Positions 1 to 64,000 of a DNA stretch of 64,000 nt are shown here, piece after piece; position 1 is the stretch's first letter; every line of letters starts with the position of its first letter. The notes beneath the pieces were generated by a model, which did no database searches, was not told where the DNA came from, and saw only the letters and a list, made by a program, of their open reading frames with translations. Made by a program: the position numbers and the translations under genes. Source of the DNA: Acidobacteriaceae bacterium (GTDB lineage: Bacteria; Acidobacteriota; Terriglobia; Terriglobales; Acidobacteriaceae); NCBI GenBank assembly GCA_027449965.1, contig DAIDKP010000025.1:1-64000 (forward strand). The letters run 5' to 3'.

Positions 1-1403
1 TCCTGAATGGCGGCCTGGGTCTGCTGGTACTCGGCCTGGCTGAGCTCGACGATGGAGCTGAGGCCGAGGTTGTAGCGGGTCTGGGCCAGGTCGAGGGCCA
101 TGTTGGCCTCCTTGAGCAGCTCGGCGGTGACGGTCATCTTCTGGCGTGCGGTGTTGGCGTTGAGCCAGGCGGATTTGACGTCGCGCTGGATGCGCTCGGT
201 GAGGTTGCGGGTGCGCTGGTCGGAGGCGCGGGCGCGGAGCCTGGCCTCGGCGGTTTGCGCGGTGAAGAGGAAGCCGTTGAAGACCGGGATCTGGACGTTG
301 ACGCCGGCGGCTCCGTACCAGTCGGGGTTGTAGTACTGCTTGTCGCCGACGGGGGTGGTGCCGAGCAGTCCGATGGCCGAGACGGTGGGCAGCAGCTGGT
401 CGCGCTCGGCGTTGGCGAACTTGAGATCGGCCTGATGGGTGAAGTTGTAAGCCTGCAGATCCGGCCGCTGCTGCATGGCCTGCTGCAGGAGCGGGTCGGG
501 CGTGAGGGCAAGCTCGGGAAGCGGATCGGCGTCATCGACGAGCTTGTAGTTGTTGGAGGTGGGCAGGCCGAGGATGCGGTTCAACTGGGCCATGGCGATA
601 TCGGCCAGGTTGTTGGCATCGAGCAGGAAGAGCTTGGCCTGGGAGAGGTTGACGTCGGCGAAGCTGAGGTCGAGGTCGGAGCGCAGCTTGCTGGCGGTGA
701 GTGCGGCGATCTGGTCGCGGACGGCCTGGCGCGCGGCCAGATCCTGCTTGGCGACGCGGACGGTGGCCTGGGCCTCGAGGGTGTTGTAGAAGGCAACGTC
801 GGTGGTGAGGATGATCTGGTCGACGGTGGCCAGGGAGCTGGCGCCGGCGGCGCGAGCCTGGAGGGCGGAGGTGGCCAGCAGGTTGTTGGTGTGGCCGAAG
901 TCGGTGATGAGCTGGGAGAGCGCCACGCCGGCGCCCATGTGGTTGAGCATGCGCGAGGAGTCCACGGTTCCCGAGGAGATGCGCGAGGCCTGCTCGGCGG
1001 CAACGCCGGTGGCGTTGATGGCGAGGGTGGGCAGCAGGGCGGACCGGGATTCGCGAACGACCTGGTTCTGGGCCAGTGCGAGCAGCTTGTACTGGCTGAT
1101 GCGTGGGTTGTTCTGCAGGGCAAGCTGCTCGGCCTGATGGCGGGTGAGGGTTTTGCCGGCGGGGCCGTTCACCTGGGCGGCGCGCTTTTCTGCGGCAGCG
1201 TCAAAGGCGGCCGACTCGGCATTGGCCTGGGCCGAGAGCAGGGACATGCCGAAGGCGCGGCTCTGCGGCGCGGAGGGCAGTGCGGCGGCCGGGGCTGGTG
1301 TGGCCGGCTTTGCGGGTGGATTGGCGGCGGCCAGGCCGACCGCCGGCTGCAGCAGCAGCGCGGCAGCCAGCAGGGCCGACTGGGACAGGTGTGGCTTAGT
1401 CAT
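1..1403 (-). CDS. TolC family outer-membrane efflux factor (3' end outside window)
   Basis: Outer-membrane channel subunit of the tripartite efflux pump encoded by the next two genes; family members trimerise into a duct across outer membrane and periplasm. Reading the minus strand from ATG 1403 gives an open frame of about 467 codons to the window edge. Residues 1-26 form a signal peptide with hydrophobic core LLAAALLLQPAVGLA and are followed by an Ala/Pro-rich linker. Two outer-membrane efflux repeats follow: the first contains LLPTLAINATG and SDLDLSFADVNLSQ, the second begins near RPDLQAYNF and contains VNVQIPVFNG, all typical of the family. The start overlaps the stop of the RND gene by 8 nt (ATGACTAA), so translation is probably coupled. 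Family is secure; substrate is unknown. Confidence 0.9.
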   Translation of the reverse strand, partial: MTKPHLSQSALLAAALLLQPAVGLAAANPPAKPATPAPAAALPSAPQSRAFGMSLLSAQANAESAAFDAAAEKRAAQVNGPAGKTLTRHQAEQLALQNNPRISQYKLLALAQNQVVRESRSALLPTLAINATGVAAEQASRISSGTVDSSRMLNHMGAGVALSQLITDFGHTNNLLATSALQARAAGASSLATVDQIILTTDVAFYNTLEAQATVRVAKQDLAARQAVRDQIAALTASKLRSDLDLSFADVNLSQAKLFLLDANNLADIAMAQLNRILGLPTSNNYKLVDDADPLPELALTPDPLLQQAMQQRPDLQAYNFTHQADLKFANAERDQLLPTVSAIGLLGTTPVGDKQYYNPDWYGAAGVNVQIPVFNGFLFTAQTAEARLRARASDQRTRNLTERIQRDVKSAWLNANTARQKMTVTAELLKEANMALDLAQTRYNLGLSSIVELSQAEYQQTQAAIQ

Positions 1404-4400
1404 GGATGGCCTCCGAGCCGCTGGCAGCGGCGGCAGCTTCAAGCGCCTCTTCCTTGCGGTGCATCAGGTAATAGGCTGAGGGCACGAGGAAGACGGTGAC
1501 GGTACCGGAGACGGTGAGTCCGCCGAGGATGGCGCGCGCCAGCGGGGCATACTGTTCGCTGCCCGGTTCCAGAGCCAGAGCCATGGGGATGAGCCCGAGG
1601 ACCGTGGCCAGCGTGGTCATGAGAATGGGACGCAGACGGATCTTGCAGGCCTCGGCGAGCGCGACCTTGAGCGGCCGGCCAAGACTGCGGAGAGTGCCCA
1701 CGAACTCGACGATCAGAATACTGTCCGAGGTGACGATACCGGTCATCATGATGACGCCCATCAGCGACATGACGTTCAGCGTCGTATGCGTGAGCAGAAG
1801 GAAGAGGATCACGCCGGACATTCCCGGCGGGATGGCCAGCAGGATGATGAAGGGATCCGAGAACGAAGCAAACTGCGCCATGAGAATCAGGTAGACGAGC
1901 ACGATGGCCAGCACGAGGCCGATGGCGAAACTGCCGAAGACCTCCTGCATGTCCGTGACCGAGCCGGCGACCTTGACGGTGACACCGCGCGGAGCCGGCA
2001 TGCTGGCCAGAATTTTATGCACCTGGTCGTTGATCGTGGTCAGGTTTTCGCTCTTTGGCTGAATGTAGACGTCATAGCTGCGACGAAGCTGATAGTGATC
2101 GACTTCGGTTGGAGTATCAATGGGCACAATGTTCGCGACTGACTCCAGCGGTGCGTAATTCTTGTTATCACGCGAGCGAAGCGGAATTTCCTTGAAGTCG
2201 GTCATGGTCTTGATCTGGTTATTCGGATATTGCACGCTGAGGAAGTAGTTGTTTCCAGTCTTGGGATCGACCCAGAAGGTCGGCGCAATCTGCGAGTCGG
2301 AGGTGAGAGCCGTGATGACGTTATCCACCGCATCCTCGACTGAGATATTCTGCAAGCCCGCCTGTTCACGGTTGATATCCAGCCTCAAACCGGGATAGTC
2401 CAGATCCTGCGGAATCAACACGTCGTTCACCGTGTCCAGTTTGCGCACACGCTCGGCAACTCGCGTAGCGTATTGGAAACCGGACTCGAGGTCGCCGCTT
2501 CCAACACGAACGTCAATTGGAGCAGGTTTCCCCTGGTTGACCACGGAATCCACCAGTCCGCCTGTCTGAAAGTAGACGCCAATCTCAGGAAAGTCGCGAT
2601 GGAATTTCTGCCGGACACGCTGCATATACACAAAGCTGCTGACCTTGTGATCTTCCTTCAGACTTACCTGGATGAAGCCGGTGTGCATGGCCGAGTTCGA
2701 CGTGTAGATCGAGGACAGATCCGGCGTGACACCGATGTTGGTCACGATCATGTTCATGTCCTCTTTGCTCACAATGTGGCGAATGTCGTTTTCCATCATC
2801 GCCGCATACTCGTCGGTTACTTCCAGACGTGTTCCCGGTGGAGCTTTGAAGTTGATCACAAACTGACCAGGATCGGTACGCGGAAAGAATGCCTTGCCCA
2901 GAACCGGGAAAAGCCCGAAGCTGACCACGACAAAGGTGGAAAAGCCCAGCACCACCAGCACCGGCCGATCCAGACAGACCACAATCGCCTTGTCGTAGGC
3001 ATGTTGCAGGCGGTCAAACTGCGCGTTGAAGCCCTTGACGATGCGCTGGAATAGGCTGATCTTTTCCGGCGACCCCTTGTGGTGATGGACGGAATGCTCC
3101 GTTTCGGCCAGACCCTCTTCGGCTTCTTTCGCGTTGTGCGCGTGATGGCCGACGTTCTTGATGAAGGTGGCGCAGAAGAGCGGCACAACCGTCATGGCGA
3201 CCACGTACGACGAGAGCAGCGCCAGCACTACGGCCAGAGCCAGCGCCGTGAACAGATATTTGCTCACGCCAACCAACAGGATCACGGGAAAGAAGACGAT
3301 ACTTGTGCTGGCAGTTGCCGCCAATACGGCAAGCTGTACTTCCTTGCCGCCATTCACCGCCGCATCCCGAGGACTCTCCCCGAGTTCCATGTGGCGGAAG
3401 ATGTTTTCGAGCACCACCACCGAGTTATCAATCAGTCGAGACAGCGCCAGCGCAATGCCGCCCAGCACCATCGTGTTGATCGTGCTTCCGCCCAGACTCA
3501 GCGCAATGAAGGCCGTCAACGCCGAGATCGGAATGGACAGCATCACCGAGATCGTCGCGCGGAAGTTGCCCAGGAAGAGCAGAATCATGATCGCCGTCAG
3601 CACCAGACCGATTGTGCCTTCGTTGATCACGTTCTTCACTGCGATCTTCACAAAAACCGACTGATCGAAGACCACCGCTGTCTTCAATTGCTCCGGCACA
3701 TCCAGCAGATGCTTGATCGCTTCGCGAATGCCATTCACGATGGCGATGGTGTTGGAACCTCCGCCCTGCTTCAGGATCGGAATATAGACCGAGTGCTGAC
3801 CATCCACGCGCACAATGTTGTACTGCAATGCGCCGGAGTCTTCTGCCTTGCCGATATCACGCACTCGCACCACCGACTTCACCGTGGGTGAAATATCGCT
3901 TTTCACCGGCATATCATTCATCCGCTGAACGATATCTTCCTGGCTGTTGGCGTAAATGTTGTAGTCGAGTGTGCCGATGCGCACATCGCCGGCGGGCAGG
4001 ATCAGGTTCGTCGCATTGATCGCCTTCACCACATCCATCACGGACATCTCATGTGCTTCCAGCTTCAGCGGATCGACATAAATCTGAATCTGACGATACG
4101 TGCCACCATACGGCTGCGGCACGGATGCGCCCGGCACGTTGGCCACCTGATTGCGCACCTCAAACTGCGCCAGATCCTTGAGCTGAACCTCATTCAGCCC
4201 TTTGCCTTCCAGCGTAATCAGACATACCGGCAAGTTCGAGGCGTCAAACGGAAGCACCACCGGCGGCAGGGTTCCCGGCGGCAGACGCCGCAAGTCCGCC
4301 AGCGCCAGACCAGAGATGCTGCTCACCGCCGCATTGGGATCTGTGCCCGGCTGAAAATAAACCTTGATGAGACTCACGCCCGTCAGCGAGCGAGACTCGA

Positions 4401-4632
4401 TGTGTTCAATATTGCTACCCAGCGTGAAAAACCGCTCATATGTATCGGTAATGTCGGCTTCGATCTGCTGTGGCGGCATACCCGAGTAAAACGTTGCCAC
4501 CACCACCACCGGAATATTGATCTCCGGAAACAGATCTACCGGCATTCTGGCGACCGTGGTGATGCCCACTACCACGATCATCAAACAGAACATCAGAATG
4601 AAAAAGGGATATCGAATGGCAAACGAGGACAT
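1396..4632 (-). CDS. RND efflux transporter, permease subunit (HAE1/AcrB-like)
   Basis: Inner-membrane proton-driven pump of the tripartite system, 1078 aa, close to AcrB size. It has the usual layout: TM1 at residues 8-28, periplasmic porter loops at about 30-335 and 560-870, and two six-helix membrane halves. The proton-relay residues are unusual: TM4 reads LIDNSVV at 400-406, where AcrB has LVDDAIV, so the second Asp is Asn403. The helix that carries Lys940 in AcrB reads VTSDSILIVEF, with Ser969 at the Lys position. A His-rich cytoplasmic loop lies at about 494-519. The ATG shares one base with the adaptor stop (TAATG). Drug, solvent or metal substrate cannot be told from sequence; the altered relay suggests a distinct subfamily. 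Confidence 0.95.
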   Translation of the reverse strand: MSSFAIRYPFFILMFCLMIVVVGITTVARMPVDLFPEINIPVVVVATFYSGMPPQQIEADITDTYERFFTLGSNIEHIESRSLTGVSLIKVYFQPGTDPNAAVSSISGLALADLRRLPPGTLPPVVLPFDASNLPVCLITLEGKGLNEVQLKDLAQFEVRNQVANVPGASVPQPYGGTYRQIQIYVDPLKLEAHEMSVMDVVKAINATNLILPAGDVRIGTLDYNIYANSQEDIVQRMNDMPVKSDISPTVKSVVRVRDIGKAEDSGALQYNIVRVDGQHSVYIPILKQGGGSNTIAIVNGIREAIKHLLDVPEQLKTAVVFDQSVFVKIAVKNVINEGTIGLVLTAIMILLFLGNFRATISVMLSIPISALTAFIALSLGGSTINTMVLGGIALALSRLIDNSVVVLENIFRHMELGESPRDAAVNGGKEVQLAVLAATASTSIVFFPVILLVGVSKYLFTALALAVVLALLSSYVVAMTVVPLFCATFIKNVGHHAHNAKEAEEGLAETEHSVHHHKGSPEKISLFQRIVKGFNAQFDRLQHAYDKAIVVCLDRPVLVVLGFSTFVVVSFGLFPVLGKAFFPRTDPGQFVINFKAPPGTRLEVTDEYAAMMENDIRHIVSKEDMNMIVTNIGVTPDLSSIYTSNSAMHTGFIQVSLKEDHKVSSFVYMQRVRQKFHRDFPEIGVYFQTGGLVDSVVNQGKPAPIDVRVGSGDLESGFQYATRVAERVRKLDTVNDVLIPQDLDYPGLRLDINREQAGLQNISVEDAVDNVITALTSDSQIAPTFWVDPKTGNNYFLSVQYPNNQIKTMTDFKEIPLRSRDNKNYAPLESVANIVPIDTPTEVDHYQLRRSYDVYIQPKSENLTTINDQVHKILASMPAPRGVTVKVAGSVTDMQEVFGSFAIGLVLAIVLVYLILMAQFASFSDPFIILLAIPPGMSGVILFLLLTHTTLNVMSLMGVIMMTGIVTSDSILIVEFVGTLRSLGRPLKVALAEACKIRLRPILMTTLATVLGLIPMALALEPGSEQYAPLARAILGGLTVSGTVTVFLVPSAYYLMHRKEEALEAAAAASGSEAIHD

Positions 4633-5876
4633 TAGTTGCCGTCCTCCTGCGCCGTGGTCGGAATGAAAGCAGGATGCGGATCGATCAGATCCCCTTCGCG
4701 ATAATTATCCTGGCCGGCGGCAATCACCTTTTCGCCCGGCTTCACTCCGCCATCGACAATCTCTGTCCTGTTTGGCGTCTCGATGCCCAAATGCACAATC
4801 CGCTTCTCCACATGATTTGTCTTATCCAGCACCAGGATGTAGTAGCTGTTACCCGAAGTCACCACCGCCTGCGCTGGAACGTAAATGGCATCATGCTTCG
4901 TCTTCAAATAGAACGTTGTTTCCGCATACATGCCCGGCGTCAGAGTCAGCTTCGGATTCGGCACGTCGACTTCGGTCAGCATGGTGCGCGTCGAAGGATC
5001 CAGCGCTCGGGTAAAGCGAATGATCTTGCCCGGAAAAATCTTCCCGGTCGCATCCACATGCACATTCACTTTGCCGCCAAGATCGATGTAGGGGACATCG
5101 GACTCTGGCACCGGCATGCGGAGTCGCAGCAGGTCGCTTTGTGCCACCTTCACCACCGGCATTGACTCTGTGTTCGTACTGGTTCCGCTTGAGCTTGTTC
5201 CAGCCGGTACCAGCGTACCTGTATCCGCATAGCGGAAAGTCACCACTCCGTTGAACGGCGAAACGATATCGGTATACGAGTACAGCGCGGCTACGCGGTC
5301 CTGATTGGAACGCGCCAGGCTCAACTGCTGCTGCGCGGCTTCATAGGCAGCCTTGGCCACGTCAATCTTGGCCGCCGCTTCCAGATCCCGCGCCTGATAA
5401 TCATCAATCTCCTGCTGCGCAATCAAGCCGGGCCGCTCCTTGGCCGCCTCTGCCAGACGCGTATAGTTCAGGTGAATCGCGCGGTACGCCGCATCCGCAT
5501 GAGCCACTTCGTCCTTTTCGCGGATGACCTGGGCCTGCGCGTGCTGCACAGCGGCCTTGGTTTCGGCCAACTGGTCGCGCAACTCCGGCACTTCCAGCTT
5601 CGCCATCACCTCATTCGTGTGCACAATATCGCCGATATCCACCTTGATCCAGCGCACATACCCGGACACCTTGGCGTGGACATCGACATTCTGATAGGGG
5701 ATGAACTGGCCGGCCACCTGAAGCTGCGCCGTCAGGTCGCCCTGCTTGGCCACTGCCACCGGTGCTGTCAACGCCTTCTCCGGCGCCTCAGCCGGTTTGC
5801 GGCTGCGGATCACCGCCACCGTCACAATCGCCACGACAATCAACAGCACAATCCAGAAAGAACGCTTGCGAAACAC
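4632..5876 (-). CDS. HlyD/AcrA-family periplasmic adaptor (membrane fusion protein)
   Basis: Bridges the RND pump and the TolC-like channel. I place the start at GTG 5876, which has a good ribosome site (AAAGGTGG) five bases upstream; a TTG at 5891 would put that site inside the gene. The product is 414 aa. It has an uncleaved N-terminal membrane anchor (FWIVLLIVVAIVTVAVI), a biotinyl-lipoyl-like segment (VDVHAKVSGYVRWIKVDIGD), an alpha-helical hairpin at about 90-200, the returning lipoyl half (TDIVSPFNGVVTFRYADTGTLV), then beta-barrel and membrane-proximal domains. A Ser/Thr-rich insertion follows the second lipoyl half. It is the first gene of the adaptor-pump-channel operon, and a 17-bp palindrome upstream is the likely operator. 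Confidence 0.93.
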   Translation of the reverse strand: MFRKRSFWIVLLIVVAIVTVAVIRSRKPAEAPEKALTAPVAVAKQGDLTAQLQVAGQFIPYQNVDVHAKVSGYVRWIKVDIGDIVHTNEVMAKLEVPELRDQLAETKAAVQHAQAQVIREKDEVAHADAAYRAIHLNYTRLAEAAKERPGLIAQQEIDDYQARDLEAAAKIDVAKAAYEAAQQQLSLARSNQDRVAALYSYTDIVSPFNGVVTFRYADTGTLVPAGTSSSGTSTNTESMPVVKVAQSDLLRLRMPVPESDVPYIDLGGKVNVHVDATGKIFPGKIIRFTRALDPSTRTMLTEVDVPNPKLTLTPGMYAETTFYLKTKHDAIYVPAQAVVTSGNSYYILVLDKTNHVEKRIVHLGIETPNRTEIVDGGVKPGEKVIAAGQDNYREGDLIDPHPAFIPTTAQEDGN

Positions 5877-5931
5877 GTGTCCACCTTTCAAAAGCGGGAA
5901 TGAAAACTTGCAGAAATTGATGCGACTGGAT

Positions 5932-5948
5932 GCAGATACCGTATCTGC
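5932..5948. promoter_or_regulatory. Perfect 17-bp palindrome, probable operator of the efflux operon
   Basis: GCAGATAC-C-GTATCTGC is a perfect inverted repeat with 8-bp arms and a 1-bp centre, 56 bp upstream of the adaptor start. Perfect dyads of this size in front of RND operons are usually bound by TetR- or MarR-family repressors. No such regulator gene lies in this window, so the cognate protein is unknown. Confidence 0.6.
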
Positions 5949-5978
5949 CGGGGCCGCGAACGCTACACCGTTGGCGAC

Positions 5979-6395
5979 CTAAGCCAGCGCGGGCGGCGGT
6001 GGGCGCGGCAGACTCAGGCGACATGCCGCTGCGCGCTCAACGGGGACCCTGCCGGAGCCGACAACCAGACTCGACGGGAATAACATGGCCAGATTCCCTG
6101 GCGCCATCACCGCCTCAGCCACTCCACCAGACACCTGAGGCGCAGCAGATCGAATGACCCGGCCAGCCAGCAAACCGCTGCGATCCAGACACGCCCGATG
6201 AGCCAGCAGACGGGTCGGCGGAATCGCGTGATGCGCCACTCTTTGAGGCGAGTAGAGAGAGGCCTTGTAAGCCACTCCCCACGCCACCACCGAAAGCGCA
6301 AGCAACACCGCCAAAGCGCGCCATGCACTCAGGCCGCTGACTTCTCGCCCGGTCGTGATCCTCATCATGCCGCTCTGGTGCTGCTCACTGCTCAT
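5979..6395 (-). CDS. Small single-span membrane protein, function unknown
   Basis: 138 aa; not a family I can name. Residues 23-47 form one clear transmembrane helix (WRALAVLLALSVVAWGVAY), followed by a soluble part containing YKASLYSP and a Pro-rich C-terminus ending PRPPPPALA. The N-terminus is basic and cytoplasmic, so the soluble part would face the periplasm. It lies upstream of the efflux operon on the same strand, separated by about 100 bp that contain the palindrome, so it is probably a separate unit. The ribosome site before the ATG is weak; a second ATG pair about 10 codons in is an alternative start. The hydrophobic segment and sustained frame argue that it is real. Confidence 0.6.
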   Translation of the reverse strand: MSSEQHQSGMMRITTGREVSGLSAWRALAVLLALSVVAWGVAYKASLYSPQRVAHHAIPPTRLLAHRACLDRSGLLAGRVIRSAAPQVSGGVAEAVMAPGNLAMLFPSSLVVGSGRVPVERAAACRLSLPRPPPPALA

Positions 6396-6797
6396 AGGCT
6401 GTCTCTGTTCATGCTGCGACAGGCTTGGTCACTCCATCACCCCGGACCCTGGGCCTGCTGCATTTGTCTGCTCTACGTTGGGAAGCCAGCGCTTGCTTCC
6501 GGGATAGCCGGAGCTTCGCGATGCAAACCACTTTCTTTTGCTGAAGGTTCCGATGCCCAGACCCGGGAAAGCGTTGCATCTCTGCTGTCATTTTCATTGC
6601 AGCATCACAATTGCACCGGAGACAATGCACCCGGAAGGCGAAAAATGCGCCTGGAATATCCGATTCGGATTGAATTTCTGATCGAAGACGACCGACCCTA
6701 CCCCGATTCCTGGCAGCCGAATCCGGACCGGCGATGACGCACGGAATTTCCGAGTCTCTGGCCCTGAAGCATGGCTCGCCAGCCAGTCGCAGCGTGG
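6396..6797. other. Intergenic region between small membrane protein and cytochrome operon
   Basis: About 400 bp with no convincing gene. It holds a short plus-strand ORF (6645-6737, listed separately) and must carry the promoter of the minus-strand small membrane protein. I see no strong terminator hairpin behind the NapC-like gene that ends at 6798. Confidence 0.5.
6645..6737 (+). CDS. Possible 30-aa small protein
   Basis: ATG at 6645 preceded by GGAAGGCGAAAA, a plausible ribosome site. The peptide is charged and contains RIEFLIEDDRPYPDSW, so it is not low-complexity. It lies antisense to nothing and points toward the 3' end of the cytochrome operon. The only support is the ribosome site and composition; it may be chance. 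Confidence 0.2.
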   Translation: MRLEYPIRIEFLIEDDRPYPDSWQPNPDRR

Positions 6798-8228
6798 CTA
6801 CTGCACGCCCAGGTCGGCAAGCTGCCTGCGATTGGTATCGTCAATCGTCAGCACATTGTGGCAGGTGGAGCAGTCGCTTGCAATCGACTTGCCCGAAGCC
6901 GTGTTATGGCTGCCATCATGGCAGCGCGTGCACCCCGGGTAGTCGTTGTGGCCCAGATTATTCGGATGCGTGCCCCAGGTGACCTTCATGAATGGGAAGA
7001 TATTCTGGCTCCACAGCACGGTCAGTTGACTGGCTGCCTGCGTAATTTTGTATGAGTCGGCCTGCCAGGTCTGCGGATAGTTCGTCTGATAGAACCGGGC
7101 AAGGTTAGCGGCAATCTCCTGCTGCGCCTGCTGCCTGCTGGCGTAGGGGGCCTTCAGCAAAGCGATCGACTCCTTATGGATATAAGGAAGGTCCGGACTG
7201 ATCGCCCCAGCCAGCATACTCTTGTCCACGGCTTTTTCCGGCGTCTCAAACGAGTGGGCCACGCGGTTATGGCAGTCCGTGCAGTCCATCGTCCGGCGAA
7301 TGCCCGTCATGGCGGTTTTGCGGTCGGTGTCCAGGAACTCGGTCACGGCGCCGTTCGCTTCGGTTTTGGCCACGTAATGGATGGTCTGATGCGTGGAGTC
7401 GGTCGAGATGTACTCGATGTGGCCCAGATGCGCGCCATGAATGCCGGAGAGCTGGCCGTCCATCGCACGCCCTCCCACATGCAGCAGAATCAGGCTGCGC
7501 GTGCGAGTATTCTTCTCATCATCGTCAAAGGTGGTGTCCACAAAAATCCTGTCGCCGATCCAGGCGTCGGCGCGATGGCAATGCAGACAGGTCTGGCTGG
7601 CGGGCGGCAACATGTCATTGGGCATGATCGGCGTTGGATAGTGATTCCTCACCACATCGATCAGTTGCCTGGTTCCGTTCACCTTGGCATGGACATAACC
7701 ACCGACCCCCGAGCCGACGTGGCAATCCACACAGGCGACGCCGGAGTGGGTTGAAACGGGATACGCCGTGCCTTCCGGAGTCATTACGTGGCACGTCTGG
7801 CCACAGAACGTGACCGTGTCCATATAGGCGACGCCGCGATAGGTCGCCGTGCCCAGAATCACAAAGTTCACAAAGGTGGCCACCATCACAATGTCGATCC
7901 CGTGTCGAAAGATCGGATCGTTGAAATCAATCCTGGGGAAGACCGGGGGAATCTTGCCGACTTTGCGTAACGCCGAACGCCGCAGCAGCATTCCGACGGG
8001 AATCAGCGCAAGTCCGAACAGAAAAAGCGCCGGCAGGATGAAGTCAAGAATGATGCCGATATACGGATTTTGTGTGCCTCCGTGGCCCACCGCATCGACA
8101 ACCCAGAAACCGATCAGCACAAATGCGGAGGCGGTCGTCAGTGCACCTCCAAGCAGGCTCATCAGGTTATTGCCAAAGAAGAGCGCAGGACGCACCCAGG
8201 ACTCTCGGAATCTCTCGAATGCAGACAT
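6798..8228 (-). CDS. NapC/NirT-like membrane-anchored multihaem cytochrome c (six haems)
   Basis: Likely quinol-oxidising inner-membrane cytochrome that feeds electrons to periplasmic carriers, as CymA and NapC do. 476 aa with three predicted membrane helices at about 27-48, 54-82 and 110-131. Haem-binding sites are at 142-147 (CGQTCH), 166, 214, 316, 433 and 453. The first has three residues between the cysteines (CX3CH) and is followed by V-M, so Met149 may be an axial ligand; a CGxTCHxM first site is, from memory, common in this subfamily. It is the last gene of the decahaem-porin-cytochrome set, 30 bp after the small cytochrome. Direction of electron flow (reduction of an extracellular acceptor or oxidation of a donor such as Fe(II)) cannot be decided. 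Confidence 0.88.
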   Translation of the reverse strand: MSAFERFRESWVRPALFFGNNLMSLLGGALTTASAFVLIGFWVVDAVGHGGTQNPYIGIILDFILPALFLFGLALIPVGMLLRRSALRKVGKIPPVFPRIDFNDPIFRHGIDIVMVATFVNFVILGTATYRGVAYMDTVTFCGQTCHVMTPEGTAYPVSTHSGVACVDCHVGSGVGGYVHAKVNGTRQLIDVVRNHYPTPIMPNDMLPPASQTCLHCHRADAWIGDRIFVDTTFDDDEKNTRTRSLILLHVGGRAMDGQLSGIHGAHLGHIEYISTDSTHQTIHYVAKTEANGAVTEFLDTDRKTAMTGIRRTMDCTDCHNRVAHSFETPEKAVDKSMLAGAISPDLPYIHKESIALLKAPYASRQQAQQEIAANLARFYQTNYPQTWQADSYKITQAASQLTVLWSQNIFPFMKVTWGTHPNNLGHNDYPGCTRCHDGSHNTASGKSIASDCSTCHNVLTIDDTNRRQLADLGVQ

Positions 8229-8258
8229 ACGCCCTCCTTGTTCTGGCCTTGCTGCCCG

Positions 8259-8606
8259 TTATTTCTTCTGCAGCGTGCGGATGTACGCAATCACCGCCTT
8301 GATCTGCGGATCGCTGAGCTTGGCCGCAAAGGCCGGCATCTTGTTCTTGCCGTTTCGGGTCGTGGCGATCAGATCCGCATCAGACTTTTTCATCACCTCC
8401 GGCGAATCCAGCGGCTGGGCGTGCGTCATCTTTCCGCCCGGAGTATTCCCCTTCAAATCTGCGCCGTGGCACATCTTGCACTTGGCGTTGTACACATCCG
8501 CGCCTGAGCTTTGCCCTTGCGCGTTGTAGCTGCCGACAACGAGAAGCGCACACGCTGCGATCGTGGCGAACCCGACCTTACGGAATGCATGTGAGTGGTT
8601 ACACAT
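8259..8606 (-). CDS. Small class I cytochrome c, periplasmic
   Basis: 115 aa mono-haem carrier. Signal peptide to about residue 32 (core TIAACALLVVG, ending YNAQGQ). Haem site CKMCH at 43-47, the conserved G-x-D-L-K-G segment just after it, probable axial Met90 in GKNKMPAF, and the C-terminal helix VIAYIRTLQ. ATG 8606 has an ideal ribosome site (AGGAGG, eight bases upstream). It is likely to shuttle electrons between the NapC-like cytochrome and the decahaem conduit encoded upstream. A hairpin and a promoter-like pair in the 118-bp gap before it suggest that it is expressed partly independently of the porin gene. Confidence 0.92.
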   Translation of the reverse strand: MCNHSHAFRKVGFATIAACALLVVGSYNAQGQSSGADVYNAKCKMCHGADLKGNTPGGKMTHAQPLDSPEVMKKSDADLIATTRNGKNKMPAFAAKLSDPQIKAVIAYIRTLQKK

Positions 8607-8630
8607 ATTTCAGACCTCCTGATTTCTCTG

Positions 8631-8659
8631 ATTTTGAATTGCACTGCATCCTTTCGCAA
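8631..8659 (-). promoter_or_regulatory. Candidate internal promoter before small cytochrome c gene
   Basis: On the minus strand TTGCGA (8659-8654) and CAAAAT (8636-8631) are separated by exactly 17 bp and lie 25 bp before the cytochrome ATG. They match the -35 and -10 consensus at 4 and 4 of 6 positions. Prediction from sequence only. Confidence 0.4.
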
Positions 8660-8682
8660 CAGAACCTCTGCGTTGGAAAAGT

Positions 8683-8709
8683 CGAGGCGGAACAAACGGT
8701 TCCGCCTCG
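8683..8709 (-). terminator. Hairpin behind porin gene (terminator or attenuator)
   Basis: Perfect 11-bp GC-rich stem (8683-8693 with 8699-8709, five-base loop) lying 15 bp after the porin stop. The following minus-strand bases are ACTTTTCC, a short T tract. It could lower transcription of the two downstream cytochrome genes relative to the decahaem/porin pair, or protect the upstream mRNA. Confidence 0.55.
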
Positions 8710-8724
8710 GTTTCGACGGCCCGG

Positions 8725-11121
8725 TCAGAACGCATACCGAACGGAAAGCGTGTAGACGTTGCCATGAAACTGCCGAGGCGCCGCCGGTCCGACCGGGCTG
8801 CCCTCGCTGTAGCCGTAGTAGTTGTAATTCGCCTTCCACTGCCAGTTATTTTGCAGGTCATAGGCCACCGTCACATACGGCGTCTGATAGACCGACTGCA
8901 ACGATCCATCCACCTGACGGACGTTGATCGTCGTCACGTTGCCGTTCACCGCCGTCGCCTGATAACCGGTCGTCGTATGCACACGCTTCCAGGGCGAGTA
9001 CACCAGCCCGATATCTCCCGTCTGTGTCGGCACATTGTAGAGATCATTCGTCTGGTACGGCGTTCCATTGGCCACGCAGGCTGGATCCTGCGCCGCGACT
9101 GGATTGGCCGGTGTCGGCGTCACCGTATAGCACTCGGCGATCGTCGAGTAGACACTGCCATAGGAGTAGTTCGCTTCGATCGACCAGTTTCCACCCGGTG
9201 CAATCACCGCTCCCGCCGAGTAGTTGCGGTTGTGTTGCAGATAGTGGACATATTCAATGTTGTCGCGGCTCTCAAAGATATTCACAGCGCCGGTAAATGT
9301 CATCCACTTCTTCGGCTTCCAGTTCGAACGAAGAATCCCGTGTTGCGTTTGCCGCGGGCTGATGCGCGTGAACGAGTTGTCCGCATACATCCCCTCGAAG
9401 TTCAGGTTCACGCGCCAGCTTGTCGCAGGCTGCAGGACGCTGCCAAAGAGAAGCCACTGCTCATGAATGGGAATGATGTCTCCGCCGCTGTCGGTGATGG
9501 TGCGCGTGCGATAGCGGTAGCCAAGCGAGAAGTTGCCGCGGCTGAAGGCGTCCCAGGTTCCCAGCACAGTATCCGACGTCCACTTCTGATTCAGCCATTG
9601 ATAGTCCGGAACTGCCGCCGGAGCGCTGGCTGGCGGTTTCGGCGTGGCCAGCATCGACGTGCCGGTGTAATTCGCTGTGATGAAGCTGTTGGTTCCTGGA
9701 ATGCGCCAGTACTGGTAATCGACCACGTTCGAGACGGAGAAACGCTTGGCCACCTGCCAGATCACAGCATAATCGCCGCTTACGTTCACGCGACGGATAC
9801 GCGCTTCGCCGGTTTCAATCGATTCGAGCAGTTTGCTGCGCGTCTCATTCCCAATAAACGTCTCGTTGAAATTGTTCAGTGTGCTGGTGCTGCCGCTGTA
9901 CACAAATCGCCCGTTCATCGTTAACCGCGGAATGGCCGCGCTCTGGAAACGAAACTCCTCGGTCGGGGTAAACAGATGCGTCGGCGCCTGCCGCGAATAG
10001 GCGGTGAAGCCGTTGCAAGCCGGGTTAAACGCGCCACCGGGCAGGAATGGCGAAGCACATGGATCACTCCACGATGGCACAAAGTCGATGCCGCCGCTTA
10101 CCGGTGTTCCGTTGGGCAGCGCATTGTTCAAAAGCGCCAGATTCCACGTCGTGAACTCACGGTAGTAGGTAATCAGATGGTCATAGCTGACGCTGGTGTG
10201 GCGCGGCAGTTTGACATCGATGCCCAGCGTCCAGTTCTGCGTCTGAATGTCCCAGTTCTGGTTGAGCAGCGCCTCTGCGCCAAAGTGGGCGGAGCTAAGC
10301 GACGGGCCTTCGCTGTTGTTCTGGCTGAAACCAAAACGCAGATTCACCGGCGACAACGGAGCAACCGTCAGCAGTGTGTCCGTCATCCTGCGTACCGTGT
10401 TGAACAGGTGCGGCGAAGTCAGATAGGGCACATTGCCCACCCCCGCCGGAATCAGCGGATTGGCCAGCAGATCGTAGTCCACATAGCTGCGGCCACGCCG
10501 AAAACTGCCCACAAAGTTATAAGCTCGACCCTTGGCAAAATTCAGGAACGTCGCGCTGTACGGGTCGCCGCCGTAGCCAAAGCTGTTGCTGGAAAGACTG
10601 TCAAAAAGCAGTGGCCTGGCTCCCGGCACGGCGCGCATATCCGTCGATTCACTCAGGAAACGCGGCCCGGTATGCAGATTCACCATCGTGTCGTAGCTTT
10701 CTCCGCTGCCACCGTATGGCGCAACGTGGCCACCCACCTCGATCTCGTTATGAATGTTGTATTCGGCAGCAAATTTCCGGCTCGCCTCTTCCTGCGTCTC
10801 CGGCGCCTGCTCCGGCAGAGGATTGTAGTTGTTTGCAGCATTGCGCGCAGCCGCTTTGCTCGGGCCGGAAGGACTCGATCCATCCCGGCTCGAACTGGAG
10901 CTTGTCGTCGAGCCAACGGCTGCCCCAGCGCCGGAAGCTGCACCCGCGGTTGGCGGCGGAGTGGCCACAGCCATCGGCAACATCAGGCCTGCTGCTGCAA
11001 GCAGCGCGCCCAGCGCGTACACGCGTACCGCCCTGTGCGCCGGAGCGGCGCTGAGAATGGCAGACAATTTTCCTGACGGGGAAGCAATCAGGGGTAAATG
11101 AAAGACGAAAGAGCGCTTCAT
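8725..11121 (-). CDS. MtrB/PioB-like outer-membrane beta-barrel partner of decahaem cytochrome
   Basis: 798 aa. An export signal lies unusually deep, with hydrophobic core ALGALLAAAGLMLPMAVA at about 36-53. A Ser/Gly-rich disordered stretch follows at about 60-90, then alternating Tyr/Trp/Asn-rich beta strands to a C-terminal Phe (LSVRYAF), the usual barrel signature. It starts 9 bp after the decahaem cytochrome gene, with its ribosome site (AAGGGGG) against that stop, so the two are co-translated. Known porin-cytochrome conduits (MtrAB, PioAB, MtoAB) pair such a barrel with a decahaem protein threaded through it. The N-terminal CXXC of Shewanella MtrB is absent. The family assignment rests on context and barrel features more than on motifs. 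Confidence 0.78.
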   Translation of the reverse strand: MKRSFVFHLPLIASPSGKLSAILSAAPAHRAVRVYALGALLAAAGLMLPMAVATPPPTAGAASGAGAAVGSTTSSSSSRDGSSPSGPSKAAARNAANNYNPLPEQAPETQEEASRKFAAEYNIHNEIEVGGHVAPYGGSGESYDTMVNLHTGPRFLSESTDMRAVPGARPLLFDSLSSNSFGYGGDPYSATFLNFAKGRAYNFVGSFRRGRSYVDYDLLANPLIPAGVGNVPYLTSPHLFNTVRRMTDTLLTVAPLSPVNLRFGFSQNNSEGPSLSSAHFGAEALLNQNWDIQTQNWTLGIDVKLPRHTSVSYDHLITYYREFTTWNLALLNNALPNGTPVSGGIDFVPSWSDPCASPFLPGGAFNPACNGFTAYSRQAPTHLFTPTEEFRFQSAAIPRLTMNGRFVYSGSTSTLNNFNETFIGNETRSKLLESIETGEARIRRVNVSGDYAVIWQVAKRFSVSNVVDYQYWRIPGTNSFITANYTGTSMLATPKPPASAPAAVPDYQWLNQKWTSDTVLGTWDAFSRGNFSLGYRYRTRTITDSGGDIIPIHEQWLLFGSVLQPATSWRVNLNFEGMYADNSFTRISPRQTQHGILRSNWKPKKWMTFTGAVNIFESRDNIEYVHYLQHNRNYSAGAVIAPGGNWSIEANYSYGSVYSTIAECYTVTPTPANPVAAQDPACVANGTPYQTNDLYNVPTQTGDIGLVYSPWKRVHTTTGYQATAVNGNVTTINVRQVDGSLQSVYQTPYVTVAYDLQNNWQWKANYNYYGYSEGSPVGPAAPRQFHGNVYTLSVRYAF

Positions 11122-11130
11122 GATTCCCCC

Positions 11131-12111
11131 TTATTTGAAAAACACGTTGCTCGAGTTGGAGCCGTGAATCTGCGTATGGCAGACCGTGCAGGCCTGAAAC
11201 TGATTGGCCTGATTGTGGAACGACGGCGTGCCCGGCGCGGTGAACAGCGAGGATGCTGTATGGCACTGCATACACAGGTTGTTCACATTGTTCTGCGTCA
11301 ACAGACGGGCGTTCTGTGAGCCGTGAGGCGTGTGACAACTGGTGCAACCCTCCGTCTTGATCGGCGGATGCTCATAGACAAACGGACCGGCCGCATCGGA
11401 GTGGCACTTCATGCAGATCTGGTTCTGGTCCGCCGCCGCGCGCAGATTGTTCTTCTGGAAGCTGCCGTGCGGATTGTGACAATCACTGCAGCTCATCACA
11501 CCTTCATTCACCTTGTGATGAAACGCCTGCTCAAAAGCCGGCTTCACATCCGTGTGACAGCTATAGCAAAGCTGCGGCTGCGGTGCCTTGAGCATGGCTT
11601 CGCTTGTCTTCGAGTGATGCGCGCTGTGGCAACTCGTACACGCAACACCCGCCTCGCCATGCGACGTGCGCTTGAAGTTGGGATGGGCTGAGGCATGGCA
11701 GGACAGACAGACCGCGTCCGACTGCGCCGGCGTGGCTTTGGCGAACGAGAATATCCGGGTCGCGTCGCCGCCGGAGTCCACATGCTCGCTGCCCGCGCCG
11801 TGGCAGCTCTCACAGGTGTCGCCCTTGCCACCGTGCTGCAGAGCCAGCCTGGCGTGCGCATTCCCGTCGATCGCCTTCGACTCGTCGGTGTGACACGTCG
11901 CGCAGGTGTCATTGCCCACCCGATGCGCCGCCGCGGACGGACCATTCTCGGGGAGCTTTTGCGATGTGGTTTTTTGCGCGTTGAGCGTTTGCGGCGTGGG
12001 TTTCTGCGCTCCCGCGGCATACGCCGGAGTCATGGCAAAGAGCGACAGACCCAGCAGGATGGGCAACCAAAGACGGACGGGCAAGGAAGATAGTGAAGTG
12101 AACGATCGCAT
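11131..12111 (-). CDS. Decahaem c-type cytochrome, DmsE/MtrA family
   Basis: 326 aa, starting at ATG 12111, which has ribosome site GGGGAGAG and is followed by a clear signal peptide (WLPILLGLSLFAMTPAYA, cleavage near 32); longer upstream starts lack these. Exactly ten CxxCH motifs occur at residues 70, 100, 135, 158, 182, 208, 233, 256, 280 and 308, evenly spaced as in MtrA, PioA and DmsE. Many extra His residues can serve as distal ligands. Such proteins form a haem wire inside a barrel partner, which here is the next gene. No separate surface cytochrome (MtrC-like) is encoded nearby, so the layout is closer to PioAB/MtoAB. Probably induced through the CRP-like dyad upstream. Confidence 0.93.
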   Translation of the reverse strand: MRSFTSLSSLPVRLWLPILLGLSLFAMTPAYAAGAQKPTPQTLNAQKTTSQKLPENGPSAAAHRVGNDTCATCHTDESKAIDGNAHARLALQHGGKGDTCESCHGAGSEHVDSGGDATRIFSFAKATPAQSDAVCLSCHASAHPNFKRTSHGEAGVACTSCHSAHHSKTSEAMLKAPQPQLCYSCHTDVKPAFEQAFHHKVNEGVMSCSDCHNPHGSFQKNNLRAAADQNQICMKCHSDAAGPFVYEHPPIKTEGCTSCHTPHGSQNARLLTQNNVNNLCMQCHTASSLFTAPGTPSFHNQANQFQACTVCHTQIHGSNSSNVFFK

Positions 12112-12432
12112 GTGCTCTCCCCGCAACAAGGTGGAGACTCCACCCAGCCGGAGCGGCTGAGCGGGTGGTTCTTCCACCACGCTTTGAAGATAGGAGCTTG
12201 CCTGTGGAATTGCAGTGACGGCTGTCACCTGAGGTTCATCTTCGCGAATCGTGCGCCTGCCGGACGGCGCGCACCCAGAACTGTGCATATCCAGAGCCGT
12301 GTGTACCCAGGACGAAGACCCGCGTCCGATCACGGCCAGAGCGATCACCCTCCTTCCGGATCGCTCATCCCTTCGATTGCGGATCCATGAACGAGGAGCA
12401 GCCCTTTCTCCTTGCTCGACCTCGAATCACGC
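12112..12432. other. Intergenic region before the decahaem operon
   Basis: About 320 bp between the 3' end of the ribulokinase gene and the cytochrome start. It holds the CRP-like dyad and -10 hexamer listed separately and a long leader of about 70 nt. No gene-like ORF: the apparent upstream extension of the cytochrome frame lacks a signal peptide and a ribosome site. No strong terminator is seen for the kinase. Confidence 0.6.
12187..12229 (-). promoter_or_regulatory. CRP-like dyad and -10 element of the decahaem operon
   Basis: The dyad CAGTGAC-GGCT-GTCACC spans 12213-12229 (plus strand), with perfect arms GTGAC/GTCAC and a 4-bp centre. On the minus strand TATCTT (12192-12187) is a 4/6 match to the -10 consensus. 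Its first base lies 29.5 bp from the dyad centre, putting the start of transcription near 12180 and the dyad at about -41.5, the class II activator position of CRP/FNR proteins. The same dyad with identical spacing precedes ric at 30551-30567. Confidence 0.65.
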
Positions 12433-14007
12433 TCAGCGAGCCTTGGCCGCAATCCGACGCAGCGCGGGCAGGATGCCACCCAGCGCTGCCGGTTGGCTTT
12501 TCGCGCTGCCCAGAGCAAAGTAGGCGCTGCGATAGAGCGCATACAACTCGTCGTAGACCGCCCTGGCCGTTGGCTCCGGATGCACCTCGCGCAGCGGCAG
12601 GCAGACGGCTTCCTGCGCTGCCTCAATCGACGGATACACCCCGGCCGCCAGCAGCGCGAAGATGCCCGAACCCAGGCTTGTCGGCACCCCCGCGGGCACC
12701 AGCACCGGCTTGCCCAGCACGTTGGCATACACCTGGTTCAGCACTTCATTCTTCTGCGGAATGCCGCCCGCATTGATGACGCGCGTCACCGGAACCCCAT
12801 GCTCGGCCATCCTCTCCAGAATGATCCGCGTATGCATCGCCGTGCCCTCAATCGCGGCAAACAGCTCATCCTGCGCGGTATGCAGCAGATTCCAGCCCAG
12901 CGTCACCCCGCCCAGCTCCGGATTCACCAGCACCGTCCGGTCGCCGTTGTCCCAGCTCAGCCGCAGCAGGCCCGTCTGCCCTGCGCGATACGCGCTCAAT
13001 CCCTCTGAAAGCGCAGCCACCGTCGATCCCGCGCGCCGTGCAATCGCTTCAAAGATGTCGCCCGTCGCCGAAAGTCCGGCCTCAATGCCCGTAAACTTCG
13101 GATGCACGCTGCCCGGCACCACGCCGCAGACACCCGGGACCAGCCGCGCCTCACGCGCCATCGCAATGATGCACGTCGAGGTGCCCACCACATTCACCAC
13201 ATCACCCTCGCGAATGTGCGAGCCAACCGCATCCCAGTGCGCGTCAAAGGCGCCCACCGGAATCGGAATCCCGGCATGAAGGCCCAGCGCCTCGGCCCAC
13301 TCCGCACTCAGGTGTCCCGCCACGCGATCCGAGGTCAGGAACTCTCCGGCCAGTTTCTCTCGCACCCCCGCCAGCAGCGGATCGACCGCGACCAGAAACT
13401 CCTCCGGCGGAAATCCTCCCCAGCGGGGATTCCACAGCCACTTGTGCCCCATCGCACAGACACTCCGCCGCACCCTGGCTGGCTCGGTCACGCCGCACAG
13501 CGTCGCGGCCACCATATCGCAGTGCTCCAACGCCGTTCCCAGCCGCGCGCGCTGCTCCGGATTGTGCCGCAGCCAGTGCAGCAGCTTGGCAAATCCCCAC
13601 TCATGCGAATAGACGCCGCCGCACCAGTCGATCGCCTCCAGCTTCATCGCGTGCGCCTTCGCGGTAATCTCCGCCGCCTCAGCGTGGGCGCGATGATCGC
13701 ACCACAGGTAGTAGTCGTCCAGCGGACGCATCTCGCCATCCACCACAATCACGCTTGACCCGGTCGTATCCAGTGCCAGCGCCGCCACACCTTCGCCGGC
13801 AATTCCTGTCTGCTCCAGCACGGCGCGCATTGCCCGCACCAGTGCGCGCATCTGCTCGTCGTGCGACTGCGTGGCAAAGTCCGGATCTTCACGGCGGCGG
13901 TGCAACGGATACTCCGACGAAGCCGTTCCAATCGGTCCACGCTCACTGTGTACCAGCGTCACGCGCACGCTCAGCGTGCCAAAGTCCACTCCAGCTACGA
14001 TGGGCAT
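12433..14007 (-). CDS. araB: Ribulokinase-type FGGY sugar kinase
   Basis: Phosphorylates a pentulose, probably L-ribulose, with ATP in L-arabinose catabolism. The start is set at ATG 14007 (ribosome site GAGGA five bases upstream), giving 524 aa starting MPIVAGVDFGTLSVR, which matches the N-terminal nucleotide fold of AraB. GTSTCIIAMA and NAGGIPQKN match the second FGGY domain. DAHWDAVGSH in the middle is also typical of ribulokinases. No araA or araD lies beside it, and the neighbouring cytochrome operon is unrelated. A ribitol or xylulose kinase is possible but less likely given the N-terminus. Divergent from rlmH. Confidence 0.85.
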   Translation of the reverse strand: MPIVAGVDFGTLSVRVTLVHSERGPIGTASSEYPLHRRREDPDFATQSHDEQMRALVRAMRAVLEQTGIAGEGVAALALDTTGSSVIVVDGEMRPLDDYYLWCDHRAHAEAAEITAKAHAMKLEAIDWCGGVYSHEWGFAKLLHWLRHNPEQRARLGTALEHCDMVAATLCGVTEPARVRRSVCAMGHKWLWNPRWGGFPPEEFLVAVDPLLAGVREKLAGEFLTSDRVAGHLSAEWAEALGLHAGIPIPVGAFDAHWDAVGSHIREGDVVNVVGTSTCIIAMAREARLVPGVCGVVPGSVHPKFTGIEAGLSATGDIFEAIARRAGSTVAALSEGLSAYRAGQTGLLRLSWDNGDRTVLVNPELGGVTLGWNLLHTAQDELFAAIEGTAMHTRIILERMAEHGVPVTRVINAGGIPQKNEVLNQVYANVLGKPVLVPAGVPTSLGSGIFALLAAGVYPSIEAAQEAVCLPLREVHPEPTARAVYDELYALYRSAYFALGSAKSQPAALGGILPALRRIAAKAR

Positions 14008-14141
14008 TCCATCCTCACGATCCGGTTCGCGCTTTTCCCGGTACAAAAACGATTCCGCACGCGATGAGCGCAGTCTATCGAATCGCAGCGCTCCATGTCT
14101 TCACAGACCCGGCAAGCCACGCGCCGTACACTGAGTCTGCC

Positions 14142-14600
14142 ATGCAGATCACCCTCGCCCACATTGGCGCGCGCACCCAGCGCACCGGAGCAAAGGCCGC
14201 GTTTGAGACGCTCACAGCCCTTTACGTCGAGCGCATCCAGCCCTACCACCCCGCGAGCACCCAGCTTTTCCGGACTGAGGATGAGCTTCTCGCCTGGTTT
14301 ACGCGCCAGCACGCCCGCTCCCCCGCCACACTTGCTTTGGCCGACAGTCGCGGGCGCACGTTCCGCTCCGAGCAGTTCGCCGCCTGGCTCGGTGCCCGGC
14401 GCGACTCCGGCGCGCAGCACCTCGTCTTCGCCATTGGGCCTCCCGACGGCTGGTCCGAAGCAGCACGCACCCAGGCCCAGCTTCAGCTCTCTTTTGGCGC
14501 CATCACAATGGCTCACGAACTCGCTCGGCTCGTGGCCGCCGAGCAGCTCTACCGCGCATGTACAATTCTGGCTGGACACCCCTATCACGGCGGCCACTGA
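14142..14600 (+). CDS. rlmH: 23S rRNA pseudouridine-1915 N3-methyltransferase RlmH
   Basis: SAM-dependent SPOUT methyltransferase that modifies pseudouridine 1915 in helix 69 of 23S rRNA. The ATG at 14142 gives 152 aa, the usual RlmH size; the frame is open further upstream but this start aligns with the family (MQITLAHIGAR). The knot region is visible as LVFAIGPPDGW (family pattern F-x-I-G-G-x-x-G), and the conserved end RACTILAGHPYH is the active-site tail. The second Gly of the GG motif is replaced by Pro. Followed by cobO 33 bp downstream, so possibly co-transcribed. Confidence 0.9.
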   Translation: MQITLAHIGARTQRTGAKAAFETLTALYVERIQPYHPASTQLFRTEDELLAWFTRQHARSPATLALADSRGRTFRSEQFAAWLGARRDSGAQHLVFAIGPPDGWSEAARTQAQLQLSFGAITMAHELARLVAAEQLYRACTILAGHPYHGGH

Positions 14601-14633
14601 AGTCAATCTCATCCAGCATCTTCTGATCGGATC

Positions 14634-15170
14634 ATGAGCGAATCTCGACAAGGTCTCATCCTCATTCACACCGGCCCCGGCAAAGGTAAAACCACGGCCG
14701 CTCTCGGCGTTGGCCTGCGCGCCGTCGGCCTGGGCATGCGCGTTCTCATGCTTCAGTTCCTCAAAGGCTCCTGGCACTACGGCGAACTCGACGGGGTCAA
14801 AGCCTTCGGAGACAACTTCGTCCTCAAGCAGCTTGGCCGAGGCTTCGTCAAAGTCGGCGGTGCGGAAACCGATCCGGAAGATATCCGCATGGTCGAGGCA
14901 GCCTGGGACGAAGCGCGCGCCGCCATTCTCTCCGGCGAATGGGATATCGTCATCCTCGACGAGATTAATTACGCCATCGGCTACGGCATGCTTGATCCCG
15001 CCCTCGTCGTCGAAGCGCTGCTCGCTCGCCCGGAGATGGTCCACGTCATCCTTACCGGGCGCAACGCCCACCCTTCGCTTGTCGAGATCGCAGACACCGT
15101 CACCGAGATGCGCGAGGTCAAGCACGCCTACCAGAAAGGCATTCTTGCCCAGCGCGGCATCGAATACTGA
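14634..15170 (+). CDS. cobO: Corrinoid adenosyltransferase CobO/BtuR type
   Basis: Transfers the adenosyl group of ATP to cob(I)alamin or cobyrinic acid a,c-diamide to form the coenzyme. 178 aa. Walker A loop at about 12-20 (HTGPGKGKTTAA), LMLQFLKGSWHYGEL in the middle, and Walker B-like IVILDEINYAIGYGM, all characteristic of the CobA/CobO/BtuR family rather than PduO. It lies in a loose plus-strand run rlmH-cobO-cupin-accD. No other cobalamin genes are near, so it probably serves salvage. Confidence 0.92.
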   Translation: MSESRQGLILIHTGPGKGKTTAALGVGLRAVGLGMRVLMLQFLKGSWHYGELDGVKAFGDNFVLKQLGRGFVKVGGAETDPEDIRMVEAAWDEARAAILSGEWDIVILDEINYAIGYGMLDPALVVEALLARPEMVHVILTGRNAHPSLVEIADTVTEMREVKHAYQKGILAQRGIEY

Positions 15171-15187
15171 AGATCAGGAGAAGGCAC

Positions 15188-15544
15188 ATGGACCAGGCAC
15201 AACACTACCGCTGGAGCGACCTGCCGCTCGAACCCATGAAGACCGGCATTGATCGCCACTTCGTCGTCGGCACCGATACCATGCTCGCTCGCATCCTGCT
15301 CGCAAAGGACGCGCACGTGCCTCGTCATAGCCATCCCAACGAACAGATCACCTACATCCTCTCCGGCGCGCTCCGTTTCGTCTTCGATGACCGTGAAGTT
15401 ACCGTTCGCGCCGGCGAAGTGCTTTGCATCCCGCCCAACCTTCCACACGAAGCCTTCGCCCTCGAAGACACCGTCGATCTCGACATCTTCCAGCCACCTC
15501 GCGCCGACTGGCTCAACGGAACCGACGCCTATCTGCGACGCTGA
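15188..15544 (+). CDS. Small cupin-domain protein
   Basis: 118 aa single cupin barrel. Motif 1 is visible as HVPRHSHPNEQITYILSG (His, His, Glu metal ligands) and motif 2 as VLCIPPNLPHEAFALED. Start ATG 15188 has a strong ribosome site (AGGAGAAGG). Such single-domain cupins bind a metal and can be enzymes or ligand sensors; nothing here fixes the substrate. Located between cobO (17 bp upstream) and accD (39 bp downstream). Confidence 0.85.
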   Translation: MDQAQHYRWSDLPLEPMKTGIDRHFVVGTDTMLARILLAKDAHVPRHSHPNEQITYILSGALRFVFDDREVTVRAGEVLCIPPNLPHEAFALEDTVDLDIFQPPRADWLNGTDAYLRR

Positions 15545-15583
15545 CGTCGGCCCGGGCCGTTCGTCCGGTACAATGGGTAGGTT

Positions 15584-16429
15584 ATGTCCTGGTTCAAGCG
15601 AGCAGATTCCAGCGTAGAGGGTGCGGCGGAAAGCGAAGAGTCACGCGTCCGCACGGAAGGTCTGTGGACCAAATGCGACGGCTGCCGCCAGATTCTCTTC
15701 AAGGCCGACATTCAAGCGAATCTGAACGTCTGTCCCAAGTGCGGCTACCACTTCAAGATGGGTGCGCGAGAGCGCATTGCCCATCTGCTGGAGCCGGGTT
15801 ACACCCTCGTCGATGGGAATCTTGAATCCACCGATCCGCTTCAGTTTGTCGATCGCAAGCCCTACCGTGAACGTCTCGCCGCTGCCCAGCATCAGACCGG
15901 CCTGCGCGACGCCATCGTCAACGCCGTTGGACACATCGGCCCGCATCCGGTCGTCGTCAGCGCCATGGAATACAGCTTCATCGGCGGCAGCATGGGCGCG
16001 GTTGTGGGTGAGACCATCGCCCGCGCCATCGACCGCTGCCTGGAGACGCGCAGCGCGCTCATCATTCTTGCCGCTTCCGGCGGCGCGCGCATGATGGAGG
16101 GCGTTGTCAGCCTCATGCAACTGGCCAAGATCGCCACCGGCCTGGCGCAAATGGACGACCTGGGCCTGCCTTACCTCTGCGTGCTCACCGACCCGACCAC
16201 CGGCGGCGTCACCGCCAGCTTTGCCATGCTCGGCGACCTCAACATCGCTGAACCTGGCGCGCTCATCGGCTTCGCCGGACCGCGCGTCATCGAGCAGACC
16301 ATCCGCCAGAAGCTCCCCGAAGGCTTCCAGCGCTCAGAGTTCCTGCTCGAACATGGCTTCCTCGACGCCGTCGTTCCACGCGCCGAACTCAAAGGTTACA
16401 TCGCCCGCGCCCTGGACTTCATGCGCTGA
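15584..16429 (+). CDS. accD: Acetyl-CoA carboxylase carboxyltransferase subunit beta
   Basis: Beta subunit of the carboxyltransferase that moves CO2 from biotin to acetyl-CoA, the first step of fatty-acid synthesis. 281 aa, normal for AccD. The N-terminal zinc ribbon has four cysteines in the pairs CDGC and CPKCGYHF (about residues 31-53). The crotonase-like core contains SALIILAASGGARMMEG and PTTGGVTASFA, the acyl-CoA oxyanion loops. Its last 11 bp overlap the 3' end of the convergent glycosyltransferase gene. The alpha subunit gene is not in the window. Confidence 0.96.
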   Translation: MSWFKRADSSVEGAAESEESRVRTEGLWTKCDGCRQILFKADIQANLNVCPKCGYHFKMGARERIAHLLEPGYTLVDGNLESTDPLQFVDRKPYRERLAAAQHQTGLRDAIVNAVGHIGPHPVVVSAMEYSFIGGSMGAVVGETIARAIDRCLETRSALIILAASGGARMMEGVVSLMQLAKIATGLAQMDDLGLPYLCVLTDPTTGGVTASFAMLGDLNIAEPGALIGFAGPRVIEQTIRQKLPEGFQRSEFLLEHGFLDAVVPRAELKGYIARALDFMR

Positions 16430-17681
16430 GCCGCGCCGTCGCTTCGCTCACCGGCATCGCTTCCACACGGTTCCCCGCTTCCCCTCGCAGCGCATCGCCG
16501 TAGCCCTCATACACGCCCTCGAAGACCGCATCCCAGGTGGCTGTCAGCGCAAACCTGCGCGCATTGGCCCGCATCACCGCCAGCCGCTCCGGACCTTCCA
16601 CCAGCGCTTCAACCGCCGCTGCAAATTCCGCATCCGGCGCAATGCATCCCACCGGTCCTCCCACTACACGCGCTGCCTCGCGCACAATCGTCGCCGGGCC
16701 GCCATCCGGCGTCACAACCGTCGGCACTCCTGAGGCCAACGCCTCCAGCACCACATTGCCAAAGGTATCGGTATGCGACGGAAATACAAACAGGTCCATC
16801 GCCGCGTATGCTGCCGCCAGCGCCTCACCGCGCAACACGCCGGCAAACTCCGAATCCGGCATCCGTTCGCGCAGCATCGCCTCTTCGCTTCCCTGGCCCA
16901 CCACCACAAACCGAATATCCCGCAGCCCGGCTGCATGAAGCTGATCGTGAATCGCCGCCAGCAACGCCACGTTTTTCTCCACCGACAGCCGACCCACAAA
17001 CCCCAGCGTGAAAGCTTCCGACTGGCGCCGCCGCCGCGCCGGAGTGAACAGGCTCGTATCCACGCCGCGCGGCATACGATGGCATGGTCGTCCGGTCAGC
17101 CCGGTCAACTGCTCACACAGCGCCTCGCTCGGCGCGAACAGCACCTGCGCCCGTGCATACAATTGCGCAGTCGCCGCCAGCGTCCACTCTTCCACCATGC
17201 GGCTCGCCGTGCGCGGCTGCTCGCCTGGCAACAGCTTAAATAGCCACTCCGATCGCCGCGCCAGATACTCGTGCACATTCGTGTGCCAGCTTGCCGCCAA
17301 CGGCAAACCATGCTGCGCGGCCACCGCCGCGCCCAGCATTCCCAGTTCGCTCGGCCCGGTGATGTGGACCAGCGTTGGCGCAAACTCTTCCAGCACGTCG
17401 CCAATCGCCGGAATGTGGCGAGCATACGCCGGATCGAAGCTCAGATCTTTCTCCAGTGCAAATGAAAGCACCCCGCGCGGCAGCTCCAGAGTCCACACAT
17501 TGCCTTCTCGCCGCAGCGCCGGGCTGCGCTCCCCGGCTCGCACACACAGAAACGGCAGATTTCGCCTTCGCGCAAAGGCTTCAAAGTGGCGACTGGTATG
17601 CGCCACTCCATTCACCTCATGAAACGAATCAGGGAAATACGCCACGCGCGGCAACTGCGCGGTGAGGGAGAGAGAAGACAT
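16419..17681 (-). CDS. GT4-family glycosyltransferase
   Basis: 420 aa GT-B glycosyltransferase. The N-terminal acceptor domain begins VAYFPDSFHEVNGVAHTSR, a pattern seen in GT4 mannosyl/glucosyltransferases acting on lipids (MgtA, SQD2-like). The donor domain contains LGFVGRLSVEKNV, VVVGQGSEE and the SHTDTFGNVVLEALASGVP loop, where the first Glu of the usual EX7E motif is Asp. Start ATG 17681 has ribosome site AGGAGTC. Third in a minus-strand series LOG-PHP-GT separated by 34 and 120 bp. Probably makes a glycolipid or glycan; substrate unknown. Confidence 0.88.
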   Translation of the reverse strand: MSSLSLTAQLPRVAYFPDSFHEVNGVAHTSRHFEAFARRRNLPFLCVRAGERSPALRREGNVWTLELPRGVLSFALEKDLSFDPAYARHIPAIGDVLEEFAPTLVHITGPSELGMLGAAVAAQHGLPLAASWHTNVHEYLARRSEWLFKLLPGEQPRTASRMVEEWTLAATAQLYARAQVLFAPSEALCEQLTGLTGRPCHRMPRGVDTSLFTPARRRRQSEAFTLGFVGRLSVEKNVALLAAIHDQLHAAGLRDIRFVVVGQGSEEAMLRERMPDSEFAGVLRGEALAAAYAAMDLFVFPSHTDTFGNVVLEALASGVPTVVTPDGGPATIVREAARVVGGPVGCIAPDAEFAAAVEALVEGPERLAVMRANARRFALTATWDAVFEGVYEGYGDALRGEAGNRVEAMPVSEATARLSA

Positions 17682-17801
17682 TGCGGACTCCTGATGGCTG
17701 CAAACAGGCGCACAAACCCTGCGCCCCTGCGGTTCGGGCCTTGGTGGATACTTCCCGGATACTTCCCTGACCAGAGATTGCTGTTTCTCCGCGACGGCTT
17801 C

Positions 17802-19133
17802 TTAGGCCGTCTCGCGCTCGCCCAGTTCAAAGCGCAGCTCGTCGGCATCACTCCACGCATAGCGCAGACTCGAGCTGAGCGGACGCCGACCCAGCGACCG
17901 TGCCGTTGCCAGAATCATCCGCATCGAGCGCGGTGCCTGACCCCGCGGCCAGATCGCGCTCAACGGGCGAATCTCGCCGCTGGCATCCGGATGAAAGACG
18001 CGATCATCCCAGCACTGCGAACCCAGGGGAAACTCTGGAAAATCCCGTATCGCATCGATCGTCGATTGCAGAATGCGCATCTTCCACGGCTCAGCATACT
18101 GCGGCATGAAGAGCACCTCGCTGCGCCGCTCGTAGCGCACCTCGTGCACAAACTCCGTGAAGCTGCTCGCATTCGTCAGGTTGATGTTCGCGTTCGCTTC
18201 CACGCCATGCCGGTCGCCGCCCGCCACCAGCAGCATATTCCACTGCTCGGCCAGCCGCCGCGCCGCGCGATTCTCCGCCCAGTTCCGCAGCCCGTTCAGC
18301 TCCAGTGCGTGAAAATAGTTGCCGTACTTCAGCAGAAACTCATTCGCCAGAAAGTTATGGCGATCCCGCCCGATCAGATACAAATCCCACATCGGATGGT
18401 TCAACACCACCAGCACATCGCGTTCCTGATTCAGTTCCGCCAGAATCTCGCCCAGTTGTTCGTCCGCCGGATTCGCCGTAAACGCGTTCAACCTGGCAAT
18501 CCACTCCGCCGCTCGCGCACTTGGCAGATTATGCACACCGATGTGAAACGACTGCACCTCACTATAGGGTGCCGACCACTCGACCGAGATCGGCACATGC
18601 TGCGAACGGTCCATCGTCCGCAACATCAACGGTGCGCGAATGTCGTCATGATCCGTGATGGAGACCAGCGAGCGCAGCCCCAGCTTTTCGATCTGGCCGC
18701 TTTCCAGATCCCACGCCAGCTTGGGCGTCAGCGGCGGCGTCCAGTAGCTGCGCAGCCAGTCAATGCGGATGCCATGACGATCCCACGATCGCCGATCCAG
18801 ATATCGCATCAGCGGACGCACAAACCCATATTGCGCCGTCCAGTCCGCCACAAAGGAAAGCGTCTCCTGCGACTGGTTCGTGTGGCTGTGCAGCGAAACG
18901 CCTGTTGAGTATTTTTCAACGGGGCGAGGGTCGCGCCAAAGATATGAGATCGAGGTTGATGGCATAGGGTCGGTCGTCCTCCTGATCCGCTCAATCTGCG
19001 GTTTCAGTATCGCCGTCCACTCATCAACAGACCGTGAAAACCCCGCGAATTTCCGTTCAATCGCAGCGTTTCTCCGGACTTTAGCCGGACTAAGTACGTA
19101 TTTTTCGGGTCTCTCCGACATTCTGACACTCAC
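17802..19133 (-). CDS. PHP-domain metal-dependent hydrolase
   Basis: 443 aa. PHP signatures are present: GVSLHSHTNQSQE (metal His-x-His), SITDHDDI (T/S-D-H-D), LNHPMWD and AGGDRHG near the end, giving the set of His/Asp ligands of polymerase-and-histidinol-phosphatase-like phosphoesterases. Substrate is unknown. The start is uncertain: GTG 19133 is the longest, ATG 19121 and ATG 18965 are alternatives, the last placing the PHP motifs close to the N-terminus. It follows the LOG gene by 34 bp, suggesting an operon of nucleotide/phosphate hydrolases with the downstream glycosyltransferase. Confidence 0.8.
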   Translation of the reverse strand: MSVRMSERPEKYVLSPAKVRRNAAIERKFAGFSRSVDEWTAILKPQIERIRRTTDPMPSTSISYLWRDPRPVEKYSTGVSLHSHTNQSQETLSFVADWTAQYGFVRPLMRYLDRRSWDRHGIRIDWLRSYWTPPLTPKLAWDLESGQIEKLGLRSLVSITDHDDIRAPLMLRTMDRSQHVPISVEWSAPYSEVQSFHIGVHNLPSARAAEWIARLNAFTANPADEQLGEILAELNQERDVLVVLNHPMWDLYLIGRDRHNFLANEFLLKYGNYFHALELNGLRNWAENRAARRLAEQWNMLLVAGGDRHGVEANANINLTNASSFTEFVHEVRYERRSEVLFMPQYAEPWKMRILQSTIDAIRDFPEFPLGSQCWDDRVFHPDASGEIRPLSAIWPRGQAPRSMRMILATARSLGRRPLSSSLRYAWSDADELRFELGERETA

Positions 19134-19167
19134 AACTTCCCAGCCTGCGACCGAGTCCTATCGTCCA

Positions 19168-20139
19168 CTATACGTTGGTTTTGGCAAATTCCGGACCAAG
19201 AAATGCTTCGATTTGGATGGCCGGTTCTGCCGAAGCAACAGGCTCTGCTGAAAGATGATTTGCCGTCAACCCATCCCGCAGCATCGCAAACGCCTCTTCT
19301 GGCGTATCGGCAAACTGGAAAAGCTCGACATCCCTTGGCGAAATCGATCCGCAATCGACCAGGGCATTCAGGTTGATCACACGCTTCCAGTACTCTGACC
19401 CATAGATCACCACCGTCATCTTTTTGGCCAGTTTGTGGGTCTGCGACAGCGTCAACAGCTCAAACATCTCGTCCAGCGTCCCAAATCCACCGGGAAAGAC
19501 CACCAGCGCCTTCGCCAGATAGGCAAACCACAGCTTCCGCATGAAGAAGTAGTGAAACTCGAAGTTCAGCTCCGGGGTAATATACGGGTTCGGATGCTGC
19601 TCAAACGGCAGCCGGATATTCAGCCCAATCGACTTGCCACCCGCCTCATACGCGCCGCGATTGGCTGCTTCCATAATCCCCGGTCCACCGCCTGAGGTAA
19701 TCACAAACCGATGCCTTCCCGGTGGATTCGACGGCACCGTCGCGGCCCATCGCGTCACCATCCCGGCCAGTCTGCGCGCATCTTCGTAGTAACGCGCCAT
19801 CTCCACCGCCGCCACGGCCCGGTGCCGCTGCAATTCGCTCGCGGAACCTTCTTCAATTGACAGGGCTGTCGCCGGCTGCTCTTCCGGCGGAGCCAGTTGC
19901 GCCGAGCCGGTATTGTCCAGCAGCTCCAGCGCCCGGTCTGCCTCCGCGCGGCTGTGGAATCGCGCCGAACCAAAGAAAACAATCGTGTCCTGAATCCGTT
20001 CTCGACGAAATCGCGCCAGCGGCTCCGTATACTCGGCCAGAATTCGAATCAGCCGACCCTCCGGGCTATTCACAAACTCCGGATTTTCATAGGCCAGCGG
20101 CGCCCGTTCCAGTGGCGTCGGCTGTTGCTGCTCTGCCAT
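19168..20139 (-). CDS. LOG-family nucleotide phosphoribohydrolase
   Basis: 323 aa Rossmann-fold protein of the LOG/TIGR00730 family, which cleaves the N-glycosidic bond of nucleoside 5'-monophosphates (first known from cytokinin activation). Both motifs are clear: SGGGPGIMEAANRGA and PGGFGTLDEMFE. It is longer than minimal LOG proteins by an N-terminal extension (about residues 1-50) and a linker at about 75-105 rich in Glu/Pro. ATG 20139 has ribosome site GGAG. First gene of the run with the PHP protein and glycosyltransferase. Confidence 0.9.
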   Translation of the reverse strand: MAEQQQPTPLERAPLAYENPEFVNSPEGRLIRILAEYTEPLARFRRERIQDTIVFFGSARFHSRAEADRALELLDNTGSAQLAPPEEQPATALSIEEGSASELQRHRAVAAVEMARYYEDARRLAGMVTRWAATVPSNPPGRHRFVITSGGGPGIMEAANRGAYEAGGKSIGLNIRLPFEQHPNPYITPELNFEFHYFFMRKLWFAYLAKALVVFPGGFGTLDEMFELLTLSQTHKLAKKMTVVIYGSEYWKRVINLNALVDCGSISPRDVELFQFADTPEEAFAMLRDGLTANHLSAEPVASAEPAIQIEAFLGPEFAKTNV

Positions 20140-20238
20140 TCTTCGGCTCCATTTCCAGGTTGTTCGTGCGGAGTCGCAGCTCGAACCGATGCGACAGAAT
20201 AGTCTACCCGTTCCAGCACACCTTCGGCGACCTCTCCG

Positions 20239-20577
20239 CTACCGCTCCCACTCCTTGGACGAACGAATTGCCCCATCGAGAGCCAGCCACAGATTCAACA
20301 GCCCCAGCCCGGAGACCACCCCCCGCACCGCGCCGCTTGTCAAAAACGGCAGCATCGCAGATACGTGCAGAAACAGCGGATTGTTGTCCCACAGCGGGCG
20401 AAACCAAGGCACAAAGCACAGCGCCAGCCCCAGATACAGCCGCACCAGCACCGCAATCATCAGTTCCGTCTGCCGAAGCCATCGCGGCACGGCCGCCACG
20501 CTCCCACGGCGAGCCGGGAGCGCAGAGGCCTCCTGCGGACCGACAGGAAATACCGGTTTGGAGCTGGACTCTGTCAT
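20239..20577 (-). CDS. Small two-span membrane protein, unknown
   Basis: 112 aa from ATG 20577. Hydrophobic stretches LMIAVLVRLYLGLALCFVPW and AVRGVVSGLGLLNLWLALDG suggest two or three membrane helices with a basic loop (ARRGSVAAVPRWLRQ) before them. Not a family I recognise. It lies 76 bp after typA on the same strand and could be co-transcribed with it. Overlapping minus-strand frames are less hydrophobic and probably shadows. Confidence 0.65.
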   Translation of the reverse strand: MTESSSKPVFPVGPQEASALPARRGSVAAVPRWLRQTELMIAVLVRLYLGLALCFVPWFRPLWDNNPLFLHVSAMLPFLTSGAVRGVVSGLGLLNLWLALDGAIRSSKEWER

Positions 20578-20653
20578 TGGTTGCCCTGCGAACCGAGTGC
20601 GTCTCTCTGGAACGTACCACAATCGAACGCCCCTCAGACTCGCGCGACTCTTC

Positions 20654-22462
20654 TCAGTCGTTGCGTCGCTTCGGGCGCTGGTTCGCCTGCAGAATCTTCT
20701 TGCGCAGCCGCAGATTCTTCGGCGTCACCTCCACCAGTTCGTCCTCGGCGATGAACTCGATCGCCTGCTCCAGATTCATCAGCCGATGCGGGGCCAGTCG
20801 CAGTGCATCGTCCGCGCTTGAGGCGCGCATATTCGTCAGCTTCTTCTCGCGCACCACGTTCACGTCCAGGTCGTTGTCCCGCGAGTGCTCGCCGACAATC
20901 ATTCCCTCATAAACATCGACGCCCGCGCCCAAAAACAGCACTCCGCGATCCTGCAAGCCGTGCAACGAATACGTCGTCGTCACGCCCTGCCGATCGCTGA
21001 TCAGCACCCCTGACGGCCGCTGCGGAATCTCCCCCTGATACGGCATATAGCCATCAAACAGCGTGTTCATCACAATGGTTCCGCGCGTCTCCGTCAGCAT
21101 CTCGCTGCGCAGCCCGATAATTCCTCGGCTGGGTACACGAAACTCCATCCGTACGCGCCCCGAACCGTGGTTGTGCATCTTGGTCATCTCACCCTTGCGC
21201 GGCCCCAGCTTCTCGATCACCACGCCCGTATACTCCTCCGGAACGTCGATCGTTACATGCTCCACCGGCTCCATGCGCACGCCGTCCACCGTCTTGGTCA
21301 CAATCTCCGGTCGGCCCACGCTCAGCTCAAATCCCTCGCGGCGCATCATCTCAATCAGCACGCCAAGCTGCATCTCTCCGCGGCCCAGCACCTTGAAGCT
21401 GTCCGGCGAATCCGCCTCTTCCACGCGAATCGAGACATTCGTCAGCAGCTCCCGATCCAGGCGCTCACGCAGATTCCGGCTCGTCACCAGCGAACCTTCC
21501 TTGCCGCAAAAGGGCGAATTGTTCACCGAAAACTGCATCGCGATCGTCGGCTCGTCGATCACGATCAGCGGCAGCGGAGCCGGATTCGTCAGGCTTGTGA
21601 TCGTCTCTCCGATGGTGATTCCCTCCACCCCGGCAATCGCCACAATATCGCCAATCTCCGTCGTCGCCGTCTCCGTCCGCTTCAGCCCGGCAAAGGTAAA
21701 CAGCTTGGTGATCTTCGTCTTCATCAGGCTCAGATCGCGCCGTGAAACCGCCACCTCGTCGCCCACATTCAGTGTGCCCTGAAAGACGCGCGCAATCGCA
21801 ATTCGTCCAAAGTACTCCGAGTAATCAAGATTCGTCACCAGAATCTGCAAGGAAGCTTCCGGGTCGCCCGTCGCCGCAGGAATCGTCTTCACAATCGCCT
21901 GAAACAACGGCTCCAGGTCTGTTCCCGGCGTCTGGAGATCGGTGGTCGCCGTGCCTGTCTTGGCCACCGTATAGAGCACCGGAAAATCCAACTGCTCTTC
22001 TTCGGCGTCGAGGTCGATGAACAGGTCATAGACCTCGTTCAAAACCTCCTGTGCGCGTGCATCGGGACGGTCAATCTTGTTGATCACCACAATCGGCTTC
22101 AGCTTTGCTTCCAGCGCCTTGGCCAGCACATAGCGCGTCTGCGGCAGCGGACCCTCCGCCGCATCCACCAGCAGCATCACGCCATCCACCATCTTCAACC
22201 CGCGCTCCACCTCGCCACCAAAGTCGGCGTGGCCCGGCGTGTCGATGATGTTGATCTTGCCTCCGCCATAGAAAATGGCCGTGTTCTTGGCCAGAATCGT
22301 GATCCCGCGCTCACGCTCCAGGTCGTTGGAGTCCATCACGCGGTCGGCCACCTGCTCATTGGCGCGAAACGTTCCGGACTGGCGAAGCATGGCATCGACC
22401 AGCGTCGTCTTGCCGTGGTCTACGTGGGCGATGATAGCGATATTACGAATTGTCTGGCTCAA
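20654..22462 (-). CDS. typA: Ribosome-associated GTPase TypA/BipA
   Basis: Translational GTPase that helps 50S assembly and stress adaptation. I place the start at TTG 22462, eight bases after GGAGAAGGA, giving 602 aa that begin [20 protein letters not shown] as in the family; the frame is open further upstream but that part is low-complexity and unlike any BipA. G1 [10 protein letters not shown]3 [11 protein letters not shown] and G4 NKIDRPDA are visible, followed by EF-Tu-like domain 2 and the BipA-specific C-terminus with [10 protein letters not shown]. 602 aa is the normal length. Confidence 0.96.
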
Positions 22463-22955
22463 AAGAAATTTCCTTCTCCGGTTCACACAGGCAGGCGCGC
22501 ACTCACACACCACTGCCGGATCGGTTGTTCGTCTCGATCCCCGCTGCCCGGCAAATCCGGCCTCGCAGCCTGCACTCTGAGGCTGCGCAACGGGCGCTGC
22601 ACAGCCAACGCCACACGGCAATCGCTGCACAACAGGTTTTGTCCGGCTCATCGCGCGAACAGAAGCGCCGGATCGCGCCCTCTGACCACGCAACCCCGCA
22701 ATTGTATTCTACCAGCAGCGCACTTCCCGCACCTCCGAAACCGCTACCGCTGTCGCTCCGGCCTTCGCTTTCCTGCGTCTTGCCTTCACTTTCCTGGTGG
22801 TCATTCCCCGCAGGAGAATCTACCTGTCGCATCCATCCTGACCACCGCTGCACGGAACGCCGACTCATCAATCGCCAGCTTCTGCGCTTCAGCCAGACCG
22901 CCACCGTGCAATGCCGCAAGGTTCCGATTAGGATAGAGCCAGCAGGAGGATTCAT
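22463..22955. other. Intergenic region between typA and msrA
   Basis: About 490 bp between divergent genes. The only structure I can support is a short repeat at 22801-22823 that recurs at 63210-63230. ORFs across this area, including a long minus-strand one over msrA, have no family resemblance and look like GC-rich shadows. Confidence 0.5.
22801..22823. repeat. Short REP-like intergenic repeat, copy 1
   Basis: TCATTCCCCGCAGGAGAATC and the next bases match the element at 63210-63230 (TCATTCCCGCAGGGGATC...) except for two one-base indels and two substitutions. The core TCCC-GCAGG-GA can fold into a short stem-loop. Both copies lie in intergenic DNA and are preceded by pyrimidine-rich CTTTCCTG-like sequence. 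Confidence 0.4.
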
Positions 22956-23429
22956 ATGGAAAAGGCGACTTTTGGCGCGGGATGCTTCTGGGGTGTCGAA
23001 GCAGCGTTTGCACAAATTCCCGGCGTCACCGCCACAGCCGTGGGTTACGAGGGCGGTGCTACCGAGGCTCCCACCTATAAGGATGTCTGCACCGATCGAA
23101 CCGGCCATGCGGAGGTGGTCGAGCTGGAATTTGATCCGACACGCGTCCCCTACGGCCAGCTTCTGGATGCCTTCTTTGCCCTGCACGATCCCACGCAGAT
23201 GAATCGACAAGGGCCGGACTGGGGCACGCAATACCGCTCGGCAATCTTTTTTCACGACCCGACGCAAAAGGCGCTGGCCGAGGCAAAAATCGCCGAGCTG
23301 AATGCCTCCGGTCGCTTTGCTCCCAAGCGCATCGTCACACGGGTCGAACCGGCGCAGACCTTCTGGCGCGCCGAGGAATATCACCAGCGCTACCTGGAAA
23401 AGCGCGGCCTGGCAAGCTGCCACATTTAA
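22956..23429 (+). CDS. msrA: Peptide methionine (S)-sulfoxide reductase MsrA
   Basis: Reduces methionine-S-sulfoxide in proteins using thioredoxin-derived electrons. 157 aa, a short cytosolic form. The catalytic motif [12 protein letters not shown] is at residues 8-19 with nucleophile Cys10. The conserved GYEGG, SDRTGHAE-like segment ([12 protein letters not shown]), ALHDPTQ and QYRSAIFF blocks follow. A C-terminal SCHI supplies a candidate resolving Cys. Start ATG has an ideal ribosome site (AGGAGG, six bases). Monocistronic by position; a hairpin terminator lies downstream. Confidence 0.96.
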
Positions 23430-23460
23430 CCCCTGCGCAACTCCCCCGGCAAGCGAAAAA

Positions 23461-23491
23461 AGGCCGGATGGAGCAACGCTCCACCCGGCCT
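23461..23491 (-). terminator. Terminator between msrA and the TonB-dependent receptor
   Basis: 14-position stem (23461-23474 with 23478-23491) broken by one A-C mismatch, three-base loop. The plus-strand run of A just before it (23455-23460) gives a T tract on the minus strand, so it mainly terminates the receptor transcript; it may also stop msrA. Confidence 0.8.
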
Positions 23492-23508
23492 GAAAACCTT
23501 CTGGAAGG

Positions 23509-26500
23509 TCAGAAGATGAACTTTGCCGCCAGTTGCACTTCGCGGCCCGTGTTTGACTGCGAGTTGATCTGACCAAAGGTGCCGTCGTTCACGCCTGCAT
23601 CCGGCCCATTGAAGATGGGGTGGTTGAACGCGTTGAAAGCCTCCAGCCGAAGCTGCACATTGAATCGCTCGTTCGGCCCGAAGTAGTTGTTCTTGAACGC
23701 CGACAAATCAGCATCCACATAGCCCGGCACACGCACATTGGGCAGCACGCGCGGAGCGTTGCCAATCGTGAACGGCGCCGGCTGGGAGAACAGGCTGGTG
23801 TTGAACCACTTCTGGCGTGTCGGATGCGAGATATTCGGGTCACCCGGCGCCTCGTTCGGTCGCTGGCCAAATCCCAGCAACCCGGTCTCGTTGTTCACCG
23901 CGCCCAGCACCACGGGCGTTCCAGTATCCCACTGCACGATGCCGTTGGTCTGCCATCCGCTCACCAGCGCATTCACCAGCGTACTGCCATGGTTCAGGAA
24001 CATCTTTCCGCGGCCAAACGGCAGGTCATACACATATCCGGCCACAAAGGTCCGCGAAATATCCTGTGAAGACAAACCAAACTCGGCCTTGGGGTTGTAC
24101 TGGTTAGCGTACGTCTGACTCGTTGGTCCCAGGTAGCTGACGACGCTGGCTGCGTTATCCATGAGCTTCGAACCGGTGAAGGCGATCAGCAGCGAGAAAC
24201 CGTTGCTGTAACGCTTGTCCACCTTGACGGTGATTGCGTTGTAGTGCGAGCCGGAATCTGCCTTGCGATAGCTGGAGACGCCGTTATATTGCGGGTAGGG
24301 CCGCAGCAGATAGTCATACGGAACCGTCTGCGACGTAAACGGCGAGCCAGGCGTCGTAATCACTCCGTAGAATGGGTTCGGCGCACTGGCCAGCAGCTTG
24401 TTGCCCAGGCTCAGATACGACGGATCCACCTGAGAAAACGGCACACCCGGGTCGCCGTTGATCAGGAAGTGACCAGCGTTATAGATGTAGCCGACTTCGA
24501 CCACCGTGCTGGGCGTAATCGACCGCTGGACATTCAGATTGCCTTCAATCGAGTACGGATTCCGATAGGTATCAAAGAACGTATCGGCGATGCCAAGCCC
24601 CAGAAAGGTGTTCGGACCACCCGCCACACCCTGCGGCAGATTGAATCCACCGGGGGCGGGATTGTCAAAGGTTGTTGCAACCGTCTGCTGATTATTCAAC
24701 GTAAAATTGAAGCCCGTTTGGCTGGTGAAGCCATCCGTACCCGCTCCGCCTGTCGTGCCGGCGGCCTGCATCTCCGACGGCTGGAAGATAATCCCGTAGC
24801 CGCCGCGTACCACCGTTTTGGTATCCGGACTCCAGGCAAATCCAACACGCGGCGCAAAATCCTTCCATTGCGTCGGTCCCTGATGCCGTCCATACTTGCT
24901 CTCTGGCGTACCCACAAAGACCATCTGGCCCACCAAGTCACCACAGTGCAAACAGGCATTCGAGGGAATCTGTGCCGCTATGGGGGAGGGCAGACTGTTA
25001 TCCCAGTAATCCAGCCGGTTGTGTCGTTCCGTGCGCGGAATATCCACATCCCAGCGCAGGCCAAGGTTAAACGTCAGATTCGGCGCCGCCTGATAATCAT
25101 CCTGAATGTAGGCCGCGGCGTATGCGCTGGAGGTGGCCAGTGAGATGTCGTGGGTGATCTGGCCATAATCGGAAAGACCCAGCAACATCGTCGCAAACGA
25201 GTCGCCCGACCCGTCAAAGTTGTTGACCGTCTTCTCCGTCCAGTCCTGCCCGATGCCGCCGAACTGACCCGACGGGTAACCATACTGATAGAAGTTCAGA
25301 AAGAGCTTACGCCACTCGCCACCCACCGTGATCGAGTTGCCCTTGTACACCTTCACGATGCTGGGATCGATATCGACCGCCGACGGATCTTCCTGCAGCG
25401 GCACATAACCACCCGAACCCACTCCTGAGTAGCCCTGATTCAACTGAAACTGCGGAAAGACATTCGGTTCGCGATCCGCCACCGTCAGATACGAGTTGGG
25501 AAATTTCAGACTCGCCAGATCAAACGGCTGGCCGAAGGTGGCGCGCACATAGGTCGAGCGGCTGAACCCGCCGCGCAGATCCAGAATCAACGAGGGCGAA
25601 AGCGTGATCGAGTTATCGATCGAAGCACTGTACGCCGTCGAAATCGATGGGCCGCCATAACCCTGCGATGCTGCACTGTTGTAGTCGCTGAACGGAGTGT
25701 TCGGATTGTTGATATGCGAGAAGCGCACAAAGCTGTGATCTCGCGTACCAAAGTCGTGATCCAGCCGCAGATCAAAGTGATAGTAGTTGTTCACCGACGT
25801 ACCATTCGCCGTGTAGTTGTTGAACTGCGCCCCGGCAGGCCCCGTATTGGGCATGGGGTAATACTGAATCGCCGCCGACGCCACCTGACTGATCATGCCC
25901 ATGGGGATTTTGTTGCCCGGAAACGCCTGACGCACATACGTGCCATCCGGTTGCAGCGTTGCCGAATAAGGGTTGTAGATTACCGTGCTCAACGCGGAAA
26001 AATCTCCGGTCCGTTCCGCCGCCGTTGGCACCGAATCCAGCTCAGTCTGCGCCACCGAATTCTTCGAGTCTTCAAAGGCAAAGAAGAAGAAGCTCTTGTT
26101 GTGCCCATCGTACACATGCGGAATCCAGATCGGACCGCCGATCACGCCACCGTACTGATACAAGTGCGAACTCGGCACCGGACCCGAGGAGAAATACGGC
26201 TTGGCATACAGCGCATTGGTCTGCGTGAAATCAAACAGGCTGCCGTGGAAATCGTTCGTTCCAGATCGCGTTACCAGGCTGATGACGCCGCCGGAGAACC
26301 GACCGTATTGCGCTGGCAGCACACTCGTCTGCACGTTGAACTCCTGCACCGAATCCACAATAGGCGTGTACGCTGTCGAGTTGTTGCCCACGTTGTTCTC
26401 CGGCAGGATGTTGGTCATGCCGTCGATCTGCTCTTCGTTGTTCGCATTGCGCGAGCCGGCGATATGCGGCGTCGACGCGTTGCCCGTCGTGTTCACGCCC

Positions 26501-26970
26501 GGCACCAACACCTCAAGCGAAGTGGGATTGCGCCCATTCAACGGCAGGTCCAGAATCGTCCGCCCGGGAATCACCGTGTTCAAACTCGACGAGTCCACCT
26601 CGAGCGGAGGCGTCGTACTGTCCACCTCCACCTGCTGCGTCACCTTGCTGACCGGCATTCGAAAATCAATCGGTGTGCCCACAGAGATTCGGATGATGAT
26701 ATGGTCCTGCTTCACCGATTCAAATCCCGAAGCCGTCGCCACAGCCGTGTACTCCGAAGGCTGGACAAAGTTGAAGATATAGCGACCCTGAGAGTCGGAG
26801 GTCGTCGTTCGCACCTCGTTCGTCGGCACATTGGTGATGGTGATCGTCGCACCCGCGATAGCTGCGCCGGATGTGTCCAGGACCGTGCCGCGGATGGTAC
26901 CGGTTGGGCTTTGCGCAATCGCCGTCAGTGTCAGGCAAAGCATCGTTATGGCTAGCAAAATTCGTTTCAT
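23509..26970 (-). CDS. Oar-like TonB-dependent outer-membrane receptor with carboxypeptidase-regulatory domain
   Basis: Large outer-membrane transporter, 1153 aa from ATG 26970 (ribosome site GGAGG). Signal peptide residues 1-19 (ILLAITMLCLTLTAIAQ), a carboxypeptidase-regulatory/Ig-like domain (GTIRGTVLDTSGAAIAGATI), a plug domain with LPLNGRNPTSLE and SGGVISLVTRSGTNDFHG, and a 22-strand barrel ending in Phe (VQLAAKFIF). Acidobacteria carry many of these Oar-like receptors, thought to import plant or microbial polysaccharide fragments. Unlike SusC it has no SusD partner nearby. A LacI regulator is divergent, and a LacI-type operator lies 90 bp upstream of this gene, so carbohydrate-dependent control is likely. 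Confidence 0.93.
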   Translation of the reverse strand: MKRILLAITMLCLTLTAIAQSPTGTIRGTVLDTSGAAIAGATITITNVPTNEVRTTTSDSQGRYIFNFVQPSEYTAVATASGFESVKQDHIIIRISVGTPIDFRMPVSKVTQQVEVDSTTPPLEVDSSSLNTVIPGRTILDLPLNGRNPTSLEVLVPGVNTTGNASTPHIAGSRNANNEEQIDGMTNILPENNVGNNSTAYTPIVDSVQEFNVQTSVLPAQYGRFSGGVISLVTRSGTNDFHGSLFDFTQTNALYAKPYFSSGPVPSSHLYQYGGVIGGPIWIPHVYDGHNKSFFFFAFEDSKNSVAQTELDSVPTAAERTGDFSALSTVIYNPYSATLQPDGTYVRQAFPGNKIPMGMISQVASAAIQYYPMPNTGPAGAQFNNYTANGTSVNNYYHFDLRLDHDFGTRDHSFVRFSHINNPNTPFSDYNSAASQGYGGPSISTAYSASIDNSITLSPSLILDLRGGFSRSTYVRATFGQPFDLASLKFPNSYLTVADREPNVFPQFQLNQGYSGVGSGGYVPLQEDPSAVDIDPSIVKVYKGNSITVGGEWRKLFLNFYQYGYPSGQFGGIGQDWTEKTVNNFDGSGDSFATMLLGLSDYGQITHDISLATSSAYAAAYIQDDYQAAPNLTFNLGLRWDVDIPRTERHNRLDYWDNSLPSPIAAQIPSNACLHCGDLVGQMVFVGTPESKYGRHQGPTQWKDFAPRVGFAWSPDTKTVVRGGYGIIFQPSEMQAAGTTGGAGTDGFTSQTGFNFTLNNQQTVATTFDNPAPGGFNLPQGVAGGPNTFLGLGIADTFFDTYRNPYSIEGNLNVQRSITPSTVVEVGYIYNAGHFLINGDPGVPFSQVDPSYLSLGNKLLASAPNPFYGVITTPGSPFTSQTVPYDYLLRPYPQYNGVSSYRKADSGSHYNAITVKVDKRYSNGFSLLIAFTGSKLMDNAASVVSYLGPTSQTYANQYNPKAEFGLSSQDISRTFVAGYVYDLPFGRGKMFLNHGSTLVNALVSGWQTNGIVQWDTGTPVVLGAVNNETGLLGFGQRPNEAPGDPNISHPTRQKWFNTSLFSQPAPFTIGNAPRVLPNVRVPGYVDADLSAFKNNYFGPNERFNVQLRLEAFNAFNHPIFNGPDAGVNDGTFGQINSQSNTGREVQLAAKFIF

Positions 26971-27059
26971 AGGAGCCTCCACAAAAAGCACTCAAGATCT
27001 GCACTGCACCCGCAACCATCACTTCCTCAGGTGCAAACTCTGAGTACGCTGATACATAT

Positions 27060-27073
27060 TGATATCGTTATCA
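27060..27073. promoter_or_regulatory. LacI-family operator near the receptor gene
   Basis: TGATATCGTTATCA, arms TGATA/TATCA around a central CG step, which is the classic form of LacI/GalR operators. It lies 90 bp upstream of the receptor start, so it could sit within or just upstream of its promoter. Confidence 0.7.
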
Positions 27074-27271
27074 GTCCGACATGTTATAGCTGAGTTTTTC
27101 CATCTCTGTCAATCTTTTTTTCGCGCCTCCACCTTTTGCGGATCAGGAAATCTGCGCGATATCACTACATCATTCTTATTAATAAAGACTTACATCGCTA
27201 CATTCGAATGGTATTTCACGGTGCTTTCACGTCCCCAATGCAGGAGCCAAGCGCGCATGATTACGTCACTG

Positions 27272-27285
27272 TGATATCGTTCTCA
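27272..27285. promoter_or_regulatory. LacI-family operator near the regulator gene
   Basis: TGATATCGTTCTCA differs from the other operator at one of 14 positions and lies 70 bp before the regulator start. Two sites 212 bp apart would allow autoregulation and DNA looping by a tetramer, or independent control of both genes. Confidence 0.65.
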
Positions 27286-27354
27286 GAACTGCTGCTCCAG
27301 CCTGGTGGCGTTTCAAATTGATTCCACCATTTCGCTCCGGGCAGGTTAGTATAG

Positions 27355-28407
27355 ATGCGAATGTCCATCCGCTCACGTTCCGTCGTCACCATCGCCGATG
27401 TGGCTCGCGCCTGCGGTGTCGGCACCATGACGGTCTCTCGCGTCATCAACGGAAAGAAGCATGTCAGCCCCGAGATGATCCAGCGTGTCGAAGAAGCCAT
27501 TGCGCGGCTGAACTATCAGCCCAACGAAGCGGCACGCACGCTCAAAGGCCGCACGTCCAGAACCATCGGGCTGATCGTGCCCAGTCTCAGCGACCCCTTC
27601 TTTTCCCAGTGCGCGCACGCCGTGCAGCAGGTCGCTGCCGAGCAGGGCTACATGACCATGCTCTTCGCCTGCGAGGCCAATCGCAACGTCGAGGCCGAAG
27701 AGCTCTCGCAGATGCGCTCCCGCAACATCGCCGGCATTCTGATCGTGCCTTCCAGCGAGAACTCCCTCGAACAGCTACAGGAGTTGCGTCGTAACGGAAT
27801 GCCGGTCGTCATGATCGACCGCACGTTTGCCGGCATTGATGTCGGCGAAGTCATGGTGGAGAACGTTGAAGGCGCTTGGCGCGCCACCAATCACCTCATC
27901 GACCACGGCCATCAACGCATCCTCTGCGTGGGCTACGACCGCGAGTACAACTCGATCAGCCAGCGCATTGACGGCTTCAAAAAAGCGATGCAGGATGCCG
28001 GTTTGCAGCCGCAGCATCTGCTCGTCAATCGCGGCGTAGCCATTGGCCCCAAAGTGATCGCCGCGCTCCGCTCTCCCAAACCGCCGACCGCCATCTTCGC
28101 CCTCAACAACGTCACCTCGGTTGCCGTGCTAACGACTTTGAAACGGGAAGAGATTCGGATTCCGCAGCAGGTCGCCATCATCGGCTTCGACGATTTTGAC
28201 CTGGCCTCCCTGCTGGCGGTTCCGCTCACCGCAGTTCGCCAGCCGGCAGCTGAGCTGGGCCGCCACGCAACCCGGATGCTCATTGACAGCCTGCGTGTAG
28301 GCAATGGCACAGGACGCATGCCTTCCCGCATCGTCTTGCCCACGGAGCTGATTGTCCGACAGTCCTGCGGCTGCGAGCCAATCTCCCGCATATCGCACCC
28401 CAGGTGA
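27355..28407 (+). CDS. LacI/GalR-family transcriptional regulator
   Basis: 350 aa. N-terminal helix-turn-helix and hinge (VTIADVARACGVGTMTVSRVIN, then ALRT-like ARTLKGRTSRTIGLIVPSL), followed by a periplasmic-binding-protein-like sensor domain with MIDR, VEGAWRATNHLIDHGH and IIGFDDFDLASLLAVPLTAV. It probably represses the divergent Oar-like receptor until a sugar ligand binds. ATG 27355 is used; ATG 27361 is an equally possible start. The Gly-Cys-Gly-Cys-like end (SCGCEP) is common in this family. Confidence 0.95.
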   Translation: MRMSIRSRSVVTIADVARACGVGTMTVSRVINGKKHVSPEMIQRVEEAIARLNYQPNEAARTLKGRTSRTIGLIVPSLSDPFFSQCAHAVQQVAAEQGYMTMLFACEANRNVEAEELSQMRSRNIAGILIVPSSENSLEQLQELRRNGMPVVMIDRTFAGIDVGEVMVENVEGAWRATNHLIDHGHQRILCVGYDREYNSISQRIDGFKKAMQDAGLQPQHLLVNRGVAIGPKVIAALRSPKPPTAIFALNNVTSVAVLTTLKREEIRIPQQVAIIGFDDFDLASLLAVPLTAVRQPAAELGRHATRMLIDSLRVGNGTGRMPSRIVLPTELIVRQSCGCEPISRISHPR

Positions 28408-28425
28408 ATCCTCCAGGTAGCCTCA

Positions 28426-29745
28426 TCACACTGTCTGTTTTGACAGGTGCGCAGGCGGTTGCAGCAGAGTTGCAAAAAGGTTCAGCGCAAAGACGGAGAC
28501 CGCTGCAAGCTCAATGAATGCTGAGAGCGGCAAAAGCCGCCACGCCGACGACCACAGATGCTCATAGGCCAGCGGCTCCATCGTCACGCGCAACGCGCAA
28601 CCCACCTCCAGCAGTACCACCGATGCCGTCATCAGCCTCGAACTCCAAAGCACACGCATTCCGCAGAACGCAGGCAGGATGCGCGGACCAATGGCAAAGA
28701 CCATTCCCGCAACAAACCCCACCGTCAGTGCATGACGGCTCGCGCCCCAGATGCCTCCGGATCGATCCTGCACTACGGCCAGCGCGTTCAGCAGACAGGA
28801 GATCACAAGCCACGCATACGCCCATCGGATAAAGTGTGGAAACCCTGCGGAGATGCCCTGCAACCTGGCCGGTTGCACCGCAGCATCCCATACACGAAGA
28901 GCGTCAATCGAGAGAACCGCAGCCGTCAGCAGCAAGCACGCCGAGATTCCCAGCCACGGCAGAAATGTCGCCAGAATACCCGCCGCGACCAGCACGCAGG
29001 CTATCCTCAGCTCGCGTCCATTGGCCTGGTCAAACCCTGCAAAGATCGGTAACCAGCGCGCATTGAATCCCCAGATGGTGGGAACCAGAACGCCCCACAC
29101 CACCAGTACCACAAGCTGTTGATCCAGCACGTGCGGCAATGCCGGCACGGAGGCGGTCAGCGCCACTCGACCCAACACCACAAGCTGCGCCGCAAGCACC
29201 ACAAACAGCATCGCCGTTCCAAAAACCACCGCCATCATCCACGCGGGCATCGCGGCAGACTCGACTTCGGAAGCCGCCGGGCGATGTCGGCGAACCGCTC
29301 GCCAGAAGATCAGAAATCCGATCAGTTGCAGCAGCGCTCCCAACGGCAGCAGCACTCTCCAGTGCCAACCCGTGATTCCACCCAGCCAGCGAAGCAAAAC
29401 GCCGCCCGTCCATGCCCACCAGGTCAGCCACCCGGAGACCACCGGAAATCCGCGCTGGCTTTTCATCTTCGTCAGAGAATAGTAGCCGATTCCCAGGATG
29501 AAGGAGCCGACCCAGCCAAAGATCTGCGCCTGACCATGCGCCTGAATCCAGGCCGGCGCAATGGTCACAAGCGTCTGTTCCCGCGCGATTCCGATCAGAT
29601 TCCACACGCCCAGAAACGTCCCCGGCAACAGCAGAAAAAGCAGTCCTGACACCGTAAACGCAATCACCAGTCGCTGACTTGCCGATTCCGCCGTCGCGCC
29701 CGTGATCGGCGCTGTTTCTCGTTGCGAAATTTCTGCCGCTTTCAT
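28426..29745 (-). CDS. NnrS-family haem-copper membrane protein
   Basis: NnrS proteins are multi-span haem- and copper-containing membrane proteins that protect cells from nitric oxide and nitrosative damage. 439 aa from ATG 29745, with about twelve hydrophobic segments; HGQAQIFGWVGSFILGIGYY carries the conserved His and Gln of the family, and further His lie in HWRVLL, ALPHVL and ASRHALTVGF. The ATG overlaps the ric stop by four bases (ATGA), so the two are translationally coupled. The product would act in the same nitrosative-stress pathway as Ric. A longer N-terminus (to 29868) would run into ric and is rejected. Confidence 0.87.
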   Translation of the reverse strand: MKAAEISQRETAPITGATAESASQRLVIAFTVSGLLFLLLPGTFLGVWNLIGIAREQTLVTIAPAWIQAHGQAQIFGWVGSFILGIGYYSLTKMKSQRGFPVVSGWLTWWAWTGGVLLRWLGGITGWHWRVLLPLGALLQLIGFLIFWRAVRRHRPAASEVESAAMPAWMMAVVFGTAMLFVVLAAQLVVLGRVALTASVPALPHVLDQQLVVLVVWGVLVPTIWGFNARWLPIFAGFDQANGRELRIACVLVAAGILATFLPWLGISACLLLTAAVLSIDALRVWDAAVQPARLQGISAGFPHFIRWAYAWLVISCLLNALAVVQDRSGGIWGASRHALTVGFVAGMVFAIGPRILPAFCGMRVLWSSRLMTASVVLLEVGCALRVTMEPLAYEHLWSSAWRLLPLSAFIELAAVSVFALNLFATLLQPPAHLSKQTV

Positions 29746-30500
29746 GCCGCTCCTTCTACGCGTTGCTGAGCGCGTGGAAACAGAATGTTGTTTTCCAGAT
29801 GAATATGCTGATGCAGGTCGCGTTCCAGTTCCGAAATCGCGCGATACAGTGCGCGCCAACTGAAACATGCCTCTTCCGGTGGTTGCAAATCGTTCGTCAA
29901 CGCGCGCAACGCCCGCAGTTCCTCGCCCGTCTGGTCGTGGTCGCGAAGCATCCTCTCCATCGGCTGGCGAATATCGCCAAAGAGTGGCGGAAACAGGGGT
30001 GAGTGCCCCGCATCCAGACGCAGAATCGCCGGGAAGAGAATATTTTCTTCACAGGCAAAGTGATGTGCCAGCTCTGCGCCCAGCGCGCTCAGCCGCTCGG
30101 CAATCACTGGCAGGTCGAGATATTTCGCCCCGTGTCGCTTCGCCACTTTCTCCGCCAGTGGCAGAATCATCTCCATCTGCTTCCGTGCAAAGGCATGATG
30201 ATGCTCCACCACATAACGAATCAGATCCGGGAGCGGCGCCGTGCTCCACGATTCCTGCGCTGGCGCCTGTTGCTGCCGCAGGCCAGCCAGCGCTTCCAGA
30301 ACAGCGGCAATCTCCAGCCCTTTCGCGTCACACGCGGCGGCCAGTGAACGCGCTCCGCCGCAGCAATAGTCGATCCCAAGCTTCTCCAGCAGCGGAATGG
30401 CGCTCGGCGTTTCCAGCACGATCTCTCGCACCTGGGTTTCTGCGGTCAGCTTTTCTCGTGGAATCTCTTGTATCGATGCATCCTGCAATGGAATGGACAT
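29742..30500 (-). CDS. ric: Iron-sulfur cluster repair di-iron protein RIC (ScdA/YtfE)
   Basis: Repairs Fe-S centres damaged by nitric oxide or peroxide. 252 aa from ATG 30500 (ribosome site AGGAGG). The N-terminal ScdA domain has GIDYCCGGARSLAAA, the Cys pair typical of the family. The C-terminal hemerythrin-like domain supplies His/Glu ligands in VEHHHAFAR, LAHHFACEENILFP, LRDHDQTGEE and HIHLENNILFPRA. First gene of a ric-nnrS operon. A CRP-like dyad is centred 41.5 bp before its predicted transcription start and the Crp/Fnr gene is divergent, so activation by that regulator is likely. Confidence 0.95.
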   Translation of the reverse strand: MSIPLQDASIQEIPREKLTAETQVREIVLETPSAIPLLEKLGIDYCCGGARSLAAACDAKGLEIAAVLEALAGLRQQQAPAQESWSTAPLPDLIRYVVEHHHAFARKQMEMILPLAEKVAKRHGAKYLDLPVIAERLSALGAELAHHFACEENILFPAILRLDAGHSPLFPPLFGDIRQPMERMLRDHDQTGEELRALRALTNDLQPPEEACFSWRALYRAISELERDLHQHIHLENNILFPRAQQRVEGAA

Positions 30501-30524
30501 ATTGGAACCTCCTGTATCACACCG

Positions 30525-30567
30525 ATGGTAGGCTGAAGAAACACCGAAGACAGTGACTTGAGTCACC
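30525..30567. promoter_or_regulatory. CRP-like dyad and -10 element in the ric / Crp-Fnr divergent promoter
   Basis: Dyad CAGTGAC-TTGA-GTCACC at 30551-30567. For ric (minus strand) the -10-like TACCAT at 30530-30525 starts 29.5 bp from the dyad centre, giving class II geometry at about -41.5. The arms and outer bases are the same as in the dyad upstream of the decahaem operon (13 of 17 positions, all but the centre). Confidence 0.72.
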
Positions 30568-30581
30568 GCAACCCACAGCAC

Positions 30582-30587
30582 TACAAT
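30582..30587 (+). promoter_or_regulatory. -10 element of the Crp/Fnr regulator gene
   Basis: TACAAT, 28 bp before the ATG. The dyad centre would be near -34 for this promoter, covering the -35 position, which fits repression of the regulator by itself. Confidence 0.45.
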
Positions 30588-30614
30588 CCCCCGTTCCGGG
30601 CAGCAGGTTTCCTC

Positions 30615-31343
30615 ATGACCCCTCAACAGAAAGCCGAGCTTCTCTCGCGGGCCGCCATCTTCCGCGGCCTCGACACGGACACGCTGCTCAAGCTGGCAAG
30701 TCAAGCGCGGGAACGCAGCATTGCAGCCGGCGATATCCTCTTCGCCGCCGGTGACACTCCTCAGGGCCTGTTTGTTGTTGTCCGCGGAGCCGTTCGCGCG
30801 GTGCGCGTCAATCTTGAAGGGCGTGAGCAGACCATTCACGTTGAAACTGAGGGCGGAATGCTGGCCGAGGTCGCCGTCCTCGATGGTGGACCGTATCCGT
30901 CCACCGCAATTGCCGAAACCGATGCAGAGATTCTTTTCCTTGCCAGCGCGGATGTGCTGGAATTCCTCCTGCAGCACCCGCCAGCCGCGCTCCAGGCACT
31001 GCGCATGATGGCCTCGCGACTGCGCCAGGTCTCCGGTTTGGCCGAGCGGCTCGCGCTTCACGATGTGGGTCAGCGTCTGGCTTCCCTGCTGCTGGAAACA
31101 GCCACAAAGACCCGTCCCCAACTGCGCAACGGAGACTCATTTTCGCTTCCGCTTTCTCACAGTCAGATCGCTTCCCGGCTTGGCTCCGTGCGTGAGGTGG
31201 TCACGCGCAGCCTCCAGCGCATGGTGCAACAGAACGCAATCTCCATCCACGGACATCGCATCACCGTGACGGACCTCGAACAGTTGCAGAAGATCGCCGA
31301 CCAGCCCAGGTCGCTCCACGCAGAGACAAAAGGCCACGACTGA
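30615..31343 (+). CDS. Crp/Fnr-family transcriptional regulator
   Basis: 242 aa from ATG 30615; a TTG start at 30558 would fall inside the operator and is rejected. Cyclic-nucleotide-binding-type beta-roll at about 10-125, long dimer helix, then winged helix-turn-helix SHSQIASRLGSVREVVTRSLQRM. The recognition helix has R-E-x-x-x-R as in CRP, which contacts GTGA half-sites and matches the adjacent dyad. There is no cysteine in the protein, so it is not an FNR-type Fe-S sensor; next to ric-nnrS a haem/NO-responsive DNR-like role is plausible but unproven. Divergent from ric-nnrS and probably autoregulated. Confidence 0.93.
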   Translation: MTPQQKAELLSRAAIFRGLDTDTLLKLASQARERSIAAGDILFAAGDTPQGLFVVVRGAVRAVRVNLEGREQTIHVETEGGMLAEVAVLDGGPYPSTAIAETDAEILFLASADVLEFLLQHPPAALQALRMMASRLRQVSGLAERLALHDVGQRLASLLLETATKTRPQLRNGDSFSLPLSHSQIASRLGSVREVVTRSLQRMVQQNAISIHGHRITVTDLEQLQKIADQPRSLHAETKGHD

Positions 31344-31475
31344 GAGATCCTGCCTTCATCCTGCTGCCACTTTCGTCCAACTCCACCGCGCACGCTCATG
31401 CCGCTCAAACTGGGCGCGAACCAGTGCTGCACCTGCGACAGTCCCAGGTCCTGCGATTCCGTGCCATGCCCCGGG

Positions 31476-32120
31476 TCAATGGGGCCACAGCAGAAAATGC
31501 GCCATCTTCAGCACTTCCACCGCTGGGGCAAGTTCACGATAATACGCAGGCGTATCCACCTCCGGCGCGGCATGAACCCGCCACCGAACGCCGTTTGCGT
31601 CGAACGCTGCCAGCATGATTCGAACGCGGGGCAGATGCGCCGGGCTGCTGATCACCTCCATCGATCGCCACCCCTTCGCCTGCGCCAAGGCCAGCGAATA
31701 GCTCAGATTCTGCATGGTATTCTGCGCCGCGCGCTCCCGATAGATCGCCGACTGCGGCACGCCATCCGCCTCGGCCGCGCGCGCCATCGCGTCCGCCTCC
31801 ACAAAACGATTGTGCGCTGCCCCGCCGGTAAACAAGATCCGCGACGAGACTCCACGCTCGTATTCAGCCACCGCTTCGTTCACACGATCCAGCATGGCGG
31901 CGCTTGGATCACCATCCTGATTCGTCGGCGTTCCCAGCACCACCAGCACATCCACGTGACCCGCGCCGGCGTCTCCCTGCGGAGCAAATTGCCGAGCCAG
32001 CACGGCCCATCCCAGCACGGCTGCGACTATCAGCGCGCCACCGCCCACCCATCGCAGCCCCCAGTTGCCGCCACGGGAGTGTCGCCTGCCGCTGCCTGCC
32101 GCTCGCTTTCGTCTTGTCAT
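31476..32120 (-). CDS. YdcF/SanA-like DUF218 membrane-anchored protein
   Basis: 214 aa. Basic N-terminus, one membrane anchor (GGALIVAAVLGWAVLA) and a periplasmic DUF218 domain with VDVLVVLGTPTNQDGDPS, RILFTGGAAHN, the acidic segment VEADAMARAAEADGVP, SAIYRERAAQNTMQNL and VISSPAHLPRVRIM. Family members are linked to envelope integrity and vancomycin tolerance (SanA) but their chemistry is uncertain. It follows the nitroreductase gene by 40 bp on the same strand and may share its transcript. Confidence 0.88.
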   Translation of the reverse strand: MTRRKRAAGSGRRHSRGGNWGLRWVGGGALIVAAVLGWAVLARQFAPQGDAGAGHVDVLVVLGTPTNQDGDPSAAMLDRVNEAVAEYERGVSSRILFTGGAAHNRFVEADAMARAAEADGVPQSAIYRERAAQNTMQNLSYSLALAQAKGWRSMEVISSPAHLPRVRIMLAAFDANGVRWRVHAAPEVDTPAYYRELAPAVEVLKMAHFLLWPH

Positions 32121-32160
32121 CTCCGGTCCGTCTCCGCTGCCTGCTGCTTGCCCAAGCGGC

Positions 32161-32769
32161 TCAAAACACGACCGGCTTGCCCGGCTCGCTCAGTGCAATC
32201 TCTGCCAGCGGCTTGCGTTCGCGCCGGTCCAGCTCATGTGCGCGCAGATCAGCATCCGTCAGGCTCTCGGGATCTCCCGCATAGCCCAGCGCAATCACCA
32301 CACCGGGCAGAAAATCCTCTGCCGGGCCAATCAGCCTTTGTGCCGCCTCGCGATCAAACCCGCCCATGGCATGGGTCGCCAACCCAAGCGCCACCGACTG
32401 CACTGCCATCTGCGCTACCGCCTGGCCCAGATCAAACATCGCATAGTGATTTGTGCGCCCGTGCGGTGTCTTTCCTGCGGCAAAGGCCAGCATCAGCACC
32501 GGCGCGCTCAGCGCCCATGCCTGGTTGAACGGCACCAGCGTTGCTGCAATCCGTTCATACGTCGCATCGCCTTTTTGCCCCACCAGAAACCGCCACGGCT
32601 GCCCGTTGCTGCTCGAAGCAGCCCAGCGCGCCGCCTCCAGCACCAGCTTCAGCTCTGCCCTCTCTACCACTCGGTCAGCATAGGCGCGCGGACTCCAACG
32701 ATGCGCAATCGCCTCCAGCATCCCTTCCACATCCGCCTTCTTGTGCCTGTGCAGTTCCTTCGCGTCCAT
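32161..32769 (-). CDS. Nitroreductase-family FMN oxidoreductase
   Basis: 202 aa from ATG 32769 (GGGAG upstream). Starts AIAHRWSPRAYADRVVERAEL and contains AARWAASSSNGQPWRFLV, the FMN phosphate-binding signature of nitroreductases, then AQMAVQSVALGLATHAMGGFD and the FLPGVVIALGYAGDPESL end block. Likely an NAD(P)H-dependent flavin reductase for nitro compounds or quinones; the real substrate is unknown. The longer frame up to 33006 has no family resemblance and is rejected. Confidence 0.9.
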   Translation of the reverse strand: MDAKELHRHKKADVEGMLEAIAHRWSPRAYADRVVERAELKLVLEAARWAASSSNGQPWRFLVGQKGDATYERIAATLVPFNQAWALSAPVLMLAFAAGKTPHGRTNHYAMFDLGQAVAQMAVQSVALGLATHAMGGFDREAAQRLIGPAEDFLPGVVIALGYAGDPESLTDADLRAHELDRRERKPLAEIALSEPGKPVVF

Positions 32770-32842
32770 CGTTCTTTCTCCCTGGAGCCATCGCTCGCTC
32801 AAGAAGATGATCACCCGCGACGAAGGTTTCCGGCAAACTGCC

Positions 32843-33781
32843 TCACGCCACAACCTGCACCACAAAGCCCGACGGCGTGCTCCACATTCCCCGCGCACGA
32901 TCCCGATGAAAGATGCTGAACTCCAGCCCCGAAAGGCCAAAATCAAAGAGCGGAACCCGCGTGAATTCGCCGTTGCCATGCAGCGAATACTCATCCCCAC
33001 TCGCATCGATCATCAGCGTCTCTCCGCCGGAAACTCGCTCCGGATGCAGCAGCAGCAGAATCGCCGTCGCAAATGCGCCCAGTCCAAATTCATTCGAATC
33101 CATCATCGCCGCGGCTCGCCGCGCACTTCGACCTCGATGTCGCATACCCGCCTGGGCCGGAACCACCAGAATCTCTGCGCCATCCTGCGAGCGACCAATC
33201 AAATCCCAGGCCTGCATTGCGCGATCCGACTGCCGCAGATGCTCAGGCCCCATCTTCTCGCAGATGCGATTCTCAAATCGCCGCCGACTTGCCATCACCG
33301 CAAAGACGCGCGCCACAGCCTCGGCATAGGTTGCCCCCAGCGCTTGCCATCGCGGCACAGCCAGCCACATCTCCGCACCCTCCGGCAAATCGTACCGCGC
33401 CAGCATCTCATTGCATCGGGCCGATTTCAGCTCCGGAAACAGCTCCCGCAACAGCGTCACCTGTCCAGGCAGCGGCTTCTCGCGATACCCCGCTCCATAC
33501 ACCCGCTCACTGGCAATCTCTTCCTCCGGAAACAGCTCCCGGCGCAGCGCCTGAGAGCGCACAAGCTGCCCGATCTGGTCGCTCATCTCCCGTGTCAGTT
33601 GCTCCTCATCCTCCAGCAACCGCATGATGCCTCCCCGATCCAGTTGCCGCACAATCTCCGGCACTGCATCAGCCAGTGCCTGCTCCAGTGCTGCACGCAG
33701 CCTTGCATGTTGCTCTTCCGTGGGGCTTCCTGCAATGGGCACAGGCATCCAGCGCTCGGCAAAGGCTTTACTTCGACTCAT
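32843..33781 (-). CDS. Conserved-looking hypothetical protein, about 312 aa
   Basis: I do not recognise this family. 312 aa, no signal peptide and no membrane helix except a hydrophobic stretch FATAILLLLHPERV. Acidic and helical N-terminal half (VRQLDRGGIMRLLEDEEQL), several Trp, and a C-terminal beta-rich part (ETLMIDASGDEYSLHG, FTRVPLFDFGLSGLEFSIF). It is probably cytoplasmic. The nitroreductase gene follows 73 bp downstream on the same strand. Even codon use and length argue for a real gene. Confidence 0.72.
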   Translation of the reverse strand: MSRSKAFAERWMPVPIAGSPTEEQHARLRAALEQALADAVPEIVRQLDRGGIMRLLEDEEQLTREMSDQIGQLVRSQALRRELFPEEEIASERVYGAGYREKPLPGQVTLLRELFPELKSARCNEMLARYDLPEGAEMWLAVPRWQALGATYAEAVARVFAVMASRRRFENRICEKMGPEHLRQSDRAMQAWDLIGRSQDGAEILVVPAQAGMRHRGRSARRAAAMMDSNEFGLGAFATAILLLLHPERVSGGETLMIDASGDEYSLHGNGEFTRVPLFDFGLSGLEFSIFHRDRARGMWSTPSGFVVQVVA

Positions 33782-34061
33782 CGTCGGTCTCTCTCAATGG
33801 ATCTATCGTTCTTTCGTGCACATACTCAGGAGCCACTGCCTTCAACTCAACTCGCCGCGCGTTGACCGCTCGGCATGAAGCGAACGACACCGGAGTTTGG
33901 ATTCTCCTCGAACACACTCTCTTTATCGGCGACTCTGCGCTGCCCTGCACGTGACCTTTGGCAAGGCATATGTCCCATATCGCTCCATTCCTCAAGCAAT
34001 CTCGTCCATTGATTGCCTCACCCCTGCGATCCATGTCCTCCCTACTCAAAGGAAGAAGCGT

Positions 34062-35912
34062 TCAGTGGCTGATCGCAGAGTAGAAAGTGTTGCCACCCGA
34101 CCGCAGATCATGGCCCCAGCCCAGGATGAGCGTAGATCCCGAGAACAGATGCACACGCGCCTGCAAGCCTGTATCCGTGAGCCAGATCGGAGAGCCAAAG
34201 AGCGAGCCAGTCCCCTGGTTCACCGATGAACCCAAAGTCGAAGCTACCTGACCTGCATCAGCCGCATAGATCCGACCCGTATCCACAAACGGACCCACCC
34301 GCACAGCGACCAGTGGATCGCGCCACAGCAGCCGGTCAAAATCCACATTGCCCAGCAGATACCGCGTGCCCAGCGGAGCGTTGCCCTTGCGCCCATCCAC
34401 CAGACCGTTGTGGCCCCGCAACCACAACGGATTGTCACGATCGAATCCCAGCATCCAAAGCTCGTCAAAGGGAATCTGACCCAGCGTCTCTCCCGCGCGT
34501 GCCTGCACATGCAGTCGATAGGGTTCTCCCGACGCCTGCGGCAGCCACTCGCTGTCGAGCGCCGCCGTCAGACGCGCCGAGTGCCCAAGCGGTCGTGCAA
34601 AGTAGTGACTGAGCTGCGCACCGACCGTAGCTCCCAGCGTAAAGCGATGCGCCACCGCATCCACCAGCGTGGCGCGCAGTGCCGAGTGCAGGTCGATCGC
34701 CGAGGTGTCGGTAAAAAACGCGCTGCCCACCGGCAGGCCAATCTCCGAGCGGAATCGACGACGAGAGAACCCCGCAGCGGTCCGTAAAAGCAGGCGCGAG
34801 CCAAAGAGTTCTTCCAGACCCAGGCTGGCGTTGATGCGTTCCTGGTTCAGGCCGGTTGCGTTGGCTGAGGTCTGCGCAGGCGTTGGAATCGTCGCAAGCG
34901 TGCGGGTCAGATTCCAGTTTTCATTGCGCGCATCCAGGTTCAGGCTCAGGCGCTGGTCAGGAGAATGGATCGGCCCCGCAAGCCGAGCCAGGATCATGCG
35001 CTTCTGCGCATCCCAGCGAAGATAGCTGGTCAAGCTTACCGCCGAGTGGCGCAGATTCCAAAACTCCGGATCGACCGCCTGATAGGGCAGGCTGCGAAGC
35101 GCGGAGAACAGGCTGGCAAACGGCGCCGTCCTCCATGCCGGATGAGGAACCGTGTGGAGGATCAGATCGAAGCGCGCATCCGGCAGCGGGCGCAGCTCAA
35201 ACGATGTGGCCGCAAACAGCGGTTGCAGCGCAAGCTCGGCCTGCGTGCGCCGATACTGGCTGAGCGTATAGACGCTGCCCGGGGCAAACGGCGCGATGCG
35301 GTCCAGCAGCAACGGCGGCAGACCTGTCTGAGTCTCCAGTCGCTGGTCTGCAAGCACAGGACGTTGGATCGGATTCCAGTCAGCCAGCGCCGCAGCCAGG
35401 TTACCCTGAAGAAAATCGACGGTACCGAGGAAGCTGCGGCTGTACTCGTCGCCCGCGTTCCAATGCAAAGAGCGGTGAAGCTGCCGAATTGCTGAACCAT
35501 AGCGTTTCTCGCGATAGAAAACTCCGGCCAGCTCCGTGGGAAATCGTGCATCGCGGGGATAGGCGCGCGCGGCAAAGCGAAGTGTCTGTGCCGCTGCCGA
35601 GAGCTGTCCGAGCTGTCCCTGCGCCAGGGCGCGCAACAGCAGCAGGTCCGCGGCGGGCACCGCAGATCTCTCAGACGCTGGCAGCGGAACCGCGGCCACC
35701 ACAGCGCTCCACTGATGGTCGTGATACAGCTGCTGAATTGAATCCCGCCTCAAACTCCGCATCGAACTCGCAGTCGAACTTTTCGGACTCAGCGGTGGTG
35801 GACTCGCAGCATTCTGCCCCCAGGCAGACGCGCTAGCGAGTACCAGCAGCGCGAGCACCCGACATTGTCGTCTCCGCGGCTCTCGGCGTGGCTGTCGATT
35901 CAGGAACGGCAA
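34062..35912 (-). CDS. Outer-membrane beta-barrel protein with N-terminal TPR-like region
   Basis: Third gene of an envelope trio. A signal peptide core LALLVLASASAWGQ is clear, but the start is not: TTG 35912 gives a basic n-region (RREPRRRQ), while GTG 35858 would start inside the core. Both overlap the upstream peptidase gene. Residues of about 70-200 look like tetratricopeptide helices (LLLRALAQGQLGQLSAAAQTL, LAGVFYREKRYGSAIRQL). From about 230 on the chain is beta-rich with many aromatic residues, and the end (VHLFSGSTLILGWGHDLRSG) resembles the last strands of BamA-like barrels. The last residue is His, not Phe. Function unknown; possibly an export or adhesion channel. Confidence 0.75.
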   Translation of the reverse strand: MPFLNRQPRREPRRRQCRVLALLVLASASAWGQNAASPPPLSPKSSTASSMRSLRRDSIQQLYHDHQWSAVVAAVPLPASERSAVPAADLLLLRALAQGQLGQLSAAAQTLRFAARAYPRDARFPTELAGVFYREKRYGSAIRQLHRSLHWNAGDEYSRSFLGTVDFLQGNLAAALADWNPIQRPVLADQRLETQTGLPPLLLDRIAPFAPGSVYTLSQYRRTQAELALQPLFAATSFELRPLPDARFDLILHTVPHPAWRTAPFASLFSALRSLPYQAVDPEFWNLRHSAVSLTSYLRWDAQKRMILARLAGPIHSPDQRLSLNLDARNENWNLTRTLATIPTPAQTSANATGLNQERINASLGLEELFGSRLLLRTAAGFSRRRFRSEIGLPVGSAFFTDTSAIDLHSALRATLVDAVAHRFTLGATVGAQLSHYFARPLGHSARLTAALDSEWLPQASGEPYRLHVQARAGETLGQIPFDELWMLGFDRDNPLWLRGHNGLVDGRKGNAPLGTRYLLGNVDFDRLLWRDPLVAVRVGPFVDTGRIYAADAGQVASTLGSSVNQGTGSLFGSPIWLTDTGLQARVHLFSGSTLILGWGHDLRSGGNTFYSAISH

Positions 35913-36522
35913 GCAGAGTCCAGTCTTCCGTAGCGCTCCACTCCGCCTCCAATGCGGCGCGGGAGAGGCGCAACATGCGCTGTCGCGCAGGATCGTTGAG
36001 ATATACAGCATCCGCTCCGACTCCAACGGCAACAACGTAATGCAGCGGACCATGAGCGCCACCGTCGCGCACCGCCAACAGCAGTGGACGCCCCAGCGCA
36101 ATATGGTGCTCCAGGTCGCTCCACTGGCCGTGGAAAGGGTATGCGGCAAAGCCCGACCGGCGAAGCTGATCGACCATCCGCGAGGCATAGATGCCGTGAG
36201 CATGACGTGAATACATCTGCTCCTGCAGGCGAACTGGATCGACCGTCATCGGCTGATGCTGCTCACGCTGCCAATAGCGCATCACCATCGCCAGGGAAGC
36301 CGCGCCGCAGCCATCCGTTGTCTGCGCCACAAACGGAACATCGAGCCACTCAGACTGCCCTGCCGATGCTGCGCCTCGACTCGTGCTCGGCGTCCCATCG
36401 CTCGCGTCCGGCGTCCCAAAGTTCGCGTCCGGCGTCCGGGCTGCGGATGGCTGTTCCCCGGTCAGCCATCCCGCCCCATGCAGCGCCGCGCTCAGGATCA
36501 GCGTCGACAGCCAGGCCAGCAT
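35833..36522 (-). CDS. C39-type (PA2778-like) cysteine peptidase, secreted
   Basis: 229 aa. N-terminal hydrophobic segment (AWLSTLILSAALHGAGWL), then a Thr/Pro/Asp-rich linker made of short imperfect repeats (residues about 28-55), then a papain-like C39 domain. The catalytic Cys72 lies in TTDGCGAASLAMVM, His161 in HGPLHYVVAVGV and Asp177 in YLNDPAR. This matches the double-glycine peptidase fold and the PA2778 family, here without the ABC transporter that many C39 peptidases carry. It starts two bases after the PA2779-like gene stop and overlaps the barrel gene, so the trio is one operon. Natural substrate unknown. Confidence 0.85.
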   Translation of the reverse strand: MLAWLSTLILSAALHGAGWLTGEQPSAARTPDANFGTPDASDGTPSTSRGAASAGQSEWLDVPFVAQTTDGCGAASLAMVMRYWQREQHQPMTVDPVRLQEQMYSRHAHGIYASRMVDQLRRSGFAAYPFHGQWSDLEHHIALGRPLLLAVRDGGAHGPLHYVVAVGVGADAVYLNDPARQRMLRLSRAALEAEWSATEDWTLLAVPESTATPRAAETTMSGARAAGTR

Positions 36523-36524
36523 CC

Positions 36525-36929
36525 TCAGTGGACCGCGACAATCACCAGCAACAGCGCAGCGATGACGACCAGAATAATCAGCAGGTCATGATCGTTGATG
36601 TTGCCCGCGGCAAAATCCTTCTGCGCCGCTGCGGATCGTGCCGCCAGCGAAGCCATATCCGCGTCGCTCAACTGGCTGACGGCACGGGTAACCTGCTGCG
36701 GATCCATCTGCGCTGCGCGCAGCGCCTCCTGCACTCTGGGCTGCGCATACAAGGATTCAATCTGCTGCTCGTTGCGCTGGCGCGCGGCAGCGGATTGCGT
36801 CATATCCTGCTGAAGCGCGGTGGGTGGCAGGATGTGGTCCTGCTGCTGAGACAACGCCGGGTGGGAAACTGCGAACGCGCTGGTCAAAACCAGAGCCGCA
36901 GAGAGTGTACGAAACGGGGGAAGTTTCAT
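36525..36929 (-). CDS. PA2779-family small secreted/membrane protein
   Basis: 134 aa from ATG 36929. Signal peptide (LSAALVLTSAFAVSHPALSQ), then a helical domain with LPPTALQQDMTQ, a possible double helix repeat, LSDADMASLAARSA, and a C-terminal membrane helix DLLIILVVIAALLLVIVAVH. This arrangement matches the PA2779 family, which in Pseudomonas is encoded next to the cysteine peptidase PA2778, as here. It may be the peptidase substrate or its membrane anchor; no biochemical role is known to me. Longer upstream starts have no signal peptide. Confidence 0.82.
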   Translation of the reverse strand: MKLPPFRTLSAALVLTSAFAVSHPALSQQQDHILPPTALQQDMTQSAAARQRNEQQIESLYAQPRVQEALRAAQMDPQQVTRAVSQLSDADMASLAARSAAAQKDFAAGNINDHDLLIILVVIAALLLVIVAVH

Positions 36930-36943
36930 GCATTGGCCTCTGT

Positions 36944-36961
36944 GTACCCCCGAAGGGGGAC
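36944..36961 (-). promoter_or_regulatory. UUCG-type hairpin in the leader of the PA2779-like operon
   Basis: On the minus strand CCCCC-TTC-GGGGG forms a very stable small stem with a UUCG tetraloop, ending about 15 bases before the start codon region. It lies in the presumed 5' leader and could affect translation or mRNA stability. Confidence 0.4.
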
Positions 36962-37134
36962 GATTTGTATTCCTGCTACAAAGTATATAAGAATCCTCGG
37001 GCCTGTTCGCAGCGCCCCCAAAGCACTCCAACGGTCAAGCCGACACAGGGAACAGGCACCGGCTCCACATCGTCAACAGCATCGCCAACAGCCGGCGCAT
37101 ATACTAGCGGGGATACGATTGCGGGGTAAGCCCA

Positions 37135-37629
37135 ATGAAACCCGGTGAAGAAAATTTGTTGAGCCATTTTGATGCGGCAGGACGCGCGTCGATGGTCGAT
37201 GTCTCCCACAAGACAGCCACGCGACGCACGGCCGTTGCCTCTGCCTTTGTCGATCTGTCTCCGCAGGTGCTGCGAGCGCTGCCCAGCAACGCCAAGGGAA
37301 ATCCGCTCGAGGTCGCCCGCATCGCCGGCATCCAGGCCGCCAAGCAAACCTCTCTACTCATTCCCATGTGCCATCCGCTGGCTCTCAGCCACGTCGATGT
37401 TCACGCAGAGATCATCGAGCGCGGCGTTGACTGTGGCGTGCGAATCGAAGCCACCGTGACCACTACCGGGCCGACAGGCGTCGAGATGGAAGCGTTGACC
37501 GCGGCTTCCGTTGCAGCGCTCACCGTCTATGACATGACCAAGGCGCTCGATAAGTCCATTGTCATTCGTCACGTGCAACTGGAGCGAAAATCCGGCGGCA
37601 AAAGCGGTGAGTATCGGCGACAAAGCTGA
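37135..37629 (+). CDS. moaC: Cyclic pyranopterin monophosphate synthase MoaC
   Basis: Converts the 3',8-cyclo-GTP product of MoaA to cyclic pyranopterin monophosphate in molybdenum cofactor synthesis. 164 aa, normal length. Clear family blocks: MVDVSHKTATRRTAVA, LLIPMCHPLALSHVDV and VEMEALTAASVAALTVYDMTKALDK, including the active-site Lys and His residues. No other moa gene is adjacent. Divergent from the PA2779-like operon. Confidence 0.96.
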   Translation: MKPGEENLLSHFDAAGRASMVDVSHKTATRRTAVASAFVDLSPQVLRALPSNAKGNPLEVARIAGIQAAKQTSLLIPMCHPLALSHVDVHAEIIERGVDCGVRIEATVTTTGPTGVEMEALTAASVAALTVYDMTKALDKSIVIRHVQLERKSGGKSGEYRRQS

Positions 37630-37769
37630 CCCTCAGCGCGCATGGAAGTACTCGCCGCGCTTCGCTCTCACGCTCGCCGCCCAGACAAACGATGCTGGCA
37701 GGCTATCCTCCTCGCTACGCATTCGATTAGACTGCTTCTGATATCTGTTTCCCCCGCATAGGAGATTCC

Positions 37770-38657
37770 ATGAACATGGTTCAACCTCGAATTCGCCTGT
37801 CTGTTGCGTCGATGGCGATCACCCTGGCCTGCATAACCACCGGTATCGCCAACGCTCAGGCACACCCCGCAACTCCCGGCGGCCCAGCCCAGGTGCTGGT
37901 CACCGCGCGAGAGTCCCTGAAGCCAGGCGATGAGGCCGCGCACGCCCGGCTCGAAGCCGAATATACCGCCGTCCTCAATGCCAACCACGGTAGCGAATAC
38001 TACCTGGGCATGGGTGCCATCTCCGGCAGCCAGCAGATGGTCTTTCTCTCCGGCTACTCTTCGCTGGAGGAGATGGCCGATGTCCACGATTACAACGAGA
38101 CCACACTCGGCGACAAACTGGACAGGATTGACAGCGCTCACAGTGCAACCCTGACCGGCGTCGATACGGCCATCTGGCGACTGCGCCCGGAGTTGAGCCA
38201 TCCGGACTCCGCCACGCTGGGCAGGATGCGCTTTATGGAGATGACCCGTATTCATGTCAAGCTCGGCCACAACCCGGAGTTTGTCGAGATCATGAAGCAG
38301 ATCAGAGATGGCTGGCTCAAGACCGACCCCGACTTCCACTACCTGCTCTATCGGCAGATCCTCGGCAACTCCGGAGACGACTGCTATCTGGTCCTCATCG
38401 CGGTTCCGTCACTGGCTGCACTCGATAAGCACCACGCACTCATTGCCAAATATCAGCAGGCTCTTGGTGAACAAACCTACCAACATATCCTGGAGTTTGA
38501 GAGCGCCAACTATAACAGCACCGCTTCCAACCTCTACGTCTTCACACCCGATATGAGCCGGTTGCCCGCTGCCTGGATCAAGGACGATCTCAACTTTTGG
38601 GCACCCGCGCCACCCGCTGCGCCTACAGCCAAGAAGGCTGCCGCTGTGCAGAAGTAG
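37770..38657 (+). CDS. Secreted protein of unknown function with two similar halves
   Basis: 295 aa. Signal peptide to about residue 30 (ASMAITLACITTGIANAQA). The mature part appears to contain two ferredoxin-like (dimeric alpha/beta-barrel) halves: VLVTARESLKPGDEAAHARLEAEYTAVLN with MVFLSGYSSLEEM, and TRIHVKLGHNPEFVEIMKQI with YLVLIAVPSLAAL. This pattern is like NIPSNAP or ABM-type domains, but I do not assign a family. Ala/Pro-rich tail. ATG has ribosome site AGGAGA; a strong terminator follows at 38722-38750. Confidence 0.82.
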   Translation: MNMVQPRIRLSVASMAITLACITTGIANAQAHPATPGGPAQVLVTARESLKPGDEAAHARLEAEYTAVLNANHGSEYYLGMGAISGSQQMVFLSGYSSLEEMADVHDYNETTLGDKLDRIDSAHSATLTGVDTAIWRLRPELSHPDSATLGRMRFMEMTRIHVKLGHNPEFVEIMKQIRDGWLKTDPDFHYLLYRQILGNSGDDCYLVLIAVPSLAALDKHHALIAKYQQALGEQTYQHILEFESANYNSTASNLYVFTPDMSRLPAAWIKDDLNFWAPAPPAAPTAKKAAAVQK

Positions 38658-38721
38658 TTCTGTCCCGGCCTCACGCAGACGGAGACAATCTCAAATTGCA
38701 GAAGCAGATCGAGGACACAAG

Positions 38722-38750
38722 AAAACGGCTGCCCATCCGGCAGCCGTTTT
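38722..38750. terminator. Bidirectional terminator
   Basis: Perfect 12-bp stem (38722-38733 with 38739-38750), five-base loop, with A4 on one side and T4CTCTTT on the other. It lies between the 3' ends of the convergent genes ending at 38657 and 38771 and can serve both. Confidence 0.9.
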
Positions 38751-38770
38751 CTCTTTCTGCGCAACGACGC

Positions 38771-39247
38771 TCAGCGACGCCCGCCCCCATGGAATCCGCC
38801 CCCATGGAAACCACCGCCGTGGAAGCCTCCGCCACCGCCGTGGAATCCGCCGCCGACAAAACCGCGACCACCGCGAAATCCGCCCCGGTCACCACCCCAG
38901 CCACGTCGATCACCACCCCAGCCGCCTCGGTCACCACCCCAGCCGCGATGATCGCCCCAGTCGCCACCTTCGCGGCCTCGCCAGCCATCGCCATCTCCCC
39001 AGCCACCACCGTACCAGGGGCCTGCGCCGACGAAGATACCGTTGTTGAACCACTGTGGCCCGTAATAGCCATACGGTGCGCACGAATAGGGCGCGTAGTC
39101 GTAGTAGCCATACTGGCAGACGGGCGGACCAGCCGGATAACCGCCGCCGATATTGACGCCAAACGAGATCTGCGCCTGCGCCGATCGAGTCGGCATCAGG
39201 AAACATCCGAGGATTGCAATCAAAGCGAAATACTTGAGGCTACGCAT
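38771..39247 (-). CDS. Secreted glycine/histidine/arginine-rich repeat protein
   Basis: 158 aa from ATG 39247 (ribosome site AAGGAG). Signal peptide (YFALIAILGCFLMPTRSAQA), a short Tyr/Pro/Cys-rich domain (VCQYGYYDYAPYSCAPYGYYGPQW), then tandem repeats: RGWGGDRGG units followed by GGGFHGG units up to the end. Such His/Gly repeats can bind metal or serve as flexible surface coat. Two Cys in the Tyr-rich part may form a disulfide. The repeat region produces long open frames on the opposite strand that are not genes. Confidence 0.82.
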   Translation of the reverse strand: MRSLKYFALIAILGCFLMPTRSAQAQISFGVNIGGGYPAGPPVCQYGYYDYAPYSCAPYGYYGPQWFNNGIFVGAGPWYGGGWGDGDGWRGREGGDWGDHRGWGGDRGGWGGDRRGWGGDRGGFRGGRGFVGGGFHGGGGGFHGGGFHGGGFHGGGRR

Positions 39248-39553
39248 GGTCGTGCTCCTTACTGGCCCTGAACTGGCCCTGGACGCTTGCTTCACATCCA
39301 TTTCCTGCTACGTGGAAACCCAAGTCTACCGGAAAAGTCTCGCGACCGTCGAACCCGGTTCTGCTCCAGCCACCCGGAGTCAACGCCATGGCCATGCGCC
39401 GGACACCTCTTCAATCCATCGCGTCCGCGCGAGGACCATCCCCGCCAGAAGCGCCTCGCAGGCATCCGTCATCCTCCACGGGCAAGCACGGAGCAGGGAA
39501 TGGATGCTACAATTCGGCGGCGGGATGGAAACCTTTTCTCGGAGGGTCTTGCA
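39248..39553. other. Divergent promoter region of the Gly-rich protein and GH27 gene
   Basis: About 305 bp without a gene. TACAAT at 39508-39513 is a good -10 candidate for the GH27 gene, 41 bp before its start; I see no good -35 partner. The large plus-strand frame that continues from here into the GH27 gene lacks a signal peptide and is not used. Confidence 0.45.
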
Positions 39554-40750
39554 ATGCGCTTTCGTCACTTGTCTGGAATTCTCTTTCTGCTCGCCTTGGG
39601 TTGCTCGGCAGGCGCTCAAAACTCCTCAGTGGCTTTAACGCCTCCCATGGGCTGGAATAGCTGGAACTTCTTCGCCGGCAAGGTCAACGACGCCGATGTG
39701 CGCGCCGCCGCTGATGCTCTGGTTGCAACCGGCATGAAAGACGCCGGGTACATCTACGTCAACATCGACGACACCTGGGAAGGCCAGCGCGATGCCAACG
39801 GTGTCATCCAGACCAACAGCAAATTTCCCGACATGAAAGCCCTCGCTGACTATGTTCACTCCCGGGGACTCAAAATCGGAATCTATTCTTCTCCCGGCCC
39901 GAAGACCTGCGCCGGCTATGAGGGATCGCTCGGCCACGAAGCGCAGGACGCGAAGACCTATGCCGCATGGGGCATCGATTACGTCAAGTACGATCTGTGC
40001 AGCTTCATTCCCGCCGTCATGATGAAGCAGGCGCCGCACGATCCCGCCGCACAGATGAAGCTCATGCAAGCGGCCTATGCCCGCATGAGCCGCGCCATCC
40101 AGGCCACCGGACGGCCGATGGTCCTCTCCATGTGCCAATACGGCTGGGATGCCGTCTGGGAGTGGGGCGCTCAGGTCGGCGGCAATCTTTGGCGCACCAC
40201 CGGTGACATCAATCCCACATGGGACCGCATCGCCAAGATCGGCTTCAGCCAGGATGGACTGGAGCGCTACGCAGCGCCAGGTCACTGGAACGATCCGGAC
40301 ATGCTCGAGGTCGGCAACGGAAAGCTCAGCATGGCTGAGAATCGCAGCCACTTTTCGCTTTGGGCCATGCTCGCCGCGCCGCTGCTGGCCGGCAACGATC
40401 TGCCCAACATGAAGCCGGAAGTCCGTGCCATCCTCACCAACAAAGCCGTCATTGCCATCGACCAGGACAAGCTGGGCAAGCAGGGACATCGCGCCTACGC
40501 CGAGGGCGAGTTTGAAGTCTGGGAGCGACCGCTTTCCGGTGGTGCAATGGCCATCTGCATCATCGACAACGGAGCCAGTCGCTACTCCACACACCCATTT
40601 CATCTGCAGTTGACCCGGCTCGGCCTGCACGGCACACAGGCCGGCACTGATCTCTGGACCGGCAAGCCCATCACGCTCACCAACAACATGCCCATCGAGC
40701 TGCAAGGGCACGACGTACTGATGGTCCGAGTCGATCACCCAACGATGTAA
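39554..40750 (+). CDS. Secreted alpha-galactosidase, glycoside hydrolase family 27
   Basis: Hydrolyses terminal alpha-galactosyl (or N-acetylgalactosaminyl/arabinopyranosyl) residues with retention. 398 aa from ATG 39554 (ribosome site GGAGG). Signal peptide (LSGILFLLALGCSAGA), then TPPMGWNSWN, the N-terminal mark of the family. Nucleophile Asp147 in YVKYDLC and acid/base in HWNDPDML (Asp247/Asp249). A C-terminal beta domain begins around residue 300. Likely acts on plant galactans or galactomannans in the periplasm or outside the cell. Confidence 0.94.
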   Translation: MRFRHLSGILFLLALGCSAGAQNSSVALTPPMGWNSWNFFAGKVNDADVRAAADALVATGMKDAGYIYVNIDDTWEGQRDANGVIQTNSKFPDMKALADYVHSRGLKIGIYSSPGPKTCAGYEGSLGHEAQDAKTYAAWGIDYVKYDLCSFIPAVMMKQAPHDPAAQMKLMQAAYARMSRAIQATGRPMVLSMCQYGWDAVWEWGAQVGGNLWRTTGDINPTWDRIAKIGFSQDGLERYAAPGHWNDPDMLEVGNGKLSMAENRSHFSLWAMLAAPLLAGNDLPNMKPEVRAILTNKAVIAIDQDKLGKQGHRAYAEGEFEVWERPLSGGAMAICIIDNGASRYSTHPFHLQLTRLGLHGTQAGTDLWTGKPITLTNNMPIELQGHDVLMVRVDHPTM

Positions 40751-40806
40751 GCGCGCCGTCCCATTCAAAGCGCGCATCCATTCGCTCACCTTCACTGCCA
40801 TGCAAA

Positions 40807-40834
40807 ACGGGCCGGAGTTCATCCTCCGGCCCGT
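40807..40834. terminator. Terminator between GH27 and SGNH esterase genes
   Basis: Perfect 11-bp stem (40807-40817 with 40824-40834), six-base loop, in the gap between convergent genes. The A4 just before it gives a T4 tail on the minus strand, so it best serves the esterase gene. Confidence 0.85.
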
Positions 40835-40862
40835 GTCAGTTTCCCGCCAGAATCCCTATCTC

Positions 40863-41624
40863 CTACGGTGCGGGTTCAGCCAGAGCCTTCTGAATCCCCG
40901 CATCCACCAGCGGATTCATAATCGCATATCCGGCATCGTTCGGATGCACGCCATCCTTGCTCAGATTCGCCGGCAGCCCGCCCTCCGCATCCGCCATCGC
41001 CGTCCAGAAATCGACATAGACCAGTTGGTGCCTGGACGCGTAGCTTTGGATCCACGCATTCAGCGTGCGAATCTTCTGCATCGGCTGCAATCCCCGGTGC
41101 CACGGAAAATCCACCGAAGGCAGCACCGAGCAAAGCACCATGCGCAGATGATGCGCACGCGCCAGATCCGCCATCGAAGCCAGGTTATTCTCCGTATCCT
41201 GCAGCGTCATCACGCCTGTATTTCCGGCAATATCGTTCGTCCCTGCCATCAGCACCACGACCGACGGCTTCAGGTCGATCACATCCTGGCGGAAGCGCAG
41301 CACCATCTGCGGCGTCGTCTGCCCGCTGATCCCGCGATTGATCTTCTCCCAGCGATGCTCCGGCATCTGCGGCACAAACGGCACGCCATCGTGCTGCCAG
41401 TTTTCCGTTATCGAGTCGCCCATGAAGACCACACGCGGAAGATCGGCGGGCGGCAGCGCGGCATCCATGGCGCGAAAGCGCGCCAGCCACGGAAAATCCT
41501 CCAGCAGTTGCTGCGTATGTTGCGTCTGCCAATCCGTGGCAGCAGGCCGGGACAACTGGGGCTGTGCGCCGGCCAACAGGCTTCCAGCCATCATCACGAC
41601 AACGACTCCAGCTACTCGACGCAT
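40863..41624 (-). CDS. Secreted SGNH/GDSL-family hydrolase
   Basis: 253 aa from ATG 41624 (ribosome site GGAGG). Signal peptide (VVVVMMAGSLLAGA). Block I VVFMGDSITENW holds the catalytic Ser, block II Gly in NRGISGQTT, block III VVVLMAGTNDIAG the Asn, block V DGVHPNDAGY the Asp and His. This is the lipase/acylhydrolase type often linked to deacetylation of xylan or other glycans, and it lies next to a GH27 gene, but substrate is not determined. Confidence 0.92.
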   Translation of the reverse strand: MRRVAGVVVVMMAGSLLAGAQPQLSRPAATDWQTQHTQQLLEDFPWLARFRAMDAALPPADLPRVVFMGDSITENWQHDGVPFVPQMPEHRWEKINRGISGQTTPQMVLRFRQDVIDLKPSVVVLMAGTNDIAGNTGVMTLQDTENNLASMADLARAHHLRMVLCSVLPSVDFPWHRGLQPMQKIRTLNAWIQSYASRHQLVYVDFWTAMADAEGGLPANLSKDGVHPNDAGYAIMNPLVDAGIQKALAEPAP

Positions 41625-41721
41625 CCTGAACCTCCATCCCCGAACATCCATCCCTGAACCTTCATCCCTGGCCCTCCCTGTCTGGCCCCCGTCTGGTCCT
41701 GGCGTTTGAAATCGAACCCCA

Positions 41722-43002
41722 TCAACTCTCTTTTTTCAGCGCACGATGGCCAATGTCGCGGCGAAAATACATGCCTTCGAACTGAATCCGCCGCATTCCC
41801 TCATAGGCGCGCGCCAGCGCCTCGCGCAGATTGTCGCCCACCGCCGTCACGCCCAGCACGCGTCCGCCTGCCGTCAGCAGGTGGCCCGCGCGAAGCGCCG
41901 TGCCCGAGTGGAAGACGACCACCTCTGCCACCTGTTCGGCAGCGTCCACCCCGCGAATCTCCTTACCCGTCTCATAACCGCCCGGATAGCCGCCCGAACT
42001 CGCAATGACGCAGGCGCTTGCCCCCGGCTTCCAGCGCAGCCTGATCTCGGCCAATCGGCCATCGATCGCCGCACCCAGTGCCTCCGCCAGATCGCTGTCC
42101 AGCCGCGCCAGAATCGCCTGCGTCTCCGGATCGCCAAAGCGCGCATTGAACTCCAGCACCTGCGGCCCGCGCGCCGTCATCATCAGCCCAATGTAGAGCA
42201 CCCCGGTAAACGGCGTTCCCTCCGCAGCCATCCCTCGCAGCGTCGGCTCGGCAATGTGCCGCACCACCCACTCCTGCGTCTCCGCATCCAGAATGCTCTC
42301 TGTCGAATAGACGCCCATACCCCCAGTATTCGGCCCCGTATCCCCTTCGCCAATCCGCTTGTGGTCCTGCGCGGCCACCAGCGGCAGCGCCGTCGTTCCG
42401 TCACAAAGGCACAGAAAGCTCACCTCGTCGCCGGTCAGGAACTCTTCCACCACCACCTGCCGTTCGCCATCGCTGCCCAGCAGCTCGCCGGTAAACAAAC
42501 CCTGTGCCGCCTCCCGTGCCGCTCGGCGCGTCTGGCAGATCACCACTCCCTTGCCCGCAGCCAGGCCATCGGCCTTCACCACCATCGGCGCGTGAAACAG
42601 CTCCAGCGCCTTTTCCACCTCATCTGCGCTGGTGCAGACAGCATAGTTGGCGGTGGGAATCTGATGGCGCTGCAGAAATCGTTTGGCGAAGGATTTGCTC
42701 GTCTCCAGCATCGCCGCCGCCTGCGTCGGCCCAAAGACACGCAGGCCGCGCTCCCGCAGCACATCCACCAAGCCCAGCGCCAGCGGCAGCTCCGGACCCA
42801 CCACCACCATCCCCGGCTGCTCCCGCAACGCCAGCTCCACCATACTGTCCAGATCCGAAAGCACCACCGGAGCCAACCGCGCTACCTGAGCCATGCCTCC
42901 GTTCCCCGGCGCGCACACCACCTCCGTCACCTGTGCGCTTCGCTTCAGCGCCCAGGCCAGCGCGTGCTCCCGACCACCCGATCCAATCACCAGCACCTTC
43001 AT
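41722..43002 (-). CDS. purD: Phosphoribosylamine-glycine ligase PurD
   Basis: Second step of purine synthesis, ATP-dependent ligation of glycine to phosphoribosylamine. 426 aa. MKVLVIGSGGREHALAW at the start, ATP-grasp blocks PMVVKADGLAAGKGVV and QDHKRIGEGDTGPNTGGMG, and the metal/ATP site LEFNARFGDPETQA are all typical. Length matches the family. A chromosomal housekeeping gene bordering the low-GC ATPase/DUF4276 pair. Confidence 0.97.
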   Translation of the reverse strand: MKVLVIGSGGREHALAWALKRSAQVTEVVCAPGNGGMAQVARLAPVVLSDLDSMVELALREQPGMVVVGPELPLALGLVDVLRERGLRVFGPTQAAAMLETSKSFAKRFLQRHQIPTANYAVCTSADEVEKALELFHAPMVVKADGLAAGKGVVICQTRRAAREAAQGLFTGELLGSDGERQVVVEEFLTGDEVSFLCLCDGTTALPLVAAQDHKRIGEGDTGPNTGGMGVYSTESILDAETQEWVVRHIAEPTLRGMAAEGTPFTGVLYIGLMMTARGPQVLEFNARFGDPETQAILARLDSDLAEALGAAIDGRLAEIRLRWKPGASACVIASSGGYPGGYETGKEIRGVDAAEQVAEVVVFHSGTALRAGHLLTAGGRVLGVTAVGDNLREALARAYEGMRRIQFEGMYFRRDIGHRALKKES

Positions 43003-43083
43003 GCGTCTACTCCTGCTTCAACTTTGCTTCTGCTCGCAACATGCATTCCACTTCGTTGCCTTGGCTTTCAATGATCTCTCTTG

Positions 43084-43659
43084 TCAGATCGCCAGCAGTT
43101 CATCCTGCAAACGTCGGATTGCTCCCACGAAGTTCCTAAAGCTTGCCGATCGATGATTTTCAATATCTAGATATCGCCCTATCTCTCTTGATCCACTTAC
43201 CTTCCGATAATGACCCTCGGTGAGTTGCGCCAGCAATACCGACGGCCCGGTCAAAGAATCTGGATTTCGATACGCTCTTCGATCTTGCTTGCCCTCAATA
43301 TCAGGACAATCCAGCGCAGTCGCAACCGCATTCAAATCTGCCAGGTAAAATGTCTCAAGCTCGCGACACGCAATCCTGACAACGCATCTCTCAGCACGAC
43401 CGGACTTCTGACACTCCTCCAAAAATCTTCGCTTGACTTTCTCGCAGTCCGGATCCCTGTCCTGGTCCGTCAAAATCAGAAAGCGTGCTCCCGGATTTTG
43501 ATAGGCACGAATCTTTCGGGCTGCATTTTGTGCCAGATCACTCTTGCCCTCAAATACGATTGTACGAACCGTCACGTCGTCGCACAGAATCCTCGGCAGG
43601 AACGTCTCCAACAAGGCTGCTGCCGACTCTTCCTCCAGCAGAAAGACCAGCTCGCTCAT
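43084..43659 (-). CDS. DUF4276-family TOPRIM-like protein, probable defence effector
   Basis: 191 aa. The N-terminus VFLLEEESAAALLETFLPRI has the acidic residues of a TOPRIM-type first motif, and FLILTDQDRDPDC supplies the D-x-D motif; together they suggest a metal-dependent nuclease or related fold of the DUF4276 group. It overlaps the upstream ATPase gene by four bases (ATGA), so it is co-translated. OLD-, PARIS- and AbiL-like anti-phage systems use the same partnership of an ABC-type ATPase and a small TOPRIM-like effector. Codon use is visibly less GC-rich than in purD or miaA, consistent with horizontal gain. Confidence 0.75.
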   Translation of the reverse strand: MSELVFLLEEESAAALLETFLPRILCDDVTVRTIVFEGKSDLAQNAARKIRAYQNPGARFLILTDQDRDPDCEKVKRRFLEECQKSGRAERCVVRIACRELETFYLADLNAVATALDCPDIEGKQDRRAYRNPDSLTGPSVLLAQLTEGHYRKVSGSREIGRYLDIENHRSASFRNFVGAIRRLQDELLAI

Positions 43660-44864
43660 CCTCGCGTCGCTCCAGATGGATCAGCCCCCGTAAAAAATCC
43701 TTGCTTCCACAGATGACCGAGCTTGTCTCCATCTGCCATATATGCTTTGATTTGCTCGTCTTCAACAGCCTTTCTTATCTCTGTGTAACCGTTCTTCTTC
43801 ACCAGCCAGCAGACCTCTTCAATGCGTAGAGCGTTCAAAAAGTCCGGTGAATGCGTTGAAACCAGCACCTGACCGCCACGACGGGCATAGTCACGAAACT
43901 CCTCTGCCAGCTCGGTCATCAACGTCGGATAAAGCTGATTTTCCGGTTCCTCTACGCACAGAAGCGGATGCGCTCCCGGATCGTAAAGAAGCACCAGATA
44001 CGCAAACATCTTGATCGTTCCATCGGAAACATAACGATCCAGAAATGGCGTCTGAAAGGTACCATCCTTGAAACGCAATGTCAGATATCCATCCTCTGTA
44101 AGCCTTGGTTCCACATCGCTGATTCCCGGCACACGACGCTTCATCGCTTGCAGAATCGCATCGAATGTCTTCGGATGGTTTTCAAAAAGATACTGTGCAA
44201 CCCGCGGCAGGTTGTCTCCTGAATTCGATAGGTGCTCGGAATCTCCTGCCGCTTCTTTCCGCCCGCGCGCTGATTCAATATGGAAGTCCGAGACATGCCA
44301 GGATTCAATCAAAGCTCGAAAGGCATTTGCCGCTTTGAATCGTTCGAACTGTCCTAATCCTTTGATGGCCAGGGTATCAGGACTAACCGACTGCTGCTCC
44401 GTCTTCAGTTCACTGTCGGGAGCATGGAAGTCCTCTTCATTGGTGATCGCTTTTCCTTTGCCCTCAGTGAAGTCCAGAAAATGAAAAGGACTACCATATT
44501 GCCCGCGCTTGTAGCGCAAAAGCTCCCGTTTCACATAAGGCGCGTTCTCTCGCTGCGCTATTTCCAGTGAGTAGGTAACAAGCCGATCGACGCCCGTGAT
44601 CTTCATGCGAAACTGAATTTCGATGAGGATGCTGTCATGCCTTGGATCAGCTCCTCGGCTAAGCACCTCTGCAAACCGTCCACGCGCATCCAGAGCCTGT
44701 CGCACATTGTTCTTCAGGGAATCACGCAAAAATCCGAACAAATCAAACAGTGTGCTCTTACCTGTTCCATTAGCGCCAACCACCACCAGAAATTGCGGAA
44801 CGCCTGTCAGATGCACATCGCGAAATGCCTTGAAATTCTTCAATCGAATGGATTCAATACGCAT
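43656..44864 (-). CDS. AAA/ABC-type ATPase of a two-gene defence-like pair
   Basis: 402 aa from ATG 44864 (ribosome site GAGGAAA). Starts IESIRLKNFKAFRDV, the N-terminal strand of SMC/RecF-like ATPases; Walker A VVGANGTGKSTLFD, signature-like YVSDGTIKMFAYLV, Walker B LLCVEEPENQLYP with catalytic Glu, and switch His in LVSTHSPDFL. A helical insertion lies between (about 150-260). The family (AAA_15/AAA_21) is used as the sensor ATPase in Septu, PARIS and OLD-like systems. Co-translated with the DUF4276 gene. The AT-rich leader contains several TATA-like stretches. Confidence 0.85.
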   Translation of the reverse strand: MRIESIRLKNFKAFRDVHLTGVPQFLVVVGANGTGKSTLFDLFGFLRDSLKNNVRQALDARGRFAEVLSRGADPRHDSILIEIQFRMKITGVDRLVTYSLEIAQRENAPYVKRELLRYKRGQYGSPFHFLDFTEGKGKAITNEEDFHAPDSELKTEQQSVSPDTLAIKGLGQFERFKAANAFRALIESWHVSDFHIESARGRKEAAGDSEHLSNSGDNLPRVAQYLFENHPKTFDAILQAMKRRVPGISDVEPRLTEDGYLTLRFKDGTFQTPFLDRYVSDGTIKMFAYLVLLYDPGAHPLLCVEEPENQLYPTLMTELAEEFRDYARRGGQVLVSTHSPDFLNALRIEEVCWLVKKNGYTEIRKAVEDEQIKAYMADGDKLGHLWKQGFFTGADPSGATRG

Positions 44865-44930
44865 CAGTTTCCTCGGATTCTGCACTACCAGCATATATCC
44901 CGCCACAAAATATAGATTCGCCAACTTCGC

Positions 44931-44936
44931 TATACT
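44931..44936 (+). promoter_or_regulatory. -10 element for the small membrane protein/miaA unit
   Basis: TATACT, 24 bp before the ATG at 44961, a 5/6 match to the -10 consensus; the -35 region is weak. Confidence 0.35.
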
Positions 44937-44960
44937 GCCATTGCGTTCCCGACTCTTCTC

Positions 44961-45119
44961 ATGGCCCCCGAACCGTCTCGCCAGCCCGATCCATTCGCAG
45001 CCTTCCGTCGCTACCAGCGCTTTGGTCTGCTTCTGGTTGCGCTCGCCGTGCTGCTCTGGCGGCTCACCCAGGTACCGCGCGGCTGGTGGTTTCCCGCTGG
45101 CTGGTGGCGCTTGTGGTAG
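44961..45119 (+). CDS. 52-aa single-span membrane protein upstream of miaA
   Basis: Short gene read directly: ATG 44961 to TAG 45117-45119. Basic, Pro-containing N-terminus (PSRQPDPFAAFRRYQRF), one membrane helix (GLLLVALAVLLWRL) and a Trp-rich tail (WWFPAGWWRLW). Its end overlaps the probable GTG start of miaA (GTGGTAG), which suggests translational coupling. No known family; the Trp-rich end is unusual. Confidence 0.6.
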   Translation: MAPEPSRQPDPFAAFRRYQRFGLLLVALAVLLWRLTQVPRGWWFPAGWWRLW

Positions 45120-46114
45120 TCCATCCCACGGCCGATTCCAGCCCCACGCCAGATTCCGGCTCTGAATCGCTGGCCCTCGTGATCGCTGGTCCCACCGCGA
45201 GCGGCAAAACGGCTCTGGCTCTTGCCCTGGCGCAGGCGCTCGCTCCCGGCCTGGCTGCGGAGATCGTCAGTTGCGACTCGGTCGCCGTCTATCGCGGCCT
45301 GGAGATTGGCTCAGCCAAGCCCACCGCAGCCCAGCGCGCGCTTGTGCCTCATCACCTCCTCGATGTCGCCGATCCCGACTCGAACTTCTCTGCCGGCGAC
45401 TATGCCCGCCAGGCTCGCGCCGCCATGCGTGCCATCGCCGCGCGTGGCGCCGTTCCCATCCTCACCGGCGGCACCGGACTCTATCTGCGTGCCCTGGTGC
45501 AGGGTCTCTTTGCCGGTCCTCAACGCAACGACGATCTGCGCCAGCGCCTTGTCCGGCGACAGGCGCAACGGGGCCAAGGCTGGCTTCATCGCCTGCTCCA
45601 GCGCCTCGATCCCGTCGCTGCCGCGCGCATCCACGCCAACGACACACCCAAGCTCATTCGCGCCCTTGAGGTCACTCTTGCTGCCCGGCGACCCATGACC
45701 ACACAGCTTGCCGACGGTCGTGAACCGCTCACCGGCTTCCGTCTGCTTTGGATCGGGCTGGATCCGCCGCGCCCATCGCTCTATGCGCGCATCAACGCAC
45801 GTGCCGCGCAGATGTTCGACGATGGCCTGGTTGCGGAGACGGAGTCGCTGCTTGCCCGTTACGGACCCGTCCGCGCGCTCGATGCGCTCGGCTATCGCCA
45901 GGCTCAGGCACTCCTGCGCGGAGAAGTCGCTTTGCCGCAAGCCATCGCCGCGGCTCAGCAGGGTCACCGCAACTACGCCAAGCGCCAGATCACCTGGTTT
46001 CGCCGAGAACCGCAGATGCGCTGGATCCACGCCTTTGGAGACGACCCACAGACACTCCCCACTGCGCTTGCCCAAATCCAGGTGCAGCGACAATCCCCAA
46101 GCCGTTCCGAGTAG
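45113..46114 (+). CDS. miaA: tRNA dimethylallyltransferase MiaA
   Basis: Adds a dimethylallyl group to A37 of tRNAs reading U-starting codons. 333 aa if the GTG at 45113 is used; a longer GTG start at 45086 is possible. P-loop VIAGPTASGKTALA, SCDSVAVYRGLEIGSAKP (the usual DSMQ/RVYR loop, here DSVAVYR), TGGTGLYLRALVQGL and the tRNA-contact block GHRNYAKRQITWFR identify it. About 15-20 aa longer than typical at the N-terminus, so the start may be internal. Confidence 0.93.
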   Translation: MVVHPTADSSPTPDSGSESLALVIAGPTASGKTALALALAQALAPGLAAEIVSCDSVAVYRGLEIGSAKPTAAQRALVPHHLLDVADPDSNFSAGDYARQARAAMRAIAARGAVPILTGGTGLYLRALVQGLFAGPQRNDDLRQRLVRRQAQRGQGWLHRLLQRLDPVAAARIHANDTPKLIRALEVTLAARRPMTTQLADGREPLTGFRLLWIGLDPPRPSLYARINARAAQMFDDGLVAETESLLARYGPVRALDALGYRQAQALLRGEVALPQAIAAAQQGHRNYAKRQITWFRREPQMRWIHAFGDDPQTLPTALAQIQVQRQSPSRSE

Positions 46115-46116
46115 CT

Positions 46117-47565
46117 TCACCCCGCCAGCGGCAGACACAACTCCACGATCAATCCTCCACCGACCGCATTGCGCGCCTTCACCTGACCCCCGTGCAGCCG
46201 GACCGCCCGCTCGGTGATCGCCAGCCCCACCCCATATCCTCCGGTCGAGCGCTGTCGCGCCAGATCCAGCCGATGAAACGGGCGAAAGATCGCCTGCAAC
46301 TGATCCTCCGGCACTCCAGGTCCGCAATCCTTCACGGCAACCACGGCAAAGTCCCCCTGCAACCACTCTTCCCGTCGCAGCGATACTATCACCACGCTGC
46401 CTTCCGAGGTATAGGCGATTGCATTGCGGATCACATTCTCTGCTGCGCGCGTCAGCAGCATGGGGCTGCCCAGAATCGTCGGTCCGGTTCCGCACGCATC
46501 CTCAAAGACCACGCTGCAGCCACGCCGCTTCGCCTCATACTCCATATCCGGCAGCAGTCCGCCGAGCAGTTCTCTCAGCGACACCGCTTCCTTTTCCGGC
46601 AGCTTCTTCGCCGACTCCAGGGAAGACAGGCTCAGCAACTGTCCGATCAGGTCGTTCAGCCGCTCCGTCTCCCGCCCGATTCGATCCAGCTGATCCCGCA
46701 GCAGTCCACAGTTCGTTTCGCTCTCCGTGCCTTCCAGTTGGACCGCCGCCTCATCCGCTTCCTCGCGCGCCAGTTCCAGCGCCACGCTCAGCCGTGCCAG
46801 CGGCGACCGCAGCTCGTGCGAAACATCCCGCAGCAGCAGCTTCTGCACATCCACCAGCTGCTCCAGCCGCTCGGCCATCTCGTTGAAATCCACCACCAGG
46901 CCCCGAAGCTCGTCTTTTTCCGCCTGTTGCGCCGCGGGCCGCAGCCGCCTGGGCCAGTTCACACGCGCGCGCAGATTGCCCTGCGCCAGCTCGCGCGCCG
47001 CCTCACGCAGCAGCCCGATCGGTCGCGTCATCATCCGTGTGATGAAAAAGGTCACAATCAGCGAGACAATCAGGCTGATCGCCAGGCGCGGCAGCATCTC
47101 CCGATAGGGAATGTAAATCTGCCTCGGATAACTGCCACGCAGAATGTAGACGTAATGCTGACCGCGCGCATTATCCGCCAGCACACCCTGCATGTAGCTC
47201 GCTGACCCCTGCCCATGCACCATGTAGCCGTATCGGCGTACCTCCGCCACACGCCGGGCATAGGGCGTTGCGTCCATCGACTGACACAGCAGATGGTTCT
47301 GCGGATCAAAGAGCAGCGCCGGCTGGTCGCCCGGTGCCGGTGTCTCGATCGGAAAGATGCTCGGCACAGCCTTCAGCGCCGCGCACCCACCCGTCTCATA
47401 GGCGCGAATCGAAAGCCGCGCATTCGACTCCATCTGGGCAAAGGCCGACGTATACACCGCCTCCGTCGTCCGAAACTGGTTCATCAAAAACAGCAGTGTC
47501 GAAACGAAGATCAGCGCCTCAATCGTCCAGAAGGCCAGAAACAGTTTGATAAACGTGCTTCGCAT
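46117..47565 (-). CDS. Sensor histidine kinase, CpxA-like
   Basis: 482 aa. TM1 at about 7-29, periplasmic sensor (about 30-160) with two Cys (GGCAAL and HLLCQS), TM2 at about 165-185, HAMP domain, H-box LRDVSHELRSPLARLSVALE, N-box ENVIRNAIAYT, G1 DCGPGVPED and G2 GGYGVGLAITERAV. The H-box is like that of CpxA. Gene lies 4 bp after its response regulator. Probably an envelope-stress sensor; the stimulus is unknown. Its 3' end nearly abuts the convergent miaA gene. Confidence 0.93.
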   Translation of the reverse strand: MRSTFIKLFLAFWTIEALIFVSTLLFLMNQFRTTEAVYTSAFAQMESNARLSIRAYETGGCAALKAVPSIFPIETPAPGDQPALLFDPQNHLLCQSMDATPYARRVAEVRRYGYMVHGQGSASYMQGVLADNARGQHYVYILRGSYPRQIYIPYREMLPRLAISLIVSLIVTFFITRMMTRPIGLLREAARELAQGNLRARVNWPRRLRPAAQQAEKDELRGLVVDFNEMAERLEQLVDVQKLLLRDVSHELRSPLARLSVALELAREEADEAAVQLEGTESETNCGLLRDQLDRIGRETERLNDLIGQLLSLSSLESAKKLPEKEAVSLRELLGGLLPDMEYEAKRRGCSVVFEDACGTGPTILGSPMLLTRAAENVIRNAIAYTSEGSVVIVSLRREEWLQGDFAVVAVKDCGPGVPEDQLQAIFRPFHRLDLARQRSTGGYGVGLAITERAVRLHGGQVKARNAVGGGLIVELCLPLAG

Positions 47566-47569
47566 CGCT

Positions 47570-48298
47570 TCAGGCTCCGCGTCTCACGCTCGCCGAGGGC
47601 ATCGCAAGCTGATATCCAATCGCGCGAATCGTCTTGATCCGCTCGCCCTCGCCGGCTGCGTCCTCCAGCTTGCGGCGCAGCCGACTCACATGCATATCCA
47701 GGCTGCGATCAAATGGATGAAATTTCCGGTCCAGCACCATCTCCGTCAGCGACTCGCGCGTCAGCACCTGTCCCGGCGCGCTCACCAGCGCACGCAGCAG
47801 CTCAAACTCCACATCCGTCAGCTCCAGCGAAACGCCTTTGCAGCTTGCCGTCCGCGCACCGGTATCCATCGCAATCCCGGCTGCTTCCAGATACGCTGCG
47901 CCTGACTCCGCCGGCGCATGGGATACGCTTCGCCGCAGAATCGCCCGCACGCGCGCCAGCAGCTCGCGCGGATTGAATGGCTTGGGCAGATAGTCATCCG
48001 CGCCAATCTCCAGCCCCACAATCCGGTCCACATCCTCGCCGCGCGCGGTCAGCAGCAGCACGCTCACCTGCGAACGCGACCGCAGACGCCGCAGCACCTC
48101 AAAGCCATCCATCCCCGGCAACATCACATCCAGCAGCACCAGCGCAAACGGCTCGCTCAGTGCACGCTCCAGTCCGGCTTCGCCACGATGTTCCGTCCTC
48201 ACCGCAAAACCATGACGACTCAGATAATCCTCCAGCATTCCGGACAGTTCCATATCGTCGTCAATCAGCAGGATCGGTTCCATGATTTCTGCGCTCAT
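47570..48298 (-). CDS. OmpR/CpxR-like response regulator
   Basis: 242 aa. Receiver domain with ILLIDDDMEL, phospho-acceptor Asp in LVLLDVMLPGMDG, LLLTARGEDVDRI and YLPKPFNPRELLAR; C-terminal winged helix of OmpR type (LTDVEFELLRALVSAPGQVLTRESL, then DMHVSRLRRKLED). Strongly resembles CpxR. The start may be ATG 48298 or the internal ATG 48283. Tandem decamer repeats upstream fit autoregulation by direct-repeat binding. Confidence 0.95.
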   Translation of the reverse strand: MSAEIMEPILLIDDDMELSGMLEDYLSRHGFAVRTEHRGEAGLERALSEPFALVLLDVMLPGMDGFEVLRRLRSRSQVSVLLLTARGEDVDRIVGLEIGADDYLPKPFNPRELLARVRAILRRSVSHAPAESGAAYLEAAGIAMDTGARTASCKGVSLELTDVEFELLRALVSAPGQVLTRESLTEMVLDRKFHPFDRSLDMHVSRLRRKLEDAAGEGERIKTIRAIGYQLAMPSASVRRGA

Positions 48299-48636
48299 CC
48301 CCTTTTCTTTCTACGCCCTCTGCTGCCGCAATGCCGTAACACTTTGTAACACGGCACCGATGAACCGCTTTACACTTCGTTACAATTCGTGACGTTTCGT
48401 GACCGCGCTCGCCATCTCCCAATGCTTCACTGAAAGTACTGGAAGTGTAGTTTTTTTCAGCGGGGAAGTTCGGCTTTCATCTTCTGTTTTGTTTCCGCAC
48501 ATCCGATCGCGAGTCTCATGTGCCCGTCCTTCCCTGATCTTTCTGCTCTGGCTCACCCTTGCGCGGGTGTGTTGCCCTGCTGGTGGATGCGCAATCGATG
48601 GGATCAAGTCGATCTGACTTCAATAGGAGAAACCAG
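48299..48636. other. Divergent control region of the CpxR-like operon and ECF sigma gene
   Basis: About 340 bp without a gene. The half near the response regulator holds the decamer repeat array (48336-48403). The part near the sigma gene has no clear element apart from its ribosome site. Confidence 0.55.
48336..48403. promoter_or_regulatory. Tandem 10-bp direct repeats upstream of CpxR-like gene
   Basis: GTAAC occurs at 48336 and 48346, ten bp apart. From 48364 there are four decamers in a row, ending CTTTAC, CGTTAC, CGTGAC and CGTGAC at 48373, 48383, 48393 and 48403; the last three share TTCGTKAC. Helical-turn-spaced direct repeats of GTAA/C type are the usual binding sites of OmpR/CpxR dimers. 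Confidence 0.6.
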
Positions 48637-49230
48637 ATGAAATCTTCCCCCCACGAACTCATCGAAGCCTGTCGAAGAGGCGACAACACCGCATGGTCCG
48701 AGTTGCTCCGCGGCAGCCGCGGCCTGGTCTACTCCATCTGTGCGCAATACACCACCTCGCCCGAAGACGCCGATGATCTCGTTCAGGAAGTGCTGCTCCG
48801 CATCTGGCAGCGCCTGGCAGACTACGACCCCTCACGCGGCGAACTCAAGGCATGGATCGGTACCCTCACGCGCAACCTGTGCGTGGATACCTGGCGACGC
48901 TCCTCGATGCAGCGCTCGACCGTCTCCCTCGACGCGCCTGTTCACGAGGACGAGCCGTCCATTAGCCAGCGCATCGCCGATCCACACCCCTCCCCCGAGC
49001 AGGCTGCCGCACACGCCGAACTGCGCCAGATCGTCTCCCGGTCCATCCGTCACGTCGCGCCGGAGATGCAGACCGTCGTCAGCATGCGCCTGCTCGACGA
49101 GTTGGAGAACGAAGAGATCTCCAACCGCCTTCGCATTCCAGCCGGAACCGTCAAATCCCGCATGAGCCGCGGGCGCTCTCAGCTCGCCGGTATGCTGCTG
49201 CCGGTGCGCGCAGCCCTCGGCGCCGCCTGA
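48637..49230 (+). CDS. ECF-type RNA polymerase sigma factor
   Basis: 197 aa from ATG 48637 (ribosome site AGGAGA). Region 2: DADDLVQEVLLRIWQRLADYDPSRGELKAWIGTLTRN with the -10 recognition helix; region 4: EISNRLRIPAGTVKSRMSRGRSQL as helix-turn-helix. Linker contains many Pro/Glu residues. No anti-sigma gene follows, which is unusual for classical ECF factors; the neighbouring CpxRA-like system is divergent. Regulon unknown. Confidence 0.94.
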   Translation: MKSSPHELIEACRRGDNTAWSELLRGSRGLVYSICAQYTTSPEDADDLVQEVLLRIWQRLADYDPSRGELKAWIGTLTRNLCVDTWRRSSMQRSTVSLDAPVHEDEPSISQRIADPHPSPEQAAAHAELRQIVSRSIRHVAPEMQTVVSMRLLDELENEEISNRLRIPAGTVKSRMSRGRSQLAGMLLPVRAALGAA

Positions 49231-49303
49231 GCCCACCTCAACCAGAATCCGTGCCTCGCAAAATACGCTTCACGCTCGGGCAGTACTGCTTTGGCTACAG
49301 CAC

Positions 49304-49334
49304 AAACGGGCTACGCGTAGTGCGTAGCCCGTTT
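49304..49334. terminator. Bidirectional terminator
   Basis: Perfect 13-bp stem (49304-49316 with 49322-49334), five-base loop, flanked by A and T runs, between the convergent sigma factor gene and the metallo-beta-lactamase-fold gene. Confidence 0.9.
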
Positions 49335-49352
49335 TCCCGTTCTCTTTCAGCT

Positions 49353-50453
49353 TTACTGCGCAGGATAGCGCTTCGTAACGCCCGTTCGCTGGTTCGTCAC
49401 CGCAAAGCTTCCGTCACGCGACACCGTCAGATCGATCCTGTACCCGGCGTCCTTCGCCTGCGGATCCTTCGCGCGATCCAGATTCGCGATGTAGGCATCC
49501 GGCGCATTCCACTTCGCCCCACCCTCCATGGAGTAGTGCAGCTGCCACCAGTTCTCCAGCCCGGGATCAGACTTCAGCGTCCTGAACGTCGGCGTCGAAC
49601 CACCCTTCAGCGCGCCATTGTCCATAATCGCAATTCTCGGATGCAGCGCGTCCACCAGCGCCGGGCTGGAGCTTGGATACCAGCCATGATGGCTGACCAC
49701 CAGAATCTGCGCCGTTCCCAGCTTGTTTACCGGGCACATCAGCTCCACTTCCTTGTCGCTCGTCAGGTCGCCCAGGTCCACGATCCGCACCTTGCCAAAC
49801 TGGAGCACCATCCCCAGCGACCGTGAGTTCTCCGTCTCATCATGCGGATACTTCGGCAGATTTGCACAATACGGATTCACCTGTCCCGCGCCCGGCAGCG
49901 GATGGTCGATCACCTTCCAGTCCGCCGTCACCGCCGTAGCCTCAAATCCCGGCACCGGCAGCTTCTCGCCCGGCTTCATCACCACACGCTTCACGTGATG
50001 CTCGTCCAGCGCCTTCAGATACGCGGCATAGTTTCCTGACACGTCCTGGGTCTGCTCCCGATACAGACCATGATCCAGAAACTCGCCCACCGGAATCCGC
50101 GCCAGCAACTGCGGCACACCGCCCACGTGGTCATCGTGAAAGTGTGTAATCAGCACGGCGTCGATGCGCTTCAGCCCGGCCTGGTGCGCTGCGGCCACAA
50201 TGCGATTCGCATCCCGGCCATCGTGATCTGCCCATCCCGTATCCACCAGCAGGCTGCTGCCCGTCGGCGAAACAAACAGCGTCGATTGCCCACCCTCCAC
50301 GTCCATGAAAAACACCCGCAGTTTGCCGCTGGCTTGTTTTGCACCCGATGCACTCTGTGCCACCGCACCCGTCATCATGCACCCCAGCAGCGCCGCGCAG
50401 ACCGCCGCAGCCCCCGGCATCCGACTCGCCCAACCCGAATGGCTCTTTGCCAT
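49353..50453 (-). CDS. Secreted metallo-beta-lactamase-fold hydrolase (ComEC-like domain)
   Basis: 366 aa from ATG 50453 (GGAGG six bases upstream). Signal peptide (AAAVCAALLGCMMTGAVA), then FFMDVEGGQSTLF, the start of the ComEC/Rec2-type MBL domain, ITHFHDDHVGGVP (the HxHxDH zinc motif), DLGDLTSDKE and VSHHGWYPSSS with further ligands. The family includes nucleases, phosphodiesterases and unknown hydrolases; as a free secreted enzyme without ComEC membrane parts its substrate is open. Confidence 0.9.
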   Translation of the reverse strand: MAKSHSGWASRMPGAAAVCAALLGCMMTGAVAQSASGAKQASGKLRVFFMDVEGGQSTLFVSPTGSSLLVDTGWADHDGRDANRIVAAAHQAGLKRIDAVLITHFHDDHVGGVPQLLARIPVGEFLDHGLYREQTQDVSGNYAAYLKALDEHHVKRVVMKPGEKLPVPGFEATAVTADWKVIDHPLPGAGQVNPYCANLPKYPHDETENSRSLGMVLQFGKVRIVDLGDLTSDKEVELMCPVNKLGTAQILVVSHHGWYPSSSPALVDALHPRIAIMDNGALKGGSTPTFRTLKSDPGLENWWQLHYSMEGGAKWNAPDAYIANLDRAKDPQAKDAGYRIDLTVSRDGSFAVTNQRTGVTKRYPAQ

Positions 50454-50639
50454 GCTCATCCTCCCCAGTCCTTTTGCGACAGCCTGCGCCGCTTCCGCCA
50501 GGCACACCGATTCTATCGCGCCGCGCAGCCGCCCAGCAGCCCACCCATCACGTCGCCCATCACGTTAAGATACAGGCTGGGTTTCTGCAACCCTGCGCGC
50601 TCAACCGTGCAGTCGGTGCATCGTCTTCAGGAGTCAGCA

Positions 50640-52733
50640 ATGTCCCTCTCGCGTCGTCCTCTGCTTGCCCTCGCGCTTTGCGCATCCGCGATCACTCCTT
50701 CCTTTGCCCGCAACGCGCAGACACAAGCGCCCACTGCCACCGAAGCAGGCATTCCGCAGCCGGCCAGCGTTCAGCTTCAGCCCGGAACGATCCCGCCCGG
50801 AACGACCCAGCCCGGATTCCTGCTGCTCGATGGCCGCTTCCACGTCCAGCTCACCGGATACACCGAACCGCGCCTCGACCGCGCCCGCGATCGCTTCCTC
50901 GATCACCTCACCGCCCAAAGCGGCATTCTCTTCGGACTGGAGCCAACCGGCAACGCGCCCGCCCTCGTCATCCACACCAACAAGCCCAGCGCCCCCGTGC
51001 AGAAGCTCGGCGAGGACGAGAGTTATCAGCTCATCGTCGATGCCCATGGCGCACAGATCACAGCCGCCAATCCACTCGGTGCCATGCACGGTTTGCAGAC
51101 CTTCCTTCAGATGGTCCAGAGCACGCCACAAGGCTTTGCCGTCCCCTTTGCCACCATCACCGATCAGCCGCGCTTTCCCTGGCGCGGACTCATGATCGAC
51201 TGCTCGCGTCACTTCATCCCGCTGCCCGTCCTCCTGCGCGATCTCGATGCCATGGAAGCCGTCAAACTCAACGTCTTTCACTGGCATCTCTCCGACGATC
51301 AGGGATTCCGCGCCGAGAGCAAAGTCTTTCCGCTCCTGCAGGGCAAAGGCTCCAACGGCCAGTTCTACACGCAGGCCCAGATTCGCGAGGTCATCGCCTA
51401 TGCTCGGGATCGCGGCATCCGCGTCGTGCCGGAGTTTGACATGCCCGCCCACGCCACAAGCTGGCTTGTCGGCTATCCCCAACTCGGCAGCGCAAAGGGG
51501 CCATACTCCATCGCCGACCGCTTCGGCGTCCTCGACGGTGCCATCGATCCCACGCGCGAAAGCACCTATCTCTTCCTCAACCGCTTCCTCGCCGAGATGA
51601 CCGCGCTCTTTCCCGACGCCTACTTCCACATCGGCGGCGACGAGTGCAACGGCAAGGAGTGGGATGCCAACCCGCGCATCCAGCAGTTCATGCGTCTCCA
51701 TCACATCAAGGACAATGCGGCGCTGCAGGCCTACTTCACCGCTCGCGTCGAAAAGCTGGTCGCAGCGCACGGCAAAATCGTCGAAGGCTGGGATGAAGTG
51801 CTCCAGCCTAACACGCCCAAACAGGTCGTCATCCAGTCCTGGCGCGGTCGTGAATCGCTGCTCCGCGCCGCACAACAGGGCTATCGCGCGTTGCTCTCGA
51901 CCGGCTACTATCTCGACCTCAATCAAAGCGCGGCCCAGCACTACAGCGTCGATCCCCTCGCCGGAATCGCCGACAAGCTCACCGCCGCGCAACAGCACAA
52001 TATTCTCGGTGGCGAAGCCGCCATGTGGACCGAGTACGTCGACGGCCAGACCATCGATTCGCGCCTCTGGCCCCGTCTGGCCGCCATCGCTGAGCGGCTC
52101 TGGTCCCCGGCAGACGTCACCGATATTCCCAGCATGTATCAGCGGCTCGACACCTTCCGCACACAACTCGCCGCCTGGGGCATCAACCCGCGCGCCACCA
52201 CCGAAACCATGCTCGAAAGCATCTCCGGCGATCCCAACCCATCCGCGCTCCGCGTCCTCGCCTCCGCCGTCCAGCCGCCGCAGGGATATCAGCGCGGTGG
52301 CCTGCGACCTGCCTTCACCTACACGCCGCTCAATCATCTCGTCGATGCCATTCCGCCGGAGAGTGATGCAGCGCGGAAATTCCAGTCGCTCGCCACCGCC
52401 ATCGCCGCCGGAGACGCAAACCCGGCGCAGTGGCAGCAGGCGCGCTCCATGCTCACGCAGTGGCGCGGAAACCAGCAACAACTGGCTCCCACGCTTGACC
52501 GCTCTCCGCTCACGGCTGAACTTGCACCCGTCTCCGCAACCCTCAGCCAAGTCGCCGCCATTGGCCTCGATGCCATGCTTGAGATCGAGAGCGGCCAGCA
52601 CTCCAACGCCCAGATGACCACCGAGTGGCTCGCCGAGCTGAAAGCCGCCGAAACACCGCAGGCCGTGCTCATCCTGCCCATCGTCGCGCCCGTACGAGCA
52701 CTCGTCCAGGCCGCTGCACAGCCGGCAAACTAG
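50640..52733 (+). CDS. Beta-N-acetylhexosaminidase, glycoside hydrolase family 20
   Basis: 697 aa from ATG 50640 (ribosome site AGGAG). Signal peptide (LLALALCASAITPSFA), GH20b helper domain with YQLIVDAHGAQITAANPLGAMHGLQTF, then the TIM barrel: FPWRGLMIDCSRHF, LNVFHWHLSDDQGFR and the catalytic pair Asp334-Glu335 in HIGGDE. Removes terminal GlcNAc/GalNAc from chitin, peptidoglycan or glycan chains with substrate-assisted catalysis. An extra C-terminal helical region of about 150 residues follows the barrel. Confidence 0.96.
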   Translation: MSLSRRPLLALALCASAITPSFARNAQTQAPTATEAGIPQPASVQLQPGTIPPGTTQPGFLLLDGRFHVQLTGYTEPRLDRARDRFLDHLTAQSGILFGLEPTGNAPALVIHTNKPSAPVQKLGEDESYQLIVDAHGAQITAANPLGAMHGLQTFLQMVQSTPQGFAVPFATITDQPRFPWRGLMIDCSRHFIPLPVLLRDLDAMEAVKLNVFHWHLSDDQGFRAESKVFPLLQGKGSNGQFYTQAQIREVIAYARDRGIRVVPEFDMPAHATSWLVGYPQLGSAKGPYSIADRFGVLDGAIDPTRESTYLFLNRFLAEMTALFPDAYFHIGGDECNGKEWDANPRIQQFMRLHHIKDNAALQAYFTARVEKLVAAHGKIVEGWDEVLQPNTPKQVVIQSWRGRESLLRAAQQGYRALLSTGYYLDLNQSAAQHYSVDPLAGIADKLTAAQQHNILGGEAAMWTEYVDGQTIDSRLWPRLAAIAERLWSPADVTDIPSMYQRLDTFRTQLAAWGINPRATTETMLESISGDPNPSALRVLASAVQPPQGYQRGGLRPAFTYTPLNHLVDAIPPESDAARKFQSLATAIAAGDANPAQWQQARSMLTQWRGNQQQLAPTLDRSPLTAELAPVSATLSQVAAIGLDAMLEIESGQHSNAQMTTEWLAELKAAETPQAVLILPIVAPVRALVQAAAQPAN

Positions 52734-52782
52734 GGCCTGTTCACCCCACCTGGAAGCGCTGGCTCCGGCGCTTGAAAACGGC

Positions 52783-53568
52783 TTATTGCGGTTGAGTTTG
52801 CGTCTGCGGCTCGGGCGCATTCGGCGGCCCGGTCTGCTGCGAGGCCGGCGGTGGTGGCGGCGGAGCGCCAATCGGATGCTTCGGCGGCGTCAATACAAAT
52901 CCCTGCCGCACCAGCGCAAATCCCTCATGCGTCCACTCCGCCTGCAGCAGGTCGCTCGTCATGCTGCTGAAGACTTCAATCACGCCATCATTCACCTTCA
53001 CCGTAAAATGATGCACCGTGATCGCCTTCCCATTCAGCGTCCCCTGCATATCCGCGTCGGTGGCAATCTCCATGGGCATCACTGAACCGGTCTGCTTGGG
53101 AATCATGGCCCATATCCGCGCGTTGTCATAGGCCGCGCCCAGCCTCAGCATCGCCGCCAACCCTGCCGGATCAAAGTCCGGCAGAAACACCGTCCGCGAG
53201 TGGAACGCGAGCGGCGTGTTGATCCGCTGCCCGTTGGCAAATATCTTCATCAGAAACTGCTGATTCGTCCGCTGCGCGCCCACCGTCACCGGTGTCCCGT
53301 TCACCTGGCCGTTCAGTTGCATCGTGTTCAGGTTCAGATGCGCGCCCAGGTATCCCGTCTCTGAAAAACTCAGGTTCAACCCGGTCATGTTGATCGACGC
53401 ATTCGAGCTGATTCCATATCCCGCGCCGCTGCGCGTCCAGGTCATCGTCGCGCTTCCCACCGACTTCCCATTCTGGCTGATCAGAAACGTCTGTGCCGAG
53501 GCCGCGCCTGTCAGCCCCGCCATCCATCCCGCCATCCATCCCGCCATTGCCCACATTCGGAGTCTCAT
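52783..53568 (-). CDS. Secreted hypothetical protein with Pro-rich tail
   Basis: 261 aa; family not recognised. Signal peptide contains a tandem repeat (GWMAGWMAGL) caused by a duplicated 12-bp unit. The mature part is beta-rich, with ISQNGKSVGSATMTW at its start and NGKAITVHHFTVKVNDG near the end, suggesting a lipocalin- or LolA-like barrel, which I cannot confirm. C-terminal about 35 residues are Pro/Gln-rich with a run of Pro. ATG 53568 has ribosome site AGGAG. Follows sodA on the same strand at a 200-bp distance, separated by a hairpin. Confidence 0.78.
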   Translation of the reverse strand: MRLRMWAMAGWMAGWMAGLTGAASAQTFLISQNGKSVGSATMTWTRSGAGYGISSNASINMTGLNLSFSETGYLGAHLNLNTMQLNGQVNGTPVTVGAQRTNQQFLMKIFANGQRINTPLAFHSRTVFLPDFDPAGLAAMLRLGAAYDNARIWAMIPKQTGSVMPMEIATDADMQGTLNGKAITVHHFTVKVNDGVIEVFSSMTSDLLQAEWTHEGFALVRQGFVLTPPKHPIGAPPPPPPASQQTGPPNAPEPQTQTQPQ

Positions 53569-53710
53569 CGTTCACTCTCCTGATCCTTCAGACCACATCC
53601 GCACAAAAGAGTTGCGCAACCACGCATCTTCCCTTGCCACAGACTCATGCGAGCACTGCGGAAATGGAAGTTCTCCACACACACAGCCGCCGCACCACGC
53701 CAGAAAGACA

Positions 53711-53746
53711 AATCGCAGAGTGACTCTTTTGAGCCACTCCGCGATT
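53711..53746 (-). terminator. Hairpin downstream of superoxide dismutase gene
   Basis: Stem of three helical blocks (6, 5 and 3 bp) separated by single mismatches, TTTT loop, 25 bp after the sodA stop. The minus-strand tail (GTCTTTCTGGC) is only moderately T-rich. Confidence 0.55.
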
Positions 53747-53770
53747 GTGTTTCTGCTTTTGTCCAGATGT

Positions 53771-54394
53771 CTACTTCTTCGCTTTCTCAAAGCGCTTCGC
53801 CACTTCGTTCCAGTTCACGACGTTCCACCACGCCTCCAGATACTTCGGGCGCAGATTCTGGTACTTCAGATAGTAGGCGTGCTCCCAGACATCGTTGCCC
53901 ATGATCGGGTAGTGGCCCTGGCTCAGCGGCGTATCCTGATTCGCCGTGCTCGTCACCTTCAGCTTGCCGTCCACCAGAATCAGCCACGCCCATCCGGAGC
54001 CGAACTGCTTGGAACCCGCGTCGTTAAAGGCTTTTTGAAAGTCCTGGAAGCTGCCGAAATCCGCTGCGATCTTCGCCGCCAACTCGCCGGTCGGCTCGCC
54101 ACCGACACCGGGCGCGCCCACCGGACCCATGATCGACCAGAACATCGTGTGATTCGAGTGGCCACCGCCGTTGTTGCGCACCGCGCCGCGAATCGCCTCC
54201 GGCACGGCGTTCAGATCGCTGATCAGATCGTCGACGCTCTTCGCCGCGAGGTCCGGATGGTTGGCTAGCGCCGCGTTCACGTTGTTGACGTAAGCCTGAT
54301 GATGCTTGTCGTGATGGAAGTGCATCGTGTCGGCATCAATGAACGGCTCCAGCGCCGCGTAGTCGTAGGGAAGAGGTGCAAGTTCGTAAGCCAT
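53771..54394 (-). CDS. sodA: Superoxide dismutase, Mn/Fe family (Mn-like)
   Basis: Converts superoxide to oxygen and peroxide. 207 aa, cytosolic (no signal). Metal ligands are visible in [22 protein letters not shown] and [10 protein letters not shown] (Asp and His). NQDTPLSQG supplies the outer-sphere Gln at the position used by Mn enzymes, and GGGH lacks the Gln of the Fe type, so Mn or cambialistic use is more likely. ATG 54394 has ribosome site GGAG. Confidence 0.96.
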
Positions 54395-54474
54395 CGCTCA
54401 TCGCTCCTTTTCTTCATTGTACGTCCGGCCCGAGCGAGCATCCCAGCCCTTGAGCCGACGCGCATTTCTCCGCA

Positions 54475-56112
54475 TCACGCCTGCTTTCGCCGCATCCGAC
54501 GGTAGCGGCGAATCAGCGCGTTGGTCGAGCTGTCATGCCGGAGGTCCGGCTCGGTCGCGCTCTCCAGTTCCGGAATGATGCGGACGGCGAGCACTTTGCC
54601 GAGTTCCACGCCCCACTGGTCGAAGGAGTCAATCTGCCAGATGACGCCCTGGACGAAGACGCTGTGTTCGTAGAGCGCGACAAGCTGACCGAGAATCTCC
54701 GGCGTCATCTTTTCCGCCAGAATCACATTGCTGGGCCGGTTGCCCTCGAAGGTGCGATGCGGCACCAGCCAGTCAGCCGTCCCTTCGGCCTTCACCTGCT
54801 CCGGCGTCTTGCCAAAAGCCAGCGCCTCGGCCTGCGCAAAGATATTCGACATCAACAGGTCGTGGTGGTTGCCCAGCGGATTGAGCGAGTGGGCAAAGCC
54901 GATGAAGTCACAGGGAATCAGTCGTGTGCCCTGATGAATCAGCTGATAGAAACTGTGCTGCCCGTTCGTCCCCGGCTCGCCCCAGAAGATGGGGCAGGTC
55001 TGATAGTTGACATGGCGGCCATCGAGCGTGACGTGCTTGCCATTGGACTCCATCGTAAGCTGCTGGAGATAAGCCGGAAAGCGTTTCAGGTAATTGTCGT
55101 AGGGCAGAACGGCAACGGTCTCCGCACCGAAAAAACTCGTGTACCAGACCGTGAGCATGCCCATCAGGAAGGGAAGATTCTGCGCGAGTGGCGCTGTCCG
55201 AAAGTGCTCATCCATGGCGTGAAAACCGGCCAGCATGCGGCGGAAGTTTTCCGCGCCAATCGCGATCATCGTCGACAATCCAATCGCCGCATCCATCGAG
55301 TAGCGCCCGCCGACCCAGTCCCAGAAGCCAAACATATTCGCCGTGTCAATGCCAAACTTCGCCACTTCCTTCGCGTTGGTGGAGACCGCGACGAAGTGCT
55401 TTGCGACTGCCTCTGTCTGCTTCAGCTTGCCCAGCGCCCAAACGCGCGCCGAGTGCGCGTTGGTCATGGTCTCGAGCGTCGTGAAGGTCTTCGACGAAAC
55501 AATGAACAGCGTCTCTTCGGGATCGAGGTCATGCACAGCCTCGGCAAAATCCGAGCCATCGACGTTCGAGACAAAACGCATGGTCAGCTCGCGCTCGGAG
55601 TAGTGACGCAGCGCTTCATACGCCATCACCGGCCCCAGGTCCGAGCCGCCAATGCCGATGTTGATGACGTTGCGAATGGGCTTGCCGGTGTAGCCGGTCC
55701 ACGCGCCGCTGCGGATACTCTCGGCAAACGCGGCCATCTTGTCCAGCACGGCATGCACGTCGGGAACAACGTTTTTTCCGTCCACCTCGATGACCGCTTC
55801 GCGCGGGGCGCGCAGGGCCGTGTGCAGCACGGCGCGATTCTCCGTGACGTTGATCTTGTCGCCGCGGAACATTGCCGCGCGGCGATCTTCCAGGCCGGAC
55901 TCAGCGGCAAGCGCCTGAAAGAGGCGCAGAGTCTCGTCGTCGATGCGATGTTTCGAGTAGTCAAGAAACAGTCCGCAGGCCTCAGCCGTCATGCGCTCGC
56001 CGCGTTGTGGGTCAGCGGCAAACATTTCGCGCAGATGCTTCGTCTGGATTGTTGCGGCGTGGGATTCGAGGGCCTTCCATGCGGTCATTTCGGTGAGCGG
56101 AGTCGGGGTCAT
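54475..56112 (-). CDS. pgi: Glucose-6-phosphate isomerase
   Basis: Interconverts glucose 6-phosphate and fructose 6-phosphate. 545 aa, the long bacterial/eukaryotic type. Signatures [32 protein letters not shown], the catalytic Glu block [19 protein letters not shown] and the end block [14 protein letters not shown] are all present. Start ATG 56112 has ribosome site TTAGGAG. A perfect TATAAT lies about 120 bp upstream, giving a leader of roughly 110 nt. Confidence 0.97.
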
Positions 56113-56426
56113 GCGTCATCTCCTAAGCTGTTTTTTCGGACTGTTTCCGAGGCTGTTGCTGCGCCGCATCTGATTCCCGTGCTGGCGCAAGCAGCGCGAT
56201 GCGATCGTGTCGAATCCACCAGGCAACTTGGATTATAGATGGCTGGCGTTATGGGCAGTGTTCGCAGAGCATGTTCCTGCATACCTCTATGAGTGTTCGA
56301 GTATCTCAAAGTTACAGCGTCCCAAAACAGAAATCCCGTCCGCAGCGCATGGCAGATTCGATGCCAGACGCTGCGACCGGGGTTGTTTCTGAGGTGCGTG
56401 AGCCGACGCGCGAAGGAATCCGCGCA
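56113..56426. other. Intergenic region between M28 peptidase and pgi
   Basis: About 315 bp, no gene. It holds the pgi promoter candidate. A weak GC hairpin near the end of the peptidase gene lacks a T tract; I see no other structure. Confidence 0.5.
56232..56237 (-). promoter_or_regulatory. -10 element upstream of pgi
   Basis: TATAAT on the minus strand, a perfect consensus hexamer in GC-rich surroundings; the corresponding -35 region (CACTGC) is poor. Confidence 0.45.
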
Positions 56427-58214
56427 CTATTTTTTGTCTGCCGACGGTGCTGGAGCAACCGCTCCGGGGTAGATGCCCTCCAGCGGCTTGCGGTCCTGCT
56501 CAGTGGCCACGGGATCGGGCAGCGGCTTGCGCGGCAGCATCTGGTCGCGCATCGCAGCGTTGTAGACGAAGATAGCCTCAACGGTGGCAATCTGCTTGAG
56601 GTCGGCAATCTGAAGACGCTCCACGGTATCCTCGTTCGAGTGGTGCGTGCGCGTCTCGTAGTCGAGCGGATCCTGTATGAACTGGAAGCCCGGAATCCCC
56701 ACCGCGTCGAAGCTCAGGTGATCCGTTCCACCAGTGTTGCGATTGGTCACGGTGGTCACGCCCAGATCCTTGAGCGGCGCAATCCACTGCTCGAAAATCG
56801 GCGCAATCGCGGTGTCGCCCTGTGTGTAGATGCCGCGAATCTTTCCTGAGCCATTATCCACATTGAAGTAGCCGGAGATCAGCTTCTGTTCGGGCTTCAC
56901 CTCCAGCGGTCCTGCAGCGCGGCGCATGAACTCCGGCAGCGCCAACTGATCGGGCGCCGTCGAGAGCTTGGCCGAGCCGAAGTGCTCCGTGCAGTAGCCT
57001 TTCGACCCGAAGATGCCCTGTTCTTCGCCGGTCCAGAGCGCGATGCGAATGGTGCGGCGCGGATGAACATGCAACGCCATCAGAATGCGCATCACCTCCA
57101 TGGCGACGACCGTGCCCGCGCCGTTGTCGGTCGCGCCGGTTCCGGCGGCCCAGCTATCCAGATGGCCGCCGACCATCACGACCTGATCCTTCAGCGTGGG
57201 GTCGGTGCCGGGAATCTCGGCGATGGTGTCGTAGCCGTGCTCGTGCTCGCCGGTAAATTTCGTCTCGATGTCGATCTGCACCTGCACCGGAACATGTGCC
57301 TGCGTCAGCCGATAGAGCCGCCCGTAGCTTTCAATCGCGGCGACAGCCACCGGCACCTTCACGCGATGATCGGCCTTGTACGGAGCCGTGCCGAGCGCCG
57401 CGCCGTTGTCGTCAAAGAACGTTCCGCCCGAACCGCCGCCGTCCTCGGCATCGCGGCTGGGCACGATGACCGCGGCAGCTTTTTCGTCCGCAAAAAACTG
57501 CGCCAGCTTGTCGATCAGCTTGCGCCGCTCCATATAAGCAGCCAGCCGCTGCCGCATGGCCGGAGGAATGCCGCCACCGGCGCTGTCGGTGATGGGAAAC
57601 TTCGCGATCTCCTGAAGCTGCTGCTCGGTGTAGCGCTCAAAGAGCGCCTTGTCCACGGGCGGCGTCGCACGCATCGGCCCGTAGAGCACGATCTTGCCCG
57701 CGAGCTTGCCCTTGTAGGTGTCAAAATCCTTTTCGCTCTGGATATTCACCCACACCACGTCGCCGGTCACCGCACCCGGCGTCGAAGGCGACCATGGCGT
57801 TGCCTGCAGGATGAGCACAGCCGTATCCGGCGCGGTCATGCGCGCCCAGGTGTTGAGCTGCTGCCAGCCCATGCCAAACTCGCCCCAGTCGTCCAGATGC
57901 GCGTTGCTCAGGCCAATCTTCGTCAGCGTATCGCGCGTCCACGCATTGGCCTTCGCCAGATTCGGCGAGCCGGTCAGCCGCGGCCCAATGCCATCCATCA
58001 GCGCGTAGGCGAAGTCCATCACATGGGAGTTGTTCAGGCCCTCGTTGCGAATCTGCTGGTACATCCCGAGATCGAGCGTCTCTGTTGTGGGCTGCTTTTC
58101 CGCATACGGATCGGCCCCCTGAGCGCGGGCAGCCGGAACGGCGCTCCAGCAAAGCAAAGCCGCAGCCATGGCAGCTATAGCGGCGATCATCCTCTGGTCA
58201 AATCGAAAATTCAT
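56427..58214 (-). CDS. Secreted M28-family metallopeptidase
   Basis: 595 aa. Signal peptide (AAIAAMAAALLCWSAVPAARA), then a long N-terminal part with a PA-like insertion (about 130-290), then the zinc aminopeptidase domain. Ligands are in VMVGGHLDSWAAGTGATDNGAG (His, Asp), WTGEEQGIFGSKGY (Glu-Glu), NVDNGSG (Asp) and RTHHSNEDTVE (His). The family contains aminopeptidases and carboxypeptidases acting in the periplasm. Lies 84 bp after gcvPB and may be read through from the glycine cleavage operon, though function is unrelated. Confidence 0.92.
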   Translation of the reverse strand: MNFRFDQRMIAAIAAMAAALLCWSAVPAARAQGADPYAEKQPTTETLDLGMYQQIRNEGLNNSHVMDFAYALMDGIGPRLTGSPNLAKANAWTRDTLTKIGLSNAHLDDWGEFGMGWQQLNTWARMTAPDTAVLILQATPWSPSTPGAVTGDVVWVNIQSEKDFDTYKGKLAGKIVLYGPMRATPPVDKALFERYTEQQLQEIAKFPITDSAGGGIPPAMRQRLAAYMERRKLIDKLAQFFADEKAAAVIVPSRDAEDGGGSGGTFFDDNGAALGTAPYKADHRVKVPVAVAAIESYGRLYRLTQAHVPVQVQIDIETKFTGEHEHGYDTIAEIPGTDPTLKDQVVMVGGHLDSWAAGTGATDNGAGTVVAMEVMRILMALHVHPRRTIRIALWTGEEQGIFGSKGYCTEHFGSAKLSTAPDQLALPEFMRRAAGPLEVKPEQKLISGYFNVDNGSGKIRGIYTQGDTAIAPIFEQWIAPLKDLGVTTVTNRNTGGTDHLSFDAVGIPGFQFIQDPLDYETRTHHSNEDTVERLQIADLKQIATVEAIFVYNAAMRDQMLPRKPLPDPVATEQDRKPLEGIYPGAVAPAPSADKK

Positions 58215-58298
58215 AGAAGCAGTTTCTCCAGTTTCTGCAGGGTGAGATGGAAACCTGCCCGCAATTCTACTGGAAAAAACTGCTGCGCCGAGGAAAAT

Positions 58299-59846
58299 CT
58301 ACGCGCCGCCTGAGTTGGTCGTCGGACGCCAGCGAAGTACCGGCTTGCGCGCCGCTGTGGCCTCGTCCAGCCGCGAAACGCGCGTCGAGTGCGGAGCATT
58401 CTTCACCAGCTCCGGCGTCTCTTCCACTTCCTGCGCAATGGCGCGCATGGCCTCGATGAAGCGATCCAGCTCTTCCTTCGATTCGCTCTCCGTCGGCTCG
58501 ATCATCAGCGCGCCGGAGACGATCAGCGGGAAGCTGACCGTGAAAGGATGGAAGCCGTAATCGATGATCCGCTTGGCAATGTCGCCCGTCTTCACGCCGC
58601 GCGTGGCCTGGCGCCTGTCGCTGAAGACGACCTCGTGCATCGAGGCGGTCTTGTACGGCAATTCGTACAAATCTTCGAGGCTGGCGCGAATGTAATTCGC
58701 ATTCAGCACGGCGTCTTCCGTCGTCTGGCGCAGCCCGTCCGGGCCGTTCGCCAGAATGTAAGCCAGCGCGCGCACGAACATGCCGTAGTTGCCGTAGTAC
58801 GCACGCACACGGCCCACCGACTGCGGACGATCATAGTTCCAGCCGAGCGTGCCGTCGGCTTTGCGCGCCAGCACAGGCGTGGGCAGAAACGGCTCCAGAA
58901 TCGCCTTGCACGCAACCGGCCCGGAACCCGGTCCACCGCCGCCATGGGGCGTGGAAAAGGTCTTGTGCAGATTGAGGTGCATCACGTCCACACCGAAGTC
59001 GCCGGGACGCGCCTTGCCGACCAGCGCATTCATGTTTGCGCCGTCCATGTAGAGCAGTGCGCCCTTGGCATGCAGCACGTCGGCAATCCGGTGAATCTCG
59101 CTTTCGAAGACGCCAATCGTCGAGGGATTCGTCAGCATCAGCGCCGCGGTGTCTTCGTCCACAATGCGCTCCAGCTCGGCCACATCCACCATGCCCAGCG
59201 CATTCGACTTCAGGTTCTGCACCTCGTAGCCGCAGATAGCCGCCGTTGCGGGATTGGTCCCGTGCGCCGAATCCGGCACAATCACCTTGCGCCGCGCATT
59301 GCCGCGCGACTCGTGATACGCCCTCACCAGCAGGATGCCCGTGAACTCGCCATGCGCGCCCGCCGCCGGTTGCATCGTGATCGCGTCCATGCCCGTAATC
59401 TCCATCAGGCACTGCTCGAGTTCACGAACCACCTTCAGCGATCCCTGCGCCAGCGTCTCCGGCTGATAGGGATGCGCTTCGGCAATCCCCTCCAGCCGCG
59501 AGACAAATTCATTCACACGCGGGTTGTACTTCATCGTGCAGGAGCCGAGCGGATACATGCCGAGGTCGATGGCGTAATTCCATGTGGACAGCCGCGTGAA
59601 GTGGCGAATGATCTCGATCTCGCTCACCTCCGGCAGCGGGGCTGCCTCGACGCGCAGCGCATCGCCGAGCAGCGTCGCCGCGTCCACTTCCGGCACGTCC
59701 AGCGGAGCCAGGCGGACGGCCCGCTTGCCCGGCGAAGATTTCTCAAAGATCAGCCCTTCGTTCTGCGTGGGATGCGTGCGCACCTTGCCCAGCGTGGTGT
59801 TGCGCGGCGTGGGCGCGCCCACAGGATTCATCGTTTCTGTCGCCAT
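58299..59846 (-). CDS. gcvPB: Glycine dehydrogenase (decarboxylating) subunit 2
   Basis: PLP-binding half of the split P protein of the glycine cleavage system; decarboxylates glycine and loads the aminomethyl group on the lipoyl arm of GcvH. 515 aa. The PLP Lys lies in HLNLHKTFSTPHGGGGPGSGP; LGSCTMKYNPRVNE and MQPAAGAHGEFTG are further family blocks. Four bases separate it from gcvPA. Separate PA and PB genes are usual in many bacteria outside Proteobacteria. Confidence 0.97.
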   Translation of the reverse strand: MATETMNPVGAPTPRNTTLGKVRTHPTQNEGLIFEKSSPGKRAVRLAPLDVPEVDAATLLGDALRVEAAPLPEVSEIEIIRHFTRLSTWNYAIDLGMYPLGSCTMKYNPRVNEFVSRLEGIAEAHPYQPETLAQGSLKVVRELEQCLMEITGMDAITMQPAAGAHGEFTGILLVRAYHESRGNARRKVIVPDSAHGTNPATAAICGYEVQNLKSNALGMVDVAELERIVDEDTAALMLTNPSTIGVFESEIHRIADVLHAKGALLYMDGANMNALVGKARPGDFGVDVMHLNLHKTFSTPHGGGGPGSGPVACKAILEPFLPTPVLARKADGTLGWNYDRPQSVGRVRAYYGNYGMFVRALAYILANGPDGLRQTTEDAVLNANYIRASLEDLYELPYKTASMHEVVFSDRRQATRGVKTGDIAKRIIDYGFHPFTVSFPLIVSGALMIEPTESESKEELDRFIEAMRAIAQEVEETPELVKNAPHSTRVSRLDEATAARKPVLRWRPTTNSGGA

Positions 59847-59850
59847 TCTC

Positions 59851-61203
59851 TTACGCTCCCACCGCTTCTCTTGCGGCCATCGCCGTCGCTGCCGCTTCCA
59901 TCTGCGCGCGCGTATTCAGCTCCGTTGCACACCAGAGCGTGGCATGGCCCAGTTCCGGATACCAGCGGCTCAGGTCCACGCCGCCGAGGATCTTTTGATC
60001 GAGCAGCCGAGCCTGCATCTCGGCAGTCGGCTCTTCGGTTGCGAGAACAAACTCGTTGAAGTGCGGGCTGCCATCGAAGAGGCTGCGAACTCCCGGCTGA
60101 GCTGCCAGAGTCGTGCGCGCAAACTCGGCCTTCGCCAGATTCTGCATCGCCAGTTCGCGCAATCCTTCGCGGCCATAGACGGTCAGGTAAACCGTCGCCA
60201 TCAGCGCCACCAGCGCCTGGTTCGTGCAAATGTTGGAGGTCGCCTTTTCGCGGCGGATATGCTGCTCGCGCGTAGCCAGCGTGAGCACAAATCCGCGATT
60301 GCCATCGGCGTCCAGCGTCTGTCCAGCCAGCCGACCAGGCATCTGGCGGATGAATTTTTCCTTGGTTGCAATCACGCCACAGAACGGCCCGCCGTAGCTG
60401 ATGGCCACGCCAAACGACTGCGCCTCCAGCGAAACGATATCAGCCTCCACCGGCGGACGCACCGCGCCAAGCGAAACAGCTTCTGCGATCGAGACAATCA
60501 GCAGCGCGCCCTTGGCGTGGGCAATCTTCGCAATGGCCGGAACATCTTCGACCACGCCGAAGAAATTCGGCGACTGCACCAGCACGCAGGCCGTGTCTTC
60601 GGTGATCGACGCATCCAGCAGGTCCAGATTCGCGCGTCCGGTCTCAGCATCGTAGCCAACCGTCGTCGAGGGCAGTCCCTGATGCTGCGCATAGGTCGTC
60701 ATCACCTCGCGATACTCCGGATGCACGGTCTGCGCAATCACGGAGTGGCTGCGCCCGGTGATGCGCGCGGCCATCATCACGGCCTCGGCAGCCCCGGTCG
60801 AGCCGTCATACATGCTTGCGTTCGCCACGTCCATCCCGGTCAGCTCGCAGATCATCGTCTGGAACTCGAAGATCGCCTGCAAAGTGCCCTGCGTAATCTC
60901 CGCCTGATAGGGCGTGTAGCTGGTCAGGAACTCACCGCGCTGCACAATCGAGTCGATGATGACGGGGCGGTAATGCCGATAGCAGCCCGCGCCCAGAAAA
61001 CTCGCAAAGCCAGAACCGTTCTGCTGCGCGGCACCGCGGAAATACTCGATGATTTCGCTCTCACCCATCTGGCGCGGAATCGCGAGATCGCGCCGCAGCC
61101 GGTATTCATCGGGAATGACGTGGAACAGTTCGTCGGCAGAGCGAACGCCAATCCGCTCCAGCATGGCCGCGCGCTCGGCGGGTGACTTTGGCAGATAGCG
61201 CAT
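59851..61203 (-). CDS. gcvPA: Glycine dehydrogenase (decarboxylating) subunit 1
   Basis: Partner half of the split P protein, 450 aa, without the PLP lysine. Starts [19 protein letters not shown] and contains [33 protein letters not shown] and [15 protein letters not shown], the standard GcvPA blocks. Translation is coupled to gcvH (2-bp gap) and gcvPB (4-bp gap). The heterodimer of dimers forms the active decarboxylase. Confidence 0.97.
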
Positions 61204-61205
61204 GG

Positions 61206-61595
61206 TTATTTTCCGGTCTCTTCGGCAATGAAAGCGTCGTAGGCGGCGGCCGAGAGCAGTGTCTCCTGCTCAGTCGGATTCGCCAATTCAACCTTGATCA
61301 TCCACGCCGCGTAGGCGTCCTCGTTCACCTTGTCCGGCGCGGTCGCCAACTCGGCGTTGATCTCGGTGACAGTGCCGGTGACGGGCGAGTAGAGATCGCT
61401 GACCGCCTTCACGCTTTCCACCGATCCAAAGGTCTGGTTCGCCGCGACGGAATCGCCCACCTTCGGCAGGTCGACGAAGACAATGTCGCCCAGCGTGCTC
61501 TGAGCATAATCGGTGATGCCGACGGTGCCGACAGCGCCATCCACGGCAATCCATTCGTGTTCTTTGGTGTACTTCAAATGCGTCGGGCAGGCCAT
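61206..61595 (-). CDS. gcvH: Glycine cleavage system H protein (lipoyl carrier)
   Basis: 129 aa from ATG 61595 (GAGGA upstream); the longer frame to 61901 is rejected because it runs through unrelated sequence. Lipoyl-Lys63 lies in [17 protein letters not shown], preceded by DLPKVGD. It carries the methylamine intermediate between P, T and L proteins. No lipoate ligase or dihydrolipoyl dehydrogenase gene is in the window. Confidence 0.96.
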
Positions 61596-61741
61596 CGTCG
61601 TCCTCGATTCTTCACGCGGCAGATGTGCGCGGATCACCCTTCTAGTGTAAACGGGCAGGGCCAGACGACGCAGCGGCCGCGGCCCGGAGATTTCCTGCTT
61701 CCTTTTCACAGAATTACAAGCCAGGGGGTCTGTCTTTTGCC

Positions 61742-62023
61742 CTACGCGCCAAAACCCGGATACGGCTCCAGCGGCACCAGCGCCACAATCTCCAGCAGCC
61801 CGGCTTGGCGAATGGGCAGGCTCTCGATCACCGCTTCCACCTCGGCCATCGTCGCTGCCTCCCACAAAATCGCTGCGCCAGCCAGATCGCCCCGCTTCCA
61901 AATCTGACGCAGCGCACCCGCCGCGTACAACTGGCGCACACGAGCCGTTTCAGCTGCCATCAGTTCAGCAGTAAACGCCGCAGGATTTTCCATTTTCCTT
62001 CGACTCAGAGACAGAAACTGCAT
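61742..62023 (-). CDS. YciI/muconolactone-isomerase-like small protein
   Basis: 93 aa. A single ferredoxin-like fold: MQFLSLSRRK, FTAELMAAETARVRQLYAAGALRQIW, AILWEAATMAEVEAVIESLPI, IVALVPLEPYPGF. This pattern (a DUF1330/YciI/MIase-type dimeric barrel) is common in small enzymes and stress proteins. It lies between gcvT (12 bp) and gcvH (146 bp) on the same strand, an odd insertion into the glycine cleavage operon. Role unknown. Confidence 0.78.
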   Translation of the reverse strand: MQFLSLSRRKMENPAAFTAELMAAETARVRQLYAAGALRQIWKRGDLAGAAILWEAATMAEVEAVIESLPIRQAGLLEIVALVPLEPYPGFGA

Positions 62024-62035
62024 CGCAGACCCTCG

Positions 62036-63169
62036 CTATTTTTTCGGTCGTTTATAAAACGGCGTTGCCACCTGACGCGCGCGAACGCGATTCGCCCGCA
62101 CCTGAACAAACACATCTTCCCTACTCTCGGCCACCGCCTTCGGCACGTAAGCGTAAGCGATATTCGTCTTCAGAAACGGTGCCGGCGAGCCACTCGTGAC
62201 CATGCCAATGGTTTCACCCGTCTCATTCAGCACCGGGTAGCCATCCCGCGCGATGCCGCGCTCGACCATCTCCAGCCCAACCAGGCGATTCGCCGGACCG
62301 CCCGCGTCGATCAGCGCCCGAAGCGCCGCGCGACCGATGAAATCCGCTGGCTTGTCCAGCTTGAGCCAGCGCTCCAGACCAGCCTCGATCGGCGTCGTCG
62401 AGTCAGAGATCTCGTGGCCATAGAGCGGCATTCCCGCCTCCAGCCGCAGCGTATTGCGCGCGCCCAGGCCACACGGAAGGATGCCGAACTCAGCACCCGC
62501 TTCCATCACCGCGTTCCATGCCTTTTCCGTCGTCGCCACGTCAGATGGAATATAAATCTCAAACCCGTCTTCGCCGGAGTAGCCCGTTCGCGCAATCAGC
62601 GTATTGTGTATGCCCGCTACCTGGCCGAAGACGAAGCGGTAGTTGCGCATCGCGGCCAGATCGGTTTGGGTGAGTTTTTGCAGCGTCTCCAGCGCGCGCG
62701 GCCCCTGCACGGCAAGCTGCGAATAATAGCTTGAATAATCGCTGATGTGGATTCCATGGATCGCGCCCACCTGCGAGCGAATCCAGGCAAAATCCTTGTC
62801 CTTTGTCCCAGCGTTGACCACCAGCAGATAATCATTCTCGCCGAGCTTGTGCACCAGAATGTCATCGACAAACGTGCCCTGGTCCGTGAGCAGCGCCGAG
62901 TACTGCGCCTGCCCAACCTCCAGCTTCGCCGCGTCGTTCATCGTGATCCGCTGCACGGCATCGAGCGATGCCGGCCCGCGAAACTGAATCTCTCCCATGT
63001 GCGAAACGTCGAAGACACCGACGCCGGTGCGCACGGCCATGTGCTCAGCGATCAAGCCAGAGTACTCGACCGGCATATCCCACCCGCCGAAATCCACCAT
63101 CTTCGCCTTCAGCGAGCGATGCGTCGCATTCAGTGCGGTTTTCTTCAGTACATTCGTATCATCCGCCAT
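62036..63169 (-). CDS. gcvT: Glycine cleavage system T protein (aminomethyltransferase)
   Basis: Transfers the methylene group from aminomethyl-GcvH to tetrahydrofolate, releasing ammonia. 377 aa from ATG 63169 (ribosome site AGAGGAA). [59 protein letters not shown] and [18 protein letters not shown] are diagnostic. First gene of gcvT-(YciI-like)-gcvH-gcvPA-gcvPB. The upstream frame to 63394 crosses a repeat and lacks similarity. Confidence 0.97.
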
Positions 63170-63209
63170 TGCGGTTCCTCTTCCTGCTTTTACTCTGCTT
63201 TTCCCTTTG

Positions 63210-63230
63210 TCATTCCCGCAGGGGATCTGC
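63210..63230. repeat. Short REP-like intergenic repeat, copy 2
   Basis: TCATTCCCGCAGGGGATCTG plus one base, matching 22801-22823 with two substitutions and two one-base indels, again preceded by a pyrimidine-rich run. It lies in the presumed leader of gcvT, about 40 bp before the start codon. Confidence 0.4.
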
Positions 63231-63371
63231 TTTTGCTCTTCCGGCGGCGTCCACGGCCGCATCCTGTTTGACAATAGGACCGTACCGCCCACCCGGTCAA
63301 TCCATCGCTCCTCATCCCGACCCGACCGCTTTGCGATAGGATCAAAAGCATCCTCAGCAATGGAGCTTTCC

Positions 63372-63569
63372 GTGAACGATAAAATGCGCGGCATTCTGGC
63401 AATTCTCGTCGGCTTCTTCGCTCTCTATGAGGGCTGGAAGCTCTATCAAATTCGTCCCAACCACTGGCAAACATGGATGGAACTCATCCTCGGTCCTGTG
63501 CTCATCGGCCTTGGCATCTGGCGCTTCCGCCGCAATCCAAAATCCAAGCTCGACGAACTGCTCAAGTAG
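63372..63569 (+). CDS. Small two-span membrane protein, unknown
   Basis: 65 aa from GTG 63372, which has GGAG six bases upstream; ATG 63360 is an in-frame alternative. Two hydrophobic helices ([18 protein letters not shown] and [17 protein letters not shown]) joined by a short polar loop, and a basic C-terminus. No family recognised. The gene ends 9 bp before the TMEM175-like gene, so both may be one unit. Confidence 0.65.
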
Positions 63570-63578
63570 GCGCTTGCG

Positions 63579-64000
63579 TGACGACGCTCTACAACCGCAT
63601 TCAGGGGCGCAGCGTCGAGCGCCTGAGCGCGCTCAGCGACGGCATCTTTGCAGTCGCCATGACCCTGCTCGTTCTGGATATTCACCTGCCCGCAGCTTCG
63701 TCGATTCACTCGCAATCCGAACTGCTGCACGCGCTCGCCGAGATGGCTCCGCAGTGGGCCACTTACCTGATGAGTTTCCTCACTCTGGGCATCTTCTGGG
63801 CCGGGCAGCAGACACAGCTCAATCACTTCGCCGAAGGCAGCCGCGACCTCACCTGGATTCATCTCGGCTTTCTCTTCGCCATCACGCTGCTCCCGCTCTC
63901 CACGCGACTCCTCGGTGAGTTCATCGCCTTCCCAGCCGCGCTGCTCGTCTATTGGGCAAATATCTTCCTCGCCGGAGCCACGCTCTACTGGAGCTGGAAG
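63579..64000 (+). CDS. TMEM175-family membrane protein (5' part)
   Basis: Open frame from GTG 63579 to the window end, 140 codons seen. It starts with RSVERLSALSDGIFAVAMTLLVLDI, matching the R-x-x-x-F-S-D-G-x-F-A-I-A motif of TMEM175 (DUF1211) potassium-selective channels, here with Leu in place of Phe. Several membrane helices follow (WATYLMSFLTLGIFWAG, IHLGFLFAITLLPLSTRLL, AALLVYWANIFLAGATLY). The C-terminus is outside the window. Confidence 0.85.

Follow-up and report, generated by a model that had tools for sequence, protein, structure and literature searches.

The stretch of DNA analysed here (the window, 64,000 nucleotides of contig DAIDKP010000025.1 from an Acidobacteriaceae genome) carries two operators that, judged from their sequence, look like functional and conserved binding sites for activators of the Crp/Fnr type. 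One precedes the genes of an electron conduit and the other precedes ric and nnrS. The two belong to different operator subclasses, and we lean, a little beyond even confidence, towards the reading that two paralogous activators serve them: the FNR-type protein P0007 would act on the mtrA operator and P0006, encoded beside ric, on the ric operator. The features concerned are these.

6798-8228, minus strand: NapC/NirT-type multihaem cytochrome (PF03264, E 3e-7, above cut-off); the start may be 8195
8259-8606, minus strand: small cytochrome c (PF13442, E 2.7e-15)
8725-11121, minus strand: putative MtrB/PioB-like outer-membrane porin, named from its position; 26-29% homologues lie beside mtrA in loci L191, L197, L212 and L217, and profile searches gave no family match
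11131-12111, minus strand: mtrA-like decahaem cytochrome c of the DmsE family (TIGR03508, E 2.4e-75, above cut-off)
12187-12192, minus strand: -10-like hexamer TATCTT, starting 29.5 bp from the dyad centre of the mtrA operator
12213-12229, minus strand: operator of the electron-conduit genes, exact CAGTGAC-N4-GTCACC, with core GTGACAGCCGTCAC at 12215-12228, minus strand; mtrA (FNR-type) subclass
28426-29745, minus strand: NnrS-like membrane protein (PF00115, E 1.3e-6, below cut-off); a homologue at L296:16450-17778 matches PF05940 NnrS
29742-30500, minus strand: ric, a ytfE/scdA-type di-iron Fe-S cluster repair protein (TIGR03652, E 6.1e-67, above cut-off)
30525-30530, minus strand: -10-like hexamer TACCAT, starting 29.5 bp from the dyad centre of the ric operator and pointing to ric
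30551-30567, minus strand: operator of ric-nnrS in the ric/crp intergenic region, with core GTGACTCAAGTCAC at 30553-30566, minus strand; A/T-spacer subclass
30615-31343, plus strand: ric-linked Crp/Fnr regulator P0006 (PF00027 and PF13545 above cut-off), without cysteine and with recognition helix VREVVTR
C16:122427-123140, outside the window in the same genome: FNR-type paralogue P0007 (PF00027 and PF13545 above cut-off)

The initial annotation had reported two exact copies of the motif with identical geometry, and both points hold. Exact CAGTGAC-N4-GTCACC occurs at these two places and nowhere else in the window, and the outer 13 bases and the distance to the minus-strand -10-like hexamer are the same in both. 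The 4-base spacers differ, reading AGCC towards the conduit genes and TCAA towards ric. With up to two mismatches the window contains four matches, one of them the second site read on its other strand, where 1.58 +/- 1.36 would be expected from 100 shuffles; as 8 of the 100 shuffles reach four, the loose motif by itself lacks significance there. Of an MtrAB-type conduit the decahaem MtrA part is present, and the putative porin adjoining it is the one without a family match.

Conservation is what gives the sites weight, and the comparison with related genomes that had been suggested as a check came out in their favour at both promoters. A GTGA-N6-TCAC site lies within 350 bp upstream of mtrA in 24 of 30 loci, while the best unrelated inverted repeat reaches 4 of 30. 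Of the 24 sites, 18 have a TANNNT hexamer 29.5 or 30.5 bp away from the dyad, with 0 to 2 at any other offset. The strict site is likewise found in 36 of 57 distinct ric upstream regions and lacking in 21, and 32 of the 36 have a -10 at the class II distance. The class II geometry first proposed for the window recurs at these promoters, with a predicted centre near -41.5.

The genome-wide scan, another check proposed for the motif, upholds the sites by their position and does little for them by number. The core GTGAC-N4-GTCAC occurs at four places in the 3.24-Mb genome, near the two of a reversed-pattern control. All four are intergenic; two are the window operators and the others are as follows.

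L001: core site between mutS and a gene for cytochrome assembly, after which comes a hemA-like gene
L002: core site between cydA and a radical-SAM gene

For the wider pattern GTGAY-N4-RTCAC, 12 of 16 genomic sites are intergenic (10 of 14 by the gene caller and 2 placed by hand), compared with 1 of 11 near-miss controls, and many have genes for haem, cytochromes, iron or respiration as neighbours. Allowing one mismatch adds noise, since the genome then has fewer places (98) than the control (131). The gene caller is a simple codon model that missed 5979-6395 and a second mtrA in L054, and probably a second FNR-type gene in L297; it over-extends ric to 31121, so the second operator seemed to lie inside a gene, and the window sites were placed by hand. 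Across 120 genomes, site density tracks how many P0007 matches a genome has (rho 0.65, against 0.003 for the control). In genomes that lack both regulators the median is still 5.3 sites per Mb; the reversed control is therefore not a neutral one, and the total of 4.9 per Mb in our genome is not high. As regulator-free genomes exceed the control too, an excess over the reversed pattern is weakened as proof of a regulon.

The spacer difference between the two window operators is systematic. Spacers hold on average 3.57 A/T of 4 bases in 21 ric sites and 1.38 of 4 in 24 mtrA sites (Mann-Whitney p 2e-7), and the flanking bases differ as well (p 3e-7), mtrA sites favouring TGTGA/TCACA flanks; both p-values, like all given here, are optimistic because the sequences are related. 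Leave-one-out classification is correct for 19 of 21 ric and 23 of 24 mtrA sites; the three exceptions, two of ric and one of mtrA, are assigned to the opposite class. The window ric site scores +7.9 in leave-one-out log-odds. The window mtrA site scores -3.8, moderately mtrA-like, and has the G...T flank bases typical of ric sites.

Both candidate regulators belong to the CRP/FNR superfamily, having the cNMP-binding fold and a Crp-type HTH. The claim that the regulator at the second site has a GTGA-type recognition helix with R-E-x-x-x-R was borne out: R193-E194-x-x-x-R198 of P0006 aligns with R180-E181-x-x-x-R185 of E. coli CRP and is invariant in 10 of 10 aligned orthologues. P0007 homologues carry R-E-[TS]-[VI]-T-R together with C14-C17-C26 in 30 of 30 cases, so the helix cannot separate the two proteins, both of which have R-E-x-x-x-R. 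Neither is CRP in the strict sense. The NCBIfam CRP model gives 60 bits for P0006 and 53 for P0007 against a cut-off of 266. In E. coli CRP, R82 is the arginine that binds the cAMP phosphate; opposite it stand Pro or Tyr in P0006 and His in P0007, which makes cAMP an unlikely signal. The NCBIfam Fnr model gives P0007 58 bits against a cut-off of 228, and its PDB matches include the FNR entries 8qto and 5cvr, the best ones being other Crp/Fnr-family entries. Of the four cysteines that a [4Fe-4S] cluster of the FNR kind calls for, the fourth, Cys113 in P0007, is present in 20 of 30 homologues and replaced in 10, and CxxC-x8-C is not the cysteine spacing of E. coli FNR; oxygen sensing by P0007 is uncertain for these two reasons.

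Under the two-regulator reading, P0006 and P0007 would share the frame GTGAY-N4-RTCAC because both carry the R-E-x-x-x-R helix. The mtrA operator, of the TGTGAY-N4-RTCACA type, would belong to the regulon of P0007 with its conserved N-terminal cysteines. Its presumed Fe-S cluster would be intact at low oxygen, and P0007 bound at about -41.5 would then activate the conduit; at other sites it may activate haem and cytochrome maturation, cydAB, feoB and Fe-S genes. The A/T-spacer operator between ric and crp would belong to P0006, encoded there, which we infer to be a local activator of ric-nnrS answering NO or nitrosative stress and which probably regulates itself too. Cross-binding may occur at the window mtrA site, which has ric-type flank bases.

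Co-occurrence fits this assignment. In 24 genomes of the family the best mtrA has the site before it; a P0007-type paralogue is found in all 24 at E 1e-40 or better, and a P0006 relative at E 1e-35 or better is missing from six (G064, G011, G080, G054, G047 and G091). G122, of the same genus, has the mtrA site, and a gene of the P0007 type stands divergently to its mtrA; nothing in it matches P0006 better than that gene does. G131 was left out of these cases, as its mtrA homologue is shortened, matching from residue 137, with a frame running upstream of the site. Presence of a P0007 relative is no guarantee of the site: of the six loci without it, five are in genomes with such a relative, the exception being G070, and G102, G129 and G125, also of the same genus, have P0007-type genes (53, 53 and 70%) and no site before mtrA. 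As for P0006-type genes, ric lies near them in 26 of the 30 family loci and in 40 of the 76 named ones.

The alternative that survives best, though we consider it unlikely, is a fully overlapping network in which both regulators bind both operators and oxygen and NO signals merge at each promoter. The common frame and helix would permit this, as would the ric-like flanks and moderate class score of the window mtrA site, but the ric and mtrA site sets separate well. Somewhat less probable again is that P0007 serves both sites and P0006 merely autoregulates or acts elsewhere. P0007 has the same type of helix, FNR-type genes share the island with ric, and a P0007-type gene at 52% or above occurs in every genus member that was read and has an mtrA site. 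In a genus scan for strict sites upstream of crp, all five loci whose P0006 reaches 57% or more had one, and none of the five at 34-42% did; ric adjoins crp in three of the latter five, and all three have a one-mismatch A/T-spacer site before ric, so that a ric site exclusive to close P0006 orthologues within the genus was given up as a reading. G124, G126 and G129, where P0006 relatives reach merely 35-38% and P0007-type genes are also present, keep such a near-site with a -10 before ric, and the ric site therefore does not part P0006 from P0007. Against P0007 for both, the separate A/T-spacer subclass follows ric wherever it adjoins a P0006-like gene.

The initial annotation had inferred a single regulator, namely P0006, acting at both operators and coupling the conduit to nitrosative or respiratory stress. 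The identical outer bases and -10 distance, the GTGA-type helix of P0006, and P0006-like genes in one island with mtrAB in five selected genera and near mtrAB in loci such as L191, L197 and L217 would suit it. We now find it improbable: the mtrA site persists in G122 and in the six genomes lacking a P0006 relative, mtrA operators form a subclass of their own, and the L191, L197 and L217 clusters have no site before mtrA despite the nearby P0006-like genes. Of the proposed coupling, the gene association stands, since four of the five genera selected have mtrAB, FNR-type genes, crp and ric together in one island, and the common regulator finds no support. Chance palindromes without function, towards which the exact-core count, the two-mismatch count in the window and the one-mismatch search lean, are extremely improbable and are rejected on promoter conservation with a fixed -10 distance and on the intergenic bias of the sites.

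Parts of this arrangement have parallels in known systems. FNR is a [4Fe-4S] oxygen sensor, which P0007 resembles in its CxxC-x8-C and Cys113 and in predicted sites that neighbour cyd, haem, cytochrome and feo genes; P0007 differs in cysteine spacing and in a recognition helix for GTGA, that of FNR reading TTGAT. A precedent for FNR-like proteins that use CRP-like sites comes from Thermoanaerobacter, in which such a site lies next to crp2, orthologous to B. subtilis fnr (PMC1274295). The same paper lists dnrN (= ric/ytfE) and nnrS among the targets of the CRP/FNR-family regulators HcpR, DNR and NnrR, and gives the Desulfovibrio HcpR motif as wTGTGAnnnnnnTCACAw, with R180 correlating with G3 (PMC1274295). 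In those regulons, too, a Crp/Fnr regulator stands beside NO-stress targets, as ric and nnrS adjoin the P0006 gene in the window, and the GTGA motif and R180-G3 correlation match the GTGA operator and arginine of P0006. The P0006 operator differs from the HcpR motif in its near-invariant A/T spacer and rare outer T/A. In Shewanella oneidensis, cAMP-CRP directly controls omcA and mtrCAB from class I sites centred at -61.5 and -60.5 (PMC4417206); a GTGA-type CRP-family activator on an Mtr outer-membrane conduit is predicted here as well, with a dyad-to-(-10) distance that predicts about -41.5/-42.5 and hence class II. P0006 and P0007 further differ from Shewanella cAMP-CRP in having no Arg aligned with CRP R82.

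Searches confined to the open PMC literature turned up no such acidobacterial regulon in the titles and abstract openings listed. The two site classes, two candidate regulators and defined -10 spacing amount to a testable regulon for switching Acidobacteriota conduits, and to a case of paralogous Crp/Fnr proteins with a common half-site that may be parted by spacer sequence.

The 18-kb proximity of the two operators was dropped as evidence of coupling, because in the congener G044 the conduit and ric-crp genes lie about 182 kb apart on a single contig. In favour of the two-regulator reading, among the genes listed a P0007-type gene lies within 15 kb of mtrA in 21 of 67 genomes and within 3 kb in 13. 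We tentatively suggest, as something that may well prove wrong, an ancestral 15-20-kb respiratory island of the Acidobacteriota in which FNR-like proteins of CRP specificity drive MtrAB while ric-nnrS-norB is under a sister regulator of the NO type, the two parted mainly by the operator spacer; the window would then be this island broken up with its operator code kept. If so, NO repair would be a built-in companion of outer-membrane electron export.

Two 17-mers reading CAGTGAC-N4-GTCACC had been described in the window, at 12213-12229 before mtrA (the decahaem cytochrome gene of the electron conduit) and at 30551-30567 between ric (a di-iron Fe-S cluster repair gene) and the Crp/Fnr gene crp. 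Both are present and exact, and their reported -10 geometry is indeed identical: the hexamers TATCTT and TACCAT, both on the minus strand, begin at a distance of 29.5 bp from their dyad centres. The GTGAC-N4-GTCAC core occurs at four places in the 3.24 Mb genome, all four intergenic:

Window 12215: before mtrA
Window 30553: between ric and crp
Locus L001: mutS on one side, and on the other a cytochrome-assembly gene with a hemA-like gene after it (mutS and hemA read by eye)
Locus L002: flanked by cydA and a radical-SAM gene from a haem-type family

The reversed-pattern control occurs at two places, therefore the core count alone shows no excess, and what matters is the positions.

Both sites are conserved in relatives, a check that the initial annotation had proposed. 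Matches to mtrA were found in 91 of 120 family genomes, and among the best 30 of these 91 loci, read one per genome, 24 have the complete site no more than 350 bp from the match; none was found within that distance at L086, L088, L093, L106, L108 and L111. When all 4-base inverted repeats with spacers of 0-12 were ranked in the mtrA upstreams, GTGA-N6-TCAC came first (24 windows), followed by its own shifted forms; the top unrelated repeat reached 4 windows. The start of TANNNT falls at 29.5 bp for 6 of the 24 sites, at 30.5 bp for 12 and at 31.5 bp for 2; every other offset has 0 or 1. For ric, 57 distinct upstreams were readable from loci reached via relatives of P0006, the window's Crp/Fnr regulator (L018-L047, L144-L223), and 36 of these carry [GA]TGAY-N4-RTCA[CT] within 300 bp. 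TANNNT lies 29.5 or 30.5 bp away in 32 of these 36, whose spacers average 3.67 A/T of 4. The strict site is absent from the 300 bp scanned in the other 21. Loci in which ric and crp diverge and loci in which ric lies downstream of crp (e.g. L032, L040, L044) both have the site before ric, as does L206, a locus titled candidate division FCPU426.

The sites fall into two subclasses. We compared the 24 mtrA sites with 21 ric-crp sites, namely the window's and those of 20 of the 24 named loci found to have a site (L165, L171, L200 and L221 were dropped, with no divergent ric or a distant site). Spacers hold 3.57 A/T in the ric-crp set vs 1.38 in the mtrA set (p 2e-7), and T/A flank bases, of 2, number 0.14 vs 1.33 (p 3e-7). 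Leave-one-out classification is correct for 19/21 ric-crp and 23/24 mtrA sites, and the window's own sites score +7.9 (ric) and -3.8 (mtrA).

Relaxing the core to GTGAY-N4-RTCAC gives 16 places in the genome, of which three have spacers with at least 3 A/T: the ric site, one intragenic (L053) and L054:3319. Twelve of the 16 are intergenic (10/14 by gene caller, plus the window's pair, positioned manually), as against 1 of 11 one-mismatch places (11 examined out of 94). The binomial p for 12 of 16 is 1e-8 to 4e-5 if 12 to 25% of the sequence is taken as non-coding; the gene caller puts this share at 13% in the window and 18% in the fetched loci. Neighbours of the 12 include feoB/proline dehydrogenase and an Fe-S biosynthesis gene, ccsA-hemA, cydA/radical SAM and cydB/Usp, a gene without family match that carries a cytochrome-like CxxCH, purC, a protein with a cNMP domain but no HTH, and the genes at the window's own two sites. 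Intergenic sites also flank, on each side, a second mtrA-type decahaem gene:

C23:48185-49078 (L054, L237): 47% identity, own site, -10-like TACTCT at 29.5 bp

In a congener (G044), 10 of 15 sites adjoin the same kinds of gene, one of them overlapping a called gene at its first codon; of the rest, one precedes ccmE, one another gene, and three lie inside genes. The cNMP-binding-domain protein, with no HTH match, is downstream of a site in both congeners (L056:1638-2135 on C26 of this genome, and L065 in G044), next to a gene whose translation resembles L-serine dehydratase. The purC-adjacent site, also in two congeners (L057, L061), is an odd fit for a respiratory regulon. At window 3-5891, downstream of the conduit genes and in the same orientation, is an RND efflux system made up of outer-membrane factor, permease and adaptor.

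Two genes match the Crp HTH family in this genome, P0006 (30615-31343, + strand) and its FNR-type paralogue P0007 (contig C16). The closest named P0006 relatives are from the Acidobacteria MAGs JA6.bin33 (94%) and LL6.bin61 (75%), codes that we take to denote acid mine drainage; among species-named records it is Paracidobacterium acidisoli (56%). At loci with P0006-type genes, ric was found in 26/30 of the family set, in 20/24 named loci at ≥46% identity and in 40/76 of all named loci read. P0007 homologues have C14-C17-C26 in 30/30 and Cys113 in 20/30. One study of the CRP family reports correlations of R180 and E181 with site positions G3 and A6 (PMC1274295), and R-E-x-x-x-R is present in both proteins, thus both should read GTGA.

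The proposal of a single regulator for both sites was not borne out, given the two site subclasses and the distribution of the genes. P0006 relatives at E ≤1e-35 occur in 18 of the 24 family genomes that carry an mtrA site; the other six have none at 1e-35 or better (G064, G011, G080, G054, G047, G091); a P0007 relative at 1e-40 or better is found in 24/24. P0007-type genes are common (101/120 family genomes), so this dissociation excludes P0006 as general mtrA regulator better than it proves P0007. P0007 relatives also occur in 5/6 genomes without the mtrA site. Across 120 genomes, sites per Mb correlate with how many P0007 matches a genome has (rho 0.65; control 0.003; uncorrected for kinship). 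Among the matches listed, mtrA has a P0007-type gene no more than 15 kb away in at least 21 of 67 genomes and no more than 3 kb away in at least 13; the two genes are divergent in G122. Within the genus (15 genomes), G000 (this genome), G128, G123, G044, G127, G126, G124, G130 and G122 have the mtrA site, which lies 349-367 bp upstream of the match in G124 and G126, and it is absent from G120, G129, G102 and G125; G131 (a shortened homologue only) and G121 (a weak match only) are outside this tally. G120 has no P0007-type match besides its P0006-like gene. The absences in G129, G102 and G125 do not fit simply. The strict ric-crp site occurs in the five genomes with P0006 at ≥57%, and in G124, G126 and G129, with P0006 relatives at 35-38%, ric is preceded by a one-mismatch site whose -10 lies 29.5-30.5 bp away. 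The window's two sites are conserved Crp/Fnr operators of class II type, one from each subclass, and their most probable readers are two paralogous regulators, whose binding, signals and activation we infer. The link demonstrated between the conduit and ric modules is a common island and operator frame, not one common protein.

Five stretches (L296-L300), selected for closeness of P0006-like and mtrA genes, share an island in which FNR-type genes come first (one called in L297, two in each of the other four), then mtrA with a porin-like gene, and after these multihaem cytochromes, a NapC-type cytochrome, radical SAM and P0006-like crp. In four of the five ric follows crp (it was not found in the L297 stretch), and NnrS-like and NorB-like genes come next in L296, L298 and L299. 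Family searches covered the L296 genes and one L299 porin, the other genes being read from translations and earlier matches. In L296 they matched NorB, NnrS, Rieske, cytochrome b and Ric, with an AhbD-like radical SAM below cut-off; the porin-like genes searched in L296 and L299 had no family match. Several island units are preceded by sites, and those upstream of ric in L296, L298, L299 and L300 have A/T-rich spacers.

Elsewhere, same-strand clusters of mtrAB-like and multihaem genes in L191, L197 and L217 end with a P0006-like crp and have no site before mtrA. A conserved tandem site, with operators exactly 22 bp apart, precedes the radical-SAM gene in four genera, and one operator of each pair lies 29.5 or 30.5 bp from a -10-like hexamer:

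L296:13277/13299, tandem operator pair
L297:15649/15671, tandem operator pair
L298:6307/6329, tandem operator pair
L299:5094/5116, tandem operator pair
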